Source of the DNA: a virus
Length of the DNA stretch: 41,323 nucleotides
Virus record (IMG/VR): IMGVR_UViG_3300025314_000044
Span: 1-41,323 of that record
Strand: one strand, 5' to 3'
Shown here: positions 1 through 41,323 of the stretch, in pieces
How the letters are laid out: each line of letters begins with the position of its first letter
Position numbering within the stretch: position 1 is the first letter of the stretch
The notes under the pieces: model-generated
The model's input: the letters and a program-made list of their open reading frames with translations, nothing else
Told to the model about the DNA's origin: nothing
The model's database searches: none
Position numbers and translations under genes: made by a program

Positions 1-140
1 TGAGCCGAAAACGCTTGTGAAGGGCGGGAAGGTGCTGACAGTCATTGGTGGGCCATTCCCCGGCAAGATCGGCGACCCGAACAAAAAGCCGAATCCATGC
101 GGACATTTCACGCTGACGGTCGTCTGTACGTGCAAAGTCC
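1..140. repeat. Left copy of the 140-bp terminal direct repeat
   Basis: These bases repeat at 41184-41323 with a constant offset of 41183. The match is exact from 15 to 140 (126 bp) and differs only at positions 3 and 14. A small gene reads through the join in one frame, so the ends belong together. An exact stretch of this size is typical of assembler overlap on a circular or circularly permuted molecule. True terminal redundancy is the alternative. Confidence 0.9.
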
Positions 141-247
141 ACGAACACGTCTGTAAGGGATGTGGCCGTATCTGGGCTGATCACACAGATGGGCATTACG
201 AAATAGCCGACCCGCACAAGAGAACGACGAAGGAGCCCCCACAGTGA
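2..247 (+). CDS. Small Cys/His-rich, zinc-ribbon-like protein (3' part; gene starts at 41179)
   Basis: The frame is open to the left edge and is the continuation of the gene beginning at 41179, giving about 83 residues across the join. The middle carries a CTC motif followed by HEHVCKGCG, a spacing that suggests a metal-binding ribbon or knuckle. No family was recognised and the function is unknown. The stop overlaps the next GTG start (GTGA). The first codons here read EPKTLVKGG, against APKTIVKGG in the right-end copy, the only difference between the two copies. A GTG at 17 could serve as start if the molecule were truly linear, but the upstream start is better. Confidence 0.7.
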   Translation, partial: EPKTLVKGGKVLTVIGGPFPGKIGDPNKKPNPCGHFTLTVVCTCKVHEHVCKGCGRIWADHTDGHYEIADPHKRTTKEPPQ

Positions 248-450
248 GCTACGTCGCAAAAGACCCCGACATCCGGGTTGCCCAAGTTTTTCAGCAGAAG
301 TGGGAGCCGCTCGGTATCGATGGCGTAATTATCCTGACTATGAAGAAGGGCGTGATCACCGGTGGCGTCACCTACGGGAACACGAAGCGGCTCTGTGCTG
401 ACTACGGCACAAGGCTGGATGAGCTCATCAACACGGGCGTCAGGCCATGA
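244..450 (+). CDS. Small hypothetical protein
   Basis: A 68-residue protein starting at a GTG that overlaps the stop of the previous gene by four bases, which implies translational coupling. It shows no membrane segment or signal peptide. The sequence has a mixed alpha/beta look, with a hydrophobic strand (DGVIILTM) and a C-terminal helix (RLDELINTG). It belongs to the early rightward operon of small genes leading to the helicase at 1445. No family recognised. Confidence 0.6.
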   Translation: MSYVAKDPDIRVAQVFQQKWEPLGIDGVIILTMKKGVITGGVTYGNTKRLCADYGTRLDELINTGVRP

Positions 451-463
451 AGGAGAGAACGCT

Positions 464-730
464 GTGCCAAAAACGAAGATCGAATGGACCCAAAGCGCCG
501 ACGGATCGGCTGGGTATTCCTGGAACCCTATCCAGGGCACCATGGGCAAATCGCATCGCCCCCATACGACACCGGGGTCGCGAACACCCCGCCAAAGCGA
601 AATCCATGACATGGTCGACTCGGTCATCCTGGCGAAATTCGGCGGTTCGTTCCTCGACTGGCTTGTCCAGGTCCGGGCATTGGGCGGCGTGGACAAGCTG
701 CCAGGGCAGAGAATTACCATTGCGAAATGA
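464..730 (+). CDS. Small protein with a DUF5131 (Gp37/Gp68)-like N-terminal remnant
   Basis: An 88-residue protein from a GTG at 464, preceded by AGGAGAG at 451-457. Its N-terminus reads KTKIEWTQ followed by SWNPIQGT, resembling the KIEWT...WNP opening of the DUF5131/Gp37-Gp68 phage proteins. In that family a cysteine cluster follows; here there is none, and the rest (HDMVDSVILAKFGG) is unrelated in appearance. I read it as a remnant or chimera rather than a functional member. It sits between two other small early genes and ends in an ATGA overlap. An upstream ATG at 447 in another frame is less convincing. Confidence 0.5.
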   Translation: MPKTKIEWTQSADGSAGYSWNPIQGTMGKSHRPHTTPGSRTPRQSEIHDMVDSVILAKFGGSFLDWLVQVRALGGVDKLPGQRITIAK

Positions 731-750
731 GCAAACCAGGAGGACTGACA

Positions 751-993
751 ATGGCCGAATCGGGATGTGGAATCTATGAGAAATCCGGGCGGTTGAAGCG
801 CCGCGTGGCGGTTGCGATGGTCATGAACGCGCTGGAAGAACTACCATGCCCGCTGCCAGGCGGATGGGGTGGCATCATGGCTGACGCCGCATGTTTCGGA
901 ACGAGTCACGACGTGAGTTGCGCTGCCCACGAAGGGCGGAAAATCATAGCCGGCGGTAAGCCCGTGGTGGCACAATCTCGCATTGAGCCATAA
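751..993 (+). CDS. Small hypothetical protein
   Basis: An 80-residue protein. The ATG at 751 was chosen because AGGAGG lies at 738-743 with good spacing; an ATG at 727 would overlap the previous stop but lacks a comparable site. The protein contains five cysteines spread through the chain but no clear metal-binding spacing. No family was recognised. It is part of the early rightward operon upstream of the helicase. Confidence 0.5.
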   Translation: MAESGCGIYEKSGRLKRRVAVAMVMNALEELPCPLPGGWGGIMADAACFGTSHDVSCAAHEGRKIIAGGKPVVAQSRIEP

Positions 994-1014
994 TCTGGAC
1001 AGGGGGTATCTAAG

Positions 1015-1299
1015 ATGTCCGTCTCAAGCCAACTGAGCAAGGAATTGCGCCGTACATTTCCCGGTCTGACGTGCACCCGGCTGGAAACGATATGGCGCTG
1101 GGTGGTCGCCATGCCTGAAGGACGGGTGATGCTGCCCGACGCAGACCTGGTCAATCCCGAAGAAATCATTGTGGCGCTGCACCTTGCACGTCACCTGGCC
1201 TATCGGAACACCGCCGAACTCCAGAAAACCATCCGTGGGCTGTCGGCCCGTAGAAAACGACGGCTCTACACCAAGAGCTTCGGCGAAATCACGCCTTGA
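1015..1299 (+). CDS. Hypothetical protein upstream of the helicase
   Basis: A 94-residue basic protein, mostly predicted helix, with an Arg/Lys-rich C-terminus (SARRKRRLYTKS) that could contact nucleic acid. The ATG at 1015 follows a G-rich stretch (CAGGGGGT) acting as a plausible ribosome site. It is the last small gene before a 145-bp leader and the helicase. No family recognised; a DNA-binding role is only an inference from charge. Confidence 0.55.
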   Translation: MSVSSQLSKELRRTFPGLTCTRLETIWRWVVAMPEGRVMLPDADLVNPEEIIVALHLARHLAYRNTAELQKTIRGLSARRKRRLYTKSFGEITP

Positions 1300-1330
1300 C
1301 ACGATCAGAATGCCGGGATAAGCTGCGGCC

Positions 1331-1396
1331 GGTGAGACCGTGATGCTCTACAGATATTGATCCCAAACCCTGTCCTGGCCGTGCGGCGGTCTCACC
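1331..1396 (+). promoter_or_regulatory. Long-spaced inverted repeat in the helicase leader
   Basis: GGTGAGACCG at 1331-1340 is perfectly complementary to CGGTCTCACC at 1387-1396, with 46 bases between. The pair occupies most of the 145-bp non-coding gap (1300-1444) before the helicase gene. It could form an RNA leader structure or be two half-sites for a regulator. No promoter elements were convincing in the gap. Confidence 0.45.
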
Positions 1397-1444
1397 AACC
1401 CCCATGCACGCCAGGGCTGGGGGCGGGATTTTGCGAGGGTCGGA

Positions 1445-2932
1445 GTGGCAGAACCACCAGACGGCGATATTCGCAATCCACCGCAGGCACTCGATGTGGA
1501 AGTCGCTGTCCTGGGGGCCATGATGCTGGCAGCCGGCGCCGCTCCTGTCGTGATGGGGATCCTCGAACCAACAGATTTCTACCGCCCCGCTCATCAGAAA
1601 ATCTACTCTGCCATGTACCGGCTGGCCGAACGATCGGCGCCGATCGACATCGCCACGGTCGCCAGTGAACTGGAGAAAACTGGAGACTTGCAGAAGTGCG
1701 GCGGGCCGAACGCGCTGATCGACATCGCCGCTTCGGTCTGCACGGCAGCCAGCGCACCCGCACACGCGAGGATTATCAAAGACAACGCCCTGTTGCGGCA
1801 ATTAATAGAACACGCCACTGATCTGGCCGAAGTCTGCCGGAATCACCCTGGCAACATCGCCGAAATGATCGGCCAAGCGCGGAACCGCCTGGATACTATC
1901 GCCTGTCGTGCTGAGCCTGGACGACAGCGCAATGAGGGAGTAACGCAGATGATGGACACGATTCAGCCTGAAGCCATCGACTGGATGTGGAAACCGTGGA
2001 TACCGCTGGGAAGCGTCTCCATTCTCGAAGGGGATCCCAAAGTAGGAAAATCCACCATCACCTTGCAGCTCGCGGCGATTGTCTCCCGCGGCTGGGGGTT
2101 CCCGGATGGCGACGGCAAGCCCGGCGCACCCTATGGACCCGCCAACGTGATCCTGATGAACTCCGAGGACCCGCTGGCAACCGTGTTGCGCCCCCGGCTG
2201 GATCATGCCGGAGCCGATTGCACCCGGATATTCGCGCTCACCGGTGTCCAATGGCGTAACGGCGCTGTCGACTCCGAGCGCATGGTCACGTTGCAGGACG
2301 TAGACACCATCGAACAAGCGATCATCAAATTTGACGCCAAACTGGTCATCATCGACCCCATTCAAGCATACTTTGGAGCTGGCGTCGATATGCACAGGGC
2401 CAACGAGACGCGGCCGGTCTTGGCAGGACTCGGAGCTATTGCCGAACGCCAGCGGTGCGCCGTGCTCCTGGTGAGACATTTGCGGAAAATGGGTGGATCC
2501 GCGACAGCCCACGGCCTGGGCGGCGTGGACATTTTCGGCTACGCCCGGTCGATACTCCTGGCATGGCGGGACCCCGACGACCCCAACCGCCGCATTCTCG
2601 CCCACACGGCCACCAATTTCGCCCGCGAGGCCAAGTCCCTGCTCTACACTCTCGATGATGGATTCCGCTGGTGCGGTGTCGATGACCGGACTGCCGAAGA
2701 CCTGGCCAACCAGCCACAGCAACGGGGAGAACGCAAGCCCGCCGCCGACCGAACCGCCGAATGGCTGCACTCCCTGTTGAGTGATGGCCAGATACCGGCC
2801 AATGAGGTCTATGCCAAAGCAGCCCGGGAGGGCTACGGAATTGGCAGTGTCAAAGCCGCGAAAACCATGCTTGGTGTTGAATCATGCAAGGTCGCTGCAA
2901 TCTGGGTCTGGAAACTCCCCAACGCTCAATAA
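1445..2932 (+). CDS. Replicative helicase: DnaB-like N-terminal domain fused to an AAA_25 (RepA-like) ATPase
   Basis: A 495-residue protein from a GTG at 1445. Residues about 12-125 (PQALDVEVAVLGAMML ... FYRPAHQKIYSAM) match the DnaB helicase N-terminal domain. Residues about 180-400 form a RecA-fold ATPase of the AAA_25/RepA type: Walker A GDPKVGKST at 196-204, Walker B in LVIIDPIQAYFG near 300, then a VRHLRK segment. Residues about 430-495 are a winged-helix-like tail (LLSDGQIPANEVY ... MLGVESCKVA). The likely role is 5'-3' unwinding at the phage fork, with the N-domain perhaps recruiting host primase. The usual DnaB C-terminal domain is replaced by AAA_25. It is the terminal gene of the early block, which holds the recombination genes, and converges with the leftward operon. 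Confidence 0.85.
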   Translation: MAEPPDGDIRNPPQALDVEVAVLGAMMLAAGAAPVVMGILEPTDFYRPAHQKIYSAMYRLAERSAPIDIATVASELEKTGDLQKCGGPNALIDIAASVCTAASAPAHARIIKDNALLRQLIEHATDLAEVCRNHPGNIAEMIGQARNRLDTIACRAEPGRQRNEGVTQMMDTIQPEAIDWMWKPWIPLGSVSILEGDPKVGKSTITLQLAAIVSRGWGFPDGDGKPGAPYGPANVILMNSEDPLATVLRPRLDHAGADCTRIFALTGVQWRNGAVDSERMVTLQDVDTIEQAIIKFDAKLVIIDPIQAYFGAGVDMHRANETRPVLAGLGAIAERQRCAVLLVRHLRKMGGSATAHGLGGVDIFGYARSILLAWRDPDDPNRRILAHTATNFAREAKSLLYTLDDGFRWCGVDDRTAEDLANQPQQRGERKPAADRTAEWLHSLLSDGQIPANEVYAKAAREGYGIGSVKAAKTMLGVESCKVAAIWVWKLPNAQ

Positions 2933-2966
2933 GAAGAACGCTAACCCCCACGACTGCCGCCATTTA

Positions 2967-2996
2967 GACCATATTCGCCACGCGGCGAACATGGTC
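2967..2996. other. Strong hairpin between convergent operons
   Basis: Two 13-base arms (2967-2979 and 2984-2996) pair with a single A/C mismatch around the loop ACGC. Neither strand has a T-run after the stem, so it is not a classical intrinsic terminator. It lies 35 bases after the helicase stop and next to the terminator at 3001-3034. It may block read-through, protect the mRNA 3' end, or be a protein-binding dyad. Confidence 0.55.
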
Positions 2997-3000
2997 CACA

Positions 3001-3034
3001 AACGAAAAGGCCGCCCAAAACCCGGACGGCCCCC
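3001..3034 (-). terminator. Rho-independent terminator of the leftward operon
   Basis: On the minus strand GGCCGTCC and GGGCGGCC form an eight-pair stem with one mismatch (3009-3016 with 3024-3031) around a seven-base loop, followed by TTTTCGTTT. It lies 22 bases beyond the last leftward gene. On the plus strand no T-run follows. Confidence 0.7.
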
Positions 3035-3055
3035 TCGTAGTTCTTCCGCGATCTC

Positions 3056-3151
3056 TCAGAAAATGAACCGCATCACCTGCCAGGCAACCCAGCCCCAGCA
3101 CAACAGACCGATCGCCACAACCCCCGTCTTCAACCACCGCGTAAATCTCAT
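3056..3151 (-). CDS. 31-residue single-pass membrane peptide
   Basis: Starting at the ATG at 3151, which overlaps the stop of the HTH gene (ATGA), the frame encodes a basic N-terminus (MRFTRWLK) followed by one hydrophobic segment (TGVVAIGLLCWGWVAWQVM). That layout is an inner-membrane peptide. A longer frame from 3253 exists, but its extra residues lie inside the HTH gene and look like a shadow. The function is unknown; last-gene membrane peptides in phage early operons are sometimes exclusion or host-takeover factors, which is only an analogy. Confidence 0.5.
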   Translation of the reverse strand: MRFTRWLKTGVVAIGLLCWGWVAWQVMRFIF

Positions 3152-3375
3152 TTCGTCTCTCCGTTCTGTTGTTCGATCTGTTGCATCCGACGCGCAACCG
3201 ACTCCCGCATCGCCCGATGTGGCTGACGTTTCCCCGACTCCCATGCCGCCCATGTTGCCGCTGTCACCCCGACCATAGCGGCGCAGATCTCCTGGCTGAT
3301 GAGCCAGTCAGGACGCATCCGCGGCAATCCCAGCCGAAACGCACGGCACTTCTCCGACCATGCTGGCCCGGTCAT
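3148..3375 (-). CDS. Small helix-turn-helix (Xre-like) DNA-binding protein
   Basis: A 75-residue protein whose middle (LISQEICAAMVGVTAATWAAWESGKRQP) has the pattern of an Xre/Cro-type helix-turn-helix: a helix, a short turn, then a recognition helix ending in W-E-S-G-K-R-x-P. The start ATG overlaps the upstream stop, and its own stop overlaps the next ATG. Targets could be the palindromes in the 5545-6400 control region or the early promoter; neither is shown. It is a candidate repressor or Cro-like regulator. Confidence 0.7.
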   Translation of the reverse strand: MTGPAWSEKCRAFRLGLPRMRPDWLISQEICAAMVGVTAATWAAWESGKRQPHRAMRESVARRMQQIEQQNGETK

Positions 3376-3662
3376 GGCTGCACCTTCGCAATCGCGGCGC
3401 GAAGCTGTGCGAGTAACGGATTGCCGCCCGGCGGCGGATTATTGGCACAGATCACCTCACAGATCATGGCATAATGCGCCTCCGCCGCCCGGCACGCCTC
3501 CAGCAATTCCGGCGCAGCCGCCAACAGACGAGCGTCCGCAAACCTGGCGCACTGGGCAATGTAAAAACTGACATTTTCTGAGTCTGAAAGAACGCATGGA
3601 AACCCTCCCGTCCCGTCGTTAAAAGCAGTCCATGGCCCCGGTGTGTGCTTCTCCTTGCTCAT
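3372..3662 (-). CDS. Phage protein of the 'HTPGPW' family, unknown function
   Basis: A 96-residue protein opening with HTPGPWTA and containing DARLLAAAPELLEA. This combination is common in small phage proteins of unknown function found in early regions. The C-terminal half is predicted helical. The ATG at 3662 lies about 20 bases after the ArdC-like gene, with an AGAGGGGAAT ribosome site. The stop overlaps the start of the HTH gene. Confidence 0.75.
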   Translation of the reverse strand: MSKEKHTPGPWTAFNDGTGGFPCVLSDSENVSFYIAQCARFADARLLAAAPELLEACRAAEAHYAMICEVICANNPPPGGNPLLAQLRAAIAKVQP

Positions 3663-3682
3663 TCGATTCCCCTCTCGGTTGA

Positions 3683-4171
3683 CTAGGCTGCCACTTGTTC
3701 CTGATTGAAAAGATCGACAGACTTTGCAACTGGTTTGGACTTGGCTTTCTCCGCTTTGAATGCCGACCTGGACTCCGCCGTCACCCCTTCCGTCTGGTCA
3801 ATCCCAAAAATTGACGCCAAAGCAAAGTGAAGATCCCCCGCATCAGTGGTTTGGGGTTTCCCTTCTTCCAATTTCGGTGCGCCAATCGGCACCCAAATGC
3901 CGTACCCATGCTCACCCTTGCGTACAATTCTGTCAGCCTTGCGCCACTGGTCGAAACCACCGACCACCGACGCCTTGCACCCCTGGTACATGACCATTAG
4001 TTGATTGTGGACCGACAATGCATGCCCCGCAATCGTGGTGATACTGGTACTGCCAATCGCTTGAGCTTGTTGTTCTGGTGTCATGCCACTGATGCGTTTT
4101 GCTAATTCGCGCATTCTCTGGCGTTTCTCTTGCGCCACTGCCCTTTGTTCGTCCGTAACATGCCGTCCCAT
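3683..4171 (-). CDS. ArdC-like N-terminal (ssDNA-binding) domain protein
   Basis: A 162-residue protein. The segment HNQLMVMY ... VGGFDQWRKADRIVRKGEHGYGIW is typical of the ArdC N-terminal domain (PF08401), a single-stranded-DNA-binding module of anti-restriction and phage/plasmid proteins. The metallopeptidase domain of full ArdC is absent; the tail ends in a polar, lysine-rich linker. The ATG at 4171 follows GGGAGAAG, so it was preferred to an upstream ATG at 4255 that would overlap the AAA+ gene. Next to a clamp-loader-like ATPase, a role in binding ssDNA during replication or protecting entering DNA is likely but inferred. Confidence 0.7.
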   Translation of the reverse strand: MGRHVTDEQRAVAQEKRQRMRELAKRISGMTPEQQAQAIGSTSITTIAGHALSVHNQLMVMYQGCKASVVGGFDQWRKADRIVRKGEHGYGIWVPIGAPKLEEGKPQTTDAGDLHFALASIFGIDQTEGVTAESRSAFKAEKAKSKPVAKSVDLFNQEQVAA

Positions 4172-4191
4172 GTCCGCTTCTCCCTTTCGGC

Positions 4192-4833
4192 CTACTCGCT
4201 TAACATTTCGCCCATTTCGATCCGACCTAAACACTCCCGAAAATTCTGACTGCAACGGTTGACAAGCTTGATGTATTCACTCTCTGGCCTACCGTCCAAA
4301 CCCTCCAGTTCCGCAATGGTTTTTAACCGCTTTGCAAACTTCGGAGTCACACCTTGACTCCCAAGACTCAGACACACGCACCGACTCGCAAATGGCCCAG
4401 CATCCATTTTTGTCTCCTCGAACAAATCATTCCCTTCGTGCGTGGTCGTGAAAATGACCACCGTGTTGCTCCGAAGCCCCTCTAAAACGTCCAGAAGAAT
4501 CTCGACAATCGGCTTGCTAAGCCCATGCGCTTCGTTTACAATCAACGCATAGCCAGGTTTCTCCCCCATAGCTACGTAAGCCCAATGATCCTGTAATTCC
4601 CGGAGACTGCCAACCGTCAACTGCCGACCGACTATCTCCCTGGTATTCCATTGATCGGCTACATGACTCGCAATGATTCGCGCCAGTGTGGTCTTGCCAA
4701 CACCGCTCTTGCCCGTGATCCAAAACGCCCGGCCTCCAAGATTCGACCGCATTCGCTCAATTACTGCAACCGACTTCTCTTGCCCGATTACTTCCGATAG
4801 ACTGGCCGGTCTGTACTTCTCGCTTAGATTCAT
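4192..4833 (-). CDS. Clamp-loader-like AAA+ ATPase
   Basis: A 213-residue protein opening MNLSEKYRPASLSEVIGQE, like RFC and DnaX clamp-loader subunits. Walker A is GKSGVGKTT (41-49). The Walker B region is ALIVNEAH (96-103), with Asn where Asp is expected. Sensor 1 lies in VVIFTTT and an SRC motif, the arginine-finger motif of clamp loaders, at 150-152. The C-terminal lid is short and there is no obvious collar domain. The ATG at 4833 follows GAGGGGAT and matches the family N-terminus; longer starts run into another gene. It may remodel the host clamp or help load the helicase. No phage clamp or polymerase was seen. Confidence 0.75.
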   Translation of the reverse strand: MNLSEKYRPASLSEVIGQEKSVAVIERMRSNLGGRAFWITGKSGVGKTTLARIIASHVADQWNTREIVGRQLTVGSLRELQDHWAYVAMGEKPGYALIVNEAHGLSKPIVEILLDVLEGLRSNTVVIFTTTHEGNDLFEETKMDAGPFASRCVCLSLGSQGVTPKFAKRLKTIAELEGLDGRPESEYIKLVNRCSQNFRECLGRIEMGEMLSE

Positions 4834-4876
4834 ATTGAACCTATCCCCTCGGCACGCCCCCCCCACGTTGGCGCCG

Positions 4877-5098
4877 TCATTGGTCACTCTCCGCCCCGAT
4901 CGCTTCGATTGCCGCTGACTCATTGGCATGAGGCCCAGACCACGCCCAGGCGTTCCCAGTTTCGCCCTCATCCGTCTCCGCAGCGTACCATCCCAACTGG
5001 CAGCCGTGAGCGTCGTCAAAGTGTTTCGGAATGGCGTAAAATGACACCCATTCCCGCGTACCGTCCGCATTCTTGGTCATTTCTCCTGTGACAATCAT
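4877..5098 (-). CDS. Small acidic hypothetical protein
   Basis: A 73-residue protein from the ATG at 5098, directly preceded by AAAAGGAGG. It is rich in aromatic and acidic residues (EWVSFYAIPKHF, GWYAAETDEGE), suggesting a compact beta-rich fold. No membrane segment and no family recognised. It lies between the winged-helix-like gene and the AAA+ gene. A longer frame from 5257 was not chosen because it would overlap the upstream gene and lacks a ribosome site. Confidence 0.6.
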   Translation of the reverse strand: MIVTGEMTKNADGTREWVSFYAIPKHFDDAHGCQLGWYAAETDEGETGNAWAWSGPHANESAAIEAIGAESDQ

Positions 5099-5199
5099 TA
5101 CATCCTCCTTTTCCCCGCCGACCCCATTGCCAACGGTTACATCTATATAATCGGAAATGCTTCTGGAAATGTCAAGGGAAATCTTGCGGTTTTCGCTAC

Positions 5200-5544
5200 T
5201 CAACCTAAATCTGTATGATTCTGGACAGCTACCCGAAAACGCCAATACCAATGCCAATGCACCTTGTAGGACTCTATCCCCAATAACGCCTTGGCTTTAC
5301 GTAATGGCTCCAAACGCAACCCCACCTTCGCGCCAGCCCCCACTATCTCCCGGAAAGACCGCCCACCATCGGCCAAATACACCCGCAAAAACGACTCCGC
5401 TCGAAACTGAACTGTCTGATGATCTGGCGCCGACGATAACCCATGCGCCGTATCCCAAGCTACAAGTTCCGCTTTCTGCCGCGCCCTGATCTCTGTGAAC
5501 TCCCGCAAATGCCTAAACTCTAATTCCTCACGTGTGGTTTCCAT
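5200..5544 (-). CDS. Stand-alone winged-helix-like protein resembling the helicase C-terminal tail
   Basis: A 114-residue protein, first gene of the leftward operon, with AGGAGG eight bases before the ATG. The C-terminal half (FLRVYLADGGRSFREIV ... KAKALLGIESYKV) aligns by eye with the tail of the helicase at 1445-2932 (LLSDGQIPANEVY ... AAKTMLGVESCKV). Both end in an aromatic strand (HWHWYWRF against AAIWVWKL). The N-terminal half is helical and charged. It is probably a DNA- or primer-binding winged helix. It could compete with or assist the helicase, or regulate the origin region beside it. Confidence 0.6.
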   Translation of the reverse strand: METTREELEFRHLREFTEIRARQKAELVAWDTAHGLSSAPDHQTVQFRAESFLRVYLADGGRSFREIVGAGAKVGLRLEPLRKAKALLGIESYKVHWHWYWRFRVAVQNHTDLG

Positions 5545-5708
5545 TTCGCATTCCTCCTAACCACAATACGAAAATACCCTGGAGAATGTTGGTATGTGAA
5601 GGTAGTAAGATCGCCAGACCCCCCACCACACACACGAAAATCATCCACCTTCTTGAACTCAGAGACCACAAAATAAGAAAACCAAACATCGTGTAAGTAT
5701 AAGAGAGA

Positions 5709-5735
5709 CAATAATATAATATATTAAAATTCGAT
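5709..5735. other. AT-rich tract, possible DNA unwinding element or promoter
   Basis: The stretch is nearly all A and T (alternating TAATATAATATATTAAAA), against a clearly GC-richer genome. It lies 165 bases before the first leftward gene. It could melt easily at an origin or supply -10 elements for the leftward promoter; no clear -35 box was found. Confidence 0.4.
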
Positions 5736-5800
5736 TCGCGAGGACGACTTCATGTAGATGGATGATTTCTCTCTGTTTGTGCCACCATCTGCCGATCTTC

Positions 5801-5820
5801 GTACGTTGATGTACGTTCAT
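5801..5820 (+). repeat. Tandem 10-bp repeat
   Basis: GTACGTTGAT is followed at once by GTACGTTCAT, differing at one base. Ten-base spacing puts both copies on one face of the helix, which suits cooperative protein binding. Confidence 0.55.
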
Positions 5821-6092
5821 TGTCTATGCACTAAAATTGTGCGCGAAACTGCACCAAGTGATTCATTTGCAACACCCATCCGTCATCCACGCGCGATCAA
5901 TAATATATTTACGTGATCAGCTCGAACCGACATGAGTCTATTCCGATAGAGTGCAGGTCCGCAGTGCCACCGAAAGACGACGCGATTAGGGCCTCTTGGG
6001 GGCACTTTCTCCACTGGTCCGGCCCCAGGAGTCGAACGCTGGCGCGAATCGCCGACCTTCCCTGCCAGGCGGCCCGAATGGGGGAATTGGCG

Positions 6093-6109
6093 GGGGCAGT
6101 CACTGCCCC
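6093..6109. promoter_or_regulatory. 17-bp palindromic operator candidate
   Basis: GGGGCAGT and ACTGCCCC are perfect inverted repeats around one central C. The length and odd-centred symmetry resemble Cro/repressor operators. It lies upstream of the iterons in the divergent region. The HTH proteins at 3148-3375 and 34757-34999 are possible binders. A related half-site (GGGGGCAC) lies near 5999. Confidence 0.5.
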
Positions 6110-6151
6110 TATTTCGCTGCCGCAGGCTGTGGTTGATCATGGTTGTGCCAA

Positions 6152-6216
6152 AAACCATCGTCAAACCATCGTCAAACCATCGTCAAACCATCGTCAAACC
6201 ATCGTCAAACCAGATC
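6152..6216 (+). repeat. Iterons: five exact 11-bp repeats plus a partial copy
   Basis: AAACCATCGTC occurs five times head to tail (6152, 6163, 6174, 6185, 6196), followed by a degenerate copy AAACCAGATC. An 11-bp period is close to one helical turn, so a protein would bind all copies on one face. Such arrays are typical of iteron origins and of some autoregulated promoters. It ends 39 bases before the terminator stem at 6255. Confidence 0.85.
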
Positions 6217-6254
6217 AAAACAACAGCGCTGGCATGGGGAATAGGGGCATGGTG

Positions 6255-6284
6255 TCCCAGGGCGACAATCTGGGAGTCTTTTTT
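6255..6284 (+). terminator. Rho-independent terminator upstream of the late genes
   Basis: TCCCAG (6255-6260) pairs with CTGGGA (6270-6275) around a nine-base loop, followed by GTC and six T's (6279-6284). It points toward the late genes, so some transcript must start upstream in the control region. It may end a short leader RNA, insulate the late genes, or act as an antitermination-controlled switch. Confidence 0.65.
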
Positions 6285-6376
6285 CCATTGTCCGGTAACA
6301 CGATCCCTACGAGGGAGAGGGGGGCATATATAAATCGGGTAAGGAATCCCTTGTTTCGGTTGTTTGCGGAAATTTC

Positions 6377-6405
6377 TTGACAGTTAAGGGTGGTATACGT
6401 ATGGA
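6377..6405 (+). promoter_or_regulatory. Possible promoter before the small terminase
   Basis: A perfect -35 box TTGACA lies at 6377-6382. Seventeen bases later is TATGGA (6400-6405), a weak -10 that overlaps the chosen start codon. TATACG at 6394-6399 is too close for a normal spacer. An alternative -10, TATAAA at 6329-6334, has no good -35. The assignment is tentative. Confidence 0.35.
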
Positions 6406-6883
6406 TTTTGGCATGTCGAGAGTGGGGAAGCGTTCAGGATCGGGTGGTGATCTGGTTTTAGTTCCGCTGAGTGATGTTCGTCCGAGTATAAGTCGGAACG
6501 ACGTATTGGCGGGGGAGTTAATCCGTGGGGGGATAGATGCTCGGAGGGTAGCGCAGGAGTTAGAGCGGGCGTTAAGTGCTGAGTATTTGGTAAAGCGTTG
6601 GGAGAAGGTGGGGGGTTCTTGGATTGCGGTGGAGGTAATGCAGCCTGACTGGCGGACGCGGATGTTGGCGATAGAGAAGATCATCAAGGTTCAGGGGTGG
6701 GAGTATTTAGTGGAGCGTCTTCCTGAGGGGTCAGTTCCGCGTGATTTGCTGGTAATTTACAAGGAGTTACGGGTAAGTGGGTTGAGTGTTGAGGAGTTGC
6801 AGGAGAGGCATCGGCGGGATGTTGGGGCGGGGTTGGTGGAGGCAGTTGTGGAGGTCGTGGGGGGTGTTGGTGGGAGTTCCTAA
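6401..6883 (+). CDS. Terminase small subunit (putative)
   Basis: A 160-residue protein just upstream of, and overlapping, the large terminase gene. The middle (DARRVAQELERALSAEYLVKR ... DWRTRMLAIEKIIKVQGW) has the helix-rich, DNA-recognition look of small terminase subunits, including the DWxTR-LA-E-I-K pattern. It would bind the packaging site and regulate the large subunit. The ATG at 6401 follows AAGGGTGG; a TTG at 6377 is less likely. The coding strand is very rich in G and T, unlike the genes after 8300. Confidence 0.65.
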   Translation: MDFGMSRVGKRSGSGGDLVLVPLSDVRPSISRNDVLAGELIRGGIDARRVAQELERALSAEYLVKRWEKVGGSWIAVEVMQPDWRTRMLAIEKIIKVQGWEYLVERLPEGSVPRDLLVIYKELRVSGLSVEELQERHRRDVGAGLVEAVVEVVGGVGGSS

Positions 6884-8297
6884 CCGTTCATTGTTGGAGG
6901 CTGCGATTGTTGCGGACGAGTTACGTCGTCGTTTGCGGACGGATGGTGGGGAGATGTTTGAGGCGCAGGGGTATCAGGCGGCGTTTTTTGAGCACACGTC
7001 GAAGCGGGTATTGGCTCATGGTGGGAACCGGAGTGGAAAGACGCGTTGTTGTGCGCAGTATATTTACGAGAAGTTAGTTGGGAAGCGTGGTGGGGTTGGG
7101 CCTTTTCATTGGCGTGCGTGTGGGAGTGGTTGGGAGGAGCATGTTGAGAAGGTTTTGGTTCCGATGTTTGAGCGGATCATTCCGCGGCGGTTTTTGGAGG
7201 GGGACAAGTTCAATTATTCAAGTCGGAGTCATATGTTATTTTTCAAGGATGGGAGTGATTTGGAGTTTATGAGTTTTGATCAGGATCCGGAGAAGGGGGC
7301 GGGTCGGCCGTTGCACGGGGTGTGGTTGGACGAGAGTTATGCGTGCAGCAAGCGGTTTCGGGATCAGTGTTTAGCGCGGTTGCTGGACTATCACGGGGAG
7401 ATGATAGCGAGTTTAACGCCGGAGGATGGGGATGCGAGTTGGGAGATTGAGTGGTACGAGAAGGCGCGGAGCGGGGATCCTGACTACCAGAGTTTTCGAT
7501 TTCCGACGCGTGAGAACAAGTACATCAGCAAGGAGGGAATTGCGCAGTTGATCAGGGATTGCGGGGACGACGAGGTTCAGATTGCGATTCGTTTAGACGG
7601 GGATTTTGCGAGTGTGGGGGGAAAGATTTATCCGAGTTTGAAGGCATTGTTTCACGTGAAACATTCGCACGAGGTGGGGGTTTCGGAGGATTGGGTGAGA
7701 TTCATTGCGATTGATCCTGGGGTATCAAAGGCTCATGCTTTGCTGTGGGGGGCGGTGGGGCCGGGGAACCACATTCACTTTTACCGGGAGTTGTCGATGG
7801 GGGGGGAGATTGGGCCGCTTTGCGACACAATCCGGAGATTTTCGGCTTTAGACGGTCCCATCTTCAATTTTTTTCTTGACGGGCACTGGGATTGGGACAA
7901 TCGTGTAGCGGCGATGGGGGATTCGCACGAGCCGTTGAACATTGAGCGGGAGTTTATCAAGCATGGGATACCAGTTGTCAAAGCTCCGAGGGACATTCGT
8001 AATTGGATCGGGATTGATCAGGTTCGGCAGCGGTTGCGTCCGGACCCGATTACGCACATGCCGCAGATCACTTTCGATCCGGAGTGTCAGCAGACGTGGT
8101 GGGAGATGACGCATTATAGCCAGATCAGGCCTGGGAAGAACGATCCCAGCCGGCACAACCCGCGGATTCGCAAGGTGGACGATGATTTCTGTGACTGTGT
8201 GCGGATTGCGATCACGTCCAACCCTGTTTTCATGGGTGGGTGGGACGGTAGTCTGTCGTCCAATGTTGTTATTGGGGAATATGGACTGGGATTCTAA
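6870..8297 (+). CDS. terL: Terminase large subunit
   Basis: A 475-residue packaging motor. Walker A is GGNRSGKT (51-58), Walker B is GVWLDE (ending about 155), and a coupling-motif-like ASLTPE follows. The C-terminal RNase H-fold nuclease has FIAIDPGVS (Asp about 282), FFLDGHWDWD and a final DDDFCDCVRIA acidic motif. It pumps DNA through the portal and cuts it at head filling. The GTG at 6870 is preferred, overlapping the small subunit by 14 bases; an ATG at 6786 would overlap it by about 100. It shares the strongly G/T-rich codon use (GAG, TTG, GGG, CGG) of the small subunit, which stops near its end. Confidence 0.9.
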   Translation: MGVPNRSLLEAAIVADELRRRLRTDGGEMFEAQGYQAAFFEHTSKRVLAHGGNRSGKTRCCAQYIYEKLVGKRGGVGPFHWRACGSGWEEHVEKVLVPMFERIIPRRFLEGDKFNYSSRSHMLFFKDGSDLEFMSFDQDPEKGAGRPLHGVWLDESYACSKRFRDQCLARLLDYHGEMIASLTPEDGDASWEIEWYEKARSGDPDYQSFRFPTRENKYISKEGIAQLIRDCGDDEVQIAIRLDGDFASVGGKIYPSLKALFHVKHSHEVGVSEDWVRFIAIDPGVSKAHALLWGAVGPGNHIHFYRELSMGGEIGPLCDTIRRFSALDGPIFNFFLDGHWDWDNRVAAMGDSHEPLNIEREFIKHGIPVVKAPRDIRNWIGIDQVRQRLRPDPITHMPQITFDPECQQTWWEMTHYSQIRPGKNDPSRHNPRIRKVDDDFCDCVRIAITSNPVFMGGWDGSLSSNVVIGEYGLGF

Positions 8298-8472
8298 CAT
8301 AATTGGCTGGATCAGATCCATCTTAGGGATGGCGATCGGTTGGGTTGGTGTGCCGGTGTGCCTTATTGCGGGATCGGCTATTGCGGTCAGCAGCTCGCTG
8401 CTGGGCATAATTATTACGTCCTGCGCTTTATTGTGCTTTCTGGTTGCGTGTTGGCTTTTGGAATGGCCATGA
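8281..8472 (+). CDS. Small two-segment membrane protein
   Basis: A 63-residue protein overlapping the end of the terminase gene. It has two hydrophobic segments (SILGMAIGWVGVPVCLIAG and LLGIIITSCALLCFLVACWLL) separated by a short turn, the layout of a class II holin. It sits between terminase and portal, away from the lysis cluster at 27.2 kb, so a holin role is uncertain. It could be an accessory membrane protein of assembly or DNA entry. The ribosome site (TTGGGGAAT) is weak. Confidence 0.5.
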   Translation: MDWDSNIIGWIRSILGMAIGWVGVPVCLIAGSAIAVSSSLLGIIITSCALLCFLVACWLLEWP

Positions 8473-8484
8473 AAAGAGAGACTG

Positions 8485-8748
8485 ATGACTAATGGCATAA
8501 TCATCAACATCGAACTTCCCGATTGGCCCCCATCGGTACTTTGTTTGCGCGATACCGGAGAATGGTGGGTAGAACAATCTAACATCGGGAAGAATTTGAA
8601 TCCTCAAATCGTCCGGCTGGCCCTTTCCGATGCAATGATAATCTTGGATAAGGCCTTTCAATCTATTGTCAAATGCCGTTTGGGATTTGGTACAACTGCG
8701 TATATGAATCATCTGAAGGTGGAACCAGAAGGCGAATCTGATGACTGA
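8485..8748 (+). CDS. Small hypothetical protein
   Basis: An 87-residue acidic protein between the small membrane protein and the portal. The ATG at 8485 follows AAAAGAGAG. The sequence (NIELPDWPPSVLCLRDTGEWWVEQ) suggests a beta-rich start and a helical middle. Its stop region overlaps the portal start (ATGACTGA). No family recognised. Confidence 0.6.
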   Translation: MTNGIIINIELPDWPPSVLCLRDTGEWWVEQSNIGKNLNPQIVRLALSDAMIILDKAFQSIVKCRLGFGTTAYMNHLKVEPEGESDD

Positions 8749-10705
8749 AACGCCGCTTTACCAGGGCGAGCCTGTTACTTGGGACTCACGGGACACCAAA
8801 GAGCGTGCCCGTAAGATGGTCGTTTGGGCGCTCTCTGTTTCCTTTGATTACTATCGCAAGCTTCGCCGCAATTTCAACGAATACTTCGATTTGTACACGA
8901 ATCAGCCGTTGAAGTTGCGGCAGACCAACCGTATTCGTTCCAATGTGCCGTCGGGCCGGGTTCCGGAGATGGTCGACACCTATGTTGCCGATCTCCAGAA
9001 CCAGATTATGAGTAAGCGTCCCGTTGTAGGGGTCATTCCCCAGGAAACCGGCGACATCGAAACGGCTGCTGCTCTTGAACAGTTGCTTCAATACGACATG
9101 GACAATTGGACCGAAGACATGGGGCCGTTGCCGGCTGTTAATATGACGTTGTTACAGGCGTGTCTTTGGGGATCAAGTCCCTCGAAGACAGTCTGGACCC
9201 AGCGCGTCAGGTCCATTCCCATGACCGGAATTCTTGATCCTGAAACAGGGAAGGAACTGACGCAACTTTCCATCGGTTTTCAGGGTCCGATTGCCGAACC
9301 TCTGTTTCTTTATGACGTTCATCCCCATCCTCAGAAAGTTTGGCCGGAGGATCACTATCCTGTTGTGCACGTGTCGTTCAAGTCCTACGATGAACTGCTG
9401 GCGCTCAAAGGAATCGTCTATGACGATGATGTGGACCTGATCCCGGATCGCAAAGACATGCCGCTTCTTCTTGGCGATGCTGCCGATTTGTATATTGGTG
9501 CTTGTGGTGATGTTTTTGAGCGTGCTGACCAGCGTGTCAGACTGGGATGGTCAGATGATTCCCGGCTCGAACCGGATGGAATCATGGTTGCCGAGTGCGA
9601 GTGTATGTTCCGGCCCAAGGTGGACTGGACGGATACGGCGGGCAGGAAGCATAAGGGCGACCAGCCTGTCCGGACGATCATCACTGTTGCCAATGGTCTT
9701 GTCATTCGCGTCTCTCCTGGGCCGTTACCGGAGGGGATGTCGGTCTATCAGAACGCAAAGATCAGTCATCTTCCTGGCCAGTGGTACGGTATCGGGCTGG
9801 TACAGAAAAACCGGCCGCAGGTTCACGTCGAGGACACGATTCTCAACATGGTCCTTCAAAACCTTGCCCAGACAGTCAACAAACCCAAGATCGTGATTCC
9901 GCAGTATCTCGAATCCGGCCAGTCCCTTGACGATCAGCCTGGCGGGGTGATTCGCGCCAAGATGGGTGCTGATGTGCGCAACATCATGCGTGAGATTCCC
10001 ATGTCGTCCATTTGGAACGATGCGGCGGGAATCCTGTCGTACATTGCTGGCCGGGAAGAAGGCGTTGGCGGCGCGACGGAATTGAAACAGGGGCGTGTCC
10101 CGGATCAAAGCCAGACGGCCACCGCATCGAATATCGCTATTCGTCAGTCCTCAATCCGTTTTGCCTTAGCCATGTCGTGGATCGGTGCAACCTTTTTTCG
10201 CTCTGGGGCGCGCAAAGCATACTACTACAACCGGGATTATCTTCAGACTCCCTTTGCGGCTCGCGTTCTTGGCGAAGAAGGACAGAATCAATGGTTCAAG
10301 ATTCAGAAGACCGATTTTATCAACAATGTCGATTTTGTGTTCCTTGGTCCGCAGGAAATGGAAAGCGAGAATCTGCGGATTGCCCAGTTGCAGAACTTCC
10401 TCAAGGTGCTCTCGCCCCTGATGCAGGCTCCGTGGACGGAGGCGCCCATGAAGGAAACCATCATTCTCCTGGCCGACAAATTCAAGATCCCGAACATCGA
10501 ACGTCTCAAACAGCAAATTGGATATGGCGCCCAACCAGCGCCCGCTCCGCAGCCCCAAGGGGCATCTCCAGGTGGGGGTGCCCCCGCCCCTGTCGGCCGC
10601 GCCGACCGCAGACTGGGTTCAGGCGGGCCGCCAACCGATTTCTCCAACATTGCCAAGTCTCTTGGCGGCATGCTGGCCGGCGCAACAAACCCAGGACCAC
10701 GTTAG
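8741..10705 (+). CDS. Portal protein
   Basis: A 654-residue protein directly after terminase, of the right size for a podovirus-type portal. The N-terminus (YRKLRRNFNEYFDLYTNQPLKLRQ) and the PEMVDTYVADLQNQI segment fit the portal wing and clip regions. A long helical stretch around residues 460-560 could be the stem and crown. The tail (residues about 600-654) is rich in Pro, Ala and Gly and probably disordered. It forms the dodecameric ring for DNA entry and exit and nucleates head assembly. Codon use switches to CTG/GAA-rich here, unlike the terminase genes. Confidence 0.8.
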   Translation: MTETPLYQGEPVTWDSRDTKERARKMVVWALSVSFDYYRKLRRNFNEYFDLYTNQPLKLRQTNRIRSNVPSGRVPEMVDTYVADLQNQIMSKRPVVGVIPQETGDIETAAALEQLLQYDMDNWTEDMGPLPAVNMTLLQACLWGSSPSKTVWTQRVRSIPMTGILDPETGKELTQLSIGFQGPIAEPLFLYDVHPHPQKVWPEDHYPVVHVSFKSYDELLALKGIVYDDDVDLIPDRKDMPLLLGDAADLYIGACGDVFERADQRVRLGWSDDSRLEPDGIMVAECECMFRPKVDWTDTAGRKHKGDQPVRTIITVANGLVIRVSPGPLPEGMSVYQNAKISHLPGQWYGIGLVQKNRPQVHVEDTILNMVLQNLAQTVNKPKIVIPQYLESGQSLDDQPGGVIRAKMGADVRNIMREIPMSSIWNDAAGILSYIAGREEGVGGATELKQGRVPDQSQTATASNIAIRQSSIRFALAMSWIGATFFRSGARKAYYYNRDYLQTPFAARVLGEEGQNQWFKIQKTDFINNVDFVFLGPQEMESENLRIAQLQNFLKVLSPLMQAPWTEAPMKETIILLADKFKIPNIERLKQQIGYGAQPAPAPQPQGASPGGGAPAPVGRADRRLGSGGPPTDFSNIAKSLGGMLAGATNPGPR

Positions 10706-10714
10706 GAGACTACC

Positions 10715-11041
10715 ATGCTGGATGCCGAAACCCTCGAAGCCATTGAAAAGGAAAGGCTGTTTCTTGCCTCTAAGGCGCCAGACGAGATTGCCACTCTGTC
10801 CAAGACTCTGGAGCGGGAGTTCGTGGCGCTTCAAGGGATCAGGGGAGAGCGCGAGCGTGCCGATGCCATTCACCGCTGGGGCGGCCTGAACCGCCTCCAT
10901 GCCCTGCGTGCCATCCTGGAAGGATTCCAACCTACGCCCGAACCCGAACCTGCGCCCGAACCCGAACCTACGCCCGAACCCGAACCTACGCCCGAACCCG
11001 AACCAAAGTCTGAATCCAAAGGAACCAAGCATGGATCGTAA
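10715..11041 (+). CDS. Small protein with a Pro-Glu repeat tail
   Basis: A 108-residue protein starting at 10715 after AGGAG. The first 70 residues are helical and charged. The rest is PTPEPEPAPEPEP-type repeat encoded by an 18-bp tandem repeat. Such rigid, acidic extended tails act as spacers or periplasm-spanning arms in some bacterial proteins; here the role is unknown. The stop overlaps the glycosyltransferase-like start. Confidence 0.6.
   Translation: MLDAETLEAIEKERLFLASKAPDEIATLSKTLEREFVALQGIRGERERADAIHRWGGLNRLHALRAILEGFQPTPEPEPAPEPEPTPEPEPTPEPEPKSESKGTKHGS
10931..11002 (+). repeat. Four 18-bp tandem repeats (PEPEPT-coding)
   Basis: CCTACGCCCGAACCCGAA is repeated four times head to tail; the second copy has G for A at its fourth base. 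It keeps the reading frame, so copy-number change by slippage would only alter tail length. Confidence 0.9.
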
Positions 11042-12200
11042 GAAAAAACAGGCGGATCAACCGCCGCCGCCCGATATGAACAAGGTCATCACCATCGGCC
11101 TTCCACTCCCGGAAGTGCTGGAGTACTCTGCCGACGTTTCGATGTCTACCCGCAAGTGCCTGGAAAACATGGCCCAGTACATGATGTCGAAGGGATTCGA
11201 TCTGCACGAGTTCGCCGAGAAGGGCATTAATGTCGCCGACAACCACAACCGGCTGGCGCAGCGCATGGTCGGGGACTGGCTTCTGGTCTGCGGCTCTGAT
11301 CATACGTTTGCCCCCGACGCTCTGGAGTTGCTCTGGAAGGCCGCCAACGAGGAACCATATCCCCGAATCATCGGCGCCTGCATTCCCTACCGGAATGAAC
11401 CCTATGCCTACGTGGCGACCATGCTGGATGAGTATAACCAGCGTCCCTCGGCTCTTTTGCCATTCGTGGATTTTCACCCCGCTCATTGTCTGCGCGGTGT
11501 TGGAAGTGCTATCGAAGTTGGCACTGTGGGTTCGGGATTCTGTCTGTACCATCGTTCTGTCTTCGACACGCTGCCCTATCCGTGGTTTCAGTTCAGCACG
11601 CGCGGGATACCGGTTCCTGAAGCGGAAAAGGCATTGCGGGATTTCAGTTCTGAACGGTTATTCCCGGAGTTTCTTGAACAACTGGCTGACGGCGACCGGT
11701 TTATCAGCGAGCATGAAGTCGGACTTCTGCGCGAGAAGGCAAAGCAGATGCGCCGCGCCCTGGCTCGCGTACGCGCCCCATTTGCCTACGGGCCGGACTA
11801 CTTTATCAACATGACCGCCAAGGACTACGGCATCAAGAGCTACGTGCATCTTGGTGTGACCGTCTTTCACCTGGCTTTCATGGCGATTCACAATGGATAT
11901 TACATCGACGCTCTGAGACGTGACAGCGGCGCATGGTGGTCGGCGATGATGAGAACCGATCCTGCTACTGTGCAGAACATTCAGAAGGCGCGTGTTGTCG
12001 TCGAATCTCTCAGTCCCATGCGAACCATGAATCCACCCGAACTGATAGCAGACCTTGAACGAAAGGAGAATGGCAATGGGGAGCAAGAAGAAGACCAAAC
12101 CGATGAAGAAAATGAAGGGCAAAAAGATTCCCCCGGCGATGCAGAGGGCAATGGACAGGGAACTCAAGGAGAAGTGCTGATGACCGAGGTTGCAATATGA
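11031..12200 (+). CDS. GT-A-type glycosyltransferase-like protein
   Basis: A 389-residue protein. VADNHNRLAQRMVGDWLLVCGSDHTFAPDALELL has the layout of family-2 GT-A glycosyltransferases: an N-R-L helix, then a hydrophobic strand ending in a D-containing motif (GSDHTF, in place of DxD). GACIPYRN and GTVGSGFCLYHRSVF also fit the fold. It would transfer a sugar from a nucleotide-sugar, perhaps to virion or host surface. It lies between portal and scaffold, next to a GT-B-like gene, and overlaps its neighbours. Its last 40 residues are low-complexity acidic sequence that overlaps a better-looking small ORF (12070-12180). Confidence 0.65.
   Translation: MDRKKKQADQPPPPDMNKVITIGLPLPEVLEYSADVSMSTRKCLENMAQYMMSKGFDLHEFAEKGINVADNHNRLAQRMVGDWLLVCGSDHTFAPDALELLWKAANEEPYPRIIGACIPYRNEPYAYVATMLDEYNQRPSALLPFVDFHPAHCLRGVGSAIEVGTVGSGFCLYHRSVFDTLPYPWFQFSTRGIPVPEAEKALRDFSSERLFPEFLEQLADGDRFISEHEVGLLREKAKQMRRALARVRAPFAYGPDYFINMTAKDYGIKSYVHLGVTVFHLAFMAIHNGYYIDALRRDSGAWWSAMMRTDPATVQNIQKARVVVESLSPMRTMNPPELIADLERKENGNGEQEEDQTDEENEGQKDSPGDAEGNGQGTQGEVLMTEVAI
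12070..12180 (+). CDS. Lys-rich 36-residue overlapping small ORF
   Basis: The ATG at 12070 follows GAAAGGAG, one of the better ribosome sites in this stretch. The product begins MAMGSKKKTKPMKKMKGKK, then IPPAMQRAMDRELKEKC, a basic arm followed by an amphipathic helix. It lies in another frame inside the acidic low-complexity tail of the GT-A-like gene. Either the larger gene's tail or this ORF may be the selected frame. Small Lys-rich proteins of this kind could bind DNA or a capsid part. Unknown function. Confidence 0.45.
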   Translation: MAMGSKKKTKPMKKMKGKKIPPAMQRAMDRELKEKC

Positions 12201-13120
12201 AAGTCGCCTGCGTGTCAACTGCCGGTCATCAGTTGGTCCTGAACAACATCGCCCCCGCTTGCGGCTTTCAGTATTTTGACGACATCAATTACATTGGGGT
12301 CGCCGAGTTTAACCCCGGCGTGATTTACTTTGGGGGCTGGTTTGTCTCTGAGTACTCTGATTGGGCCCTTCACCGGTCGTTGCTCGGGGACATCCCCAAG
12401 GTTATTATTCACTGGTTTGGATCAGATGTGCTCATGGCAAAACGGTGGATGGCGAATGGAGAACGCCGGATGTTTGAGGAGTTGCGTTCTGACCGCTATT
12501 GCCATATTCCCCCAAGCGATGAGATCAAAGAAGAACTGGAGAACTGGCTTCAATTGCCGGTGACGGATCCTTTGAATGTCCCCGCGGAGAAGGTGCGGAT
12601 ACCAATCGCCAAGCCGGACAAATTCATGGTGGGATGCTATATGCCCCCCAGTCGGCAGGACTTTTTTCGCATGTCTGTGATCCGCGATGCTATCCCCTTG
12701 ACCAGAAAAACGGGGATTGTTTTCTACAATTGGCTGCCTCCGACACAAGAGATTGAGTATCAGGCGACATGCCAAAAGCGATATGCCCTGAGTCCCGCAG
12801 AGTACGATCAGGTTATTGCCGACACGTCATGCCTTTTGCGGATTCCGATTCACGATGCCTACTCGATTTCGGCGGCAGAATATCTGATGTCTGGCAGACC
12901 AGTTGTCAGTGACCGCGATTTGCCGCACTGGCCAGCCTGGATCAAGGGCAAACTCACAAACAAGAAGGTTGCTGCGGCTCTTACGGAAGCACGACATGAT
13001 GGGGATGTGCCTGAAGACACTGTGAAGTTCTATCAGGATATGTATGATCCGGCTTTGTTCAAGGGCAGGCTCGAAGAGCGCTGTCGGCAACGATGGAAAG
13101 GATTCCGCTTTGCCGATTAG
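12197..13120 (+). CDS. GT-B-type glycosyltransferase-like protein
   Basis: A 307-residue protein. HWFGSDVLMAKRWM resembles the N-domain of GT-B enzymes. Near the C-terminus, RIPIHDAYSISAAEYLMSGRPVVSD matches the family-1/4 pattern in which an E-x(7)-E-like segment binds the sugar nucleotide (here one Glu, AAEYLMSGRPVV). The length is short for the family. With the GT-A-like gene it makes a two-gene glycosylation module inside the head genes. The ATGA overlap at its start implies coupling. The acceptor is unknown; capsid or host-surface glycan are possibilities. Confidence 0.65.
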   Translation: MKVACVSTAGHQLVLNNIAPACGFQYFDDINYIGVAEFNPGVIYFGGWFVSEYSDWALHRSLLGDIPKVIIHWFGSDVLMAKRWMANGERRMFEELRSDRYCHIPPSDEIKEELENWLQLPVTDPLNVPAEKVRIPIAKPDKFMVGCYMPPSRQDFFRMSVIRDAIPLTRKTGIVFYNWLPPTQEIEYQATCQKRYALSPAEYDQVIADTSCLLRIPIHDAYSISAAEYLMSGRPVVSDRDLPHWPAWIKGKLTNKKVAAALTEARHDGDVPEDTVKFYQDMYDPALFKGRLEERCRQRWKGFRFAD

Positions 13121-13445
13121 CGCTTCAGAGGCTCAGCGCGACTACATCGCTATCCGGCAAACCGGACTTTACCGGCATTTGCTGGAACGGCGGCGCCAGA
13201 TACGCGATCAGCAACTTGTCTCTCTGGTTCATGCAGCCGTCGCATCAACTGATCCGACGATCCGGGCGATTGCCGCCTCGATCGTGGCAGACAGTTCGCT
13301 GTGGCAATATCTAGATTTACTGGAGAATCAGCTTTCGGCGCAAACGCCCCCGGTTTTACCTGAGTCTGAAAAGGCTATTGGGGATTACGACTTGCCGGAG
13401 TTTGTGCTTGACGCGCCCCTGGGCGCTGGTGATTATACCCCGTGA
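13110..13445 (+). CDS. Small helical hypothetical protein before the scaffold
   Basis: About 111 residues if translation begins at the TTG at 13110, which follows GGAAAGGATT; an ATG at 13044 is possible but lies inside the GT-B-like gene. The sequence is mainly helical (YIAIRQTGLYRHLLERRRQIRDQQLVSL when read through) with an acidic, Pro-rich tail. No family was recognised. Its place between the glycosyltransferase-like genes and the scaffold suggests a minor head or assembly protein. Confidence 0.5.
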   Translation: MPISASEAQRDYIAIRQTGLYRHLLERRRQIRDQQLVSLVHAAVASTDPTIRAIAASIVADSSLWQYLDLLENQLSAQTPPVLPESEKAIGDYDLPEFVLDAPLGAGDYTP

Positions 13446-13455
13446 CGGGAGAGAT

Positions 13456-14142
13456 ATGACTGACTTGGAACGCACAAACCTGGACGATGATCCAGGGCCA
13501 GTATCCACAGAATCGGCGGAAAATCGTTTGGCCGAACTGATGAAAACGCATGGAGTATCGACCATCGAAGAACTCGATGAGCGTATTGCAGCGGGAAATA
13601 TCCGCCATCGCGCCTTTGCCAGACAAAGGCTGGAAAACGAACGCCTCCAGCAAGAACTGGAAGAAATCAAAGCGAAAAAGGAAGACGCCGAAGCTGGTAT
13701 CCCGGATACTGCGGATCCAGCGGTGAAGGCGCTTTCCCGTCAAGTCCGTAAACTCCAGGATCAGATTGCCAAAAACGATTTGCTTGGTGGTGATGAGGAC
13801 ATGGAACCTCTTTATGAAGAAGTTCTTGACAGGTTTCCATACGTAAAACGAATCGCAGATCAGAGCGAGCGGGTCGCAACCGCCAGAACACTCGCCTTGG
13901 GACTGAAGGCCGAAAAAGAAAAGTCCGCCGTTCACGGACGTGAATCGTCCACACAGCGAACATTGGCCCGAACCCATGTGGAGCGGGGCGGAGGTGCTTC
14001 GCCGCTCATCTCTGGCCGTCCATCCGAAGTGGAGGACTTGGCCAGATACAAGCGCGATCTGAATGCGGCTGGCAGCGACAAGGACGCCAGAGCAAAGATT
14101 GATGCGAAGTATCGCCGCCAGTACCCCGATTGGGGCATATAG
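13456..14142 (+). CDS. Scaffold-like protein
   Basis: A 228-residue, highly charged, coiled-coil protein (RLENERLQQELEEIKAKKED; KALSRQVRKLQDQIA) immediately upstream of the major capsid gene, the normal place of a scaffold in podoviruses. The C-terminus is basic (KDARAKIDAKYRRQYPDW), as expected for capsid contact. GGGAGAG precedes the ATG at 13456. No protease domain was seen, so the scaffold may leave intact. The identification rests on composition and position. Confidence 0.6.
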   Translation: MTDLERTNLDDDPGPVSTESAENRLAELMKTHGVSTIEELDERIAAGNIRHRAFARQRLENERLQQELEEIKAKKEDAEAGIPDTADPAVKALSRQVRKLQDQIAKNDLLGGDEDMEPLYEEVLDRFPYVKRIADQSERVATARTLALGLKAEKEKSAVHGRESSTQRTLARTHVERGGGASPLISGRPSEVEDLARYKRDLNAAGSDKDARAKIDAKYRRQYPDWGI

Positions 14143-14181
14143 CGCCGCACGTGGCTACGGGCAGAAAGTTGAGATCGTCCC

Positions 14182-15453
14182 GTGTCACAAGCCGCAACAA
14201 GAACAGATACGCTCACAGCGGCACAGATTACCAAATACCAGTCTGAGTTCCTGAGTTATTTCAAGGAACGGACTTTTCTGAGGCAGTTTGGCCAGCCGGC
14301 TCCTGTCCCTGATGGAACCGGCAAGACCGTTGACTGGTACCGGTATCATCCGCTGGCAAAGAAAACGAGCGCAGACTCCGAAGGTCTGACCTCATACACC
14401 TATAAATCGTACCTGGGAATGAACATTACGGCCAGTCTCGAAGAGTGGGGCGACCAGGTGTCATTCTCCATGCTTCACTGGCATACCTCACGCGACCGGC
14501 ATTTGACCAAAGCGGTTGACACCCTCTCGCAACAGGCTGCCGAATCCATCGAAGGCGAGATTCTCAGACAGATTGTCCGCGGCGGGATTTTGCCGTTGCA
14601 TCCCAAGGCGGTGACTTCTCTGGGCGTCGTCTCTGCTTCATGGCTGGCGCAGAACGTGAAGCTACTTTCTGCGACCTCAACAACTGCAATTCGCTTGTCG
14701 AATTCGATGGTCGGACTCTCCGGAAAGGCTGTCAATGACGCCTTTAACGGAGGGTGGATTGTCGTACAACATGGCGCCGGGTATGGTCATGGTTCCCGGA
14801 TTGCCGATTACGCTTCGGCGAATCTTGTGGTGACTTTGTCGACCGCCTTGCCGGAGACACCCCAGTCTTCGGGGAATACGAATCCAACTCAAGTGACCCT
14901 GGTTTCGCCATTCTACGAAGCGCTCACGGCTTCCGAAACCCTCCACGTGGCGCTTTTGCAGAAAGCGCTTGAGATTCTGCGGAAATCCGGCGCCAAACCC
15001 TTCGACGATGGCTACTATGCCGGTCTGATGTCGCCGGAAATCGAAACCCAGATGATGTCTGACCGGGTGTGGAAGGAGCAGGCGTACAGGGCTTCTTATG
15101 GCAAAGAGCAGGGATACACTGGAGCCAAGCTCGATACGATGATCTGGAACGGCATCCGCTGGTTCCGTATGACTAACGGGCCTCGTTTTGTGACCACGGC
15201 CAAGACGATGAACGCGATGTCGCAGACCAGCGGCAATGTGTTTCTGACCATGATTTTGGGTCAGGATTCTTTTGGTGTTCCTGCAATCGAGAGCATGGCC
15301 GAACCGGTATTTTCGGTCAAGGTGCCGGCTCCGAATGATCAGAACACCGCGAACCCGCGCAATTCCTTCGGGACCCATGCGTGGAATTTGTGGTGGAAGG
15401 TCAAACCTCTGAATGCCAACTTTAACGTGGGAATTTTCTCCTATGCGGCGTAA
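14182..15453 (+). CDS. Major capsid protein (N4-gp56-like)
   Basis: A 423-residue protein following the scaffold gene. The N-terminal segment (LSYFKERTFLRQFGQPAPVPDGTGKTVDWYRYHPL when read through) and the later SPEIETQMMSD and GIRWFRM motifs resemble the N4-gp56 family of HK97-fold capsid proteins. It forms the icosahedral shell. The start is a GTG at 14182; the ribosome site (GAGATC) is weak for such an abundant protein, which is odd. A hairpin follows the stop. Confidence 0.8.
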   Translation: MSQAATRTDTLTAAQITKYQSEFLSYFKERTFLRQFGQPAPVPDGTGKTVDWYRYHPLAKKTSADSEGLTSYTYKSYLGMNITASLEEWGDQVSFSMLHWHTSRDRHLTKAVDTLSQQAAESIEGEILRQIVRGGILPLHPKAVTSLGVVSASWLAQNVKLLSATSTTAIRLSNSMVGLSGKAVNDAFNGGWIVVQHGAGYGHGSRIADYASANLVVTLSTALPETPQSSGNTNPTQVTLVSPFYEALTASETLHVALLQKALEILRKSGAKPFDDGYYAGLMSPEIETQMMSDRVWKEQAYRASYGKEQGYTGAKLDTMIWNGIRWFRMTNGPRFVTTAKTMNAMSQTSGNVFLTMILGQDSFGVPAIESMAEPVFSVKVPAPNDQNTANPRNSFGTHAWNLWWKVKPLNANFNVGIFSYAA

Positions 15454-15469
15454 GTGCACAATCCTCACG

Positions 15470-15496
15470 GGGGGTCTGGTCTGTTCCAGATCCCCC
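15470..15496 (+). other. Hairpin after the capsid gene
   Basis: GGGGGTCTGG (15470-15479) pairs with CCAGATCCCCC (15486-15496) around a six-base loop, with one bulged T. No T-run follows, so it is probably a partial terminator or an mRNA-stabilising end for the capsid message. It ends 14 bases before the next gene's start. Confidence 0.5.
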
Positions 15497-15510
15497 TTCG
15501 GGGAGAGCCA

Positions 15511-16206
15511 ATGACGGTCGATGGTCTGAAAAAGTATCTGGTCTCGATAGCAACCGGCGGACAGGCCAACCCGGCGCTGGATCAAATTGCCCTGGCTGCC
15601 ATCGAAGCGGGATATGCAGGCGTGTGGGGAGCAGCGGAATGGAAGTTCCGCAGACGCTACTCTGCGGCCAAAAGCACAACGGCGAATCAGGAGTACACGT
15701 CACTTTTGGATTCGATTGAATGTGTCACGAGCATCATTCTGGTGGACGGTGGGAACAGCCTGTCGGTCGACCTCAAGGATGAGGACTCGTTTAATTGGGA
15801 CACCCCTTACCCGCCAGCAGATACTGGCCAGCGCCCCTTTACGGCCAAGATCGTTTTCAATCAGGAGGGCGGGGCTAATGACAAGTGGCGTGTTTATTGG
15901 TATCCCGTGCCGGATAAGGTGTACACGATCCGGCTGACGTATCACAAGAAGGCTGACATCAATGATCTTCCGGCTCTGCCCTCTTACATGCTGGACGCAG
16001 TGATTGAAGCCTGTTTTGTCAAGATGCAGCGCGCGCCGGATCAGCGGTTTGCGACCGATCAGGTTTATCAGCGTGTTTTGGAACGAGCCATTCTTGCAGA
16101 CAGAACGACCGGGGGTTATGCCCCAAGATTGGGAGCCGATGTCGGATGGGACGATTCTTCTGTTTCTGGCGGCGGCGGATCTGTTTGGGATCCGCGTTCT
16201 GGTTAA
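15511..16206 (+). CDS. Head-tail adaptor/neck protein (putative)
   Basis: A 231-residue protein from the ATG at 15511 after GGGGAGAG. The N-terminal half (LKKYLVSIATGG ... ALAAIEAGYAGVWGAAEWKFRRRY) is helical. The middle (VYWYPVPDKVYTIRLTYHKKADIND) is a strand pattern common in podovirus neck and adaptor proteins of the gp4-like type. It has no signal peptide, unlike the next gene. The tail is Gly/Ser-rich. Its position after the capsid gene supports a portal-attached ring. Confidence 0.55.
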   Translation: MTVDGLKKYLVSIATGGQANPALDQIALAAIEAGYAGVWGAAEWKFRRRYSAAKSTTANQEYTSLLDSIECVTSIILVDGGNSLSVDLKDEDSFNWDTPYPPADTGQRPFTAKIVFNQEGGANDKWRVYWYPVPDKVYTIRLTYHKKADINDLPALPSYMLDAVIEACFVKMQRAPDQRFATDQVYQRVLERAILADRTTGGYAPRLGADVGWDDSSVSGGGGSVWDPRSG

Positions 16207-16853
16207 TGGGATGGGGCATTGTTCTTGTTCTGCTGATGTTCCATGATTCCTATGCCCAGATTCGTGATCTGGTGGGCACGCGGTATGCTGTGCGTGCTTT
16301 GCTGGCTGAACCGGCCACCACGTATTTGGCTGACAGCACGCTCAATAAGATGGTGAATATCGCCCACCGGATGACTCTGCGAGAGCTGGGTGATCGTACA
16401 ATTGTGGGTGTTGATTCGATTGTCACGACGCCGGGACTCACGCGGTACGCGCCTAACAGTGATTTTGCCAGGATTACCGGTGTTGTGCGCAGGAGCACAA
16501 CAGCAACAGGTGGTATGGATTTTGCACTGGCTTACATTGATCCCGAGCAACTGGGCCGGCTGGGTGTGGGGCCCTACCCCGAACATTATTATCAGAGCGG
16601 CAGGTTTCTTGTTTTGGGGCAGTCTCCACAGGGCGGAGACACCCTGGTTGTGTACTACGTGCCCTACGCCCGCAATCTGGACACCGACACGACGCAGTTG
16701 CAGGTTGCTCCGGAAGATCATCAGACAGTTGTCTTTCTGGCGGCGGCGCTGGCCACGGCCAGAGACTACAATCAGGTGATGGCGCAGGTCTGGCTCAATC
16801 TTTGGACAGTGGGTGTGAGAAAAGAAACGGCTCCAGCGGCGGGACAACCATGA
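16206..16853 (+). CDS. Second neck/adaptor protein, with a signal-peptide-like N-terminus
   Basis: About 215 residues from the ATG at 16206 (TAATG overlap). An ATG at 16146 would add RRR-containing residues that make a better Sec n-region. The hydrophobic segment GIVLVLLMFHDSYA is followed by QIRDL, so cleavage after SYA is plausible. The body (TRYAVRALLAEPATTYLADSTLNKMVN) has the look of head-tail connector proteins, which often carry a 'LADS' helix. Such a protein normally docks on the portal in the cytoplasm, so a cleavable signal would be unexpected. The ATGA overlap couples it to the nozzle gene. Confidence 0.55.
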   Translation: MGWGIVLVLLMFHDSYAQIRDLVGTRYAVRALLAEPATTYLADSTLNKMVNIAHRMTLRELGDRTIVGVDSIVTTPGLTRYAPNSDFARITGVVRRSTTATGGMDFALAYIDPEQLGRLGVGPYPEHYYQSGRFLVLGQSPQGGDTLVVYYVPYARNLDTDTTQLQVAPEDHQTVVFLAAALATARDYNQVMAQVWLNLWTVGVRKETAPAAGQP

Positions 16854-18547
16854 AGTGGACCAGGATGATCATGCTCTTTGTGGCCGGGCTGGCCCTTATT
16901 TCCCTGGGAGCCGTCGCCGCCCCGGAACAATTCGTCATCAAGATCGATCAGTGGGCAGGTCTGTCGTCCGATGAGCAATACGCGCCGCAACTGGGGCCGG
17001 CGACCGACATGGTGAATTTTGAGATCGGTGTTGCGGGCGGCGCGACCTATCTCAAGCAGCGGCGCGGCATTCGCCGCGTGACCGGCTTTCTTCCTATGAA
17101 TGTGTACATTCTGGCTGCGGGGATGTACAGTCCGCGAGGTTACACGCAAAGCATCGTGATTGCCGGATCAAACGACAAATTCTACTCGTGCAGCCGTGCC
17201 GACACCAATCACATTGTCTGGGCGGAAGTATCCACGTGGAATGGCGACAGCACGCATCCGACCCGGCGCTATACGAATTTCATCCAGTTCAAGGACACGC
17301 TGGTCGGAGCGGGGGCGGATTCCATCAATCTGTTTGTGCCCAGAACGGGAGCGACAAACCGCCTGTCGCGGGTTCTCTCATACGCATGGACCTACGGGCG
17401 GCTGCTTGTCCATCAAGATCGTGTCTATGCTTACAATGTGGCATACAGCGGGTCCGCCAACGATCAAAAACTGGCATGGATGCCGGAGTTCGATCTGCGG
17501 TTTAATTTGCTGGATACCGCTATCGGCAGCGGCTATGTCTATATCGGACGCGATGACGCGGATTTTATGACGAATGTTCTTGCGATGGGCGGCAATCTTG
17601 TTGTCTACAAGTCTCACTCGATCTATAACGTTCTGATCGGATCAGAAACGAATAAGCCTGAGCAGATCATCAAAATCACGGATAACGTGGGTGCTCTTTG
17701 TTACGATGCGGCATGTTCGTACAATAATATCCACTACTTTGTTTCGGCGGACGGGGTGTTTCAATATGACGGGTCGGCCGTGGCAAAAATTTCGCAAGCC
17801 ATTGACGGCTGGTTCCGCGATTCGCTTCAGGTTATCAAGACGGTTGAGAGTTCCGCTATTGTGATTCAGGCCGTCGAGAACCGGTTATATGTGGCCTTGC
17901 CATTGCGGAGTCCCGCGGATGAGCGCGGCACGGCTGGACTGCGGATTTTTGTCTACGATTTGATGAACAGGATTTGGTGGAAGATGATTCCCAATCCAGT
18001 TCCCGACAACAATGTTCATCAATTCCTGCGGTATGATTATCCCGATGGCGTTGCTGTTCCCTTTGGGGGATCGACGACGGACGGTTTTCGCTACCGGTCC
18101 CGGCTGATCATGCTGTATGACAGCGCCGTCGGCGCTAATCATTACAACGCTGCCTATATGTTTCCCGGCGATATGAATGCGGGAACAAAGACCTACAACG
18201 ACAATGGCGGGCGCACGAACCCTTCCTACACGACGGGCTTCGTGCCGGTTCATGGATTGTGGAGCCGCAGCCAGTTGCAGCGTGCAGGCATCTTTGGATC
18301 GGGCGATTCCGGAACATCGAGCATCGCTTGCACGGTCAAGGTTGACTGGTATGGAGAGGCCGGCACGATCATCGATAGCACAAAGTTCCCGCTGACTTCC
18401 GCGCCGGGGGCCGTGCTCAAGCGGCTGCCGCCGTCCATCTCCGGTCAGATGCTGAAGTTCCGGATTCGCACCAGCGATACGGCGCTGGTGAAAATCAACC
18501 TGCTGGAGATTATCGGTTCCCAGAAGGGGCTGGCCAATGACAACTAA
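16850..18547 (+). CDS. Nozzle-like beta-propeller tail protein with Sec signal peptide
   Basis: A 565-residue protein. Residues 1-24 form a clear signal peptide: basic start (MKWTR), hydrophobic core (MIMLFVAGLALISLGAV), and an AA cleavage site before PEQ. The body carries repeated strand-turn units (LLVHQDRVYAYNV, NLVVYKSHSIYNVL, HYFVSADGVFQYDG, NRLYVALPL) like the propeller of podovirus nozzle or stabilisation proteins. DMVNFEIGVAGGATYLKQRRG resembles their N-terminal 'NF...G...R.G' region. It would close the portal channel. Its export signal conflicts with that role, unless it acts outside or is retained as a membrane anchor. Confidence 0.6.
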   Translation: MKWTRMIMLFVAGLALISLGAVAAPEQFVIKIDQWAGLSSDEQYAPQLGPATDMVNFEIGVAGGATYLKQRRGIRRVTGFLPMNVYILAAGMYSPRGYTQSIVIAGSNDKFYSCSRADTNHIVWAEVSTWNGDSTHPTRRYTNFIQFKDTLVGAGADSINLFVPRTGATNRLSRVLSYAWTYGRLLVHQDRVYAYNVAYSGSANDQKLAWMPEFDLRFNLLDTAIGSGYVYIGRDDADFMTNVLAMGGNLVVYKSHSIYNVLIGSETNKPEQIIKITDNVGALCYDAACSYNNIHYFVSADGVFQYDGSAVAKISQAIDGWFRDSLQVIKTVESSAIVIQAVENRLYVALPLRSPADERGTAGLRIFVYDLMNRIWWKMIPNPVPDNNVHQFLRYDYPDGVAVPFGGSTTDGFRYRSRLIMLYDSAVGANHYNAAYMFPGDMNAGTKTYNDNGGRTNPSYTTGFVPVHGLWSRSQLQRAGIFGSGDSGTSSIACTVKVDWYGEAGTIIDSTKFPLTSAPGAVLKRLPPSISGQMLKFRIRTSDTALVKINLLEIIGSQKGLANDN

Positions 18548-19595
18548 GATTGCTGCTATTGTCTTTTTGCTGCTGGCGCTGTCTGGCGTTGTGCTGGCCG
18601 ATCCCGTGCGTCCCATGCAGCCTTATCCCATCACGTCGAACGAGTCCGGATTTCTTGACCGGCAGATACAGGAGATTTACCAGCGCATTTTGCGTTACGT
18701 GGATACGCTGAACCAGTTGCGGCGTGACACGGCGAATGCCGCACTGGCAAGCGCGAGTCTCTATGACGATACGGCCAGTCAGGGATTGTGGAAAGCCACC
18801 AAGGCCCGCGACACGGCCAATATCGCCTACGCCCGGATCAATCTCTACGACGACACGGCCAGCTTGGGATTGTGGAATACGGGCAACAATATCACAGTCA
18901 GGCGGGTCAATACCGATACCATAAAGTCTCACAACAGCGATGGGGATCTCTATCTGGAGGTTGGCACCGGAATCGTGGTGATTCGGGACTTGAATGATAA
19001 TGGCCCCGGACAATTGTACTTCCGCGAGAAACCGTCCAACGGAACCAGTTACATCGGTCTTGAGGCTCCGGCCTCTCTCAGCGCAAGCAAGCTCTTTGTT
19101 CTTCCGGGTGCGGATGGAAACAGCGGGCAGGTGGTATCGACAAACGGTGTGGGCACTCTGTCATTTACCACGAGAGCTACGCAGGCGGAGATCAACGATT
19201 CTCTGCTGACCGTTCGGAACACAGCGAACGCTGCGTACAGCGAGGCATATCTGGCCATGGATACGGCCAGCATTGCTCTTAGGCCAAGAGTCCAGGCGGG
19301 GACAGCGGTGCTGCCGGCATCGCAAACCCTCGATACCGTTATCATCAAGAATGCTGCTGGTATCGTTCAGCACTATGTGAACCAGTATACTTATGCCGTG
19401 TTCATTACACCGATTGGCTACAATAACGTGGCCGACATCTGGTATGGCCCGACCGGCAATGTGTACGACTCGCTTACTGTTTGCGGGAACCTCACAACCG
19501 GCTATTTACTGACCGACTCCTCCTTTGCAGTTCATAAACTTTGGAACGGGACATACGACTTGCGCATCTACTGGATGGTGATGCGGATTCTTTAG
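18537..19595 (+). CDS. Fibre-like protein with Sec signal peptide
   Basis: A 352-residue protein overlapping the nozzle-like gene by 11 bases. It begins with a basic start, a hydrophobic core (IAAIVFLLLALSGVVLA) and a likely cleavage site before DPV. Residues about 60-130 contain repeated DTANAA/LYDDTAS...LW units typical of a trimeric fibre shaft. The C-terminal third is beta-rich and ends in YWMVMRIL. Repeated 'RDTANxAY' motifs reappear near residue 230. It is probably a tail fibre or appendage. Confidence 0.6.
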   Translation: MTTKIAAIVFLLLALSGVVLADPVRPMQPYPITSNESGFLDRQIQEIYQRILRYVDTLNQLRRDTANAALASASLYDDTASQGLWKATKARDTANIAYARINLYDDTASLGLWNTGNNITVRRVNTDTIKSHNSDGDLYLEVGTGIVVIRDLNDNGPGQLYFREKPSNGTSYIGLEAPASLSASKLFVLPGADGNSGQVVSTNGVGTLSFTTRATQAEINDSLLTVRNTANAAYSEAYLAMDTASIALRPRVQAGTAVLPASQTLDTVIIKNAAGIVQHYVNQYTYAVFITPIGYNNVADIWYGPTGNVYDSLTVCGNLTTGYLLTDSSFAVHKLWNGTYDLRIYWMVMRIL

Positions 19596-19606
19596 GAGAA
19601 GGTGAC

Positions 19607-22087
19607 ATGCCCAAAGCAGGGATTTCACAGGCAGAGTACGAAGCGCGGGAGCGGTTTAAGAAGAAAAAAGCAGCGGCATCCGGCGCGGCGGCCGAGATTG
19701 CTTCTGGGACAGCGTCCGTTCCCAGTGTTGTGCCAGCCGCAAAAACTTCGGGGACGGCAACGGCACTGCCTGCCGGGAATGCCGTGCCGGCCGCTGGGGC
19801 AGCCGGAGAGATTGCCACCGGCATAGTGGAACTGACGCCTAAGTCCGGGCTGCCGGAGGCCAAGGGTCTTGATGCGGGCGGTTCGGGGAAACCAGTCATC
19901 ACCGAGACGACTATGGATACCGGCACCACGCCCGAGAGCCCTCCGCCGGATCTCGAAGCGATAGATGAGGGTCAGGGGGGGAAACCGGTTGCAGTACCAG
20001 AATCGGACACCACCCCGCGAGGATACAACTCTATGCTTTGGGGAGAAATCAGGATGCAGCCCCCCAAGCGTTATGAAATTCCCGGCATGGATGCAGAATG
20101 GGCATGGTTCTCAGCACCTAATGAATTGCGGAATGATTATGATTTTATGATGCAATGGGATGCTCTGCGGGCTGAAGCTGAATCGTTAGCAAGGGAGGCC
20201 CGAAGTCAGGACCTTACAATTCCTGAGATGAGGCGGGGGGGGCTGGCAGATCTTTACCGTAAGCAATTCGCCGATCTTCGAAACCGGCAACAGTCCTTGA
20301 TTGACAGTTTTTGGACCACCTCAAATGGTCAACCTGGGGACGGCTCAACGATTTATGATCCGGCACGTGAGGATCCGGATCCCAATCCCACAGACCCCGA
20401 TAGCGAAACGCCAATACCAACTAAAACGCCAGCCCAACTCGCAGCTGATCAGGCTCTCAAAGATGCACTGGCCATGCTGGCGGCAGCCCAGGCCGGTGAC
20501 CAGGGAACCGGAGCGGCGCAAGCAGCGGTCAATGCTGCAATGAGCCAGTATTTATCGGTGTTTGGTGGTAATGGCGGCGGGAGTGGCTGGACACCACCGG
20601 TTCTTTCTGCTGCGGAACGTGAAGCATCGGGCGGCGGGACGACGGCAACCGATCAAACTGGGCTGGTTACAGGTAATGCGACCACGGGTCAATCGGATGC
20701 TCAGAGCGCTGCGGATGAAATTGCTGCGGGCAGTCAGCAGCAAACGGCGTTACCGGCAGTGGATCCGCAACAGGAGAAAATAAAGAAGATGGGGGATTTG
20801 GGCAGACAGTTACAGGAGGCGGTTGCCAAGGGTGACATGATTGCAGTGGGCAAGATCAATGCAGAAATGACAGCGTCATTGGCTGTGCCCGCAGCGGCAG
20901 GAACTCAAATGGCATCAGTGACCGATCCCAATCAGGCGGCGGGCGGCGGTGGAGTTCCTGTTGCTGATGGCGGCAGCACTGGCGGCGGGACGGAGGCGAC
21001 TACGGCCGGGACCGACTTCGGGGACTTGCTGAACAAGATCAAGAATGGTGTTGGTGTTACTCCAAACGATGTTCCCACGGGACTGACACAGGAGCTTCTT
21101 GACAGTATTATGAAACAGTCGCCGGAACTGACGCCGGAGCAGCGGGCGGTGATCGAGCGTGATGCTGATGAAGCGATGGCGTCGGCGTTGTCTGCTCTGT
21201 CGGCGCGGGGTATTGGTCTGGGATCTGATGCTGCCAAAGCGCTTGTTTACGGTGAGTTTCAGAAAAAGTCGATGATTGCGGCGGAACAGGCGCGGATTCG
21301 CTCAGAGAATACACGGAATGCGCTGGCGGCGGCAGGACTCTCGATCGAGAATTTGAAGAACGCCCAGGGATACTCGATGCAACAGCGGCTGGCTACGCTT
21401 CAAGAAACACTCGGCATTGCTGATATCGTTCAGAAACAGCAAGATTCCGCTGCGCGAGCTAACGAGTTCGCCCAAACGTTTGGATTGGATCAGGCGAAGT
21501 TTGGAGAAGCTGTTCGCCAGTATGATAAATCATTCGGGCTGGATGAAGCCAAGTTCGAGGAAATTAAGAAACAGTTTGCCGACACGTTTGGTCTGGACAC
21601 CGAGAAATTCAAGGCGGCGGTTGATCAGTTTGAAAAAACCTTTGGGCTGGATAAAGACAAACTGGCGGAAGCCAAGCGGGAGTTCGAGGCTGAGTACCTC
21701 GTGAAGGTTGAGGATCAGGCGTTCATGCATGCGCTTCAGACGGGGCAGTTGAGTCTTGAGGCGATCAGGGTGGATAACAGTCAGCAACTTGCATTGATCC
21801 AGGAAGCGAATGACGTTATTCAGAAAACGGCAGACCGTGATTTGGAAGAACGTCTTGGAATCAGCAAGCTGCAACTAACGGCAATGCTCAGTGGCCGGGA
21901 AATGGATATCAGCGAAGCGTCTCTTGGTTTGCAGAAATGGATGGCGCAGATGGGATATCAGGTTGATTTGGCCAAAATCGAAGCTGGTCTTCAGGGGCAA
22001 ATAGATGCCAACCGGCGGGCTGGCGATGCCAATGCGAATGCCGGCATGTGGCAGGCGATAGGTCTCTTTGCGATGCTGCTTCTTTAA
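19607..22087 (+). CDS. Large ejection-type internal virion protein with FGLD repeats
   Basis: An 826-residue protein; AGGAGAAGGTG precedes the ATG at 19607. Residues 1-480 are Ala/Gly/Pro-rich low-complexity sequence with short conserved islands (YEIPGMDAEWAWFS). From about 500 it is a long helix. Near residues 620-690 a 16-20-residue unit (TFGLDQAKF, SFGLDEAKF, TFGLDTEKF, TFGLDKDKL) repeats four times. It ends in a short hydrophobic segment (MWQAIGLFAMLLL). This resembles podovirus ejection proteins that form a channel across the envelope. Confidence 0.6.
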   Translation: MPKAGISQAEYEARERFKKKKAAASGAAAEIASGTASVPSVVPAAKTSGTATALPAGNAVPAAGAAGEIATGIVELTPKSGLPEAKGLDAGGSGKPVITETTMDTGTTPESPPPDLEAIDEGQGGKPVAVPESDTTPRGYNSMLWGEIRMQPPKRYEIPGMDAEWAWFSAPNELRNDYDFMMQWDALRAEAESLAREARSQDLTIPEMRRGGLADLYRKQFADLRNRQQSLIDSFWTTSNGQPGDGSTIYDPAREDPDPNPTDPDSETPIPTKTPAQLAADQALKDALAMLAAAQAGDQGTGAAQAAVNAAMSQYLSVFGGNGGGSGWTPPVLSAAEREASGGGTTATDQTGLVTGNATTGQSDAQSAADEIAAGSQQQTALPAVDPQQEKIKKMGDLGRQLQEAVAKGDMIAVGKINAEMTASLAVPAAAGTQMASVTDPNQAAGGGGVPVADGGSTGGGTEATTAGTDFGDLLNKIKNGVGVTPNDVPTGLTQELLDSIMKQSPELTPEQRAVIERDADEAMASALSALSARGIGLGSDAAKALVYGEFQKKSMIAAEQARIRSENTRNALAAAGLSIENLKNAQGYSMQQRLATLQETLGIADIVQKQQDSAARANEFAQTFGLDQAKFGEAVRQYDKSFGLDEAKFEEIKKQFADTFGLDTEKFKAAVDQFEKTFGLDKDKLAEAKREFEAEYLVKVEDQAFMHALQTGQLSLEAIRVDNSQQLALIQEANDVIQKTADRDLEERLGISKLQLTAMLSGREMDISEASLGLQKWMAQMGYQVDLAKIEAGLQGQIDANRRAGDANANAGMWQAIGLFAMLLL

Positions 22088-22102
22088 TGAACGGATGATA
22101 TT

Positions 22103-23476
22103 ATGACTGGGATTAACATTGCATCGTATCGGACTAAACTGACAGGGCTTTTTCGCCAGCAGAACATTGGTGAACAGCTTAAACAGTCATCCGGGTTTGA
22201 AAAGTTCATTGAGATGATCCAGCCGTTTGTGATGCAGAAGAAAAAAACGGCCGCAGAGGAGAAGAAGACCGCCGAGGCCCGCGCCTATGGGGAGCAACGG
22301 ACGAAGGAAGCGCGTGAGTATGAGGAGCAAGTGACACGGGGCAGCGAGCAGCGGGCAGAGAATCGCCGGAGTGATCAATCGCTTGATCAGGCTGCGCTGG
22401 AAGGTGAAAACCGGAAATTACTTGGGCAAGTCCATGACCAGCGTGACGCATTGGTCGACCAGTTTTGGCAGGCGCAAACTTCAGCGGAGCGCAGGCCGAT
22501 TATGGGCAGGATTCGCTCTCTCGATGCACGGGCCGAGAATCTTGGAGGCAAGGCTATTGGTGATCAGATATTGAAAGACGTGTCGGCGTTCGAGGAAAAG
22601 ACCCCAACCCCAGCAGGTGAAAAAGCCCCGGTTGTCAAACCAAGTGCCCAGCGGTTTATCGACATGCTTGATCAATGGGGCGCTGAACAGGGGCGCACTC
22701 CACAAGAGAAATTTGCCGCCAGCGGTCTTGCGGCTGCCGCCGAAACCAATGGGCTGACGGTTCAAGAAGTGAATGACATCTTGGCACTTGTGCAGCCACC
22801 AGAAGCCGAGGCTGCTCCCGGTGGTATCCAATCCGGGGATTTGCTTTCGCCAGAGGCGGGGAAACAAGCCGCCGGGACAATGGAGAAACTGACGCAGCGC
22901 AGTCAGTTGAGCGATTTTGAAGCAGCATCGGATACGACGGGTGCTGTCACTCTTGGTATGGGTGCAACGCAACTACCGGTATCTGTGCCGGAGTCGCTAA
23001 TTCCTGAAGGCGCCACCACGACCAAAGAAGGTTCGGCGATGATGAACGAATACTACGCCGAACTCAAGAAAAAGAAGATGCTTTGGGATGCTGAGGGAAA
23101 CAAAAAGCGCAGCGATAACAATATCAGTGACCCGATTGTCCGCAGCAACATTTTCCGGGCAGTCGAGAGGCGGTTCAAGCCCAAGGCAGTTGATGCAATC
23201 GTGTCCGGGGATTCATCGAGTGAGGATTGGATGAATGAACCTGCTGAGGATTCTGTTTCTGTGTTGTCGCCAGAGTTGAAGACGGAGATGGACCGGCCGA
23301 GTGAAGATCGTCTTCGCTCTGCGGTTGAAGGGATTCGGAATTCGGGCTTTACGGCTCAAGATGTTCAGGCTAATCGTGGAATGTGGACGATTCGGCTTGG
23401 TCAGTTGGGTCTGACCGTTGATGAGATTATCAAGGAATTAGAGGCTGGAGTAACTACTCCTGTTCAAGTGCCATAG
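22103..23476 (+). CDS. Internal virion (ejection) protein, coiled-coil
   Basis: A 457-residue, mainly helical and highly charged protein (KKKTAAEEKKTAEARAYGEQ) with Gly/Ala-rich linkers. It sits between two larger internal-type proteins, like the three-protein ejection sets of podoviruses. No enzymatic motif was seen. The start ATG is 16 bases after the previous stop with a weak ribosome site (GGATGATAT). The exact role is inferred from position. Confidence 0.55.
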   Translation: MTGINIASYRTKLTGLFRQQNIGEQLKQSSGFEKFIEMIQPFVMQKKKTAAEEKKTAEARAYGEQRTKEAREYEEQVTRGSEQRAENRRSDQSLDQAALEGENRKLLGQVHDQRDALVDQFWQAQTSAERRPIMGRIRSLDARAENLGGKAIGDQILKDVSAFEEKTPTPAGEKAPVVKPSAQRFIDMLDQWGAEQGRTPQEKFAASGLAAAAETNGLTVQEVNDILALVQPPEAEAAPGGIQSGDLLSPEAGKQAAGTMEKLTQRSQLSDFEAASDTTGAVTLGMGATQLPVSVPESLIPEGATTTKEGSAMMNEYYAELKKKKMLWDAEGNKKRSDNNISDPIVRSNIFRAVERRFKPKAVDAIVSGDSSSEDWMNEPAEDSVSVLSPELKTEMDRPSEDRLRSAVEGIRNSGFTAQDVQANRGMWTIRLGQLGLTVDEIIKELEAGVTTPVQVP

Positions 23477-23478
23477 CC

Positions 23479-26400
23479 ATGCCAACTCGTGTTGATCCAT
23501 ACGATTTCTCAGATATGCCTGTGTCCATCTATGATTTTAAGGACATGCCTCGCGGGTTGCCGTCTTCGTCTCGTCTGAACGATCCGGTTGGACGAGCATT
23601 GATCGAAAGCGGGTTGATGACGGCGGAAGACGTTGACCCTTTCAATGCGGCTGCATTTACGCCAGAGCCAGCATCAAGTACGTCGGTTGCGGGAGTGAGG
23701 ACAGAATCGCCAGCGGTTGTACCAAGCACAGAAACGCCGCAAGAAAACCCATTCCAGATGTTCATGCAGAAGATGAGCGAACTGAATCTGAATCCGCATG
23801 TTGCACGATCGGGGCTTGCGGGTCCGGTGGCGGCACTGGGCACTGCCGCAGAAGTGGTGTCTGGCACAGTGGGGCAATTCAGGCAAAAGGCCACTGCCGA
23901 TATGTCTCTGGCCGAAACCGGATTTGGACTGATAAAGAACGCCGCGGCGGGCCTGATGGATATGTACCCGGCGCTGGCCCAACTTCCAGAGGCTATGCTG
24001 CGAGATCCATCGGGCACGATGGAGGCATTGCTGGAGTTTGTGCCCCATCAGGCAATGCTTCTCTGGAAAGCATCAGTTCCGGCAGGGACAAAAGAGGAGC
24101 AGGAACAAAAGCGCTTGGCCCAGAACGCTCTCTTTGAAGACCCATTGGGGGCGGTTTTCGCAGCGCTAATCGTAGGTGGCTTGACCCATGTTTCAGTCAA
24201 AACCATCAAAAAGTACAAGGCGGCATCGGCAATAGCGAAGTTTGAAGTAGCCGAAGCGAAAGCCTTTGCCGAAGCCGAAGCGAAAGCCTTTGCCGAAGCC
24301 GAAGCGAAAGCCTTTGCCGAAGCCGAAGCGAAAGCCTTTGCCGAAGCTACTGGGACAGACATCTACGGTGATATTGCTAAATCAAGGGCAGAACCCGCCC
24401 CCCCCCCCAATGTGCCTACTAGGAGCTTGACGACCAGTGTAGAGACGCCTCCGCCGTCTGGCCAGCCAATTACAGACCCATCTCGTTTGATTGGCATGGC
24501 TGGAACGAAGGGCGAGGTGGCTGGGCCTGTAGGGGAGGGGCAGTTCTTCACGAAACCGAAGCTCTATGGCCGGGGCCGGATCCCCGAAGAAAGGGCCGTG
24601 GAGAGTGCTCAGTACGGTGGGCCGGAGTTTTCGGAGACGGCAGGTCCGCTTGGTGGCGAATCCCGTTTTTTTGAAGGCGATGTACCCCCGCGGACGATGG
24701 GAACCGCTCCTGAAGGCAATTTTATGGATTTCATTGCCCGGTTGAAGGGGGCGAACGGCTATGATGTTACTTCGGGGAAACCACCGAAACCACCGCGTTA
24801 TCAGCCGTTTCTCAGGTCTGGGCAGTTTACTGAATCGAAGATTTTGGATGAGAAGTTCAAGGCGGCAAATGAACCGTCGATTTTGGAATCGGCGCATCCG
24901 CATACTGTTGTTCCAGAAATTTCCGCTACGCCTGCTGGTGTTGCCGAAATTGATGTTCAGGGATGGATGAAAAGGCGAATCGCCAGACAACAGCGTATCT
25001 TTGCGGTTATGACTCAGTTTGGCAAGCGTCTGACGATTCCAGAGGCAAAGGCGGCGGTTGCGGAATTGCAGGCAATGAACATGGAGGCTAACCAGTACGC
25101 TGGTAATATCGGTGAGGATTTTCGGGGGGTTGGTTCTTTGTTACAGCGCCCTGGACCTGGTCCCGCTTTGCAACGGAAATGGACTGGCACCAAAGTGTTC
25201 ACTATGGAAGAATGGATGGCCCGGCCGGAAGTGCGGGCATTGTACATCAAGATGGGGCAAGCACTTGAAGATGCTGGTGTGACCATGTTGAAGGCCGATG
25301 GTACGACTGTCCCCTTCAAAATGAGTGAAGATTTCCTTCGCACTGGTCCCCAGCGCTGGAAGCTGGACATCCTTGAGAAGATTTGGGATGATGTTGGTGG
25401 GGCTGTGGACGCCGCACGAGGCGCAGCTAAGACCCAAGGTCAGAGTGGGAACATTGCTTGGATCGACAATTACCTGAACAAAACGTCTGAAGACCTCAAG
25501 TCGATGAAGCAATCTACGCAAGATGCTGTGAAGGCTCTCATTGACGCGAAGGCAGCAAAAACGACAGGGCAAGCGTTGAGAATGCTGGCGGATGAATCAT
25601 CGAATCAGATGTTCCGGCGAACGGGTGTTGAGTTTCCGCGCACAAGGAGAATGCCCGACTATTTTCTTGAGACAAATCCTGCCATTCTTACGGGTCGTTA
25701 CATTGGAGAGTGGTCGAGGACGTTAGCTGAGGTCAATCACTTTGGACCTGCACGAGGGCGTTTGGCAGACATCATTGCCCGTGTTGAAAAAGCTGATCCC
25801 AGAGAAGGGGCTATGCTTCGGGACCTGTCTGATGTGATGATGGGAGTTGTGGATCGCAGCCATCCAATCAGCTATGGGGCTCATAAGGCGTCAAGGATTT
25901 GGGCTAATGCGACTTATGGTGTGAAGATTGGTGCGGGCTGGGCACCAATGATTCAGGTGACACAACCGTTGATTTCGATAATCCCGGATGCGGGGCTGGT
26001 CCGCGTAGCACAGGGAACTTGGAAAGCCCTGCACCCAGTAGAGCGTGCCTTGCTACGGAGAACTGGAACAGTTGGGACATCGGCTTTCCGCAAGATGATG
26101 GGCAGCTATGGTTCTGCCGGGCCGTGGTCTTACATCCCGACGACTCAGTTTTTTAGCTTTGCAAACCGGGCCCTGGATTATGTGACTGGTGCGACTGGCG
26201 AGGTCTTTGCCCGTGATCTCCACCGAATCGCCAATCTTTCCGATGATGTGCTGGCAACTCCAATTGGCAAACTGCGCCGGGATTGGGCACGAACGAAATT
26301 GCAAGAGCGATTTGGGATGGATTACACCAAGGCTATCGAACAGTCAGATTTTATCAAGATAACTCAGAAATATGCCAATGAGTTACAACTCCATCCCGAT

Positions 26401-27204
26401 GCTGCTGTTGAACCGAAGTTTTTGAACATGCCGAATACGCGCTGGCTGGGGGTTCTCAAGCGATTTGTGTACAAGCAGACAATTCTCTCGCGTGACATGA
26501 TCTGGAATGAGATCAAAAAGGGGAACGTTTTTCCTCTTGCTCGCCTGGCGGCCGGTGGTCTTCTTGGTGGAGATATTGCACTGAGAGCGAAAGATAAGGT
26601 GCAGGAGATGATTTCAGGCAAACACAAGTTCCGGGATGACGATCCTTTCTGGCAGCAAATTCCGAATCGCTATGCGGTGATCGGGACGCTGGGAATGATT
26701 TCAGACCTTGGCTGGATCGACGAAGACAACCCGGCGCTGGTGCTGCCAAAAATCTACGAGGGGGCGGCATTCGAGATTACACCGGTTCTTTTGAGTGACA
26801 TTACTCGTGGCGGGAGTATTCTTTTTCAAGAGGCCGCACGAGGCGGGAAGGAGCTTTTTGGCAGCGAAAAACAAAAAGCGGAACTCGATTGGAAGAACCA
26901 TCTTGGGGAACTGGGATCGGATGCAGTTGCAGTATTGGGCACCTTTGGTTATCAGGCATCAAGCCAGATGCGAAGCGACAAGACCGAATCCGCCCAAAGC
27001 GAGTACGTCTATAAGCAGCGTCTTTCTGCGGCCCGCCGCGCCTATTGGGGCGGGAACAAAGCCAAGGCATACCGGATTCGTGACGAGTGGAACAAGTATA
27101 GACACCAATATCCGATGCTCAATGATCAGAAACGCATGGCTGCCGGGCGCAAAATCACAGACGAGGCCATTTCAGACATTCGTGTAAAAGAGACGTATCA
27201 GTAG
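23479..27204 (+). CDS. Giant internal virion protein (polyvalent-type)
   Basis: A 1241-residue protein, the largest in the genome. Residues about 95-230 include amphipathic and hydrophobic helices. Residues about 258-289 are four AEAKAFAE repeats. The C-terminal 500 residues (HPISYGAHKASRIWANATYG, WAPMIQVTQPLISI, FFSFANRALDYVTGATGEVFARD) look like the conserved membrane-active end of large podovirus ejection and polyvalent proteins. It probably travels with DNA into the host and may cross or anchor in the membrane. An 11-C run (24398-24408) lies in the linker and could cause frameshift variants. Confidence 0.6.
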   Translation: MPTRVDPYDFSDMPVSIYDFKDMPRGLPSSSRLNDPVGRALIESGLMTAEDVDPFNAAAFTPEPASSTSVAGVRTESPAVVPSTETPQENPFQMFMQKMSELNLNPHVARSGLAGPVAALGTAAEVVSGTVGQFRQKATADMSLAETGFGLIKNAAAGLMDMYPALAQLPEAMLRDPSGTMEALLEFVPHQAMLLWKASVPAGTKEEQEQKRLAQNALFEDPLGAVFAALIVGGLTHVSVKTIKKYKAASAIAKFEVAEAKAFAEAEAKAFAEAEAKAFAEAEAKAFAEATGTDIYGDIAKSRAEPAPPPNVPTRSLTTSVETPPPSGQPITDPSRLIGMAGTKGEVAGPVGEGQFFTKPKLYGRGRIPEERAVESAQYGGPEFSETAGPLGGESRFFEGDVPPRTMGTAPEGNFMDFIARLKGANGYDVTSGKPPKPPRYQPFLRSGQFTESKILDEKFKAANEPSILESAHPHTVVPEISATPAGVAEIDVQGWMKRRIARQQRIFAVMTQFGKRLTIPEAKAAVAELQAMNMEANQYAGNIGEDFRGVGSLLQRPGPGPALQRKWTGTKVFTMEEWMARPEVRALYIKMGQALEDAGVTMLKADGTTVPFKMSEDFLRTGPQRWKLDILEKIWDDVGGAVDAARGAAKTQGQSGNIAWIDNYLNKTSEDLKSMKQSTQDAVKALIDAKAAKTTGQALRMLADESSNQMFRRTGVEFPRTRRMPDYFLETNPAILTGRYIGEWSRTLAEVNHFGPARGRLADIIARVEKADPREGAMLRDLSDVMMGVVDRSHPISYGAHKASRIWANATYGVKIGAGWAPMIQVTQPLISIIPDAGLVRVAQGTWKALHPVERALLRRTGTVGTSAFRKMMGSYGSAGPWSYIPTTQFFSFANRALDYVTGATGEVFARDLHRIANLSDDVLATPIGKLRRDWARTKLQERFGMDYTKAIEQSDFIKITQKYANELQLHPDAAVEPKFLNMPNTRWLGVLKRFVYKQTILSRDMIWNEIKKGNVFPLARLAAGGLLGGDIALRAKDKVQEMISGKHKFRDDDPFWQQIPNRYAVIGTLGMISDLGWIDEDNPALVLPKIYEGAAFEITPVLLSDITRGGSILFQEAARGGKELFGSEKQKAELDWKNHLGELGSDAVAVLGTFGYQASSQMRSDKTESAQSEYVYKQRLSAARRAYWGGNKAKAYRIRDEWNKYRHQYPMLNDQKRMAAGRKITDEAISDIRVKETYQ
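24250..24345 (+). repeat. Four 24-bp tandem repeats (AEAKAFAE-coding)
   Basis: GCCGAAGCGAAAGCCTTTGC followed by CGAA is repeated exactly four times. The unit encodes eight helix-forming residues, so copy number changes keep frame and lengthen the helix. Perfect identity suggests a recent expansion. Confidence 0.9.
24398..24408 (+). repeat. Eleven-C homopolymer in coding sequence
   Basis: The tract encodes consecutive prolines in the linker of the giant virion protein. Runs of this length slip during replication or sequencing; the frame as given is open. Loss or gain of one C would truncate the protein near residue 310. Confidence 0.85.
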
Positions 27205-27214
27205 GAGACAGCAC

Positions 27215-27538
27215 ATGACGAAAGAGAAGAGCAACGGGGTGTGGAAGTGGGTGGCAGGGATCCTGGGGCCAGCGGCAGTCACGGTGGGGCTTTTGATGTA
27301 CACCGGGACACAGGCCAGAATCAGCGAGGGCAACGTTGCCATTCTCGAAGCGCTCAAAGAAGTGAAGGTACAGGTCAACTTGCACGATTCGTCGATCTCC
27401 CGGCTGAACACGATCGGGGCTGTTGACAACCAGTGGCAGCAAATGATCGAAAAGAAGATTGACCTTTTGCTGCGGCACAATCAGATTCCAGAGTATCTGT
27501 GGCCGTCGATCCCGGCGGACACAACAGGAGGACAGTGA
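27215..27538 (+). CDS. Small membrane-anchored coiled-coil protein (lysis or spanin-like candidate)
   Basis: A 107-residue protein with an N-terminal cytoplasmic basic part (MTKEKSNGVWKW) and one membrane segment (VAGILGPAAVTVGLLMYTG). A helical domain (EGNVAILEALKEVKVQVNLHDS) and a Pro-rich tail follow. The layout suggests an inner-membrane protein with a periplasmic coiled coil, as in i-spanins or accessory holins. It directly precedes a two-segment holin candidate, with a one-base stop/start overlap. AGGAGACAGCAC precedes the ATG. Confidence 0.55.
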   Translation: MTKEKSNGVWKWVAGILGPAAVTVGLLMYTGTQARISEGNVAILEALKEVKVQVNLHDSSISRLNTIGAVDNQWQQMIEKKIDLLLRHNQIPEYLWPSIPADTTGGQ

Positions 27539-27750
27539 TGCTCAAGACACTTCTACAGGATAAGACCACGGCGCTCATTGCGATTGTCGCCATGATCTGC
27601 GGGACAGCACTGGTGATTTTCGGCAAGCTGGCCGTGAATGAGGACATGATTTTGAAGGCACTGGCATTCGTGTTCGGCGGGCCGCTGGTATCGAGCGGAC
27701 TCAACAAGATTTACAACTCGACGCCATCAGAGCCACCGGCACAGCCATGA
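27538..27750 (+). CDS. Holin (putative)
   Basis: A 70-residue protein with AGGAGG before the ATG at 27538. Two hydrophobic segments (TALIAIVAMICGTALVIFG and ILKALAFVFGGPLVSSG) are separated by a short charged turn, and the tail is polar and Pro-rich. That is the class II holin layout. It precedes a papain-like hydrolase gene by an ATGA overlap, as in holin-endolysin pairs. Function is inferred from topology and context. Confidence 0.6.
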   Translation: MLKTLLQDKTTALIAIVAMICGTALVIFGKLAVNEDMILKALAFVFGGPLVSSGLNKIYNSTPSEPPAQP

Positions 27751-28448
27751 TCGATGCCAGCAAGCTCATGCCCGGCGACGTGATCCTGACCTACGGGGAG
27801 TTCCGCTGGTGGCCGCCGAAGTACTGGTTGCTGCCGATCTTCTATGCGGCGATTCACAAGTACCAGAAAGCCAAGTGGGGGCCACAGAGCGATTACAAGC
27901 CGACGCATGTACGTGTAGTGCTGGCTCCAGGGTTCTTCGAGGTCACGTATCCCAAGGCGAGATTTGGGTACATGGCAGAGGTCAAGGGGCGATACAAGGT
28001 ATGCCGATACCGTGGTGACCTGAACGAGAATGCTCTGTACGCCAAGGCGTATGCCCTTGTGGGGTCGGCATACGACATGGGCGACAATCTGGACTTCGGT
28101 TTGTCGGCACTTCTGGGATTTCTAACGCGCAACTTTCGGGTCTTTGGAGATCGGGCAAAGAAGTATTTTGTGTGCGGTACGGGGGCCGCCGAAGTGCTAA
28201 CCAACGGCGGGGCGAAGTTTACAATGCAAGCGATTGATCCGGCCTACTTTGTGAACATGCCGGATTGGGCAGTGGTTCAGGAAGGAGAAGCGGATCAGGT
28301 ATCAAGCCTATATTCGCAAACTGGCTCAGGCTCTGAGAACCGAACTCTTCCTTGGGGAATATGCGCTGGACATTGTTTTCTTCAAGGGAGCTATACCGGA
28401 TTACGAGAATGCTGCGGCGACTTGCGATGTGGACAATACCTATCTTGA
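27747..28448 (+). CDS. Permuted papain-fold (NlpC/P60/YiiX-like) hydrolase
   Basis: The first about 185 residues show LMPGDVILTYG, then a His in KPTHVRVVLAPG (His54), then YFVCGTGAAEVL with Cys143: the His-before-Cys order of the permuted NlpC/P60 (YiiX/YaeF) group. It could cleave peptidoglycan peptides or lipids. Following the holin candidate, a lysis role is likely; a virion role is possible. The last about 50 residues (after QEGEADQ) look like out-of-frame sequence and overlap the metallopeptidase-like frame. The true end may have been lost by an indel or the two frames may be joined by frameshifting. Confidence 0.6.
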   Translation: MIDASKLMPGDVILTYGEFRWWPPKYWLLPIFYAAIHKYQKAKWGPQSDYKPTHVRVVLAPGFFEVTYPKARFGYMAEVKGRYKVCRYRGDLNENALYAKAYALVGSAYDMGDNLDFGLSALLGFLTRNFRVFGDRAKKYFVCGTGAAEVLTNGGAKFTMQAIDPAYFVNMPDWAVVQEGEADQVSSLYSQTGSGSENRTLPWGICAGHCFLQGSYTGLRECCGDLRCGQYLS

Positions 28449-28767
28449 CATCACCGTAAAAGTGGCTGGCATAGTGCAAAAACACTGGAGAAATAAGCAC
28501 TACTGGACGATCTGCAACATTTTGTGCCATGAACTGTGCCATGCTCTGACGGACCCTCTTTATCATTGTTCAATTCAGCGGATTCCTGACAAGAAAATAG
28601 GAGCATGGGGACTGGTCAATAACGAATGGGAGCGCGTACGGGAACGCCAGACACAGCGAATCACCAATGTCGTGATGGCTCTTTTGCCAAAATCATTTTA
28701 CTGGCCTGCTACTGTAGGAAATGTTAAGACGGGTCCAAAACCAGTTCATCGAGGAGGAAAAACATGA
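28294..28767 (+). CDS. HExxH metallopeptidase-like protein lacking a canonical start
   Basis: This frame encodes coherent protein from about 28294 (ALDIVFFKGAIPDYENAAA) through CNILCHELCHALTD, a zinc-peptidase HExxH motif, to a later NNEWERVRERQTQRI segment that may supply a third ligand. The upstream stop is near 28251, and the only standard start is a GTG at 28429 that would drop 45 residues. A strong AAGGAG at 28282-28287 stands six bases before an in-frame ATC (28294). Options are AUC initiation, +1 frameshift from the previous gene, or a recent mutation or sequence error. The stop overlaps the next ATG. Confidence 0.5.
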   Translation: MRYQAYIRKLAQALRTELFLGEYALDIVFFKGAIPDYENAAATCDVDNTYLDITVKVAGIVQKHWRNKHYWTICNILCHELCHALTDPLYHCSIQRIPDKKIGAWGLVNNEWERVRERQTQRITNVVMALLPKSFYWPATVGNVKTGPKPVHRGGKT

Positions 28768-29312
28768 AACGAATTGGTGCAATTCTCATTCTGTGCCTGT
28801 TGCCCTCACTGGCGCTGGCGCAGTACTACACGCCGGTTCCGGCGGAGGAGTCAAAGATTGCTGTCAACTCGACGGTGATTACCATCGTCCGGGGGCCGCA
28901 CGCTGGGGATCTCTGGCTGGACGCCGGGGTGTCCTACCGGATACTCAGGATCGGATCGGCGCACGTGGCCGTTCTGGCGCGGGCGCTCAGGATCGAAGGA
29001 CAGCCGCCAGCATCATTCGGCTTGTCCGGGCTGTGGATCGAGCACAATATCCTGGGCTGGGACCGGCTGGACATGATCTATGAAGTCGGCGGCGCGAACA
29101 AGATCGCCGCTGGGGATGCTGGCGACAAGGACTGGGGGCTGATTACCGGGGTTGCGGCGAATTTGCACATCTCGGATCAGTCGATGGTGTTCCTCGGCGC
29201 CAAGGTCTTTCAGAACGAGCCGGGGAAGATCGAGTCGGCAGGCGTGGGGCTGGGATTTGCGCTCTACTGCGATGAATGGCTGGGCAAGCTCTGGCCGGGG
29301 AGTCATCCATGA
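28764..29312 (+). CDS. Exported beta-barrel-like protein with Sec signal peptide
   Basis: A 182-residue protein with GAGGAGG before the ATG. It opens with a textbook signal peptide: MKRI, core GAILILCLLPS, and an ALA cleavage site before QYY. The mature part is a series of alternating strands (DLWLDAGVSYRILRIG, HVAVLARALRIEG, WGLITGVAANLHIS, MVFLGAKVF, GVGLGFALY), like a small outer-membrane barrel of 8 strands. If made in the host it could sit in the outer membrane and alter phage or nutrient entry; a virion part is the alternative. It lacks the usual terminal Phe. Confidence 0.5.
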   Translation: MKRIGAILILCLLPSLALAQYYTPVPAEESKIAVNSTVITIVRGPHAGDLWLDAGVSYRILRIGSAHVAVLARALRIEGQPPASFGLSGLWIEHNILGWDRLDMIYEVGGANKIAAGDAGDKDWGLITGVAANLHISDQSMVFLGAKVFQNEPGKIESAGVGLGFALYCDEWLGKLWPGSHP

Positions 29313-29641
29313 CTCCAGACTCTATTCGCGCAATTGTCATGGCAGTGCTGATGTCGCTGGGCGTTGATACGACATCAATAACCAATCGTGTGTCAACGTC
29401 TTACCTCGTGGCAGATTCCATCAGAAGGACAGAATGGAAAAGCGACTACGTAGTGCCGGCCGATTCTTGTGTGGCAATTCAAGACAGGATGAAACTGAGG
29501 CAGCAGTGGTATCTCCACACGATCCCTCTAAACAGGGGGCATATCGTCAGAATCGACACGACAGAAGCTCCTCCGATGCCAATACCAGTCGTGATCCCCG
29601 ACTTTCGCGTTTTCGACACGGTGTGGAGTTGTGATGAATAA
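29309..29641 (+). CDS. Hypothetical protein beside fibre genes
   Basis: A 110-residue protein starting at an ATG that overlaps the previous stop. The N-terminus has a moderately hydrophobic helix (SIRAIVMAVLMSLGV) without a basic start, so it is a doubtful signal or anchor. The rest is beta-rich and Pro-rich near the end (APPMPIPVVIPDF). It may be a small appendage or chaperone for the neighbouring fibre-like genes. No family recognised. Confidence 0.5.
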   Translation: MTPDSIRAIVMAVLMSLGVDTTSITNRVSTSYLVADSIRRTEWKSDYVVPADSCVAIQDRMKLRQQWYLHTIPLNRGHIVRIDTTEAPPMPIPVVIPDFRVFDTVWSCDE

Positions 29642-31574
29642 ACTTCTGAGGTTTTGCGTGGTGGCCGCTCTGCTGTTATACAGCGGGGCGGCATGGGCTG
29701 CCCCGGTTCCGACCGGAGCCGCATCCTGGTATGACTCGGCGACCAGCAAGATTCATCAGGCATTCGGACCAATGGGGGCGCCGGTCCTCAATTACCAGAA
29801 CCCTGACGGCAGGTGGTCATCCTACAAGGACGAATGGGTGCTGGCCGGCCAGTCAAAAGTATGGCGGTCGGACAATGGCCGGGACGCCGTTTACACCGAT
29901 TCCACGGGAGCCTTTTATGTGCGCCGCGACATGCACTGGCTCGGCATCAGACCGCCTCAGCTGGTCAAGTTCAACACGCTGGACTCCAGCTACAACGTCC
30001 TGGCGGCTGCCGATCCCGACAGCGTGACGGCAGCCGGTAACGTCGTGACATTTTGGGGGATTTTCTACGGCGCCAACCTGCGGGCGCGCAACAATCCGAA
30101 GATTCTCCAGCTGAGCAAACTGGAATGGGAGTTCACGCAGGCGGCGCGTGATTCGCTCGCCAAACTGACGCCTTGGGCCAACCGGCTGCTTGCGACCGTG
30201 CATCGCATTGACGCCGATTCGCTCGGAGTGGCGGCATGGCGCGACCGGCAGGGAGAATTTACACAGACAGCTAGCGGCCGCATGACATCGGGCTGGTTCG
30301 ATCTTCGTAGCGGCAATGAGCGCATCTGGGTGTTGCCACCGTCCATCATCACCATGGCGGACACAGTGACGGCGATTCCTGTCTGGAAGCGCGTGGCGCT
30401 GATCGGCGGCAATCCGTTTTTCTTTGAGGCGTTCAGCCCGGCGCAAACGGCGGCTCTGCCTCCCGGCTCTTTGTATCACGATGTAAAATTCGGGCACGAT
30501 ACCGGAACCGTTTCAGGTGGTGCGAACATTGAAGGTGTTCCCTACGGAATAAAGGCCAGTCCGCCAACATCGGGAACGGTGGACAGCATGGCCGCGATGC
30601 TGGACTGCGGCATTGCGGATCATAACGTCACTCCCTCATTGCGCAATTGGGGGGCATGGACACTGGTCACGGGCGGATGCGCGACGGAAAAACTGATCCC
30701 TTTCGGGGTCAATGACACCTGGTACACCTTCACGGGGATGAGCGCCGCTGTTACAGCGGGCACGAATTACTGGCTCAATATATGGGGTAATGTCACCGGA
30801 GGAACAGTCAGTCTCAATAAGGGCGCAAGCGTGGCCGATTCATCAATGTCGGATATTGGCGACACATATACATCGGCGTGTCCGGCGCTGACAGGCACTT
30901 TTGTCGGTGCAAAGGACTGGTGGCTGATTTACTGTTTCTATACGGTGAATGCCGGCGAGCCAGTCACATTCGGATACGATGGCGATGCGGCCAATGTCTA
31001 CAGTTTGCTGGAGCGTATGGATGCCTCACGATTCACGCCTGAATACAGCGGTGTGGTGGACAGCATTGGTGCGTGGGTGTTAGCTGACGCCACCCAGACG
31101 TTTGCCTGTGCGATTTATCCGTGGCGAGGCACGGCGGCGATTGATTCGGCTCCCCGCTTCACCCATGGCACAACAACCCACACGCGGAAAATCACGGCAT
31201 CGTACCTGAATGCCAGCATCACGGCAGGCACGTGGTACGCGATCTGTATTCAGGCGTCGGGAGTCAACTCGTATTGGATTTATGCGACCACTGGACTCGC
31301 AGATACGGACAGTGCGTCGGGAGTTACTCACACATACGGGTCTTGGCCATCATCACCATCATGGCCGGCAACTGCCGGGTACCGCCGAAACTCTGTTTTT
31401 GCAATCTATCATATACCGGCAGGGGGGGCCGCCGTTTCTGGCAGGCGGCGGAGACAGCAGGTTGGATCGGCAGATTCTGTGGAGTATCGCACAATCATCG
31501 TGGAGGGTGGACGCTACGCAGATGTGCCCAGCAGCAAGACCGATTCGGTCAGAATTGCATGGGGGATACAATGA
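29634..31574 (+). CDS. Large exported fibre/adhesin-like protein with Sec signal peptide
   Basis: A 646-residue protein from the ATG at 29634 (GGAG upstream). The signal peptide is clear: NKLLRF, core CVVAALLLYSGAAWA, cleavage before APV. The body is beta-rich with two similar domains about residues 275-420 and 430-590; each has a DSMAAML/DSIGAWV strand and a TAGTNYWLNIW/TAGTWYAICIQ motif, like repeated jelly-roll or carbohydrate-binding units. This suits host-glycan recognition. A Cys-containing, Thr-rich composition fits extracellular exposure. Confidence 0.6.
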   Translation: MNKLLRFCVVAALLLYSGAAWAAPVPTGAASWYDSATSKIHQAFGPMGAPVLNYQNPDGRWSSYKDEWVLAGQSKVWRSDNGRDAVYTDSTGAFYVRRDMHWLGIRPPQLVKFNTLDSSYNVLAAADPDSVTAAGNVVTFWGIFYGANLRARNNPKILQLSKLEWEFTQAARDSLAKLTPWANRLLATVHRIDADSLGVAAWRDRQGEFTQTASGRMTSGWFDLRSGNERIWVLPPSIITMADTVTAIPVWKRVALIGGNPFFFEAFSPAQTAALPPGSLYHDVKFGHDTGTVSGGANIEGVPYGIKASPPTSGTVDSMAAMLDCGIADHNVTPSLRNWGAWTLVTGGCATEKLIPFGVNDTWYTFTGMSAAVTAGTNYWLNIWGNVTGGTVSLNKGASVADSSMSDIGDTYTSACPALTGTFVGAKDWWLIYCFYTVNAGEPVTFGYDGDAANVYSLLERMDASRFTPEYSGVVDSIGAWVLADATQTFACAIYPWRGTAAIDSAPRFTHGTTTHTRKITASYLNASITAGTWYAICIQASGVNSYWIYATTGLADTDSASGVTHTYGSWPSSPSWPATAGYRRNSVFAIYHIPAGGAAVSGRRRRQQVGSADSVEYRTIIVEGGRYADVPSSKTDSVRIAWGIQ

Positions 31575-33865
31575 AGCGGATTCTGGTGTTGCTGGCGGTG
31601 GCGCTGTGCGTGGCGGGAAGTGCGCGGGCGCAAATTGTCCGGAATGCCACAACAGGTTTGACTCCGGCGGACAGTCTGCTGCCGATTATCATTCAACTGT
31701 GGGACTCGGCGGGGTATAACACGGTAGCCATCGACACGACTTTGGACTCCGCCTACATTATCATCCACTACCCGAACGGCGATTCTTGTTACAGCGACAA
31801 CTTCGCGCTGGACGTATCAAGCGAAGGCGGCAAGGTTGATCTGGTGCGGCGGTACGGGTCTGTCATTGCCGCGAGTTACACTGACCAGATTTCCAACATC
31901 GACGGCATAGGGCGCATGGGGAATTACAGTTACATCGTGGTCGCCCGTGATTCATCGTTGAAGCTCAGCAACCCGCCCTTTGGAATCCGGGGCACGTTCC
32001 AGGTGCTGGACACATTACTGAATACGGCCCTGGCCCGGCTGGACGCGGCGGTCAGCAGCCGGTGGGCTGCTTCTGACAGCGCAAACGCCTCGGCCAGCGC
32101 CGCCAACAAGACGTGGGGAACATCATTCGGCGCGGCCTTTACCGCTGGTTCGATGGGTGATTCCCTTAACAATCCTACCTATGTGACCAACAATGATTCT
32201 GCCTACGTGAAGGGGAACATTGCTGGGACGGTGGCGCAAGTTAATTATGTGGGTTCTAATGCGATTCAGTCCTCATCGTTTCAAACGGGGGCGATCACTA
32301 GTGCTTCAATTGCTGATGCCGCAATCGACTCCGCCACATTTGCCAATGACGCTAAAAAGATGATCGCTATTCGTGCGGATTCCGGGACGGCGAAAACGCT
32401 TGCCGCTTCTCAAACGTTCAACATGACGGGGAATATCACGGGGAATCTGTCCGGATCGGTGGGATCAGTGACGAATGACGTGGGAGTTAAATCCCCGGAC
32501 ACAATCGCGGTAGTTCTCAATGTCAACAACATCGCCTCGACCGACACGATTACGACTGTCCTGGGCAATGTGAACGGATCGGTGGCGAGCGTCACGGCGA
32601 AAACAGGATACTCTCTTTCGGATGCCGCCTACGGGGTGGCTGCTGATTCTCTGGCGAAACATTCGGCTAATGCGTCTCTACCGGACACGACTGTTGGCGG
32701 TGCTCTCCGCGAACTGCATGATTCACTCGACACACAGACATGGGCTTCGACTGGGAGCGCTTCCAGCATCGACTCGCTGATGATCCGGCGCTGGGTATGG
32801 GACAGCACATCCGGCAAGTACATTCAGGGGGGCGTGCTCTATAAACGGACGGCAGACTCGGTGTATCTGGCCAACATCAAAGCCGCTGACACGGTCAGTC
32901 TGGTTACGCTGGCCACGACGACAACGAGTGTCACCAATGACGTAGGAGTCAAAGCCGACGACACGGTCCTCTACGTCCGGCATGTGGATACCGTGCTCTA
33001 TGTGGCAGTCGCGGGCACAGCCAACAGCGTCAACATCAAACCCGATGACACGGTGTTGTATGTGCGTCATGTTGATTCAGTCATCACAAGCCCATCGGGA
33101 ACGGGGCTGGATTCAGCGACTACCAGCCGGATTATTGGCCGCAAAGCGTGGGGCATTGCGGCGGGCAATGGTTCTGATTCTGTGGCGGCCACTCTGCGTT
33201 ACATTGCCAATCCGGGCGGATCATCTGCGGGAACGGGCGACAAACCGGAAAGTCTTTATGTCGTCGATACGTCTGGAGCTGACACACGAATTTCCGGGGC
33301 AAAGATCACGCTTCAAAATAGTGCGATGACGCTGACCAGCCCTTTTATTCTGACAACAAATGCCTCCGGGTATGCGATTTTCAACACAGATGCTTCCACC
33401 ACGTACAAGGCGCTTGCCGACTACGGCGGCTATCTTTTCCCACTGCGTACCTTTACGACGTCTGCCGGGGCAACTGCTGGGATGGATTCGATTCCTGGTT
33501 ACGATCTTGTTCCGGGTGCAACATCTCCCGGCACGCAGAAGACGACACTTTACGACACACCGCGGGATGCTGGAGGCAATACCCTGCCTTATGCCACAGT
33601 CACCATTACGTTAGTAGGAAGCATGGGAGCGTATACCAGCACAACCGCCATTGTGCCGGGCCGGATTGTTGCGAGGGCTAATTCATCGGGTTTGTGGGAA
33701 GCGTCAATTTACGGCAACGATTCATTGTATGTTGGAGGCGTCGGATCGACAACAAGTTACGATATCAAGATCGAACACTCGAACCTGGTTCAGCCGGTCA
33801 CGTACCAGCAGATATTTGTCCCGGCTAACGGAGCAACAACAACACTGTTAAGTCTGCTTCCATAG
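31571..33865 (+). CDS. Tail-fibre-like protein with Sec signal peptide and beta repeats
   Basis: A 764-residue protein; the ATGA overlap couples it to the previous gene. Residues 1-21 are a signal peptide (MKRI, core LVLLAVALCVAG, cleavage ARA before QIV). The middle is a Ser/Ala/Asn/Thr-rich shaft with short repeats: TNDVGVKSPDT, TNDVGVKADDT and KPDDTVLYVRHVD units around residues 300-510. The C-terminal part (SGAKITLQNSAMTLT ... AIFNTDASTTYKA) resembles Ig-like or carboxypeptidase-regulatory domains, duplicated once. It is the last large structural gene before the lysozyme-like gene. Confidence 0.6.
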   Translation: MKRILVLLAVALCVAGSARAQIVRNATTGLTPADSLLPIIIQLWDSAGYNTVAIDTTLDSAYIIIHYPNGDSCYSDNFALDVSSEGGKVDLVRRYGSVIAASYTDQISNIDGIGRMGNYSYIVVARDSSLKLSNPPFGIRGTFQVLDTLLNTALARLDAAVSSRWAASDSANASASAANKTWGTSFGAAFTAGSMGDSLNNPTYVTNNDSAYVKGNIAGTVAQVNYVGSNAIQSSSFQTGAITSASIADAAIDSATFANDAKKMIAIRADSGTAKTLAASQTFNMTGNITGNLSGSVGSVTNDVGVKSPDTIAVVLNVNNIASTDTITTVLGNVNGSVASVTAKTGYSLSDAAYGVAADSLAKHSANASLPDTTVGGALRELHDSLDTQTWASTGSASSIDSLMIRRWVWDSTSGKYIQGGVLYKRTADSVYLANIKAADTVSLVTLATTTTSVTNDVGVKADDTVLYVRHVDTVLYVAVAGTANSVNIKPDDTVLYVRHVDSVITSPSGTGLDSATTSRIIGRKAWGIAAGNGSDSVAATLRYIANPGGSSAGTGDKPESLYVVDTSGADTRISGAKITLQNSAMTLTSPFILTTNASGYAIFNTDASTTYKALADYGGYLFPLRTFTTSAGATAGMDSIPGYDLVPGATSPGTQKTTLYDTPRDAGGNTLPYATVTITLVGSMGAYTSTTAIVPGRIVARANSSGLWEASIYGNDSLYVGGVGSTTSYDIKIEHSNLVQPVTYQQIFVPANGATTTLLSLLP

Positions 33866-33873
33866 GAGGCGCA

Positions 33874-34011
33874 ATGCCAAAGGGATACGAGCGAATGAGA
33901 GATGCCTTTATTGAAAAAGGAATGAGTGAAGACGCTGCCAAGACAAAGGCCGCGAAGATTTGGAACGCAAAACATTCCAAAAACCCGGTCACCCGGAAAA
34001 AACACAAATGA
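33874..34011 (+). CDS. 45-residue Lys-rich small phage protein
   Basis: AGGAGG at 33864-33869 precedes the ATG at 33874. The product (MPKGYERMRDAFIEKGMSED ... AAKTKAAKIWNAKHSKNPVT) is a short basic helical peptide like others near lysis and fibre genes in many phages, of unknown function. The stop overlaps the lysozyme-like start (ATGA), so both are co-translated. Confidence 0.75.
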   Translation: MPKGYERMRDAFIEKGMSEDAAKTKAAKIWNAKHSKNPVTRKKHK

Positions 34012-34481
34012 GCTACGATCTGCGCCAGTTCGACGACTTGCTGAGACGGCGCCTTCAGCATCACGCGGCCAGCGGTTTGCCGCTGTACTCTGATTCGGCG
34101 GTTGTCTTGCTGTTAGGCACAGCGGCCCATGAGAGCGGATTCGGCACATTTCTGCGGCAAGTTAATGGCCCAGCGCTTGGGATCTTTCAGATTGAACCGC
34201 CGACCTTCGAATGGCTGCGGGGGAAATACGAGGACCAGTTCCCGCGATTGCTGGGAGTAACGGCTGATCAATTGGAGTGGGACCTGGACTTGTCGATTCT
34301 GGTGGCGCGGCTGCGATATTACGTTGCTCCCCCGCCACTTCCCGATCCGACCGATCTGGAGGATATGGCCGCGTACTGGTTTGAGCACTACAATTGTAGC
34401 GGTGTCGAAGCCCGGCGGCAACAGTTCATGCTCGACTGGAAGCGGTATGGGCTGCCATGGGAAACCCATATTGATGTCTGA
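34008..34481 (+). CDS. Lysozyme/transglycosylase-like endolysin (putative)
   Basis: A 157-residue protein. GTAAHESGFGTFLRQ ... GPALGIFQIEPPT has the E-S-G...G-x-F/Q-I-E-P pattern of phage lytic-transglycosylase-like enzymes, with Glu42 as likely catalytic residue. It would cut glycan strands of peptidoglycan. There is no signal peptide, so it would need a holin (candidates at 27538 and 8281). It is the last gene of the late block. The ATG at 34008 was chosen for the ATGA overlap; the upstream extension reads through the small gene in another frame. Confidence 0.7.
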   Translation: MSYDLRQFDDLLRRRLQHHAASGLPLYSDSAVVLLLGTAAHESGFGTFLRQVNGPALGIFQIEPPTFEWLRGKYEDQFPRLLGVTADQLEWDLDLSILVARLRYYVAPPPLPDPTDLEDMAAYWFEHYNCSGVEARRQQFMLDWKRYGLPWETHIDV

Positions 34482-34519
34482 TTCGAGTCCTGCCCCCCAG
34501 ATGTCATTCTGCAAAGAGA

Positions 34520-34543
34520 ACGGCCCAGCTGTAACTGGACCGT
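34520..34543. terminator. Hairpin after the late genes
   Basis: ACGGCCCAG and CTGGACCGT pair over nine positions with one C/A mismatch around CTGTAA. It lies about 40 bases past the last late gene. There is no T-run on the plus strand; on the minus strand TTCTCTTT follows. It may slow or end late transcription together with the hairpin at 34658. Confidence 0.4.
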
Positions 34544-34657
34544 CCGAAAACTGAATCAACACCGCCAAAAGGGATAGGAGGGCGATTCTCTTTGAATCTA
34601 AGTCGAGGCCCACCAGCGGTCAAGCTTTATTTCGCATAGCAACCCGCGTGCCGGATT

Positions 34658-34682
34658 GCCGGATGCCGGCCGGATTTATTTT
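34658..34682 (+). terminator. Likely late-operon terminator
   Basis: GCCGG pairs with CCGGC around ATG, followed by CGG and ATTTATTTT. The stem is short (5 bp) but GC-only and the tail is T-rich. The position between the late block and the early promoter at 34704 supports a terminator. Confidence 0.45.
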
Positions 34683-34703
34683 CAGACGGGGTGAAGATTT
34701 TCC

Positions 34704-34732
34704 TTGCACACGTGTATAGACACTCGTATAAA
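34704..34732 (+). promoter_or_regulatory. Early promoter with overlapping palindrome
   Basis: -35 TTGCAC (34704-34709) and -10 TATAAA (34727-34732) are separated by exactly 17 bases, a strong sigma70-type promoter. The 8-bp palindrome ACACGTGT (34708-34715) overlaps the -35 box and a related ACACTCGT follows at 34720-34727, suggesting an operator. It drives the early block beginning with an HTH gene, so autoregulation is plausible. Confidence 0.75.
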
Positions 34733-34756
34733 TGACGACAAGGAGAATGAGGACAC

Positions 34757-34999
34757 ATGCCAAAACACCATGAACATGAAATCGAGGCCCCATCGAAATT
34801 GTGGGCATGGTTGCGAACCCACACGATGCCAAATTGGAGACGCATTCTCTGGCGTGATGTTGCTGTTGCCAGCAACATGAGTCATGGCACACTCTACGCA
34901 ATCGCCAAGGGTCAAGAGCCGACCGCGGAGCAAAAAGACGCGATTCTCGCGGGGCTGCGGTCGATGGGATTGGACGTCAAAGAAAAGGATCTGTGGTGA
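34757..34999 (+). CDS. Small helix-turn-helix protein, first gene of the early block
   Basis: An 80-residue protein 25 bases after the -10 box, with a GAGGACAC ribosome site. DVAVASNMSHGTLYAIAKGQEPTAEQ fits a Cro/Xre-type helix-turn-helix (recognition helix GTLYAIAKG). As the promoter-proximal gene it is likely a repressor or Cro-like regulator of its own promoter. No peptidase or effector domain is present. Confidence 0.6.
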   Translation: MPKHHEHEIEAPSKLWAWLRTHTMPNWRRILWRDVAVASNMSHGTLYAIAKGQEPTAEQKDAILAGLRSMGLDVKEKDLW

Positions 35000-35050
35000 T
35001 CAATACTTTAGGCTGCGTGGATTCCTGCGTTTTCACTGCGGCCGAACGGG

Positions 35051-35082
35051 CGCGGGGTTTGAGGCCCCTCCTTTTCCCCGCG
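35051..35082. other. Inverted repeat before the tRNA
   Basis: CGCGGGG (35051-35057) pairs perfectly with CCCCGCG (35076-35082); an inner GAGG/CCTC can also pair. It fills the gap between the HTH gene and the tRNA and may be a processing or termination structure. Confidence 0.45.
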
Positions 35083-35091
35083 TCCCAAAAC

Positions 35092-35164
35092 ACCCCCGGA
35101 GCTCACATGGAAGAGCAGCGGCTTTCTAAGCCGATGGCAGCGGGTTCGATTCCCACCGGGGGTT
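35092..35164 (+). tRNA. tRNA-Arg (anticodon UCU)
   Basis: A full cloverleaf can be drawn. The acceptor is ACCCCCG with CGGGGGT. The D-arm is GCTC/GAGC with loop ACATGGAA. The anticodon stem CGGC/GCCG (outer pair G-A mismatched) carries loop TTTCTAA, giving anticodon TCT. The variable loop is TGGCA and the T-arm is GCGGG-TTCGATT-CCCAC with one mismatch. The discriminator is T and no CCA is encoded. It decodes AGA/AGG, likely rare in this GC-leaning host and phage. Confidence 0.85.
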
Positions 35165-35182
35165 CAGTTTTCGTCCTTCGCA

Positions 35183-35246
35183 GCGCTACTCCGGGTAGCG
35201 CACATGCGATGGTCCAGCCGGGCGCGCCCGCACTGGTGCGCCCGGC
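35183..35246 (+). other. Two strong hairpins after the tRNA
   Basis: GCGCTAC/GTAGCGC (35183-35201, loop TCCGG) is followed by GCCGGGCGC/GCGCCCGGC (35217-35225 with 35238-35246). Neither has a T-run. They could guide tRNA 3' processing, cause partial termination, or form a small structured RNA between the tRNA and the gene at 35300. Confidence 0.55.
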
Positions 35247-35299
35247 CCCCAGGAATTCAGCGGAAACAACGGATACAACCCTAACCAGAAGGAGACATC

Positions 35300-35491
35300 A
35301 TGAATGAGAATGCGGTTCCCACCGAGCCAGTCGGGCCAATTAAGAAGAAATCTATTATCGAACAATTCACCGAGGAAATTGCAGTGCGGAGCGTGCTGCT
35401 GGAACGAACGATAGCTCTCCACGAGTACCTCACGACTCAGCCAGAACTCGTCGCCAAACTGGAGGAACTGGGCGCAGACATCTATCTCTGA
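35300..35491 (+). CDS. Small hypothetical protein
   Basis: A 63-residue acidic, mainly helical protein (IIEQFTEEIAVRSVLLERTIALHEYL when read through) with AGAAGGAG before the ATG. No cysteines, no membrane segment, no family recognised. It opens a run of short genes with good ribosome sites. Confidence 0.65.
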   Translation: MNENAVPTEPVGPIKKKSIIEQFTEEIAVRSVLLERTIALHEYLTTQPELVAKLEELGADIYL

Positions 35492-35506
35492 CCCCTGAAG
35501 CCTGAC

Positions 35507-35551
35507 GTGGCAGAAATCCTCCAGATCATGGCAAAGTGGGGGCTTGCATGA
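35507..35551 (+). CDS. Micro-ORF of 14 residues, possible coupling peptide
   Basis: GTG at 35507 encodes MAEILQIMAKWGLA and its stop overlaps the ATG at 35548. The upstream site is weak (CCTGAAG). It may exist only to couple translation to the next ORF; whether it is made is unknown. Confidence 0.25.
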   Translation: MAEILQIMAKWGLA

Positions 35552-35703
35552 ATAACCTGAACCCTAAGATGGAGGGTATGCCACCGGACACAATCACGCT
35601 TGGATCATCGGTGGGCCGTGTGCCAAAGGCCATCAGGATCAAATCGCCGGAGTTGAGCCCCCGGCAACAAGCGCCAGCGGTCGCGGGCGAAGTCACCGCA
35701 TAG
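35548..35703 (+). CDS. 51-residue hypothetical protein
   Basis: Starts at 35548 with an ATGA overlap to a micro-ORF and ends at TAG 35701-35703. The product is Pro/Ser-rich with a basic middle (RVPKAIRIKSPELS) and is likely disordered. The ribosome site is poor (GTGGGGGC). It is a tentative gene; it fills a gap otherwise without coding. Confidence 0.35.
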   Translation: MNNLNPKMEGMPPDTITLGSSVGRVPKAIRIKSPELSPRQQAPAVAGEVTA

Positions 35704-35812
35704 GATAGCGTACTGACGACAAACAACCCGGCGGGCGGGGAGCCGTAGGAACCGGCGATAGCAAATGACACCGAATCTGCCCCGCTTGCCGGGGAATCGA
35801 AAAGGAGGATGG

Positions 35813-36010
35813 ATGAGGCAACTCGAAATTGAAGTGTCGGCTGAGACTGGCGGATTCCGAATCATCTGCCAGGTCGTCGATTACAACCTCGACAAGGCGA
35901 TCATCGCTACCAGCGGAGCCGTCTGCTCCACCTACTCGCAGATCTCAACGCGCATCAAGGCTCTGGTCACGGTGGCGCAGGAGCACATGCAGCCAATCGA
36001 CCCGAAGTAA
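35813..36010 (+). CDS. Small hypothetical protein
   Basis: A 65-residue protein from the ATG at 35813, directly after AAAGGAGG. Strand-like start (QLEIEVSAETGGFRIICQVV) and a helical end. An earlier ATG at 35765 lacks a comparable site. A small hairpin (CCCCG/CGGGG) lies just upstream in the 110-bp gap from 35704. Function unknown. Confidence 0.65.
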   Translation: MRQLEIEVSAETGGFRIICQVVDYNLDKAIIATSGAVCSTYSQISTRIKALVTVAQEHMQPIDPK

Positions 36011-36044
36011 TCCACGCGGCACTATTGCCGCAAACAGGAGGGCT

Positions 36045-36530
36045 ATGCCGAAAACGAACGAAGCGAAAATCGAGCCGGAAGTTGCGCCAATGCCCGAGAT
36101 TACCATCGAATCCAAGAAGGAGCCGACAAAAACGCCGATCATCAAGTCCAAGCGCTGGCTACGCTATGATTTCAAGCAGAATGAGATCGTTGACCAGAGT
36201 AAGGCACTCGCACAGAACATCGAGCGAGTTGCGACCCTCGACTCTGAACTCGACAGCATCAAGGCCACCTATAAGGCCAAGATCGGATCGGCCGAGAGTC
36301 ACATCACTTTGCTTTCGCAGGCCGTAAACAAGGGCTACGAAATGCGGGACATCGAATGCATTACCGAAATGCACGCGCCGAAGAATGGCTGGAAGACCAC
36401 CAGCCGCGTCGATACGGGCGAAATTGTTGAGACTGAAAAAATGGATGCTCACGAGATGCAGGAACAACTGCCGCTTGGTGGCGATGCGGATGATGATGAT
36501 GACGATGGCTCAGAAAGTGAAGGCGAATGA
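36045..36530 (+). CDS. Hypothetical coiled-coil protein with acidic tail
   Basis: A 161-residue protein with AGGAGG before the ATG. The first 45 residues are Lys/Glu/Pro-rich and flexible. A helical region (NIERVATLDSELDSIKATYK) follows, then a conserved-looking MHAPKNGWKTTSRVDTGEIV segment often seen in uncharacterised phage early proteins, then an Asp-run tail (DADDDDDDGSESEGE). Such acidic tails resemble those of ssDNA-binding or DNA-mimic proteins, but no OB-fold is evident. Confidence 0.65.
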   Translation: MPKTNEAKIEPEVAPMPEITIESKKEPTKTPIIKSKRWLRYDFKQNEIVDQSKALAQNIERVATLDSELDSIKATYKAKIGSAESHITLLSQAVNKGYEMRDIECITEMHAPKNGWKTTSRVDTGEIVETEKMDAHEMQEQLPLGGDADDDDDDGSESEGE

Positions 36531-36775
36531 TGCGAACTCTCACCAGACCCGAAAGCGCGGTCCTCGCGTGCGTCCCGGAATCGACACGCGCCGCATTCAT
36601 GCGATCCGGGACTGTCAAGCAGGGGGCCGCAGATAGACATAAATACCACCCCGCAACCGTCGAGGCCGTCTGGTTACGCCTGATTGCGAGCGGTCTCATC
36701 GAAGAGACCGTGGGTTTCTGCCGCCGGACGGCGGATGGCGACATGGCGTTGGAACCACAAGGAATAAACGTATGA
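36527..36775 (+). CDS. Small winged-helix-like hypothetical protein
   Basis: An 82-residue protein starting at tandem ATGs (36527 or 36530) that overlap the upstream stop. The segment TVEAVWLRLIASGLIEETVGFCRRT has the helix-then-wing look of a small wHTH, compatible with DNA binding. No named family. ATGA overlap to the next gene. Confidence 0.55.
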   Translation: MMRTLTRPESAVLACVPESTRAAFMRSGTVKQGAADRHKYHPATVEAVWLRLIASGLIEETVGFCRRTADGDMALEPQGINV

Positions 36776-36975
36776 CCACGCTCAGACTCGCGCATAATCA
36801 TACGATCTGTCACTGCCAGAGTTGCGAGCGGCTGAACCGGTCACATGTTCGGCAAGTGGTGGCGATTTATCTGCCCCGTGCGATCGCGGCGTTGTTCGGC
36901 GGGTTCATCCTCTACCACCTGATCCGCTGGATGGTGGCGGGGTTTCCGGGCTTGCTCAGAATTGGAGGAATGTGA
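36772..36975 (+). CDS. Small membrane protein with Cys/His N-terminus
   Basis: A 67-residue protein. The N-terminus HNHTICHCQSCERLNRSH could bind a metal; it is followed by one membrane segment (AIAALFGGFILYHLI) and a short tail. It starts by ATGA overlap and ends at the next ATG. A small early inner-membrane protein of unknown role. Confidence 0.55.
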   Translation: MTTLRLAHNHTICHCQSCERLNRSHVRQVVAIYLPRAIAALFGGFILYHLIRWMVAGFPGLLRIGGM

Positions 36976-37181
36976 TGAGAGACGCATACGATCAGACAGT
37001 CAATGCCATTTCGGCGGGTGCTTCCGAACTCGCCGATCGAATCCGAGAGTTGGAATCCGAGGTCGCCGAATTGAAGTCGGACAACGATTCCCTCATAAAG
37101 ATGGTTGCGACCTTGCAGGATGATCTGAAGGACGCGATTGAGGCGCTGGACAATAAAGCCGCCAGTGCGGTGAAAGAATGA
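36975..37181 (+). CDS. Small coiled-coil protein
   Basis: A 68-residue protein with TTGGAGGAATGTG before the ATG. Nearly all of it is one amphipathic helix with heptads (IRELESEVAELKSDNDSLIKM). It probably dimerises. It overlaps the stop of the membrane protein by one base and ends in an ATGA overlap. Function unknown. Confidence 0.65.
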   Translation: MRDAYDQTVNAISAGASELADRIRELESEVAELKSDNDSLIKMVATLQDDLKDAIEALDNKAASAVKE

Positions 37182-37240
37182 ACGAAGCCCTGACGTGTTA
37201 CTCGCCGAGGCTTCTGCCAGTTCGGAGGGCAAATGACTAA
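37178..37240 (+). CDS. 20-residue micro-ORF
   Basis: An ATG at 37178 in an ATGA overlap encodes MNEALTCYSPRLLPVRRAND and overlaps the next gene's start. It carries the next gene's ribosome site (CGGAGGGC), so it may serve translational coupling. Whether the peptide is functional is unknown. Confidence 0.3.
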   Translation: MNEALTCYSPRLLPVRRAND

Positions 37241-37661
37241 ACAGGCGCTTGCGATCTGTCGTGTTGCTAAACGTCACGGTTACGTTCTCGAACAAGAACA
37301 GCCAGAGATCAGATTATTGATTTTCAGCAAGGGCAGTGTTCAGGTGAACGTCTACTGGACACGCATGACCGTTTCTACATGCCTCAGACATCCTACGCTG
37401 GGAAAGACGCAATTGTTTCGACGTGAGGTTTCGCTGACGTTGCTGGACAAAATTTTCGAGAACCCACGAGTCCATACGGATAAGGGATATCGAAAGAAAC
37501 GAAGCCCCGGCCAGCACTCAGTGACCGGGGCCACAACGCAAGAACAACCGAAAGGAAGATACTCATGGGAACAGATCAGTCAACAGAAAAAACGTGGGGG
37601 GAACGAGTCGATTCATTGTGTGACAGCTATCTCCAGAATGGCCGGGAGGAGGAGCGTCTAA
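37233..37661 (+). CDS. Hypothetical protein with an overlapping, probably unstructured tail
   Basis: A 142-residue protein; CGGAGGGC precedes the ATG. The first 90 residues form a compact basic domain (KRHGYVLEQEQPEIRLLIF ... NPRVHTDKGYRKK) with a strand-rich pattern seen in other uncharacterised phage proteins. After about residue 95 the composition becomes Gln/Lys-rich and overlaps the next gene by 97 bases, so the tail may be non-essential or the result of a lost stop. Confidence 0.55.
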   Translation: MTKQALAICRVAKRHGYVLEQEQPEIRLLIFSKGSVQVNVYWTRMTVSTCLRHPTLGKTQLFRREVSLTLLDKIFENPRVHTDKGYRKKRSPGQHSVTGATTQEQPKGRYSWEQISQQKKRGGNESIHCVTAISRMAGRRSV

Positions 37662-37867
37662 GAATCTCGGAGTGGCTTCTGGCTTGCGGCCAAGGGGACT
37701 TGGCCCGGCGAATCCACGATGGGGAACATTTGAGATATGGGTTTCCGTTGATCGCGGCGGAGAACCAGGTCGTGCATGAGGGGGACGGATTCCCCGATCC
37801 GCCGGATCCCGGCATGTCGGATGAGGGGCAAGAAGCGGACAGAGAGGCGGCACACCATGACGCGTGA
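37565..37867 (+). CDS. Small acidic hypothetical protein
   Basis: A 100-residue protein with GAAAGGAAG before the ATG. Helical first half (RVDSLCDSYLQNGREEERLRI) and acidic, Pro-rich second half. It overlaps the YqaJ-type gene by 11 bases, so it is probably co-translated with the recombination genes. Function unknown. Confidence 0.55.
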   Translation: MGTDQSTEKTWGERVDSLCDSYLQNGREEERLRISEWLLACGQGDLARRIHDGEHLRYGFPLIAAENQVVHEGDGFPDPPDPGMSDEGQEADREAAHHDA

Positions 37868-38816
37868 GGAATGGCTGGTGGAGCGCCGCAAAGGGATCGG
37901 GGCAAGTGACGCTGCGGCGGTTCTCGGTCTAAATCCCTATATGGGGCCGGTCGCCGTCTACAATGACAAGATCGGGATCGGCTCGGAAGTTGTCGAAACG
38001 GAAGCCATGAAGTGGGGCCGGAAGTTGGAACCGTTCGTGGCCGATGCGTTCATGGATCGTCACCCGGAATACCGGCTGGTCACGCCCCCTGAATATCACA
38101 TGGTGTGGCATCCCCAGTTGAAATTCATTTTCTGCACGCCGGACCGGTTCCTTGATCCGATCAACGGCGCTCCTGCTGCGGGGTTGCAATTGAAAACAGT
38201 GGGTGGCTACGCCATTCGCCACTGGCCGGAAGATAATATGCCAGACCGGTATCTGGTTCAGTGCATCCATGAGAATGCCTGTAATCCAGAGCGGAGCGTT
38301 TGGTTTCTTGATGCGCTGGTTGGCGGCCAGGCTGAGCGCGAATATCGGATCGAGCGCGACCTGGCGCTGGAGCATGAAATACTCCGTCGGCTCTCGGCCT
38401 TTTGGGAGGACCATGTAATTGCCCGTGTTCCGCCGCCATTGGATTCGACACCGGCGAGTGACCGGCTGCTGAAGCATCTGTACCCGGCTGCGGGGCAATT
38501 TGTTCGACAGGCCACAGCACGGGAGGCCGCCCTCTTGGATGAATTCCGCGAACTGAGAATTCGGTATTCGGGAGTCGAGGAAGCCTATGATGCGATCGAG
38601 AACCGGGTCAAAGAACTGATCGGCACTGACAAGGGCCTGGACTGGATTGGCGGCCGGGTCCTGTGGGGGTCTGTCAGCGGTCGCAGAAGGACGAATTGGA
38701 AAGCTGTGGCCGATGCATTGAACGCGCCCGCAGAGGTCGTCGAGGCGCACACTGAAGTATCGGCGCCGTTGCGCCGGTTCACCGTGAAACTGAACGAGGA
38801 TGAATCCAATGGCTGA
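37857..38816 (+). CDS. YqaJ-like viral recombinase nuclease (lambda-exonuclease type)
   Basis: A 319-residue protein. GIGASDAAAVLGLNPY opens the family's conserved N-terminal motif. WGRKLEPFVA supplies the first acidic residue, CTPDRFL the central Asp, and LQLKTV the E/Q-x-K motif; here it is Q-L-K. It would resect double-stranded DNA ends 5'-3' and hand the 3' strand to the RecT protein encoded next. The ATG at 37857 fits the family start. A C-terminal helical extension (residues about 200-319) is normal for the group. Confidence 0.85.
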   Translation: MTREEWLVERRKGIGASDAAAVLGLNPYMGPVAVYNDKIGIGSEVVETEAMKWGRKLEPFVADAFMDRHPEYRLVTPPEYHMVWHPQLKFIFCTPDRFLDPINGAPAAGLQLKTVGGYAIRHWPEDNMPDRYLVQCIHENACNPERSVWFLDALVGGQAEREYRIERDLALEHEILRRLSAFWEDHVIARVPPPLDSTPASDRLLKHLYPAAGQFVRQATAREAALLDEFRELRIRYSGVEEAYDAIENRVKELIGTDKGLDWIGGRVLWGSVSGRRRTNWKAVADALNAPAEVVEAHTEVSAPLRRFTVKLNEDESNG

Positions 38817-39633
38817 GACAACCGCCGTCGCTACTACGGCAAAACACAGGGCAATTGCCGCCCTGACGAATGACCGCGTACTCTCTGCAATTAAGAGTGT
38901 CGCCACGAAGCACATGACCGCTGAGCGGATCGTCAAACTGGTGGTCGGGGAATTTTCTCGCAATCCAAAACTTGCCGATTGCACCCCTCAGTCGATCATC
39001 CTTTGTGCTCTCGCTTTCTCGCAACTGGGATTGGAACCTGGACTACTGGGGCACGCATACATGATTCCTCGCAAGAACAAACACAATGAGAATAAGTTGG
39101 AGGCCAATTTCCAACTTGGATACAAGGGGAAGATCGCCCTGAACTTCCGATCTGAGATGTTTGAATTCATCCACGCCGAAGTAATCTACCGCGATGACCG
39201 ATTCGAGTACGAATACGGGTCGTCAGCATTTTTGCGTCATGTCCCGAATCCCGATTCCGAGAATCGCAAAGACTCTGATATTGTGGCCGCCTATGCCATT
39301 GCCCACCTGAAGGGTGCGACGCGCCCCGTCTTTCGCGTCATCACCCGCAAGCAGATCAATGAGCATCGGCGCAAATCGCAGACGGCGGATAGCGGGCCGT
39401 GGGTTGAGCATTTCCCGAAAATGTGTTGCAAGACGGCCATTCACGAAATTGAAACCTACCTGCCCATGTCTACCGAGGTCGCCACGGCGCAAGCACTCGA
39501 AGAGAAATCGGATGAGGGCGAACTCTCATTTGCGGATTTCGGCGAAGTATCGGTGGAGGATGCGCTCGTCAATCCGGTCACCGAATCCAACGGTGGAACC
39601 GCTGGCCTGAAGAACAGATTGGATGTCCCATGA
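38809..39633 (+). CDS. recT: RecT-family single-strand annealing protein
   Basis: A 274-residue protein. TPQSIILCALAFSQLGLEPG, YMIPRKN ... ANFQLGYKGKIALNFRS and HAEVIYRDDRFEYEYGS are hallmarks of RecT/Redbeta-type annealases. It anneals ssDNA produced by the YqaJ-type nuclease. The ATG at 38809 follows AACGAGG; an ATG at 38800 is possible. The acidic C-terminus may contact host SSB. It overlaps the nuclease gene by eight bases. Confidence 0.9.
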   Translation: MAETTAVATTAKHRAIAALTNDRVLSAIKSVATKHMTAERIVKLVVGEFSRNPKLADCTPQSIILCALAFSQLGLEPGLLGHAYMIPRKNKHNENKLEANFQLGYKGKIALNFRSEMFEFIHAEVIYRDDRFEYEYGSSAFLRHVPNPDSENRKDSDIVAAYAIAHLKGATRPVFRVITRKQINEHRRKSQTADSGPWVEHFPKMCCKTAIHEIETYLPMSTEVATAQALEEKSDEGELSFADFGEVSVEDALVNPVTESNGGTAGLKNRLDVP

Positions 39634-39917
39634 CTGACACTCCCGATTCCCGGATCATTCCGGGAATGGACCCGACGCCGACAGATGACGAACGCAGGAG
39701 GGGTTTGTGCCTCAGTCGATCTAAAGATGATACACCTGCCATTGTTACTGCGCTGGCCGCCTCCCGAGTCGCCACGGCGCGGGCTATGATGGAATGGGCA
39801 GGCGAATGGTTAGACGCTCATCCGTACGTGTCTGCGTGGATTGGGTTGAACCATGTCCTTGCCGCCCACGACGCGGCGGTCGCCGAACGGAAGAACGAAG
39901 GCCGTGATGTCCAGTAA
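39630..39917 (+). CDS. Small hypothetical protein in the recombination operon
   Basis: A 95-residue protein starting at an ATGA overlap with recT. The N-terminal 30 residues are Pro/Asp-rich; the rest is helical (ARAMMEWAGEWLDAHPYVSAW). No family was recognised. Position suggests a small accessory of replication or recombination. Confidence 0.55.
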   Translation: MTDTPDSRIIPGMDPTPTDDERRRGLCLSRSKDDTPAIVTALAASRVATARAMMEWAGEWLDAHPYVSAWIGLNHVLAAHDAAVAERKNEGRDVQ

Positions 39918-40374
39918 GAAGAACGGTCTCTACCTCGAAACCACGTCGATCGATCCGTCGAAAACAGTGGGTGAGATTCATGCGTTGCTGATGCGGGCGG
40001 GCGCGGGCAAAATCATGACCGAGCAGTCGGGCGGGAAAATCATCGCCATGCAGTTTACGATGCAGACTCCACGGGGAGAGGTGCCATTCTGCTTGCCGGT
40101 TCAATCGGAGCCGATTTTCACTTTGTTGCAGAAACGGCATTCACCTAATTTGCGTGAAAAGAACAAAATCCATGACCGTCTCCAGGCAGAGAGAATTGCC
40201 TGGCGGCTGGTCTTTCGATGGTTGCAGGCACAGATCGCATTCATTGAAACCGGGATGGTGACAACGGTCGAGGTATTTCTGCCCTATGTCGCCATGTCCA
40301 GCGGGGTCACGTTTTACAAACAGATCGAGGCGGCAGGGTTCAAGTCATTGCCGCTGCTGGAGGAGAAGCGATGA
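39907..40374 (+). CDS. Hypothetical early protein upstream of RusA
   Basis: A 155-residue protein. SIDPSKTVGEIHALLMRAGAGKI followed by QFTMQTPRGEVPFCLP and AERIAWRLVFRWLQAQIAFIE matches a family of uncharacterised phage proteins common beside RusA and RecT genes. The fold looks alpha/beta. The ATG at 39907 overlaps the previous gene by 11 bases. It possibly acts in DNA metabolism. Confidence 0.6.
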   Translation: MSSKKNGLYLETTSIDPSKTVGEIHALLMRAGAGKIMTEQSGGKIIAMQFTMQTPRGEVPFCLPVQSEPIFTLLQKRHSPNLREKNKIHDRLQAERIAWRLVFRWLQAQIAFIETGMVTTVEVFLPYVAMSSGVTFYKQIEAAGFKSLPLLEEKR

Positions 40375-40733
40375 GAATCCATCTCCCCTGGCCGCCCAGC
40401 GTCAATCACTATTGGCGATCTAACCGAGGCCGTCATCACATATCGCAAGAAGGACAAGCGTACCGCGATACTGTGGTAAGTCTGAGCCTGATTGAACACT
40501 GGCAGAACCTCTTTGGACTACACGACAGAATTTGTCTCTGGATCACAGCCCACCCCCCTGACAGGCGAAAGCGGGACCTGGATAACATTGCTAAAAGTTT
40601 GTTAGATGCATTGCAGAAAGCCAGCGTGTACCCCGACGACTCGCAGATTGATCAACTGACAATTCTACGCGGACCCATCAATCCACCCAAGGGATCAATC
40701 GAGGTCGAGATTCAGGCCGCGGGGGGCGTATGA
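40371..40733 (+). CDS. rusA: RusA-like Holliday junction resolvase
   Basis: A 120-residue protein of normal RusA length. PPSVNHYWR is the family's start motif. DRRKRDLDNIAKSLLDAL and YPDDSQID supply the catalytic aspartates. It cuts four-way junctions made by recombination, resolving phage concatemers before packaging. It starts by ATGA overlap and ends in another. Confidence 0.9.
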   Translation: MRIHLPWPPSVNHYWRSNRGRHHISQEGQAYRDTVVSLSLIEHWQNLFGLHDRICLWITAHPPDRRKRDLDNIAKSLLDALQKASVYPDDSQIDQLTILRGPINPPKGSIEVEIQAAGGV

Positions 40734-40882
40734 ACTCATTCACGTCATTCGATGATTTTCTCGGGCGCTGCCTGCCGAATTACTACCGCAAACTGATGAT
40801 GACCGGCGATCCCAGGAAGGCCGGGGAGTGGGCGGCAGGTGAGATTTTTCGTCAGATAACATCAGCAGTGGGGCAGCCCTGA
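40730..40882 (+). CDS. 50-residue hypothetical protein
   Basis: Starts at an ATG overlapping the rusA stop and ends at TGA 40880-40882. Helical (FDDFLGRCLPNYYRKLMM), then a Gly/Ala helix (AGEWAAGEIFRQIT). The tight overlap argues for a real gene. Function unknown. Confidence 0.55.
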   Translation: MNSFTSFDDFLGRCLPNYYRKLMMTGDPRKAGEWAAGEIFRQITSAVGQP

Positions 40883-40936
40883 AATCGCCGCTGGGGCGGC
40901 AAGCCCTGAAGAGATCAACGTGGAACTGGGGGAAGA

Positions 40937-41182
40937 ATGATCCTGAAAATCGTTCGCTGTGACGGATGTGAAATTCATTCCCCCAGGCTGGACGAGAACG
41001 GAATCGCCTTGCGCAACATATTGCGCGAGGACTTCCGCTGGCACTCTCTGAGCAAGCGTGATTTTTGCCCTGCGTGCTGGAACATTAGAAAGCCGAAGTC
41101 AAGGCGGGGGACCGCCCTGAAATCGCCGTACCCGGCTGTCGCCGCACTGCCTGCGGCAGGAAAGGATGGAGATGTGAAATGA
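40937..41182 (+). CDS. Small zinc-ribbon-like protein
   Basis: An 81-residue protein with GGGGGAAG before the ATG. CDGC near residue 8 and CPAC near residue 44 give a C-x2-C ... C-x2-C zinc-ribbon pattern. The last 30 residues are low complexity. It couples by ATGA to the next zinc-ribbon-like gene, so two small metal-binding proteins lie in tandem. Confidence 0.65.
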   Translation: MILKIVRCDGCEIHSPRLDENGIALRNILREDFRWHSLSKRDFCPACWNIRKPKSRRGTALKSPYPAVAALPAAGKDGDVK

Positions 41183-41323
41183 ATGCGCCGAAAACGATTG
41201 TGAAGGGCGGGAAGGTGCTGACAGTCATTGGTGGGCCATTCCCCGGCAAGATCGGCGACCCGAACAAAAAGCCGAATCCATGCGGACATTTCACGCTGAC
41301 GGTCGTCTGTACGTGCAAAGTCC
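41179..41323 (+). CDS. Small Cys/His-rich, zinc-ribbon-like protein (5' part; continues at 2)
   Basis: The ATG at 41179 overlaps the previous stop. The frame (MNAPKTIVKGGKVLTVIGG) runs off the right edge in the same frame as the gene entering at position 2. This links the window's ends and gives about 83 residues in all. Confidence 0.75.
   Translation, partial: MNAPKTIVKGGKVLTVIGGPFPGKIGDPNKKPNPCGHFTLTVVCTCKV
41184..41323. repeat. Right copy of the 140-bp terminal direct repeat
   Basis: Identical to 1-140 except at 41186 (C for A) and 41197 (A for C). Both differences fall in the first 14 bases, outside the exact 126-bp block. Confidence 0.9.

What the first reader, a model, noticed from the sequence alone, without database searches (positions are those of the whole stretch)
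5545..6400. Candidate replication origin with iterons, AT-rich tract and repeats
The only large non-coding gap between divergent blocks holds five exact 11-bp iterons, an AT-rich tract and a 10-bp tandem repeat, next to an operon with a clamp-loader-like ATPase, an ArdC-type domain and a winged-helix-like protein. No initiator protein is recognisable, so one of these genes may be a new initiator.
Basis: partly seen in the sequence, partly recalled or inferred. Interest (0 to 1): 0.65.

Follow-up and report, generated by a model that had tools for sequence, protein, structure and literature searches.

The report
Phage replication origin beside winged-helix gene
A non-coding stretch in an uncultured phage genome looks like the place where DNA copying starts, and the gene beside it encodes a copy of the DNA-binding tail of the phage's own replication helicase, a pairing also found in a group of mycobacterium phages.

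Summary
The array is 5.5 exact copies of AAACCATCGTC (6152-6212); near-identical contigs carry 4.5. Two stronger features were missed. First, the weakest DNA duplex of the whole 41,183-bp circle (5670-5730) lies at the centre (5703) of an ~81+81-bp imperfect palindrome (63% complementary; next best centre in the genome 50%). Second, the 5200-5544 product is a predicted stand-alone winged helix, paralogous to the C-terminal domain of the phage's own DnaB-N/AAA_25 helicase (1445-2932). Circular GC skew reaches its minimum at 6230, but gene direction also reverses there. The combination recurs in unrelated mycobacteriophages (Kratiovirus, 32 records): their stand-alone winged helix, again paralogous to their own primase/helicase, abuts a 0.7-1.0-kb gap holding inverted motif copies and, in Rando14, the weakest duplex of the 60-kb genome. 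I propose a helicase-initiator type origin resembling SaPI/SCC systems, with the origin-reading domain duplicated as a separate protein. The main rival is a packaging (pac) site, because the terminase genes follow. Relatives suitable for testing conservation of the array were not found.

The parts
6152..6212 (+). Tandem array, 5.5 copies of AAACCATCGTC (11 bp, about one helical turn): proposed iterons
   Evidence: 4.5 copies in L002 and L004
5581..5661 (+). Left arm of long imperfect palindrome centred at 5703; contains AAATCATC (7 of 8 bases of the iteron core AAACCATC)
   Evidence: 63% complementary over 81 positions, genome mean 25% sd 5%, next best centre 50%; 0 of 300 dinucleotide shuffles of the region reach it
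5745..5825 (-).
5670..5730 (.). AT-rich tract, weakest duplex of the genome, at the palindrome centre: proposed DNA unwinding element
   Evidence: centre within 3.5 bp of the palindrome centre
5200..5544 (-). Stand-alone winged-helix protein (114 aa), paralogue of the helicase C-terminal domain; proposed origin-binding component
   Evidence: BLASTP E 3e-8 for the pair; score 88 against maximum 68 in 2000 shuffles; model pLDDT >90 over most of the winged helix; best viral structural matches include AAA-domain phage proteins
1445..2932 (+). Replicative helicase: DnaB N-terminal domain, AAA_25 ATPase, C-terminal winged helix
   Evidence: PF00772 6e-29, PF13481 5e-35; C-terminal domain shared with L094 and Rando14
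4192..4839 (-). Clamp-loader-like AAA+ ATPase in the winged-helix operon; possible helicase or clamp loader
   Evidence: phrog_5846 1.5e-25; dnaX N-terminal 5e-15
3683..4174 (-). ArdC N-terminal domain protein
   Evidence: PF08401 3e-6
3148..3375 (-). Small helix-turn-helix protein
   Evidence: weak matches, HTH_31 0.003 and phrog_2328 6e-5
6093..6109 (.). Perfect 8+1+8 palindrome GGGGCAGTCACTGCCCC
   Evidence: sequence
6255..6285 (+). Terminator-like hairpin with T run, between the array and the terminase genes
   Evidence: 2 found against 1.5 expected by chance in the region
6401..6883 (+). Putative small terminase subunit (by position only)
   Evidence: no family match; low-confidence model
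6930..8297 (+). Large terminase subunit
   Evidence: phrog_2 1e-25, PF03237 1e-4

Best explanation
The 5545-6230 stretch is the replication origin of this phage. Proposed steps, all inferred: (1) the stand-alone winged helix (5200-5544) and the homologous domain on the tail of the helicase (1445-2932) bind the 11-bp repeats and the related sites in the palindrome arms; (2) the weakest DNA of the genome, at the palindrome centre, melts; (3) helicase rings are placed there in opposite directions, perhaps with the AAA+ clamp-loader-like protein of the same operon; (4) host primase and polymerase take over, since no phage polymerase was recognised among the proteins tested. Because the palindrome begins about 37 bp upstream of the winged-helix start codon, the same protein may also control its own operon, as plasmid Rep proteins do (own knowledge). 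Shown by computation: the array, the palindrome, the weak duplex, the skew minimum, the paralogy of the two winged helices, and the recurrence of the arrangement in Kratiovirus. Not shown: binding, melting, replication.
For: Array with copy-number change of one unit between near-identical genomes; weakest duplex of the circle at the centre of the strongest long palindrome of the genome; skew minimum at 6230; third-codon-position GC skew highest in the two flanking genes, 0.69 and 0.79. Helicase/stand-alone winged-helix paralogy. Independent recurrence: Rando14 gene 90 against the C-terminus of its gene 66 scores 163 (shuffles at most 55); 32 records carry both; the adjoining non-coding gap holds 4-6 copies of CCAGTCRGGTCA (up to 2 mismatches) in opposing orientations, inverted arms in 5 of 6 gaps tested and, in Rando14, the weakest duplex of 59,925 bp. 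Precedent: SaPI Rep and SCC Cch2 helicases bind iterons through their C-terminal domain at an origin beside the gene (PMC7581432).
Against: Terminase genes lie immediately to the right, so a packaging site is possible. The skew minimum coincides with the reversal of gene direction, so it is confounded. The array is about 420 bp from the weak tract, far for a classical iteron origin. Relatives suitable for testing conservation were not found: only three near-identical contigs (the window's included) carry the region and the 56%-identical helicase relative ends before it. Other phages with the same helicase tail lack a stand-alone copy in the sequence searched. The Kratiovirus gaps are not proven origins either.
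Confidence: 0.68

Rival explanations
1. The array is part of a packaging (pac or cosB-like) site bound by the small terminase encoded just downstream; the palindrome may have another role.
For: A putative small terminase and the large terminase follow the array. SPP1 pac consists of sets of direct repeats spanning the promoters and start of its small terminase gene (PMC4737164). The assembly maps as a circle spanned by an independent contig, as expected of permuted headful genomes.
Against: The palindrome and weak duplex are next to the replication operon, not the terminase. The winged helix beside them is a paralogue of the helicase tail. In Rando14 the corresponding motifs lie more than 1.1 kb from the end of the record, while cluster K genomes have defined cohesive ends (PMC3203893). 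No contig ends inside 5545-6400, though one ends at 6515. In 69 distant relatives with sequence upstream of the terminase, no shared array was seen.
Confidence: 0.16
2. The region is a transcription control region only: palindrome and repeats are operators for the divergent operons.
For: It separates two divergent operons; the palindrome begins about 37 bp upstream of the winged-helix start codon; 11-bp spacing puts sites on one face of the helix; a terminator-like hairpin lies at 6255-6285.
Against: The weakest duplex in the whole genome at the palindrome centre; the winged helix is helicase-related; in Kratiovirus the gap is downstream of the stand-alone gene, so cannot be that gene's promoter; promoter-like matches are at chance level.
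Confidence: 0.12
3. Repeat and palindrome are remnants of an inserted mobile element or a chance microsatellite-like expansion.
For: Copy number varies.
Against: No transposase or integrase was recognised among the proteins tested; the palindrome, AT tract and array fall together in one 650-bp gap; the same arrangement occurs in another phage group.
Confidence: 0.04

Closest known systems
SaPI Rep and SCC Cch2 initiator-helicase origins
   Same: Helicase carries a C-terminal DNA-binding domain; the cognate origin is a non-coding region with short repeats near the replication genes (PMC7581432).
   Different: Here the helicase is a DnaB-N/AAA_25 protein and the winged helix exists also as a separate protein encoded next to the repeats; repeat binding is untested.
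Iteron plasmid origins (RK2, F, R6K types)
   Same: Direct repeats, AT-rich unwinding element and winged-helix initiator (PMC4980987); possible autoregulatory inverted repeat near the initiator gene (own knowledge).
   Different: No Rep-family initiator; single winged helix related to a helicase tail; no DnaA box; array about 420 bp from the weak tract; 11-bp unit.
Kratiovirus (cluster K type) mycobacteriophage gap beside gene 90
   Same: Stand-alone winged helix paralogous to own primase/helicase tail; inverted repeats around the weakest DNA; large non-coding gap.
   Different: Repeat sequence, orientation of the gene relative to the gap, helicase architecture (annotated primase/polymerase), and no long direct array like the window's.
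SPP1 pac site
   Same: Direct repeats just upstream of a small terminase gene (PMC4737164).
   Different: Here a helicase-type winged helix and an AT-rich palindrome occupy the other side; no cleavage site or binding known.

Membership tests
Iteron-type replication origin | Several direct repeats in non-coding DNA | tested here: met
   5.5 copies of 11 bp; non-coding
Iteron-type replication origin | Adjacent AT-rich unwinding element | tested here: met
   Weakest duplex of the genome at 5670-5730, though about 420 bp from the array
Iteron-type replication origin | Rep-family initiator encoded nearby | tested here: not met
   No Rep family match in Pfam, PHROGs or NCBIfam for the neighbouring genes; the candidate is a helicase-tail winged helix instead
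Iteron-type replication origin | Initiator binds the repeats and the segment replicates autonomously | not testable with these tools
   Needs bench work
Helicase-initiator origin (SaPI/SCC type) | Replicative helicase with C-terminal DNA-binding domain | tested here: met
   C-terminal winged helix predicted, shared across phages; DNA binding itself not tested
Helicase-initiator origin (SaPI/SCC type) | Repeats bound by that domain | not testable with these tools
   Only proximity of the paralogous gene was shown
DnaA-dependent origin | DnaA boxes TTATNCACA | tested here: not met
   None in the window; relaxed TTNTNCACA none in 5400-6500
Canonical DnaB helicase (for 1445-2932) | DnaB N- and C-terminal domains | tested here: not met
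   N-terminal PF00772 met; the ATPase matches AAA_25, no DnaB C-terminal match reported
pac site | Virion DNA ends generated there and small terminase binding | not testable with these tools
   No reads; only position next to terminase genes is known
pac site | Repeats at or just upstream of the small terminase gene | tested here: inconclusive
   Array ends about 190 bp before a gene that is a small terminase by position only

The most novel reading that the evidence does not exclude
A recurrent class of phage origins in which the origin-reading winged helix of the replicative helicase has been duplicated as a free protein, encoded beside a palindromic origin whose centre is the weakest DNA of the genome. 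Free and helicase-borne copies read the same sites, so the free copy recruits, competes with or positions the helicase. This would have arisen separately in at least two phage lineages.
Probability: 0.35. Interest if true: 0.75.

Novelty: new variant of a known kind. Interest (0 to 1): 0.6.

Why it matters
Origins and initiators are unknown for most phages. A winged helix shared between the replicative helicase and a small neighbouring protein gives a simple way to find both the initiator and the origin from sequence: look for the stand-alone paralogue of the helicase tail and read the gap next to it. The Kratiovirus cases infect Mycobacterium smegmatis, a laboratory host, so the idea is directly testable there.

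Tried and rejected
Rfam and tRNA searches for an RNA in the gap: nothing. RNA folding of the gap: z about -1 to -1.4, not unusual. The ORFs inside the gap as genes: rejected by codon score and frameshift. DnaA, IHF and GATC enrichment: none. Iteron search in IMG/VR: only near-identical contigs. Distant terminase relatives (80 loci): no shared array; a few have other tandem repeats upstream, without pattern. Single-sequence model of the putative small terminase: too poor to use. Genome-contig scans: no host or prophage found. Stand-alone winged helix in Desulfofustis LS06, Manatee ctuI7215, Phinky and Boilgate (part genomes for the last two): none. Tree of winged helices: the window pair groups together with its helicase relative at 84/91 support but on a long branch, so lineage-specific duplication is likely, not proven.

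Full report
SETTING. The window is a 41,323-base virus record. Its ends overlap by about 126-140 bases and an independent contig (L002) spans the junction, so it maps as a circle of 41,183 bp. Virion genes (terminase, portal, major head protein) run rightwards from 6.4 kb; RecE-, RecT- and RusA-like genes and a DnaB-N/AAA_25 helicase lie at 37.8 kb to 2.9 kb across the junction; a leftward operon at 3.1-5.5 kb holds an HTH protein, an ArdC-N protein, a clamp-loader-like AAA+ protein and the 5200-5544 gene. No DNA polymerase was recognised among the proteins tested.

OBSERVATION. The 11-bp array is real: AAACCATCGTC five times plus six bases, 6152-6212. Two near-identical contigs have exactly one unit fewer (L002 and L004), so the array changes by whole units. 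The change is not a multiple of three and frameshifts the only long ORF across it; codon scores also say non-coding.

WHAT WAS MISSED. (a) Nearest-neighbour stability over the whole circle puts the weakest 30-, 60- and 100-bp stretches all at about 5640-5740; the 60-mer at 5670 is 5.2 sd from the mean and far ahead of the second. (b) The two imperfect inverted repeats reported by the repeat finder (I1 and I2) share one centre, 5703. Scored as a single palindrome, positions 42-122 from the centre are 63% complementary (51 of 81); the genome mean is 25%, sd 5%, the next best centre 50%, five mononucleotide shuffles of the whole window reach at most 49%, and 300 dinucleotide shuffles of the region at most 47%. 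The centre of the weak tract is 3.5 bp from the palindrome centre. (c) AAAYCATC, the core of the iteron with one ambiguous base, occurs 14 times in the window; five are in the array and two are mirror-image sites in the palindrome arms. Because the arms mirror each other this is one independent coincidence, suggestive only.

GC SKEW. The linear minimum is at 6224 and the detrended circular minimum at 6230. Third-codon-position skew on the coding strand is 0.69 in 5200-5544 and 0.79 in 6401-6883, the two genes flanking the gap, 0.51 in the large terminase gene, and near zero for the next several kilobases beyond 8.5 kb. This fits an origin but also fits strong divergent transcription, since gene direction reverses in the same gap.

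THE INITIATOR CANDIDATE. The 5200-5544 product has no convincing family match, but aligns with the last ~75 residues of the window's own helicase (BLASTP E 3e-8 for the pair; score 88 against a maximum of 68 in 2000 shuffles). AlphaFold gives a winged helix at residues 42-103, mostly above pLDDT 90 (the alignment had only three rows). Foldseek's first two viral matches are AAA-domain phage proteins; PDB matches are generic winged-helix repressors with weak E-values.

SECOND CASE. The Foldseek list included an uncharacterised 129-aa protein of Mycobacterium phage Rando14, which also carries a relative of the helicase. That protein is, by its length, gene 90; gene 90 scores 163 against the C-terminus of Rando14's own primase/helicase gene 66 (shuffles at most 55). 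A search with gene 90 found 32 records, each with two places; a search with the helicase tail found 33, of which only Boilgate lacks the second. In the nine genomes read, gene 90 is followed by a 0.7-1.0-kb stretch that is largely or wholly without annotated genes. The gap holds 4-6 copies of CCAGTCRGGTCA (up to two mismatches) in opposing orientations, against 0-3 elsewhere in the loci read. Inverted arms exceed shuffles in five of six gaps, not in Edugator. The weakest 60-mer of the Rando14 genome lies there, at 58721; in the other eight it is the weakest of the 4.3-4.5 kb read. The motif was first seen in these same gaps, so its enrichment is not an independent test; the position of the weak tract is. 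Four other phages with related helicases have no stand-alone copy in the sequence searched. So there are two cases, not a general rule.

MECHANISM. The best-supported reading is an origin recognised by a winged helix that exists both on the helicase and as a free protein. SaPI Rep and SCC Cch2 helicases recognise iterons through their C-terminal domain (PMC7581432), which makes the helicase-borne half of the model precedented. The free copy is the new element. A palindromic centre would suit two helicases leaving in opposite directions. Binding and all steps after it are inference.

RIVALS. The putative terminase genes begin about 190 bp right of the array, and SPP1 pac is a set of direct repeats at the start of its small terminase gene (PMC4737164), so a pac site is the main rival and could coexist, with the array serving packaging and the palindrome replication. 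Cluster K genomes have defined cohesive ends (PMC3203893), and in Rando14 the motifs lie over 1.1 kb from the end of the record, which argues against packaging there.

NOVELTY. The parts are known kinds: iterons, unwinding element, helicase with DNA-binding tail. The split or duplicated reader domain beside a palindromic origin was not found described in the papers searched, a search limited to open-licence papers. Rated a new variant of a known kind.

Noticed in passing
window 1-140 and 41184-41323: Ends of the record repeat each other over 126 exact bases plus a 14-base stretch with two mismatches at the left tip; an independent contig crosses the junction, so the genome maps as a circle of 41,183 bp.
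   Followed up: yes
window 6290-8300: Unusually strong G over C and T over A bias on the coding strand of the putative small and large terminase genes (G over C at all codon positions), fading by 8.5 kb.
   Followed up: partly
window 24249-24347 and 10929-11004: In-frame tandem repeats (24 bp x 4.1, exact; 18 bp x 4.2) inside long virion-region ORFs.
   Followed up: no
window 35092-35165: tRNA-Arg (tct) gene in a stretch of small ORFs.
   Followed up: no
IMGVR_UViG_3300025030 contigs (L004, L091): Two contigs of a near-identical virus leave a break between about 6515 and 9271, the terminase and early portal region; the break at 6515 is close to the array.
   Followed up: partly
L098 24836-24881 (Rando14): A 16-bp tandem repeat, 2.9 copies, in the gap after gene 90, in addition to the inverted motif copies.
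   Followed up: partly
window 4192-4839: Clamp-loader-like AAA+ protein in a phage with no recognised polymerase or sliding clamp among the proteins tested; it may load the helicase instead.
   Followed up: no

Follow-up and report, generated by a model that had tools for sequence, protein, structure and literature searches.

Why would a tailed phage place what look like Sec signal peptides on its tail proteins? Assembly of tailed phages is taken to be cytoplasmic, and an earlier note on this DNA had picked out six proteins of the virion block that each begin with a hydrophobic core and an alanine-ended cleavage site. The window, meaning the whole 41,323-nucleotide stretch of IMG/VR record IMGVR_UViG_3300025314_000044, belongs to a podovirus with an SU10/P22-type tail. 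It encodes the terminase of a tailed phage (phrog_2, 6.7e-26), a portal (8741..10705; phrog_1216, 1.3e-14), a major capsid protein (14182..15453; phrog_1357, 6.5e-28), a nozzle and an SU10-type adaptor; gene and leader coordinates here and below are on the plus strand. Portal, terminase and capsid genes are present, and the genome is not that of a headless filament of the inovirus type. At the sequence level, its tail proteins are not leaderless as those of SU10/P22-type phages are. PADLOC and NCBIfam searches of the window returned nothing useful.

Leader-like N-termini among the late genes

Leaders were scored with our own crude signal-peptide scorer, which weighs the n, h and c regions and the residues at -3 and -1 and was used in place of SignalP; all scores reported here come from it. 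Calibrated on Escherichia coli K-12 genes chosen by annotation from four 50-kb regions, it gave at least 6.0 to 24 of 25 exported proteins (FimD was missed) and at least 7.5 to 14 of 25, as against 7/127 and 2/127 of other proteins, the last two being the NhaA antiporter and the DUF445 protein YjiN. In the structural blocks of ten published phages, 0/140 coding sequences reached 7.5; the 12 P22 proteins scored, gp7 included, all stayed below that value.

The six N-termini proved to be as the earlier note described. Named by the first base of each gene, 28764 scored 9.26, 29634 scored 8.75, 16850 scored 8.73, 31571 scored 8.35, 18537 scored 8.05 and 16206 scored 6.17. When residues 2 to 60 of each protein were shuffled 2,000 times, the observed score was never reached for 16850, 28764 or 29634, and it was reached once for 18537, 6 times for 31571 and 75 times for 16206. 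The best site has alanine at -1 in all six (in gene order SYA/QI, AVA/AP, VLA/DP, ALA/QY, AWA/AP and ARA/QI, the slash marking the cut), the scorer picks hydrophobic cores of 7 to 14 residues, and a basic n-region is present in all but 16206, also as claimed. Small residues at -3 and -1 combined with n, h and c regions are strong in five of the proteins and weak in 16206. Thus, five of the six leaders, at 8.1 to 9.3, score like E. coli signal peptides, and 16206, at 6.2, is marginal alone.

The leaders sit on tail-side proteins and are absent from head and ejection proteins, which bears out a further claim of the note. TerL, the portal, the scaffold, the capsid, the 19.6k and 22.1k proteins and the ejection proteins gave no score at all, and the first neck protein (15511) scored at most 4.7. 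The two internal or ejection-like proteins (22103-23476 and 23479-27204) are so labelled from position and size, and neither has a PHROGs match below E 0.4. Two small membrane-protein-like open reading frames, at 27215 and 27541, score about 6.8.

That the pattern is an artefact of assembly or of start calls seems very improbable. The record is uncultivated, its starts are predictions and a clear ribosome site is missing before several of them, but the start calls are supported by an overlap of 1 to 11 bases with the preceding gene's stop. Moreover, L001, a second contig from this species, which is 99.5% identical over 9271-28502 and thus covers three of the six leadered genes, keeps frame and leaders in those three, with 61 mismatches in 19 kb and a single within-leader difference, at 16918, that is synonymous.

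Nozzle and adaptor

The predicted signal peptide of the nozzle (16850..16918; MKWTR..GAVA/AP) precedes a beta-propeller protein (16919..18547; phrog_3287, 1.4e-8) whose AlphaFold2 model matches, in a Foldseek search, the nozzles or tail complexes of Pa223, VP1, SU10, Pan3, P22 (gp10) and Pam1. Ranks 1 to 10 are all phage tail complexes (E 2.6e-12 to 3.9e-7; TM 0.27 to 0.44 by query), and other propellers appear only from rank 11 on. The model is modest, with a pLDDT of 54 for the whole and block means of 86 to 94 at residues 241 to 320. The assignment as a nozzle, for which the earlier note had proposed structure prediction and search, is that of a podovirus nozzle.

Where homologous nozzles begin is informative. 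The window nozzle starts 56 residues before a near-invariant asparagine, or 33 after the predicted cleavage, and 18 of 26 homologues have their first start 34 to 40 before it, near the predicted mature N-terminus (the aligned residue is not asparagine in L007, L021 and L031). The other eight start elsewhere: four near 26, L020 at 44, and L043, L044 and L092 at 56 to 57, and these last three have no leader there either. The L025 nozzle has an additional earlier start. An in-frame stop lies too close for a leader in 17/26 nozzle homologues and in 20/26 adaptor homologues. When all in-frame starts as far as the profile match were scored in the distinct proteins of other phages (27 plus 4 adaptors and 36 plus 30 nozzles, duplicates merged and 4 window-species rows excluded from each first set), 0/66 nozzles and 0/31 adaptors reached 7. 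In the same test, L028 reaches 6.3 at an unlikely start. Because most nozzle and adaptor homologues start near the mature end, and none of those scored has a leader, the leaders are additions, in this lineage, to complete tail proteins.

The adaptor tells a similar story less firmly. A predicted leader (16206..16256; MGWGIVLVLLMFHDSYA/Q), to which an alternative longer start at 16146 would add an RRR n-region and raise the score to 6.5, precedes a second neck protein (16257..16853) of the SU10_adaptor family (Pfam PF24175, E 4.3e-9; residues 28-200 on profile positions 9-174; 37.5 bits against a cut-off of 27). Position 1 of the profile corresponds to about residue 20. The neck-like identity proposed for 16206 is thereby made specific, as an SU10-type adaptor. 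The protein contains no cysteine, and disulfide folding is therefore not a motive for export. Upstream, the leaderless neck 1 (15511..16206) matches part of the adaptor profile (hhalign E 9.1e-5 over 46 columns, with controls at 0.06 to 0.65), and a direct comparison of neck 1 with neck 2 gave a nonsignificant E of 0.24. The two are likely tandem adaptors. Tandem leaderless adaptors are also present in another phage, G031, and the arrangement was therefore not invented for export. A split in which neck 1 serves heads and neck 2 serves tails is possible, but given G031 it is no evidence of export.

Could the exported forms act only at the cell envelope, in superinfection exclusion, adhesion or as decoys, with virions drawing instead on leaderless protein translated from an internal start or on copies that export misses? 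In-frame GTG or ATG codons soon after the leader in fibre 1 and neck 2 would allow it. The nozzle, however, argues against it. Codons 11 to 54 of its gene hold no ATG, GTG or TTG, which rules out a dual start, and the region before residue 54 is conserved in the homologue alignment. Moreover, the window contains a single nozzle open reading frame with no leaderless second copy, and virions, if they bear a nozzle, must therefore use the leadered product. We know of no surface role for a nozzle or an adaptor, which also counts against display. We regard a display-only role as unlikely.

Alternatively, the hydrophobic N-termini might be retained uncleaved, as a channel plug, as segments that insert into the membrane during DNA ejection, or as an inner-membrane tether for tail assembly. 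The SU10 nozzle lines the tail channel (PMC9509320), and 16206 looks more like a plain hydrophobic stretch than like a signal with charges. Against retention stand the cleavage-site alanines, core lengths and basic n-regions given above, the start of most homologues near the predicted cleavage point, and the presence of leaders on fibre-like proteins as well. Retention seems rather unlikely.

Fibre 1 and the distal late proteins

Adjoining the nozzle is a tail-fibre-like protein, fibre 1 (18600..19595), with a predicted signal peptide (18537..18599; MTTK..VVLA/DP). Residues about 155 to 212 match three phage records (E 1e-5 to 9e-4), two of them annotated as tail fibre, and a family search gave nothing below E 0.05. 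Homology to the post-nozzle fibre of contig L004, alike by eye, is unsupported (BLASTP E 2.1), and the comparison that marks leaders as additions therefore does not extend to fibre 1.

The remaining three are harder to place. A predicted signal peptide (28764..28820; MKRIGA..LALA/QY) with a GAGGAGG ribosome site upstream leads into a small protein (28821..29312) that is a possible outer-membrane beta-barrel by its density of amphipathic strands: 4.9 per 100 residues, next to 4.7 in OmpA and 4.7 in NanC, although by this measure Lom itself (2.7) falls below the lysozyme (3.8). Its AlphaFold2 model, made without an alignment, has a pLDDT of 34, and it has no Pfam match. A Lom-like place in the outer membrane is possible, which would make it one of the usual exported phage proteins and perhaps no tail part; Lom has a leader score of 7.9. 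The signal peptides predicted at 29634..29699 (MNKLLR..AAWA/AP, with GTG 29631 as an alternative start) and 31571..31630 (MKRIL..SARA/QI) head two large late proteins (29700..31574 and 31631..33865) that are fibre-like by appearance only, neither matching a family in PHROGs, Pfam or NCBIfam or a phage record. Of the earlier claim that all six are tail parts, then, the nozzle and adaptor are supported by family or fold; 28764 may be unrelated to the tail, and 29634 and 31571 are putative virion parts.

Perhaps the six form a patchwork with no tail export: 28764 would be an exported outer-membrane protein, 29634 and 31571 would be exported proteins of surface type, and nozzle, fibre 1 and neck 2 would have gained hydrophobic extensions by chance. 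The three distal proteins have no virion assignment, and 16206 lies within shuffle range, as a patchwork would have it. Nevertheless, the nozzle and fibre 1 alone give leaders in 2/8 conserved virion genes against 0/140 in published phages (Fisher p 0.0026), the nozzle leader is exactly the added part, and other contigs, too, have fibre or spike genes with leaders. A broader Fisher test took 5/16 late coding sequences as leadered; the late count was later put at 17 or 18, a minor change. We consider a patchwork distinctly unlikely.

Those other contigs are not relatives of the window. Viral scans with its nozzle, capsid, portal and TerL gave, among the matches listed, only the same species (L001, L002, L003, L005 and L006) or distant relatives, and in the latter both adaptor and nozzle were leaderless. 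Of 50,697 phage records, a Manatee Spring podovirus matches TerL best, at 29%. A nozzle-alignment scan of genome contigs confirmed 1/193 candidate stretches, in a Clostridia metagenome-assembled genome (L028), and the host was not found. In the contig survey, whose greedy gene calls missed 31571 and placed one spurious gene on the minus strand of the window, a fibre-I-like protein of L215 (G030; Pfam Gp80, 3.4e-15) scored 7.6, and its three published homologues are leaderless. Its leader is 23 residues long and its matched core lies only about 16 further in than in the homologues, such that the ends do not coincide. A 690-residue neighbour scored 6.9 and has five relatives without a leader, which match from query residue 89 or later and whose N-termini were compared by leader absence only. 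The tailspike of L152 (G008; phrog_2234, 9.2e-13) scored 7.4, and the adaptor and presumed nozzle of G030 have no leader. The fibre pattern is therefore not unique to this genome. The search for the same pattern in related phages thus turned up fibre and spike leaders in unrelated contigs and none on a nozzle or adaptor, and the statement that no described tailed phage behaves this way is uncontradicted among the open papers listed, if qualified by those uncultivated contigs.

Export of the tail and known systems

The reading that we prefer, and to which we give an even chance, is that the leaders are functional Sec signals that export the distal tail, which would join heads outside the cytoplasm. 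Signal peptides of the Sec and signal-peptidase-I type would have been prepended in this lineage to complete, ordinary podovirus tail proteins, namely adaptor 2, the nozzle and the adjacent fibre, and probably the distal fibres too. Heads (capsid, portal, neck 1 and ejection proteins) would be made and filled in the cytoplasm, while the distal tail parts would be exported, cut to about the N-terminus of their homologues and held in the periplasm. The two would meet either when the inner membrane is opened by lysis proteins or on that membrane. A distribution of leaders that tracks virion geometry, tail side against head, supports export. The leader-like sequences, their tail-side restriction, the nozzle and adaptor identities, the leaderless homologues and the position of the added segment are observed; export, cleavage, storage and the place and time of joining would follow from them only if the leaders work as they read.

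Several points weigh against export. The 16206 leader is weak, in a range (at least 6.0) that 7/127 non-exported E. coli proteins reach, and no other species among the matches listed has a leader on nozzle or adaptor. In known podoviruses, nozzle and adaptor join heads in the cytoplasm, and keeping heads and tail parts on opposite sides of a membrane is costly and brings no advantage that is known. We put forward more tentatively, as possible, a two-compartment morphogenesis in which DNA-filled cytoplasmic heads and a Sec-exported, signal-peptidase-trimmed periplasmic tail of adaptor 2, nozzle and fibres would unite at or after opening of the inner membrane, with the fibre-only forms of L215 and L152 as partial or parallel versions.

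The sequences suggest, without proving it, that export of tail parts precedes completion of the particle. Because the only nozzle of this genome is of the standard type and has a signal peptide, the site of tail building becomes directly testable, and the leadered fibre and spike genes of other contigs point to more than one origin of such leaders. The absence of signal peptides has itself served as an argument that diversified binding proteins come from phages (PMC6199706).

Known systems each share something with the window. The coat protein of filamentous (Ff) phages has a type I signal sequence and is assembled at the inner membrane (PMC4823517), but those phages are unrelated and have neither head nor tail, whereas the window encodes a tailed phage with leaders on the tail side only. 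Lambda Lom is an exported outer-membrane protein encoded among tail genes (PMC12309495); 28764 would fit a display role of that kind, but Lom is not in the virion and could account for 28764 at most. P22 gp7 is a virion protein that loses its N-terminal 20 residues to a host protease, according to its record, but the protease named there is OpdA and the segment is not a Sec signal. In L215 and L152, likewise, a fibre or spike protein begins with a signal-peptide-like leader while its relatives are leaderless. Closest in build are the SU10/P22-type tails, which share the order of portal, scaffold, capsid, adaptor(s), nozzle and fibre, the nozzle fold and the SU10_adaptor family, and which differ from the window in that the adaptors and nozzles examined in other phages are leaderless.

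Leaders and the proteins that carry them

The earlier note held that six virion-block proteins of this short-tailed phage carry Sec-type signals, whereas the head-side and ejection proteins lack them. Predicted N-terminal signal peptides (leaders) were scored with a simple n/h/c plus (-3, -1) scheme of our own that stands in for SignalP. On E. coli K-12 proteins picked by annotation, 14 of 25 exported versus 2 of 127 other proteins reached at least 7.5, and 24 of 25 versus 7 of 127 reached at least 6.0. Five of the six, named by gene start in the window (16850, 18537, 28764, 29634 and 31571), scored 8.05 to 9.26 and stand, but 16206 was weak at 6.17. When residues 2 to 60 were permuted (2,000 shuffles per protein), the observed score was never reached for 16850, 28764 and 29634, once for 18537, 6 times for 31571 and 75 times for 16206. 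That the leaders are an artefact of assembly or start calls is very improbable. The portal, scaffold, capsid, 19.6k, 22.1k and ejection proteins gave no signal on our scorer, as the note says of portal, capsid and ejection.

Two structural calls were borne out. The neck-like protein 16206 belongs to Pfam family SU10_adaptor by family match, and the nozzle-like protein 16850 matches phrog_3287, a virion structural protein. The AF2 model of 16850 (23 sequences) was modest overall (pLDDT 54) and confident in its propeller (block means of 86 to 94, residues 241 to 320), and its ten best PDB matches were all phage tails (Pa223, VP1, SU10, Pan3, P22 and Pam1), with unrelated propellers ranking after them. 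About 50 residues of 18537 match three phage records, two annotated as tail fibre, and neither 29634 nor 31571 matched families or phage records. The strand periodicity of 28764 is OmpA-like, on an unreliable measure by which Lom, an exported outer-membrane protein coded among lambda tail genes (PMC12309495), falls below a lysozyme. Tandem SU10-type adaptors precede the nozzle in another phage, G031 (L252 4235-5511; E values of 3.1e-32 and 1.9e-12), and a tandem is probable at window 15511-16853, where neck 1 (15511) matches the SU10-type adaptor only partly.

Leaders in homologues and other lineages

In profiles made from relatives, the predicted leaders are additions relative to adaptor and nozzle homologues. 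Position 1 of the adaptor profile falls at about window residue 20, with an identical Pfam offset, and 20 of 26 homologues have an in-frame stop within 12 codons of it. In 18 of 26 nozzle homologues, 34 to 40 residues separate the first in-frame start from a near-invariant Asn, and no more than 47 codons are open before that Asn in 17 of the 26; the window nozzle has 56 residues from its start and 33 from its predicted mature end. Eight homologues fall outside 34 to 40 (26 to 27 in L011, L021 and L027; 26, or earlier starts, in L025; 44 in L020; 56 to 57 in L043, L044 and L092), and none has a leader. With every in-frame start scored from ORF beginning to profile match, the 31 distinct adaptors and 66 distinct nozzles of other phages all stayed below 7 on our scorer.

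Predicted leaders on fibre-type genes recur in other lineages, but on nozzle and adaptor they were seen only in the window species. In 24 further phages, genomes or contigs that were each read for the most part, there were 0 to 3 leadered genes per genome (at least 120 aa, score at least 7.5), some fibre-like in appearance. The tailspike of G008 (L152 10398-13356; leader score 7.4) matches phrog_2234 (9.2e-13) and a pectate-lyase-like, beta-helix Pfam family (6.6e-16); assignments for the leadered genes of G007, G009, G010 and G025 are weak or none. In L215/G030 (IMGVR_UViG_3300033148_002045, 12937-19289), three consecutive leadered genes (7.6, 7.5 and 6.9) lie between capsid and adaptor. The first product matches Pfam Gp80, podophage GP4 fiber I (3.4e-15), and its three published homologues are leaderless; the second has 1,269 aa; the third, of 690 aa, has five relatives, 47 to 54% identical across its middle, with no leader in their ORFs. 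Neither the adaptor nor the presumed nozzle of G030 has a leader. That the window pattern is a patchwork seems improbable. In L058 (the same contig as L152), L065 and L094, a leadered gene directly follows a gene presumed by position to encode the capsid.

Proposed export of the distal tail

Just one nozzle ORF is present in the window, with no second, leaderless copy. Because that sole gene is leadered, there are two options: a working leader, so that virions contain an exported and trimmed nozzle, or a leader that is not engaged or not removed. Cleavage is favored because Ala occupies -1 in the best predicted cleavage site of all six leaders, their cores are short, and trimming would leave nozzle and adaptor with N-termini close to where most homologues start. 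Retention of the N-termini, with leaders not removed, is unlikely. Signs of cleavage, together with leaderless head-side proteins, favor a distal tail that would be exported by Sec, trimmed of its leaders and joined at or after opening of the inner membrane. We infer export, cleavage and assembly site from sequence and judge the chances of this scheme to be evenly balanced. We nevertheless favor distal-tail export over leaders serving display only, itself rather unlikely, and, in falling order, over retained N-termini, patchwork and artefact.

The genome and published phages

The ends of the IMG/VR record (41,323 bases) share a repeat of about 140 bases, and L005, a contig of the same species, spans their junction, so the genome is probably complete. 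It encodes the tailed-phage proteins TerL, portal and capsid, a DnaB-like helicase, YqaJ, RecT, RusA, and a lysozyme-like protein that matches phrog_3108 (3.6e-26; function unnamed) and, weakly, a Pfam lysozyme. Between portal and scaffold (11031-13120) lie a glycosyltransferase-2-like gene (PF00535, 6.9e-6) and a companion without a Pfam match; in Manatee Spring phage L020, too, genes named as glucosyltransferases follow the capsid gene. At 13780-14076 the scaffold gene has a cluster of differences from L001, of the same species, with none in the capsid gene, and the length-variable AEAKAFAE repeat of the ejection-like protein 23479 (at 24348) is 42 bases longer in L001. A small ORF directly before 28764 (28429-28767) carries HELCH, an HExxH-type motif, and its product is possibly a metallopeptidase.

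Resemblance to published phages is low. TerL is at most 29% identical, the capsid is matched in 7 phage records, all unannotated, the portal in 1 published record, and the nozzle in none of the published records. Among the open PubMed Central matches listed, titles and abstract starts described no signal-peptide-bearing structural proteins in tailed phages. For comparison, 140 structural-block CDS were scored, drawn from ten phage records of which several were covered only in part: T7 (12), lambda (22), SU10 (17), crAss001 (20), P22 (12), CRP-1 (13), Mosig (7), DSL-LC04 (8), ctEqG8 (13) and ctSlx955 (16). None of the 140 reached 7.5 on our scorer, the top score being 6.9, and Lom, scored separately, reached 7.9.
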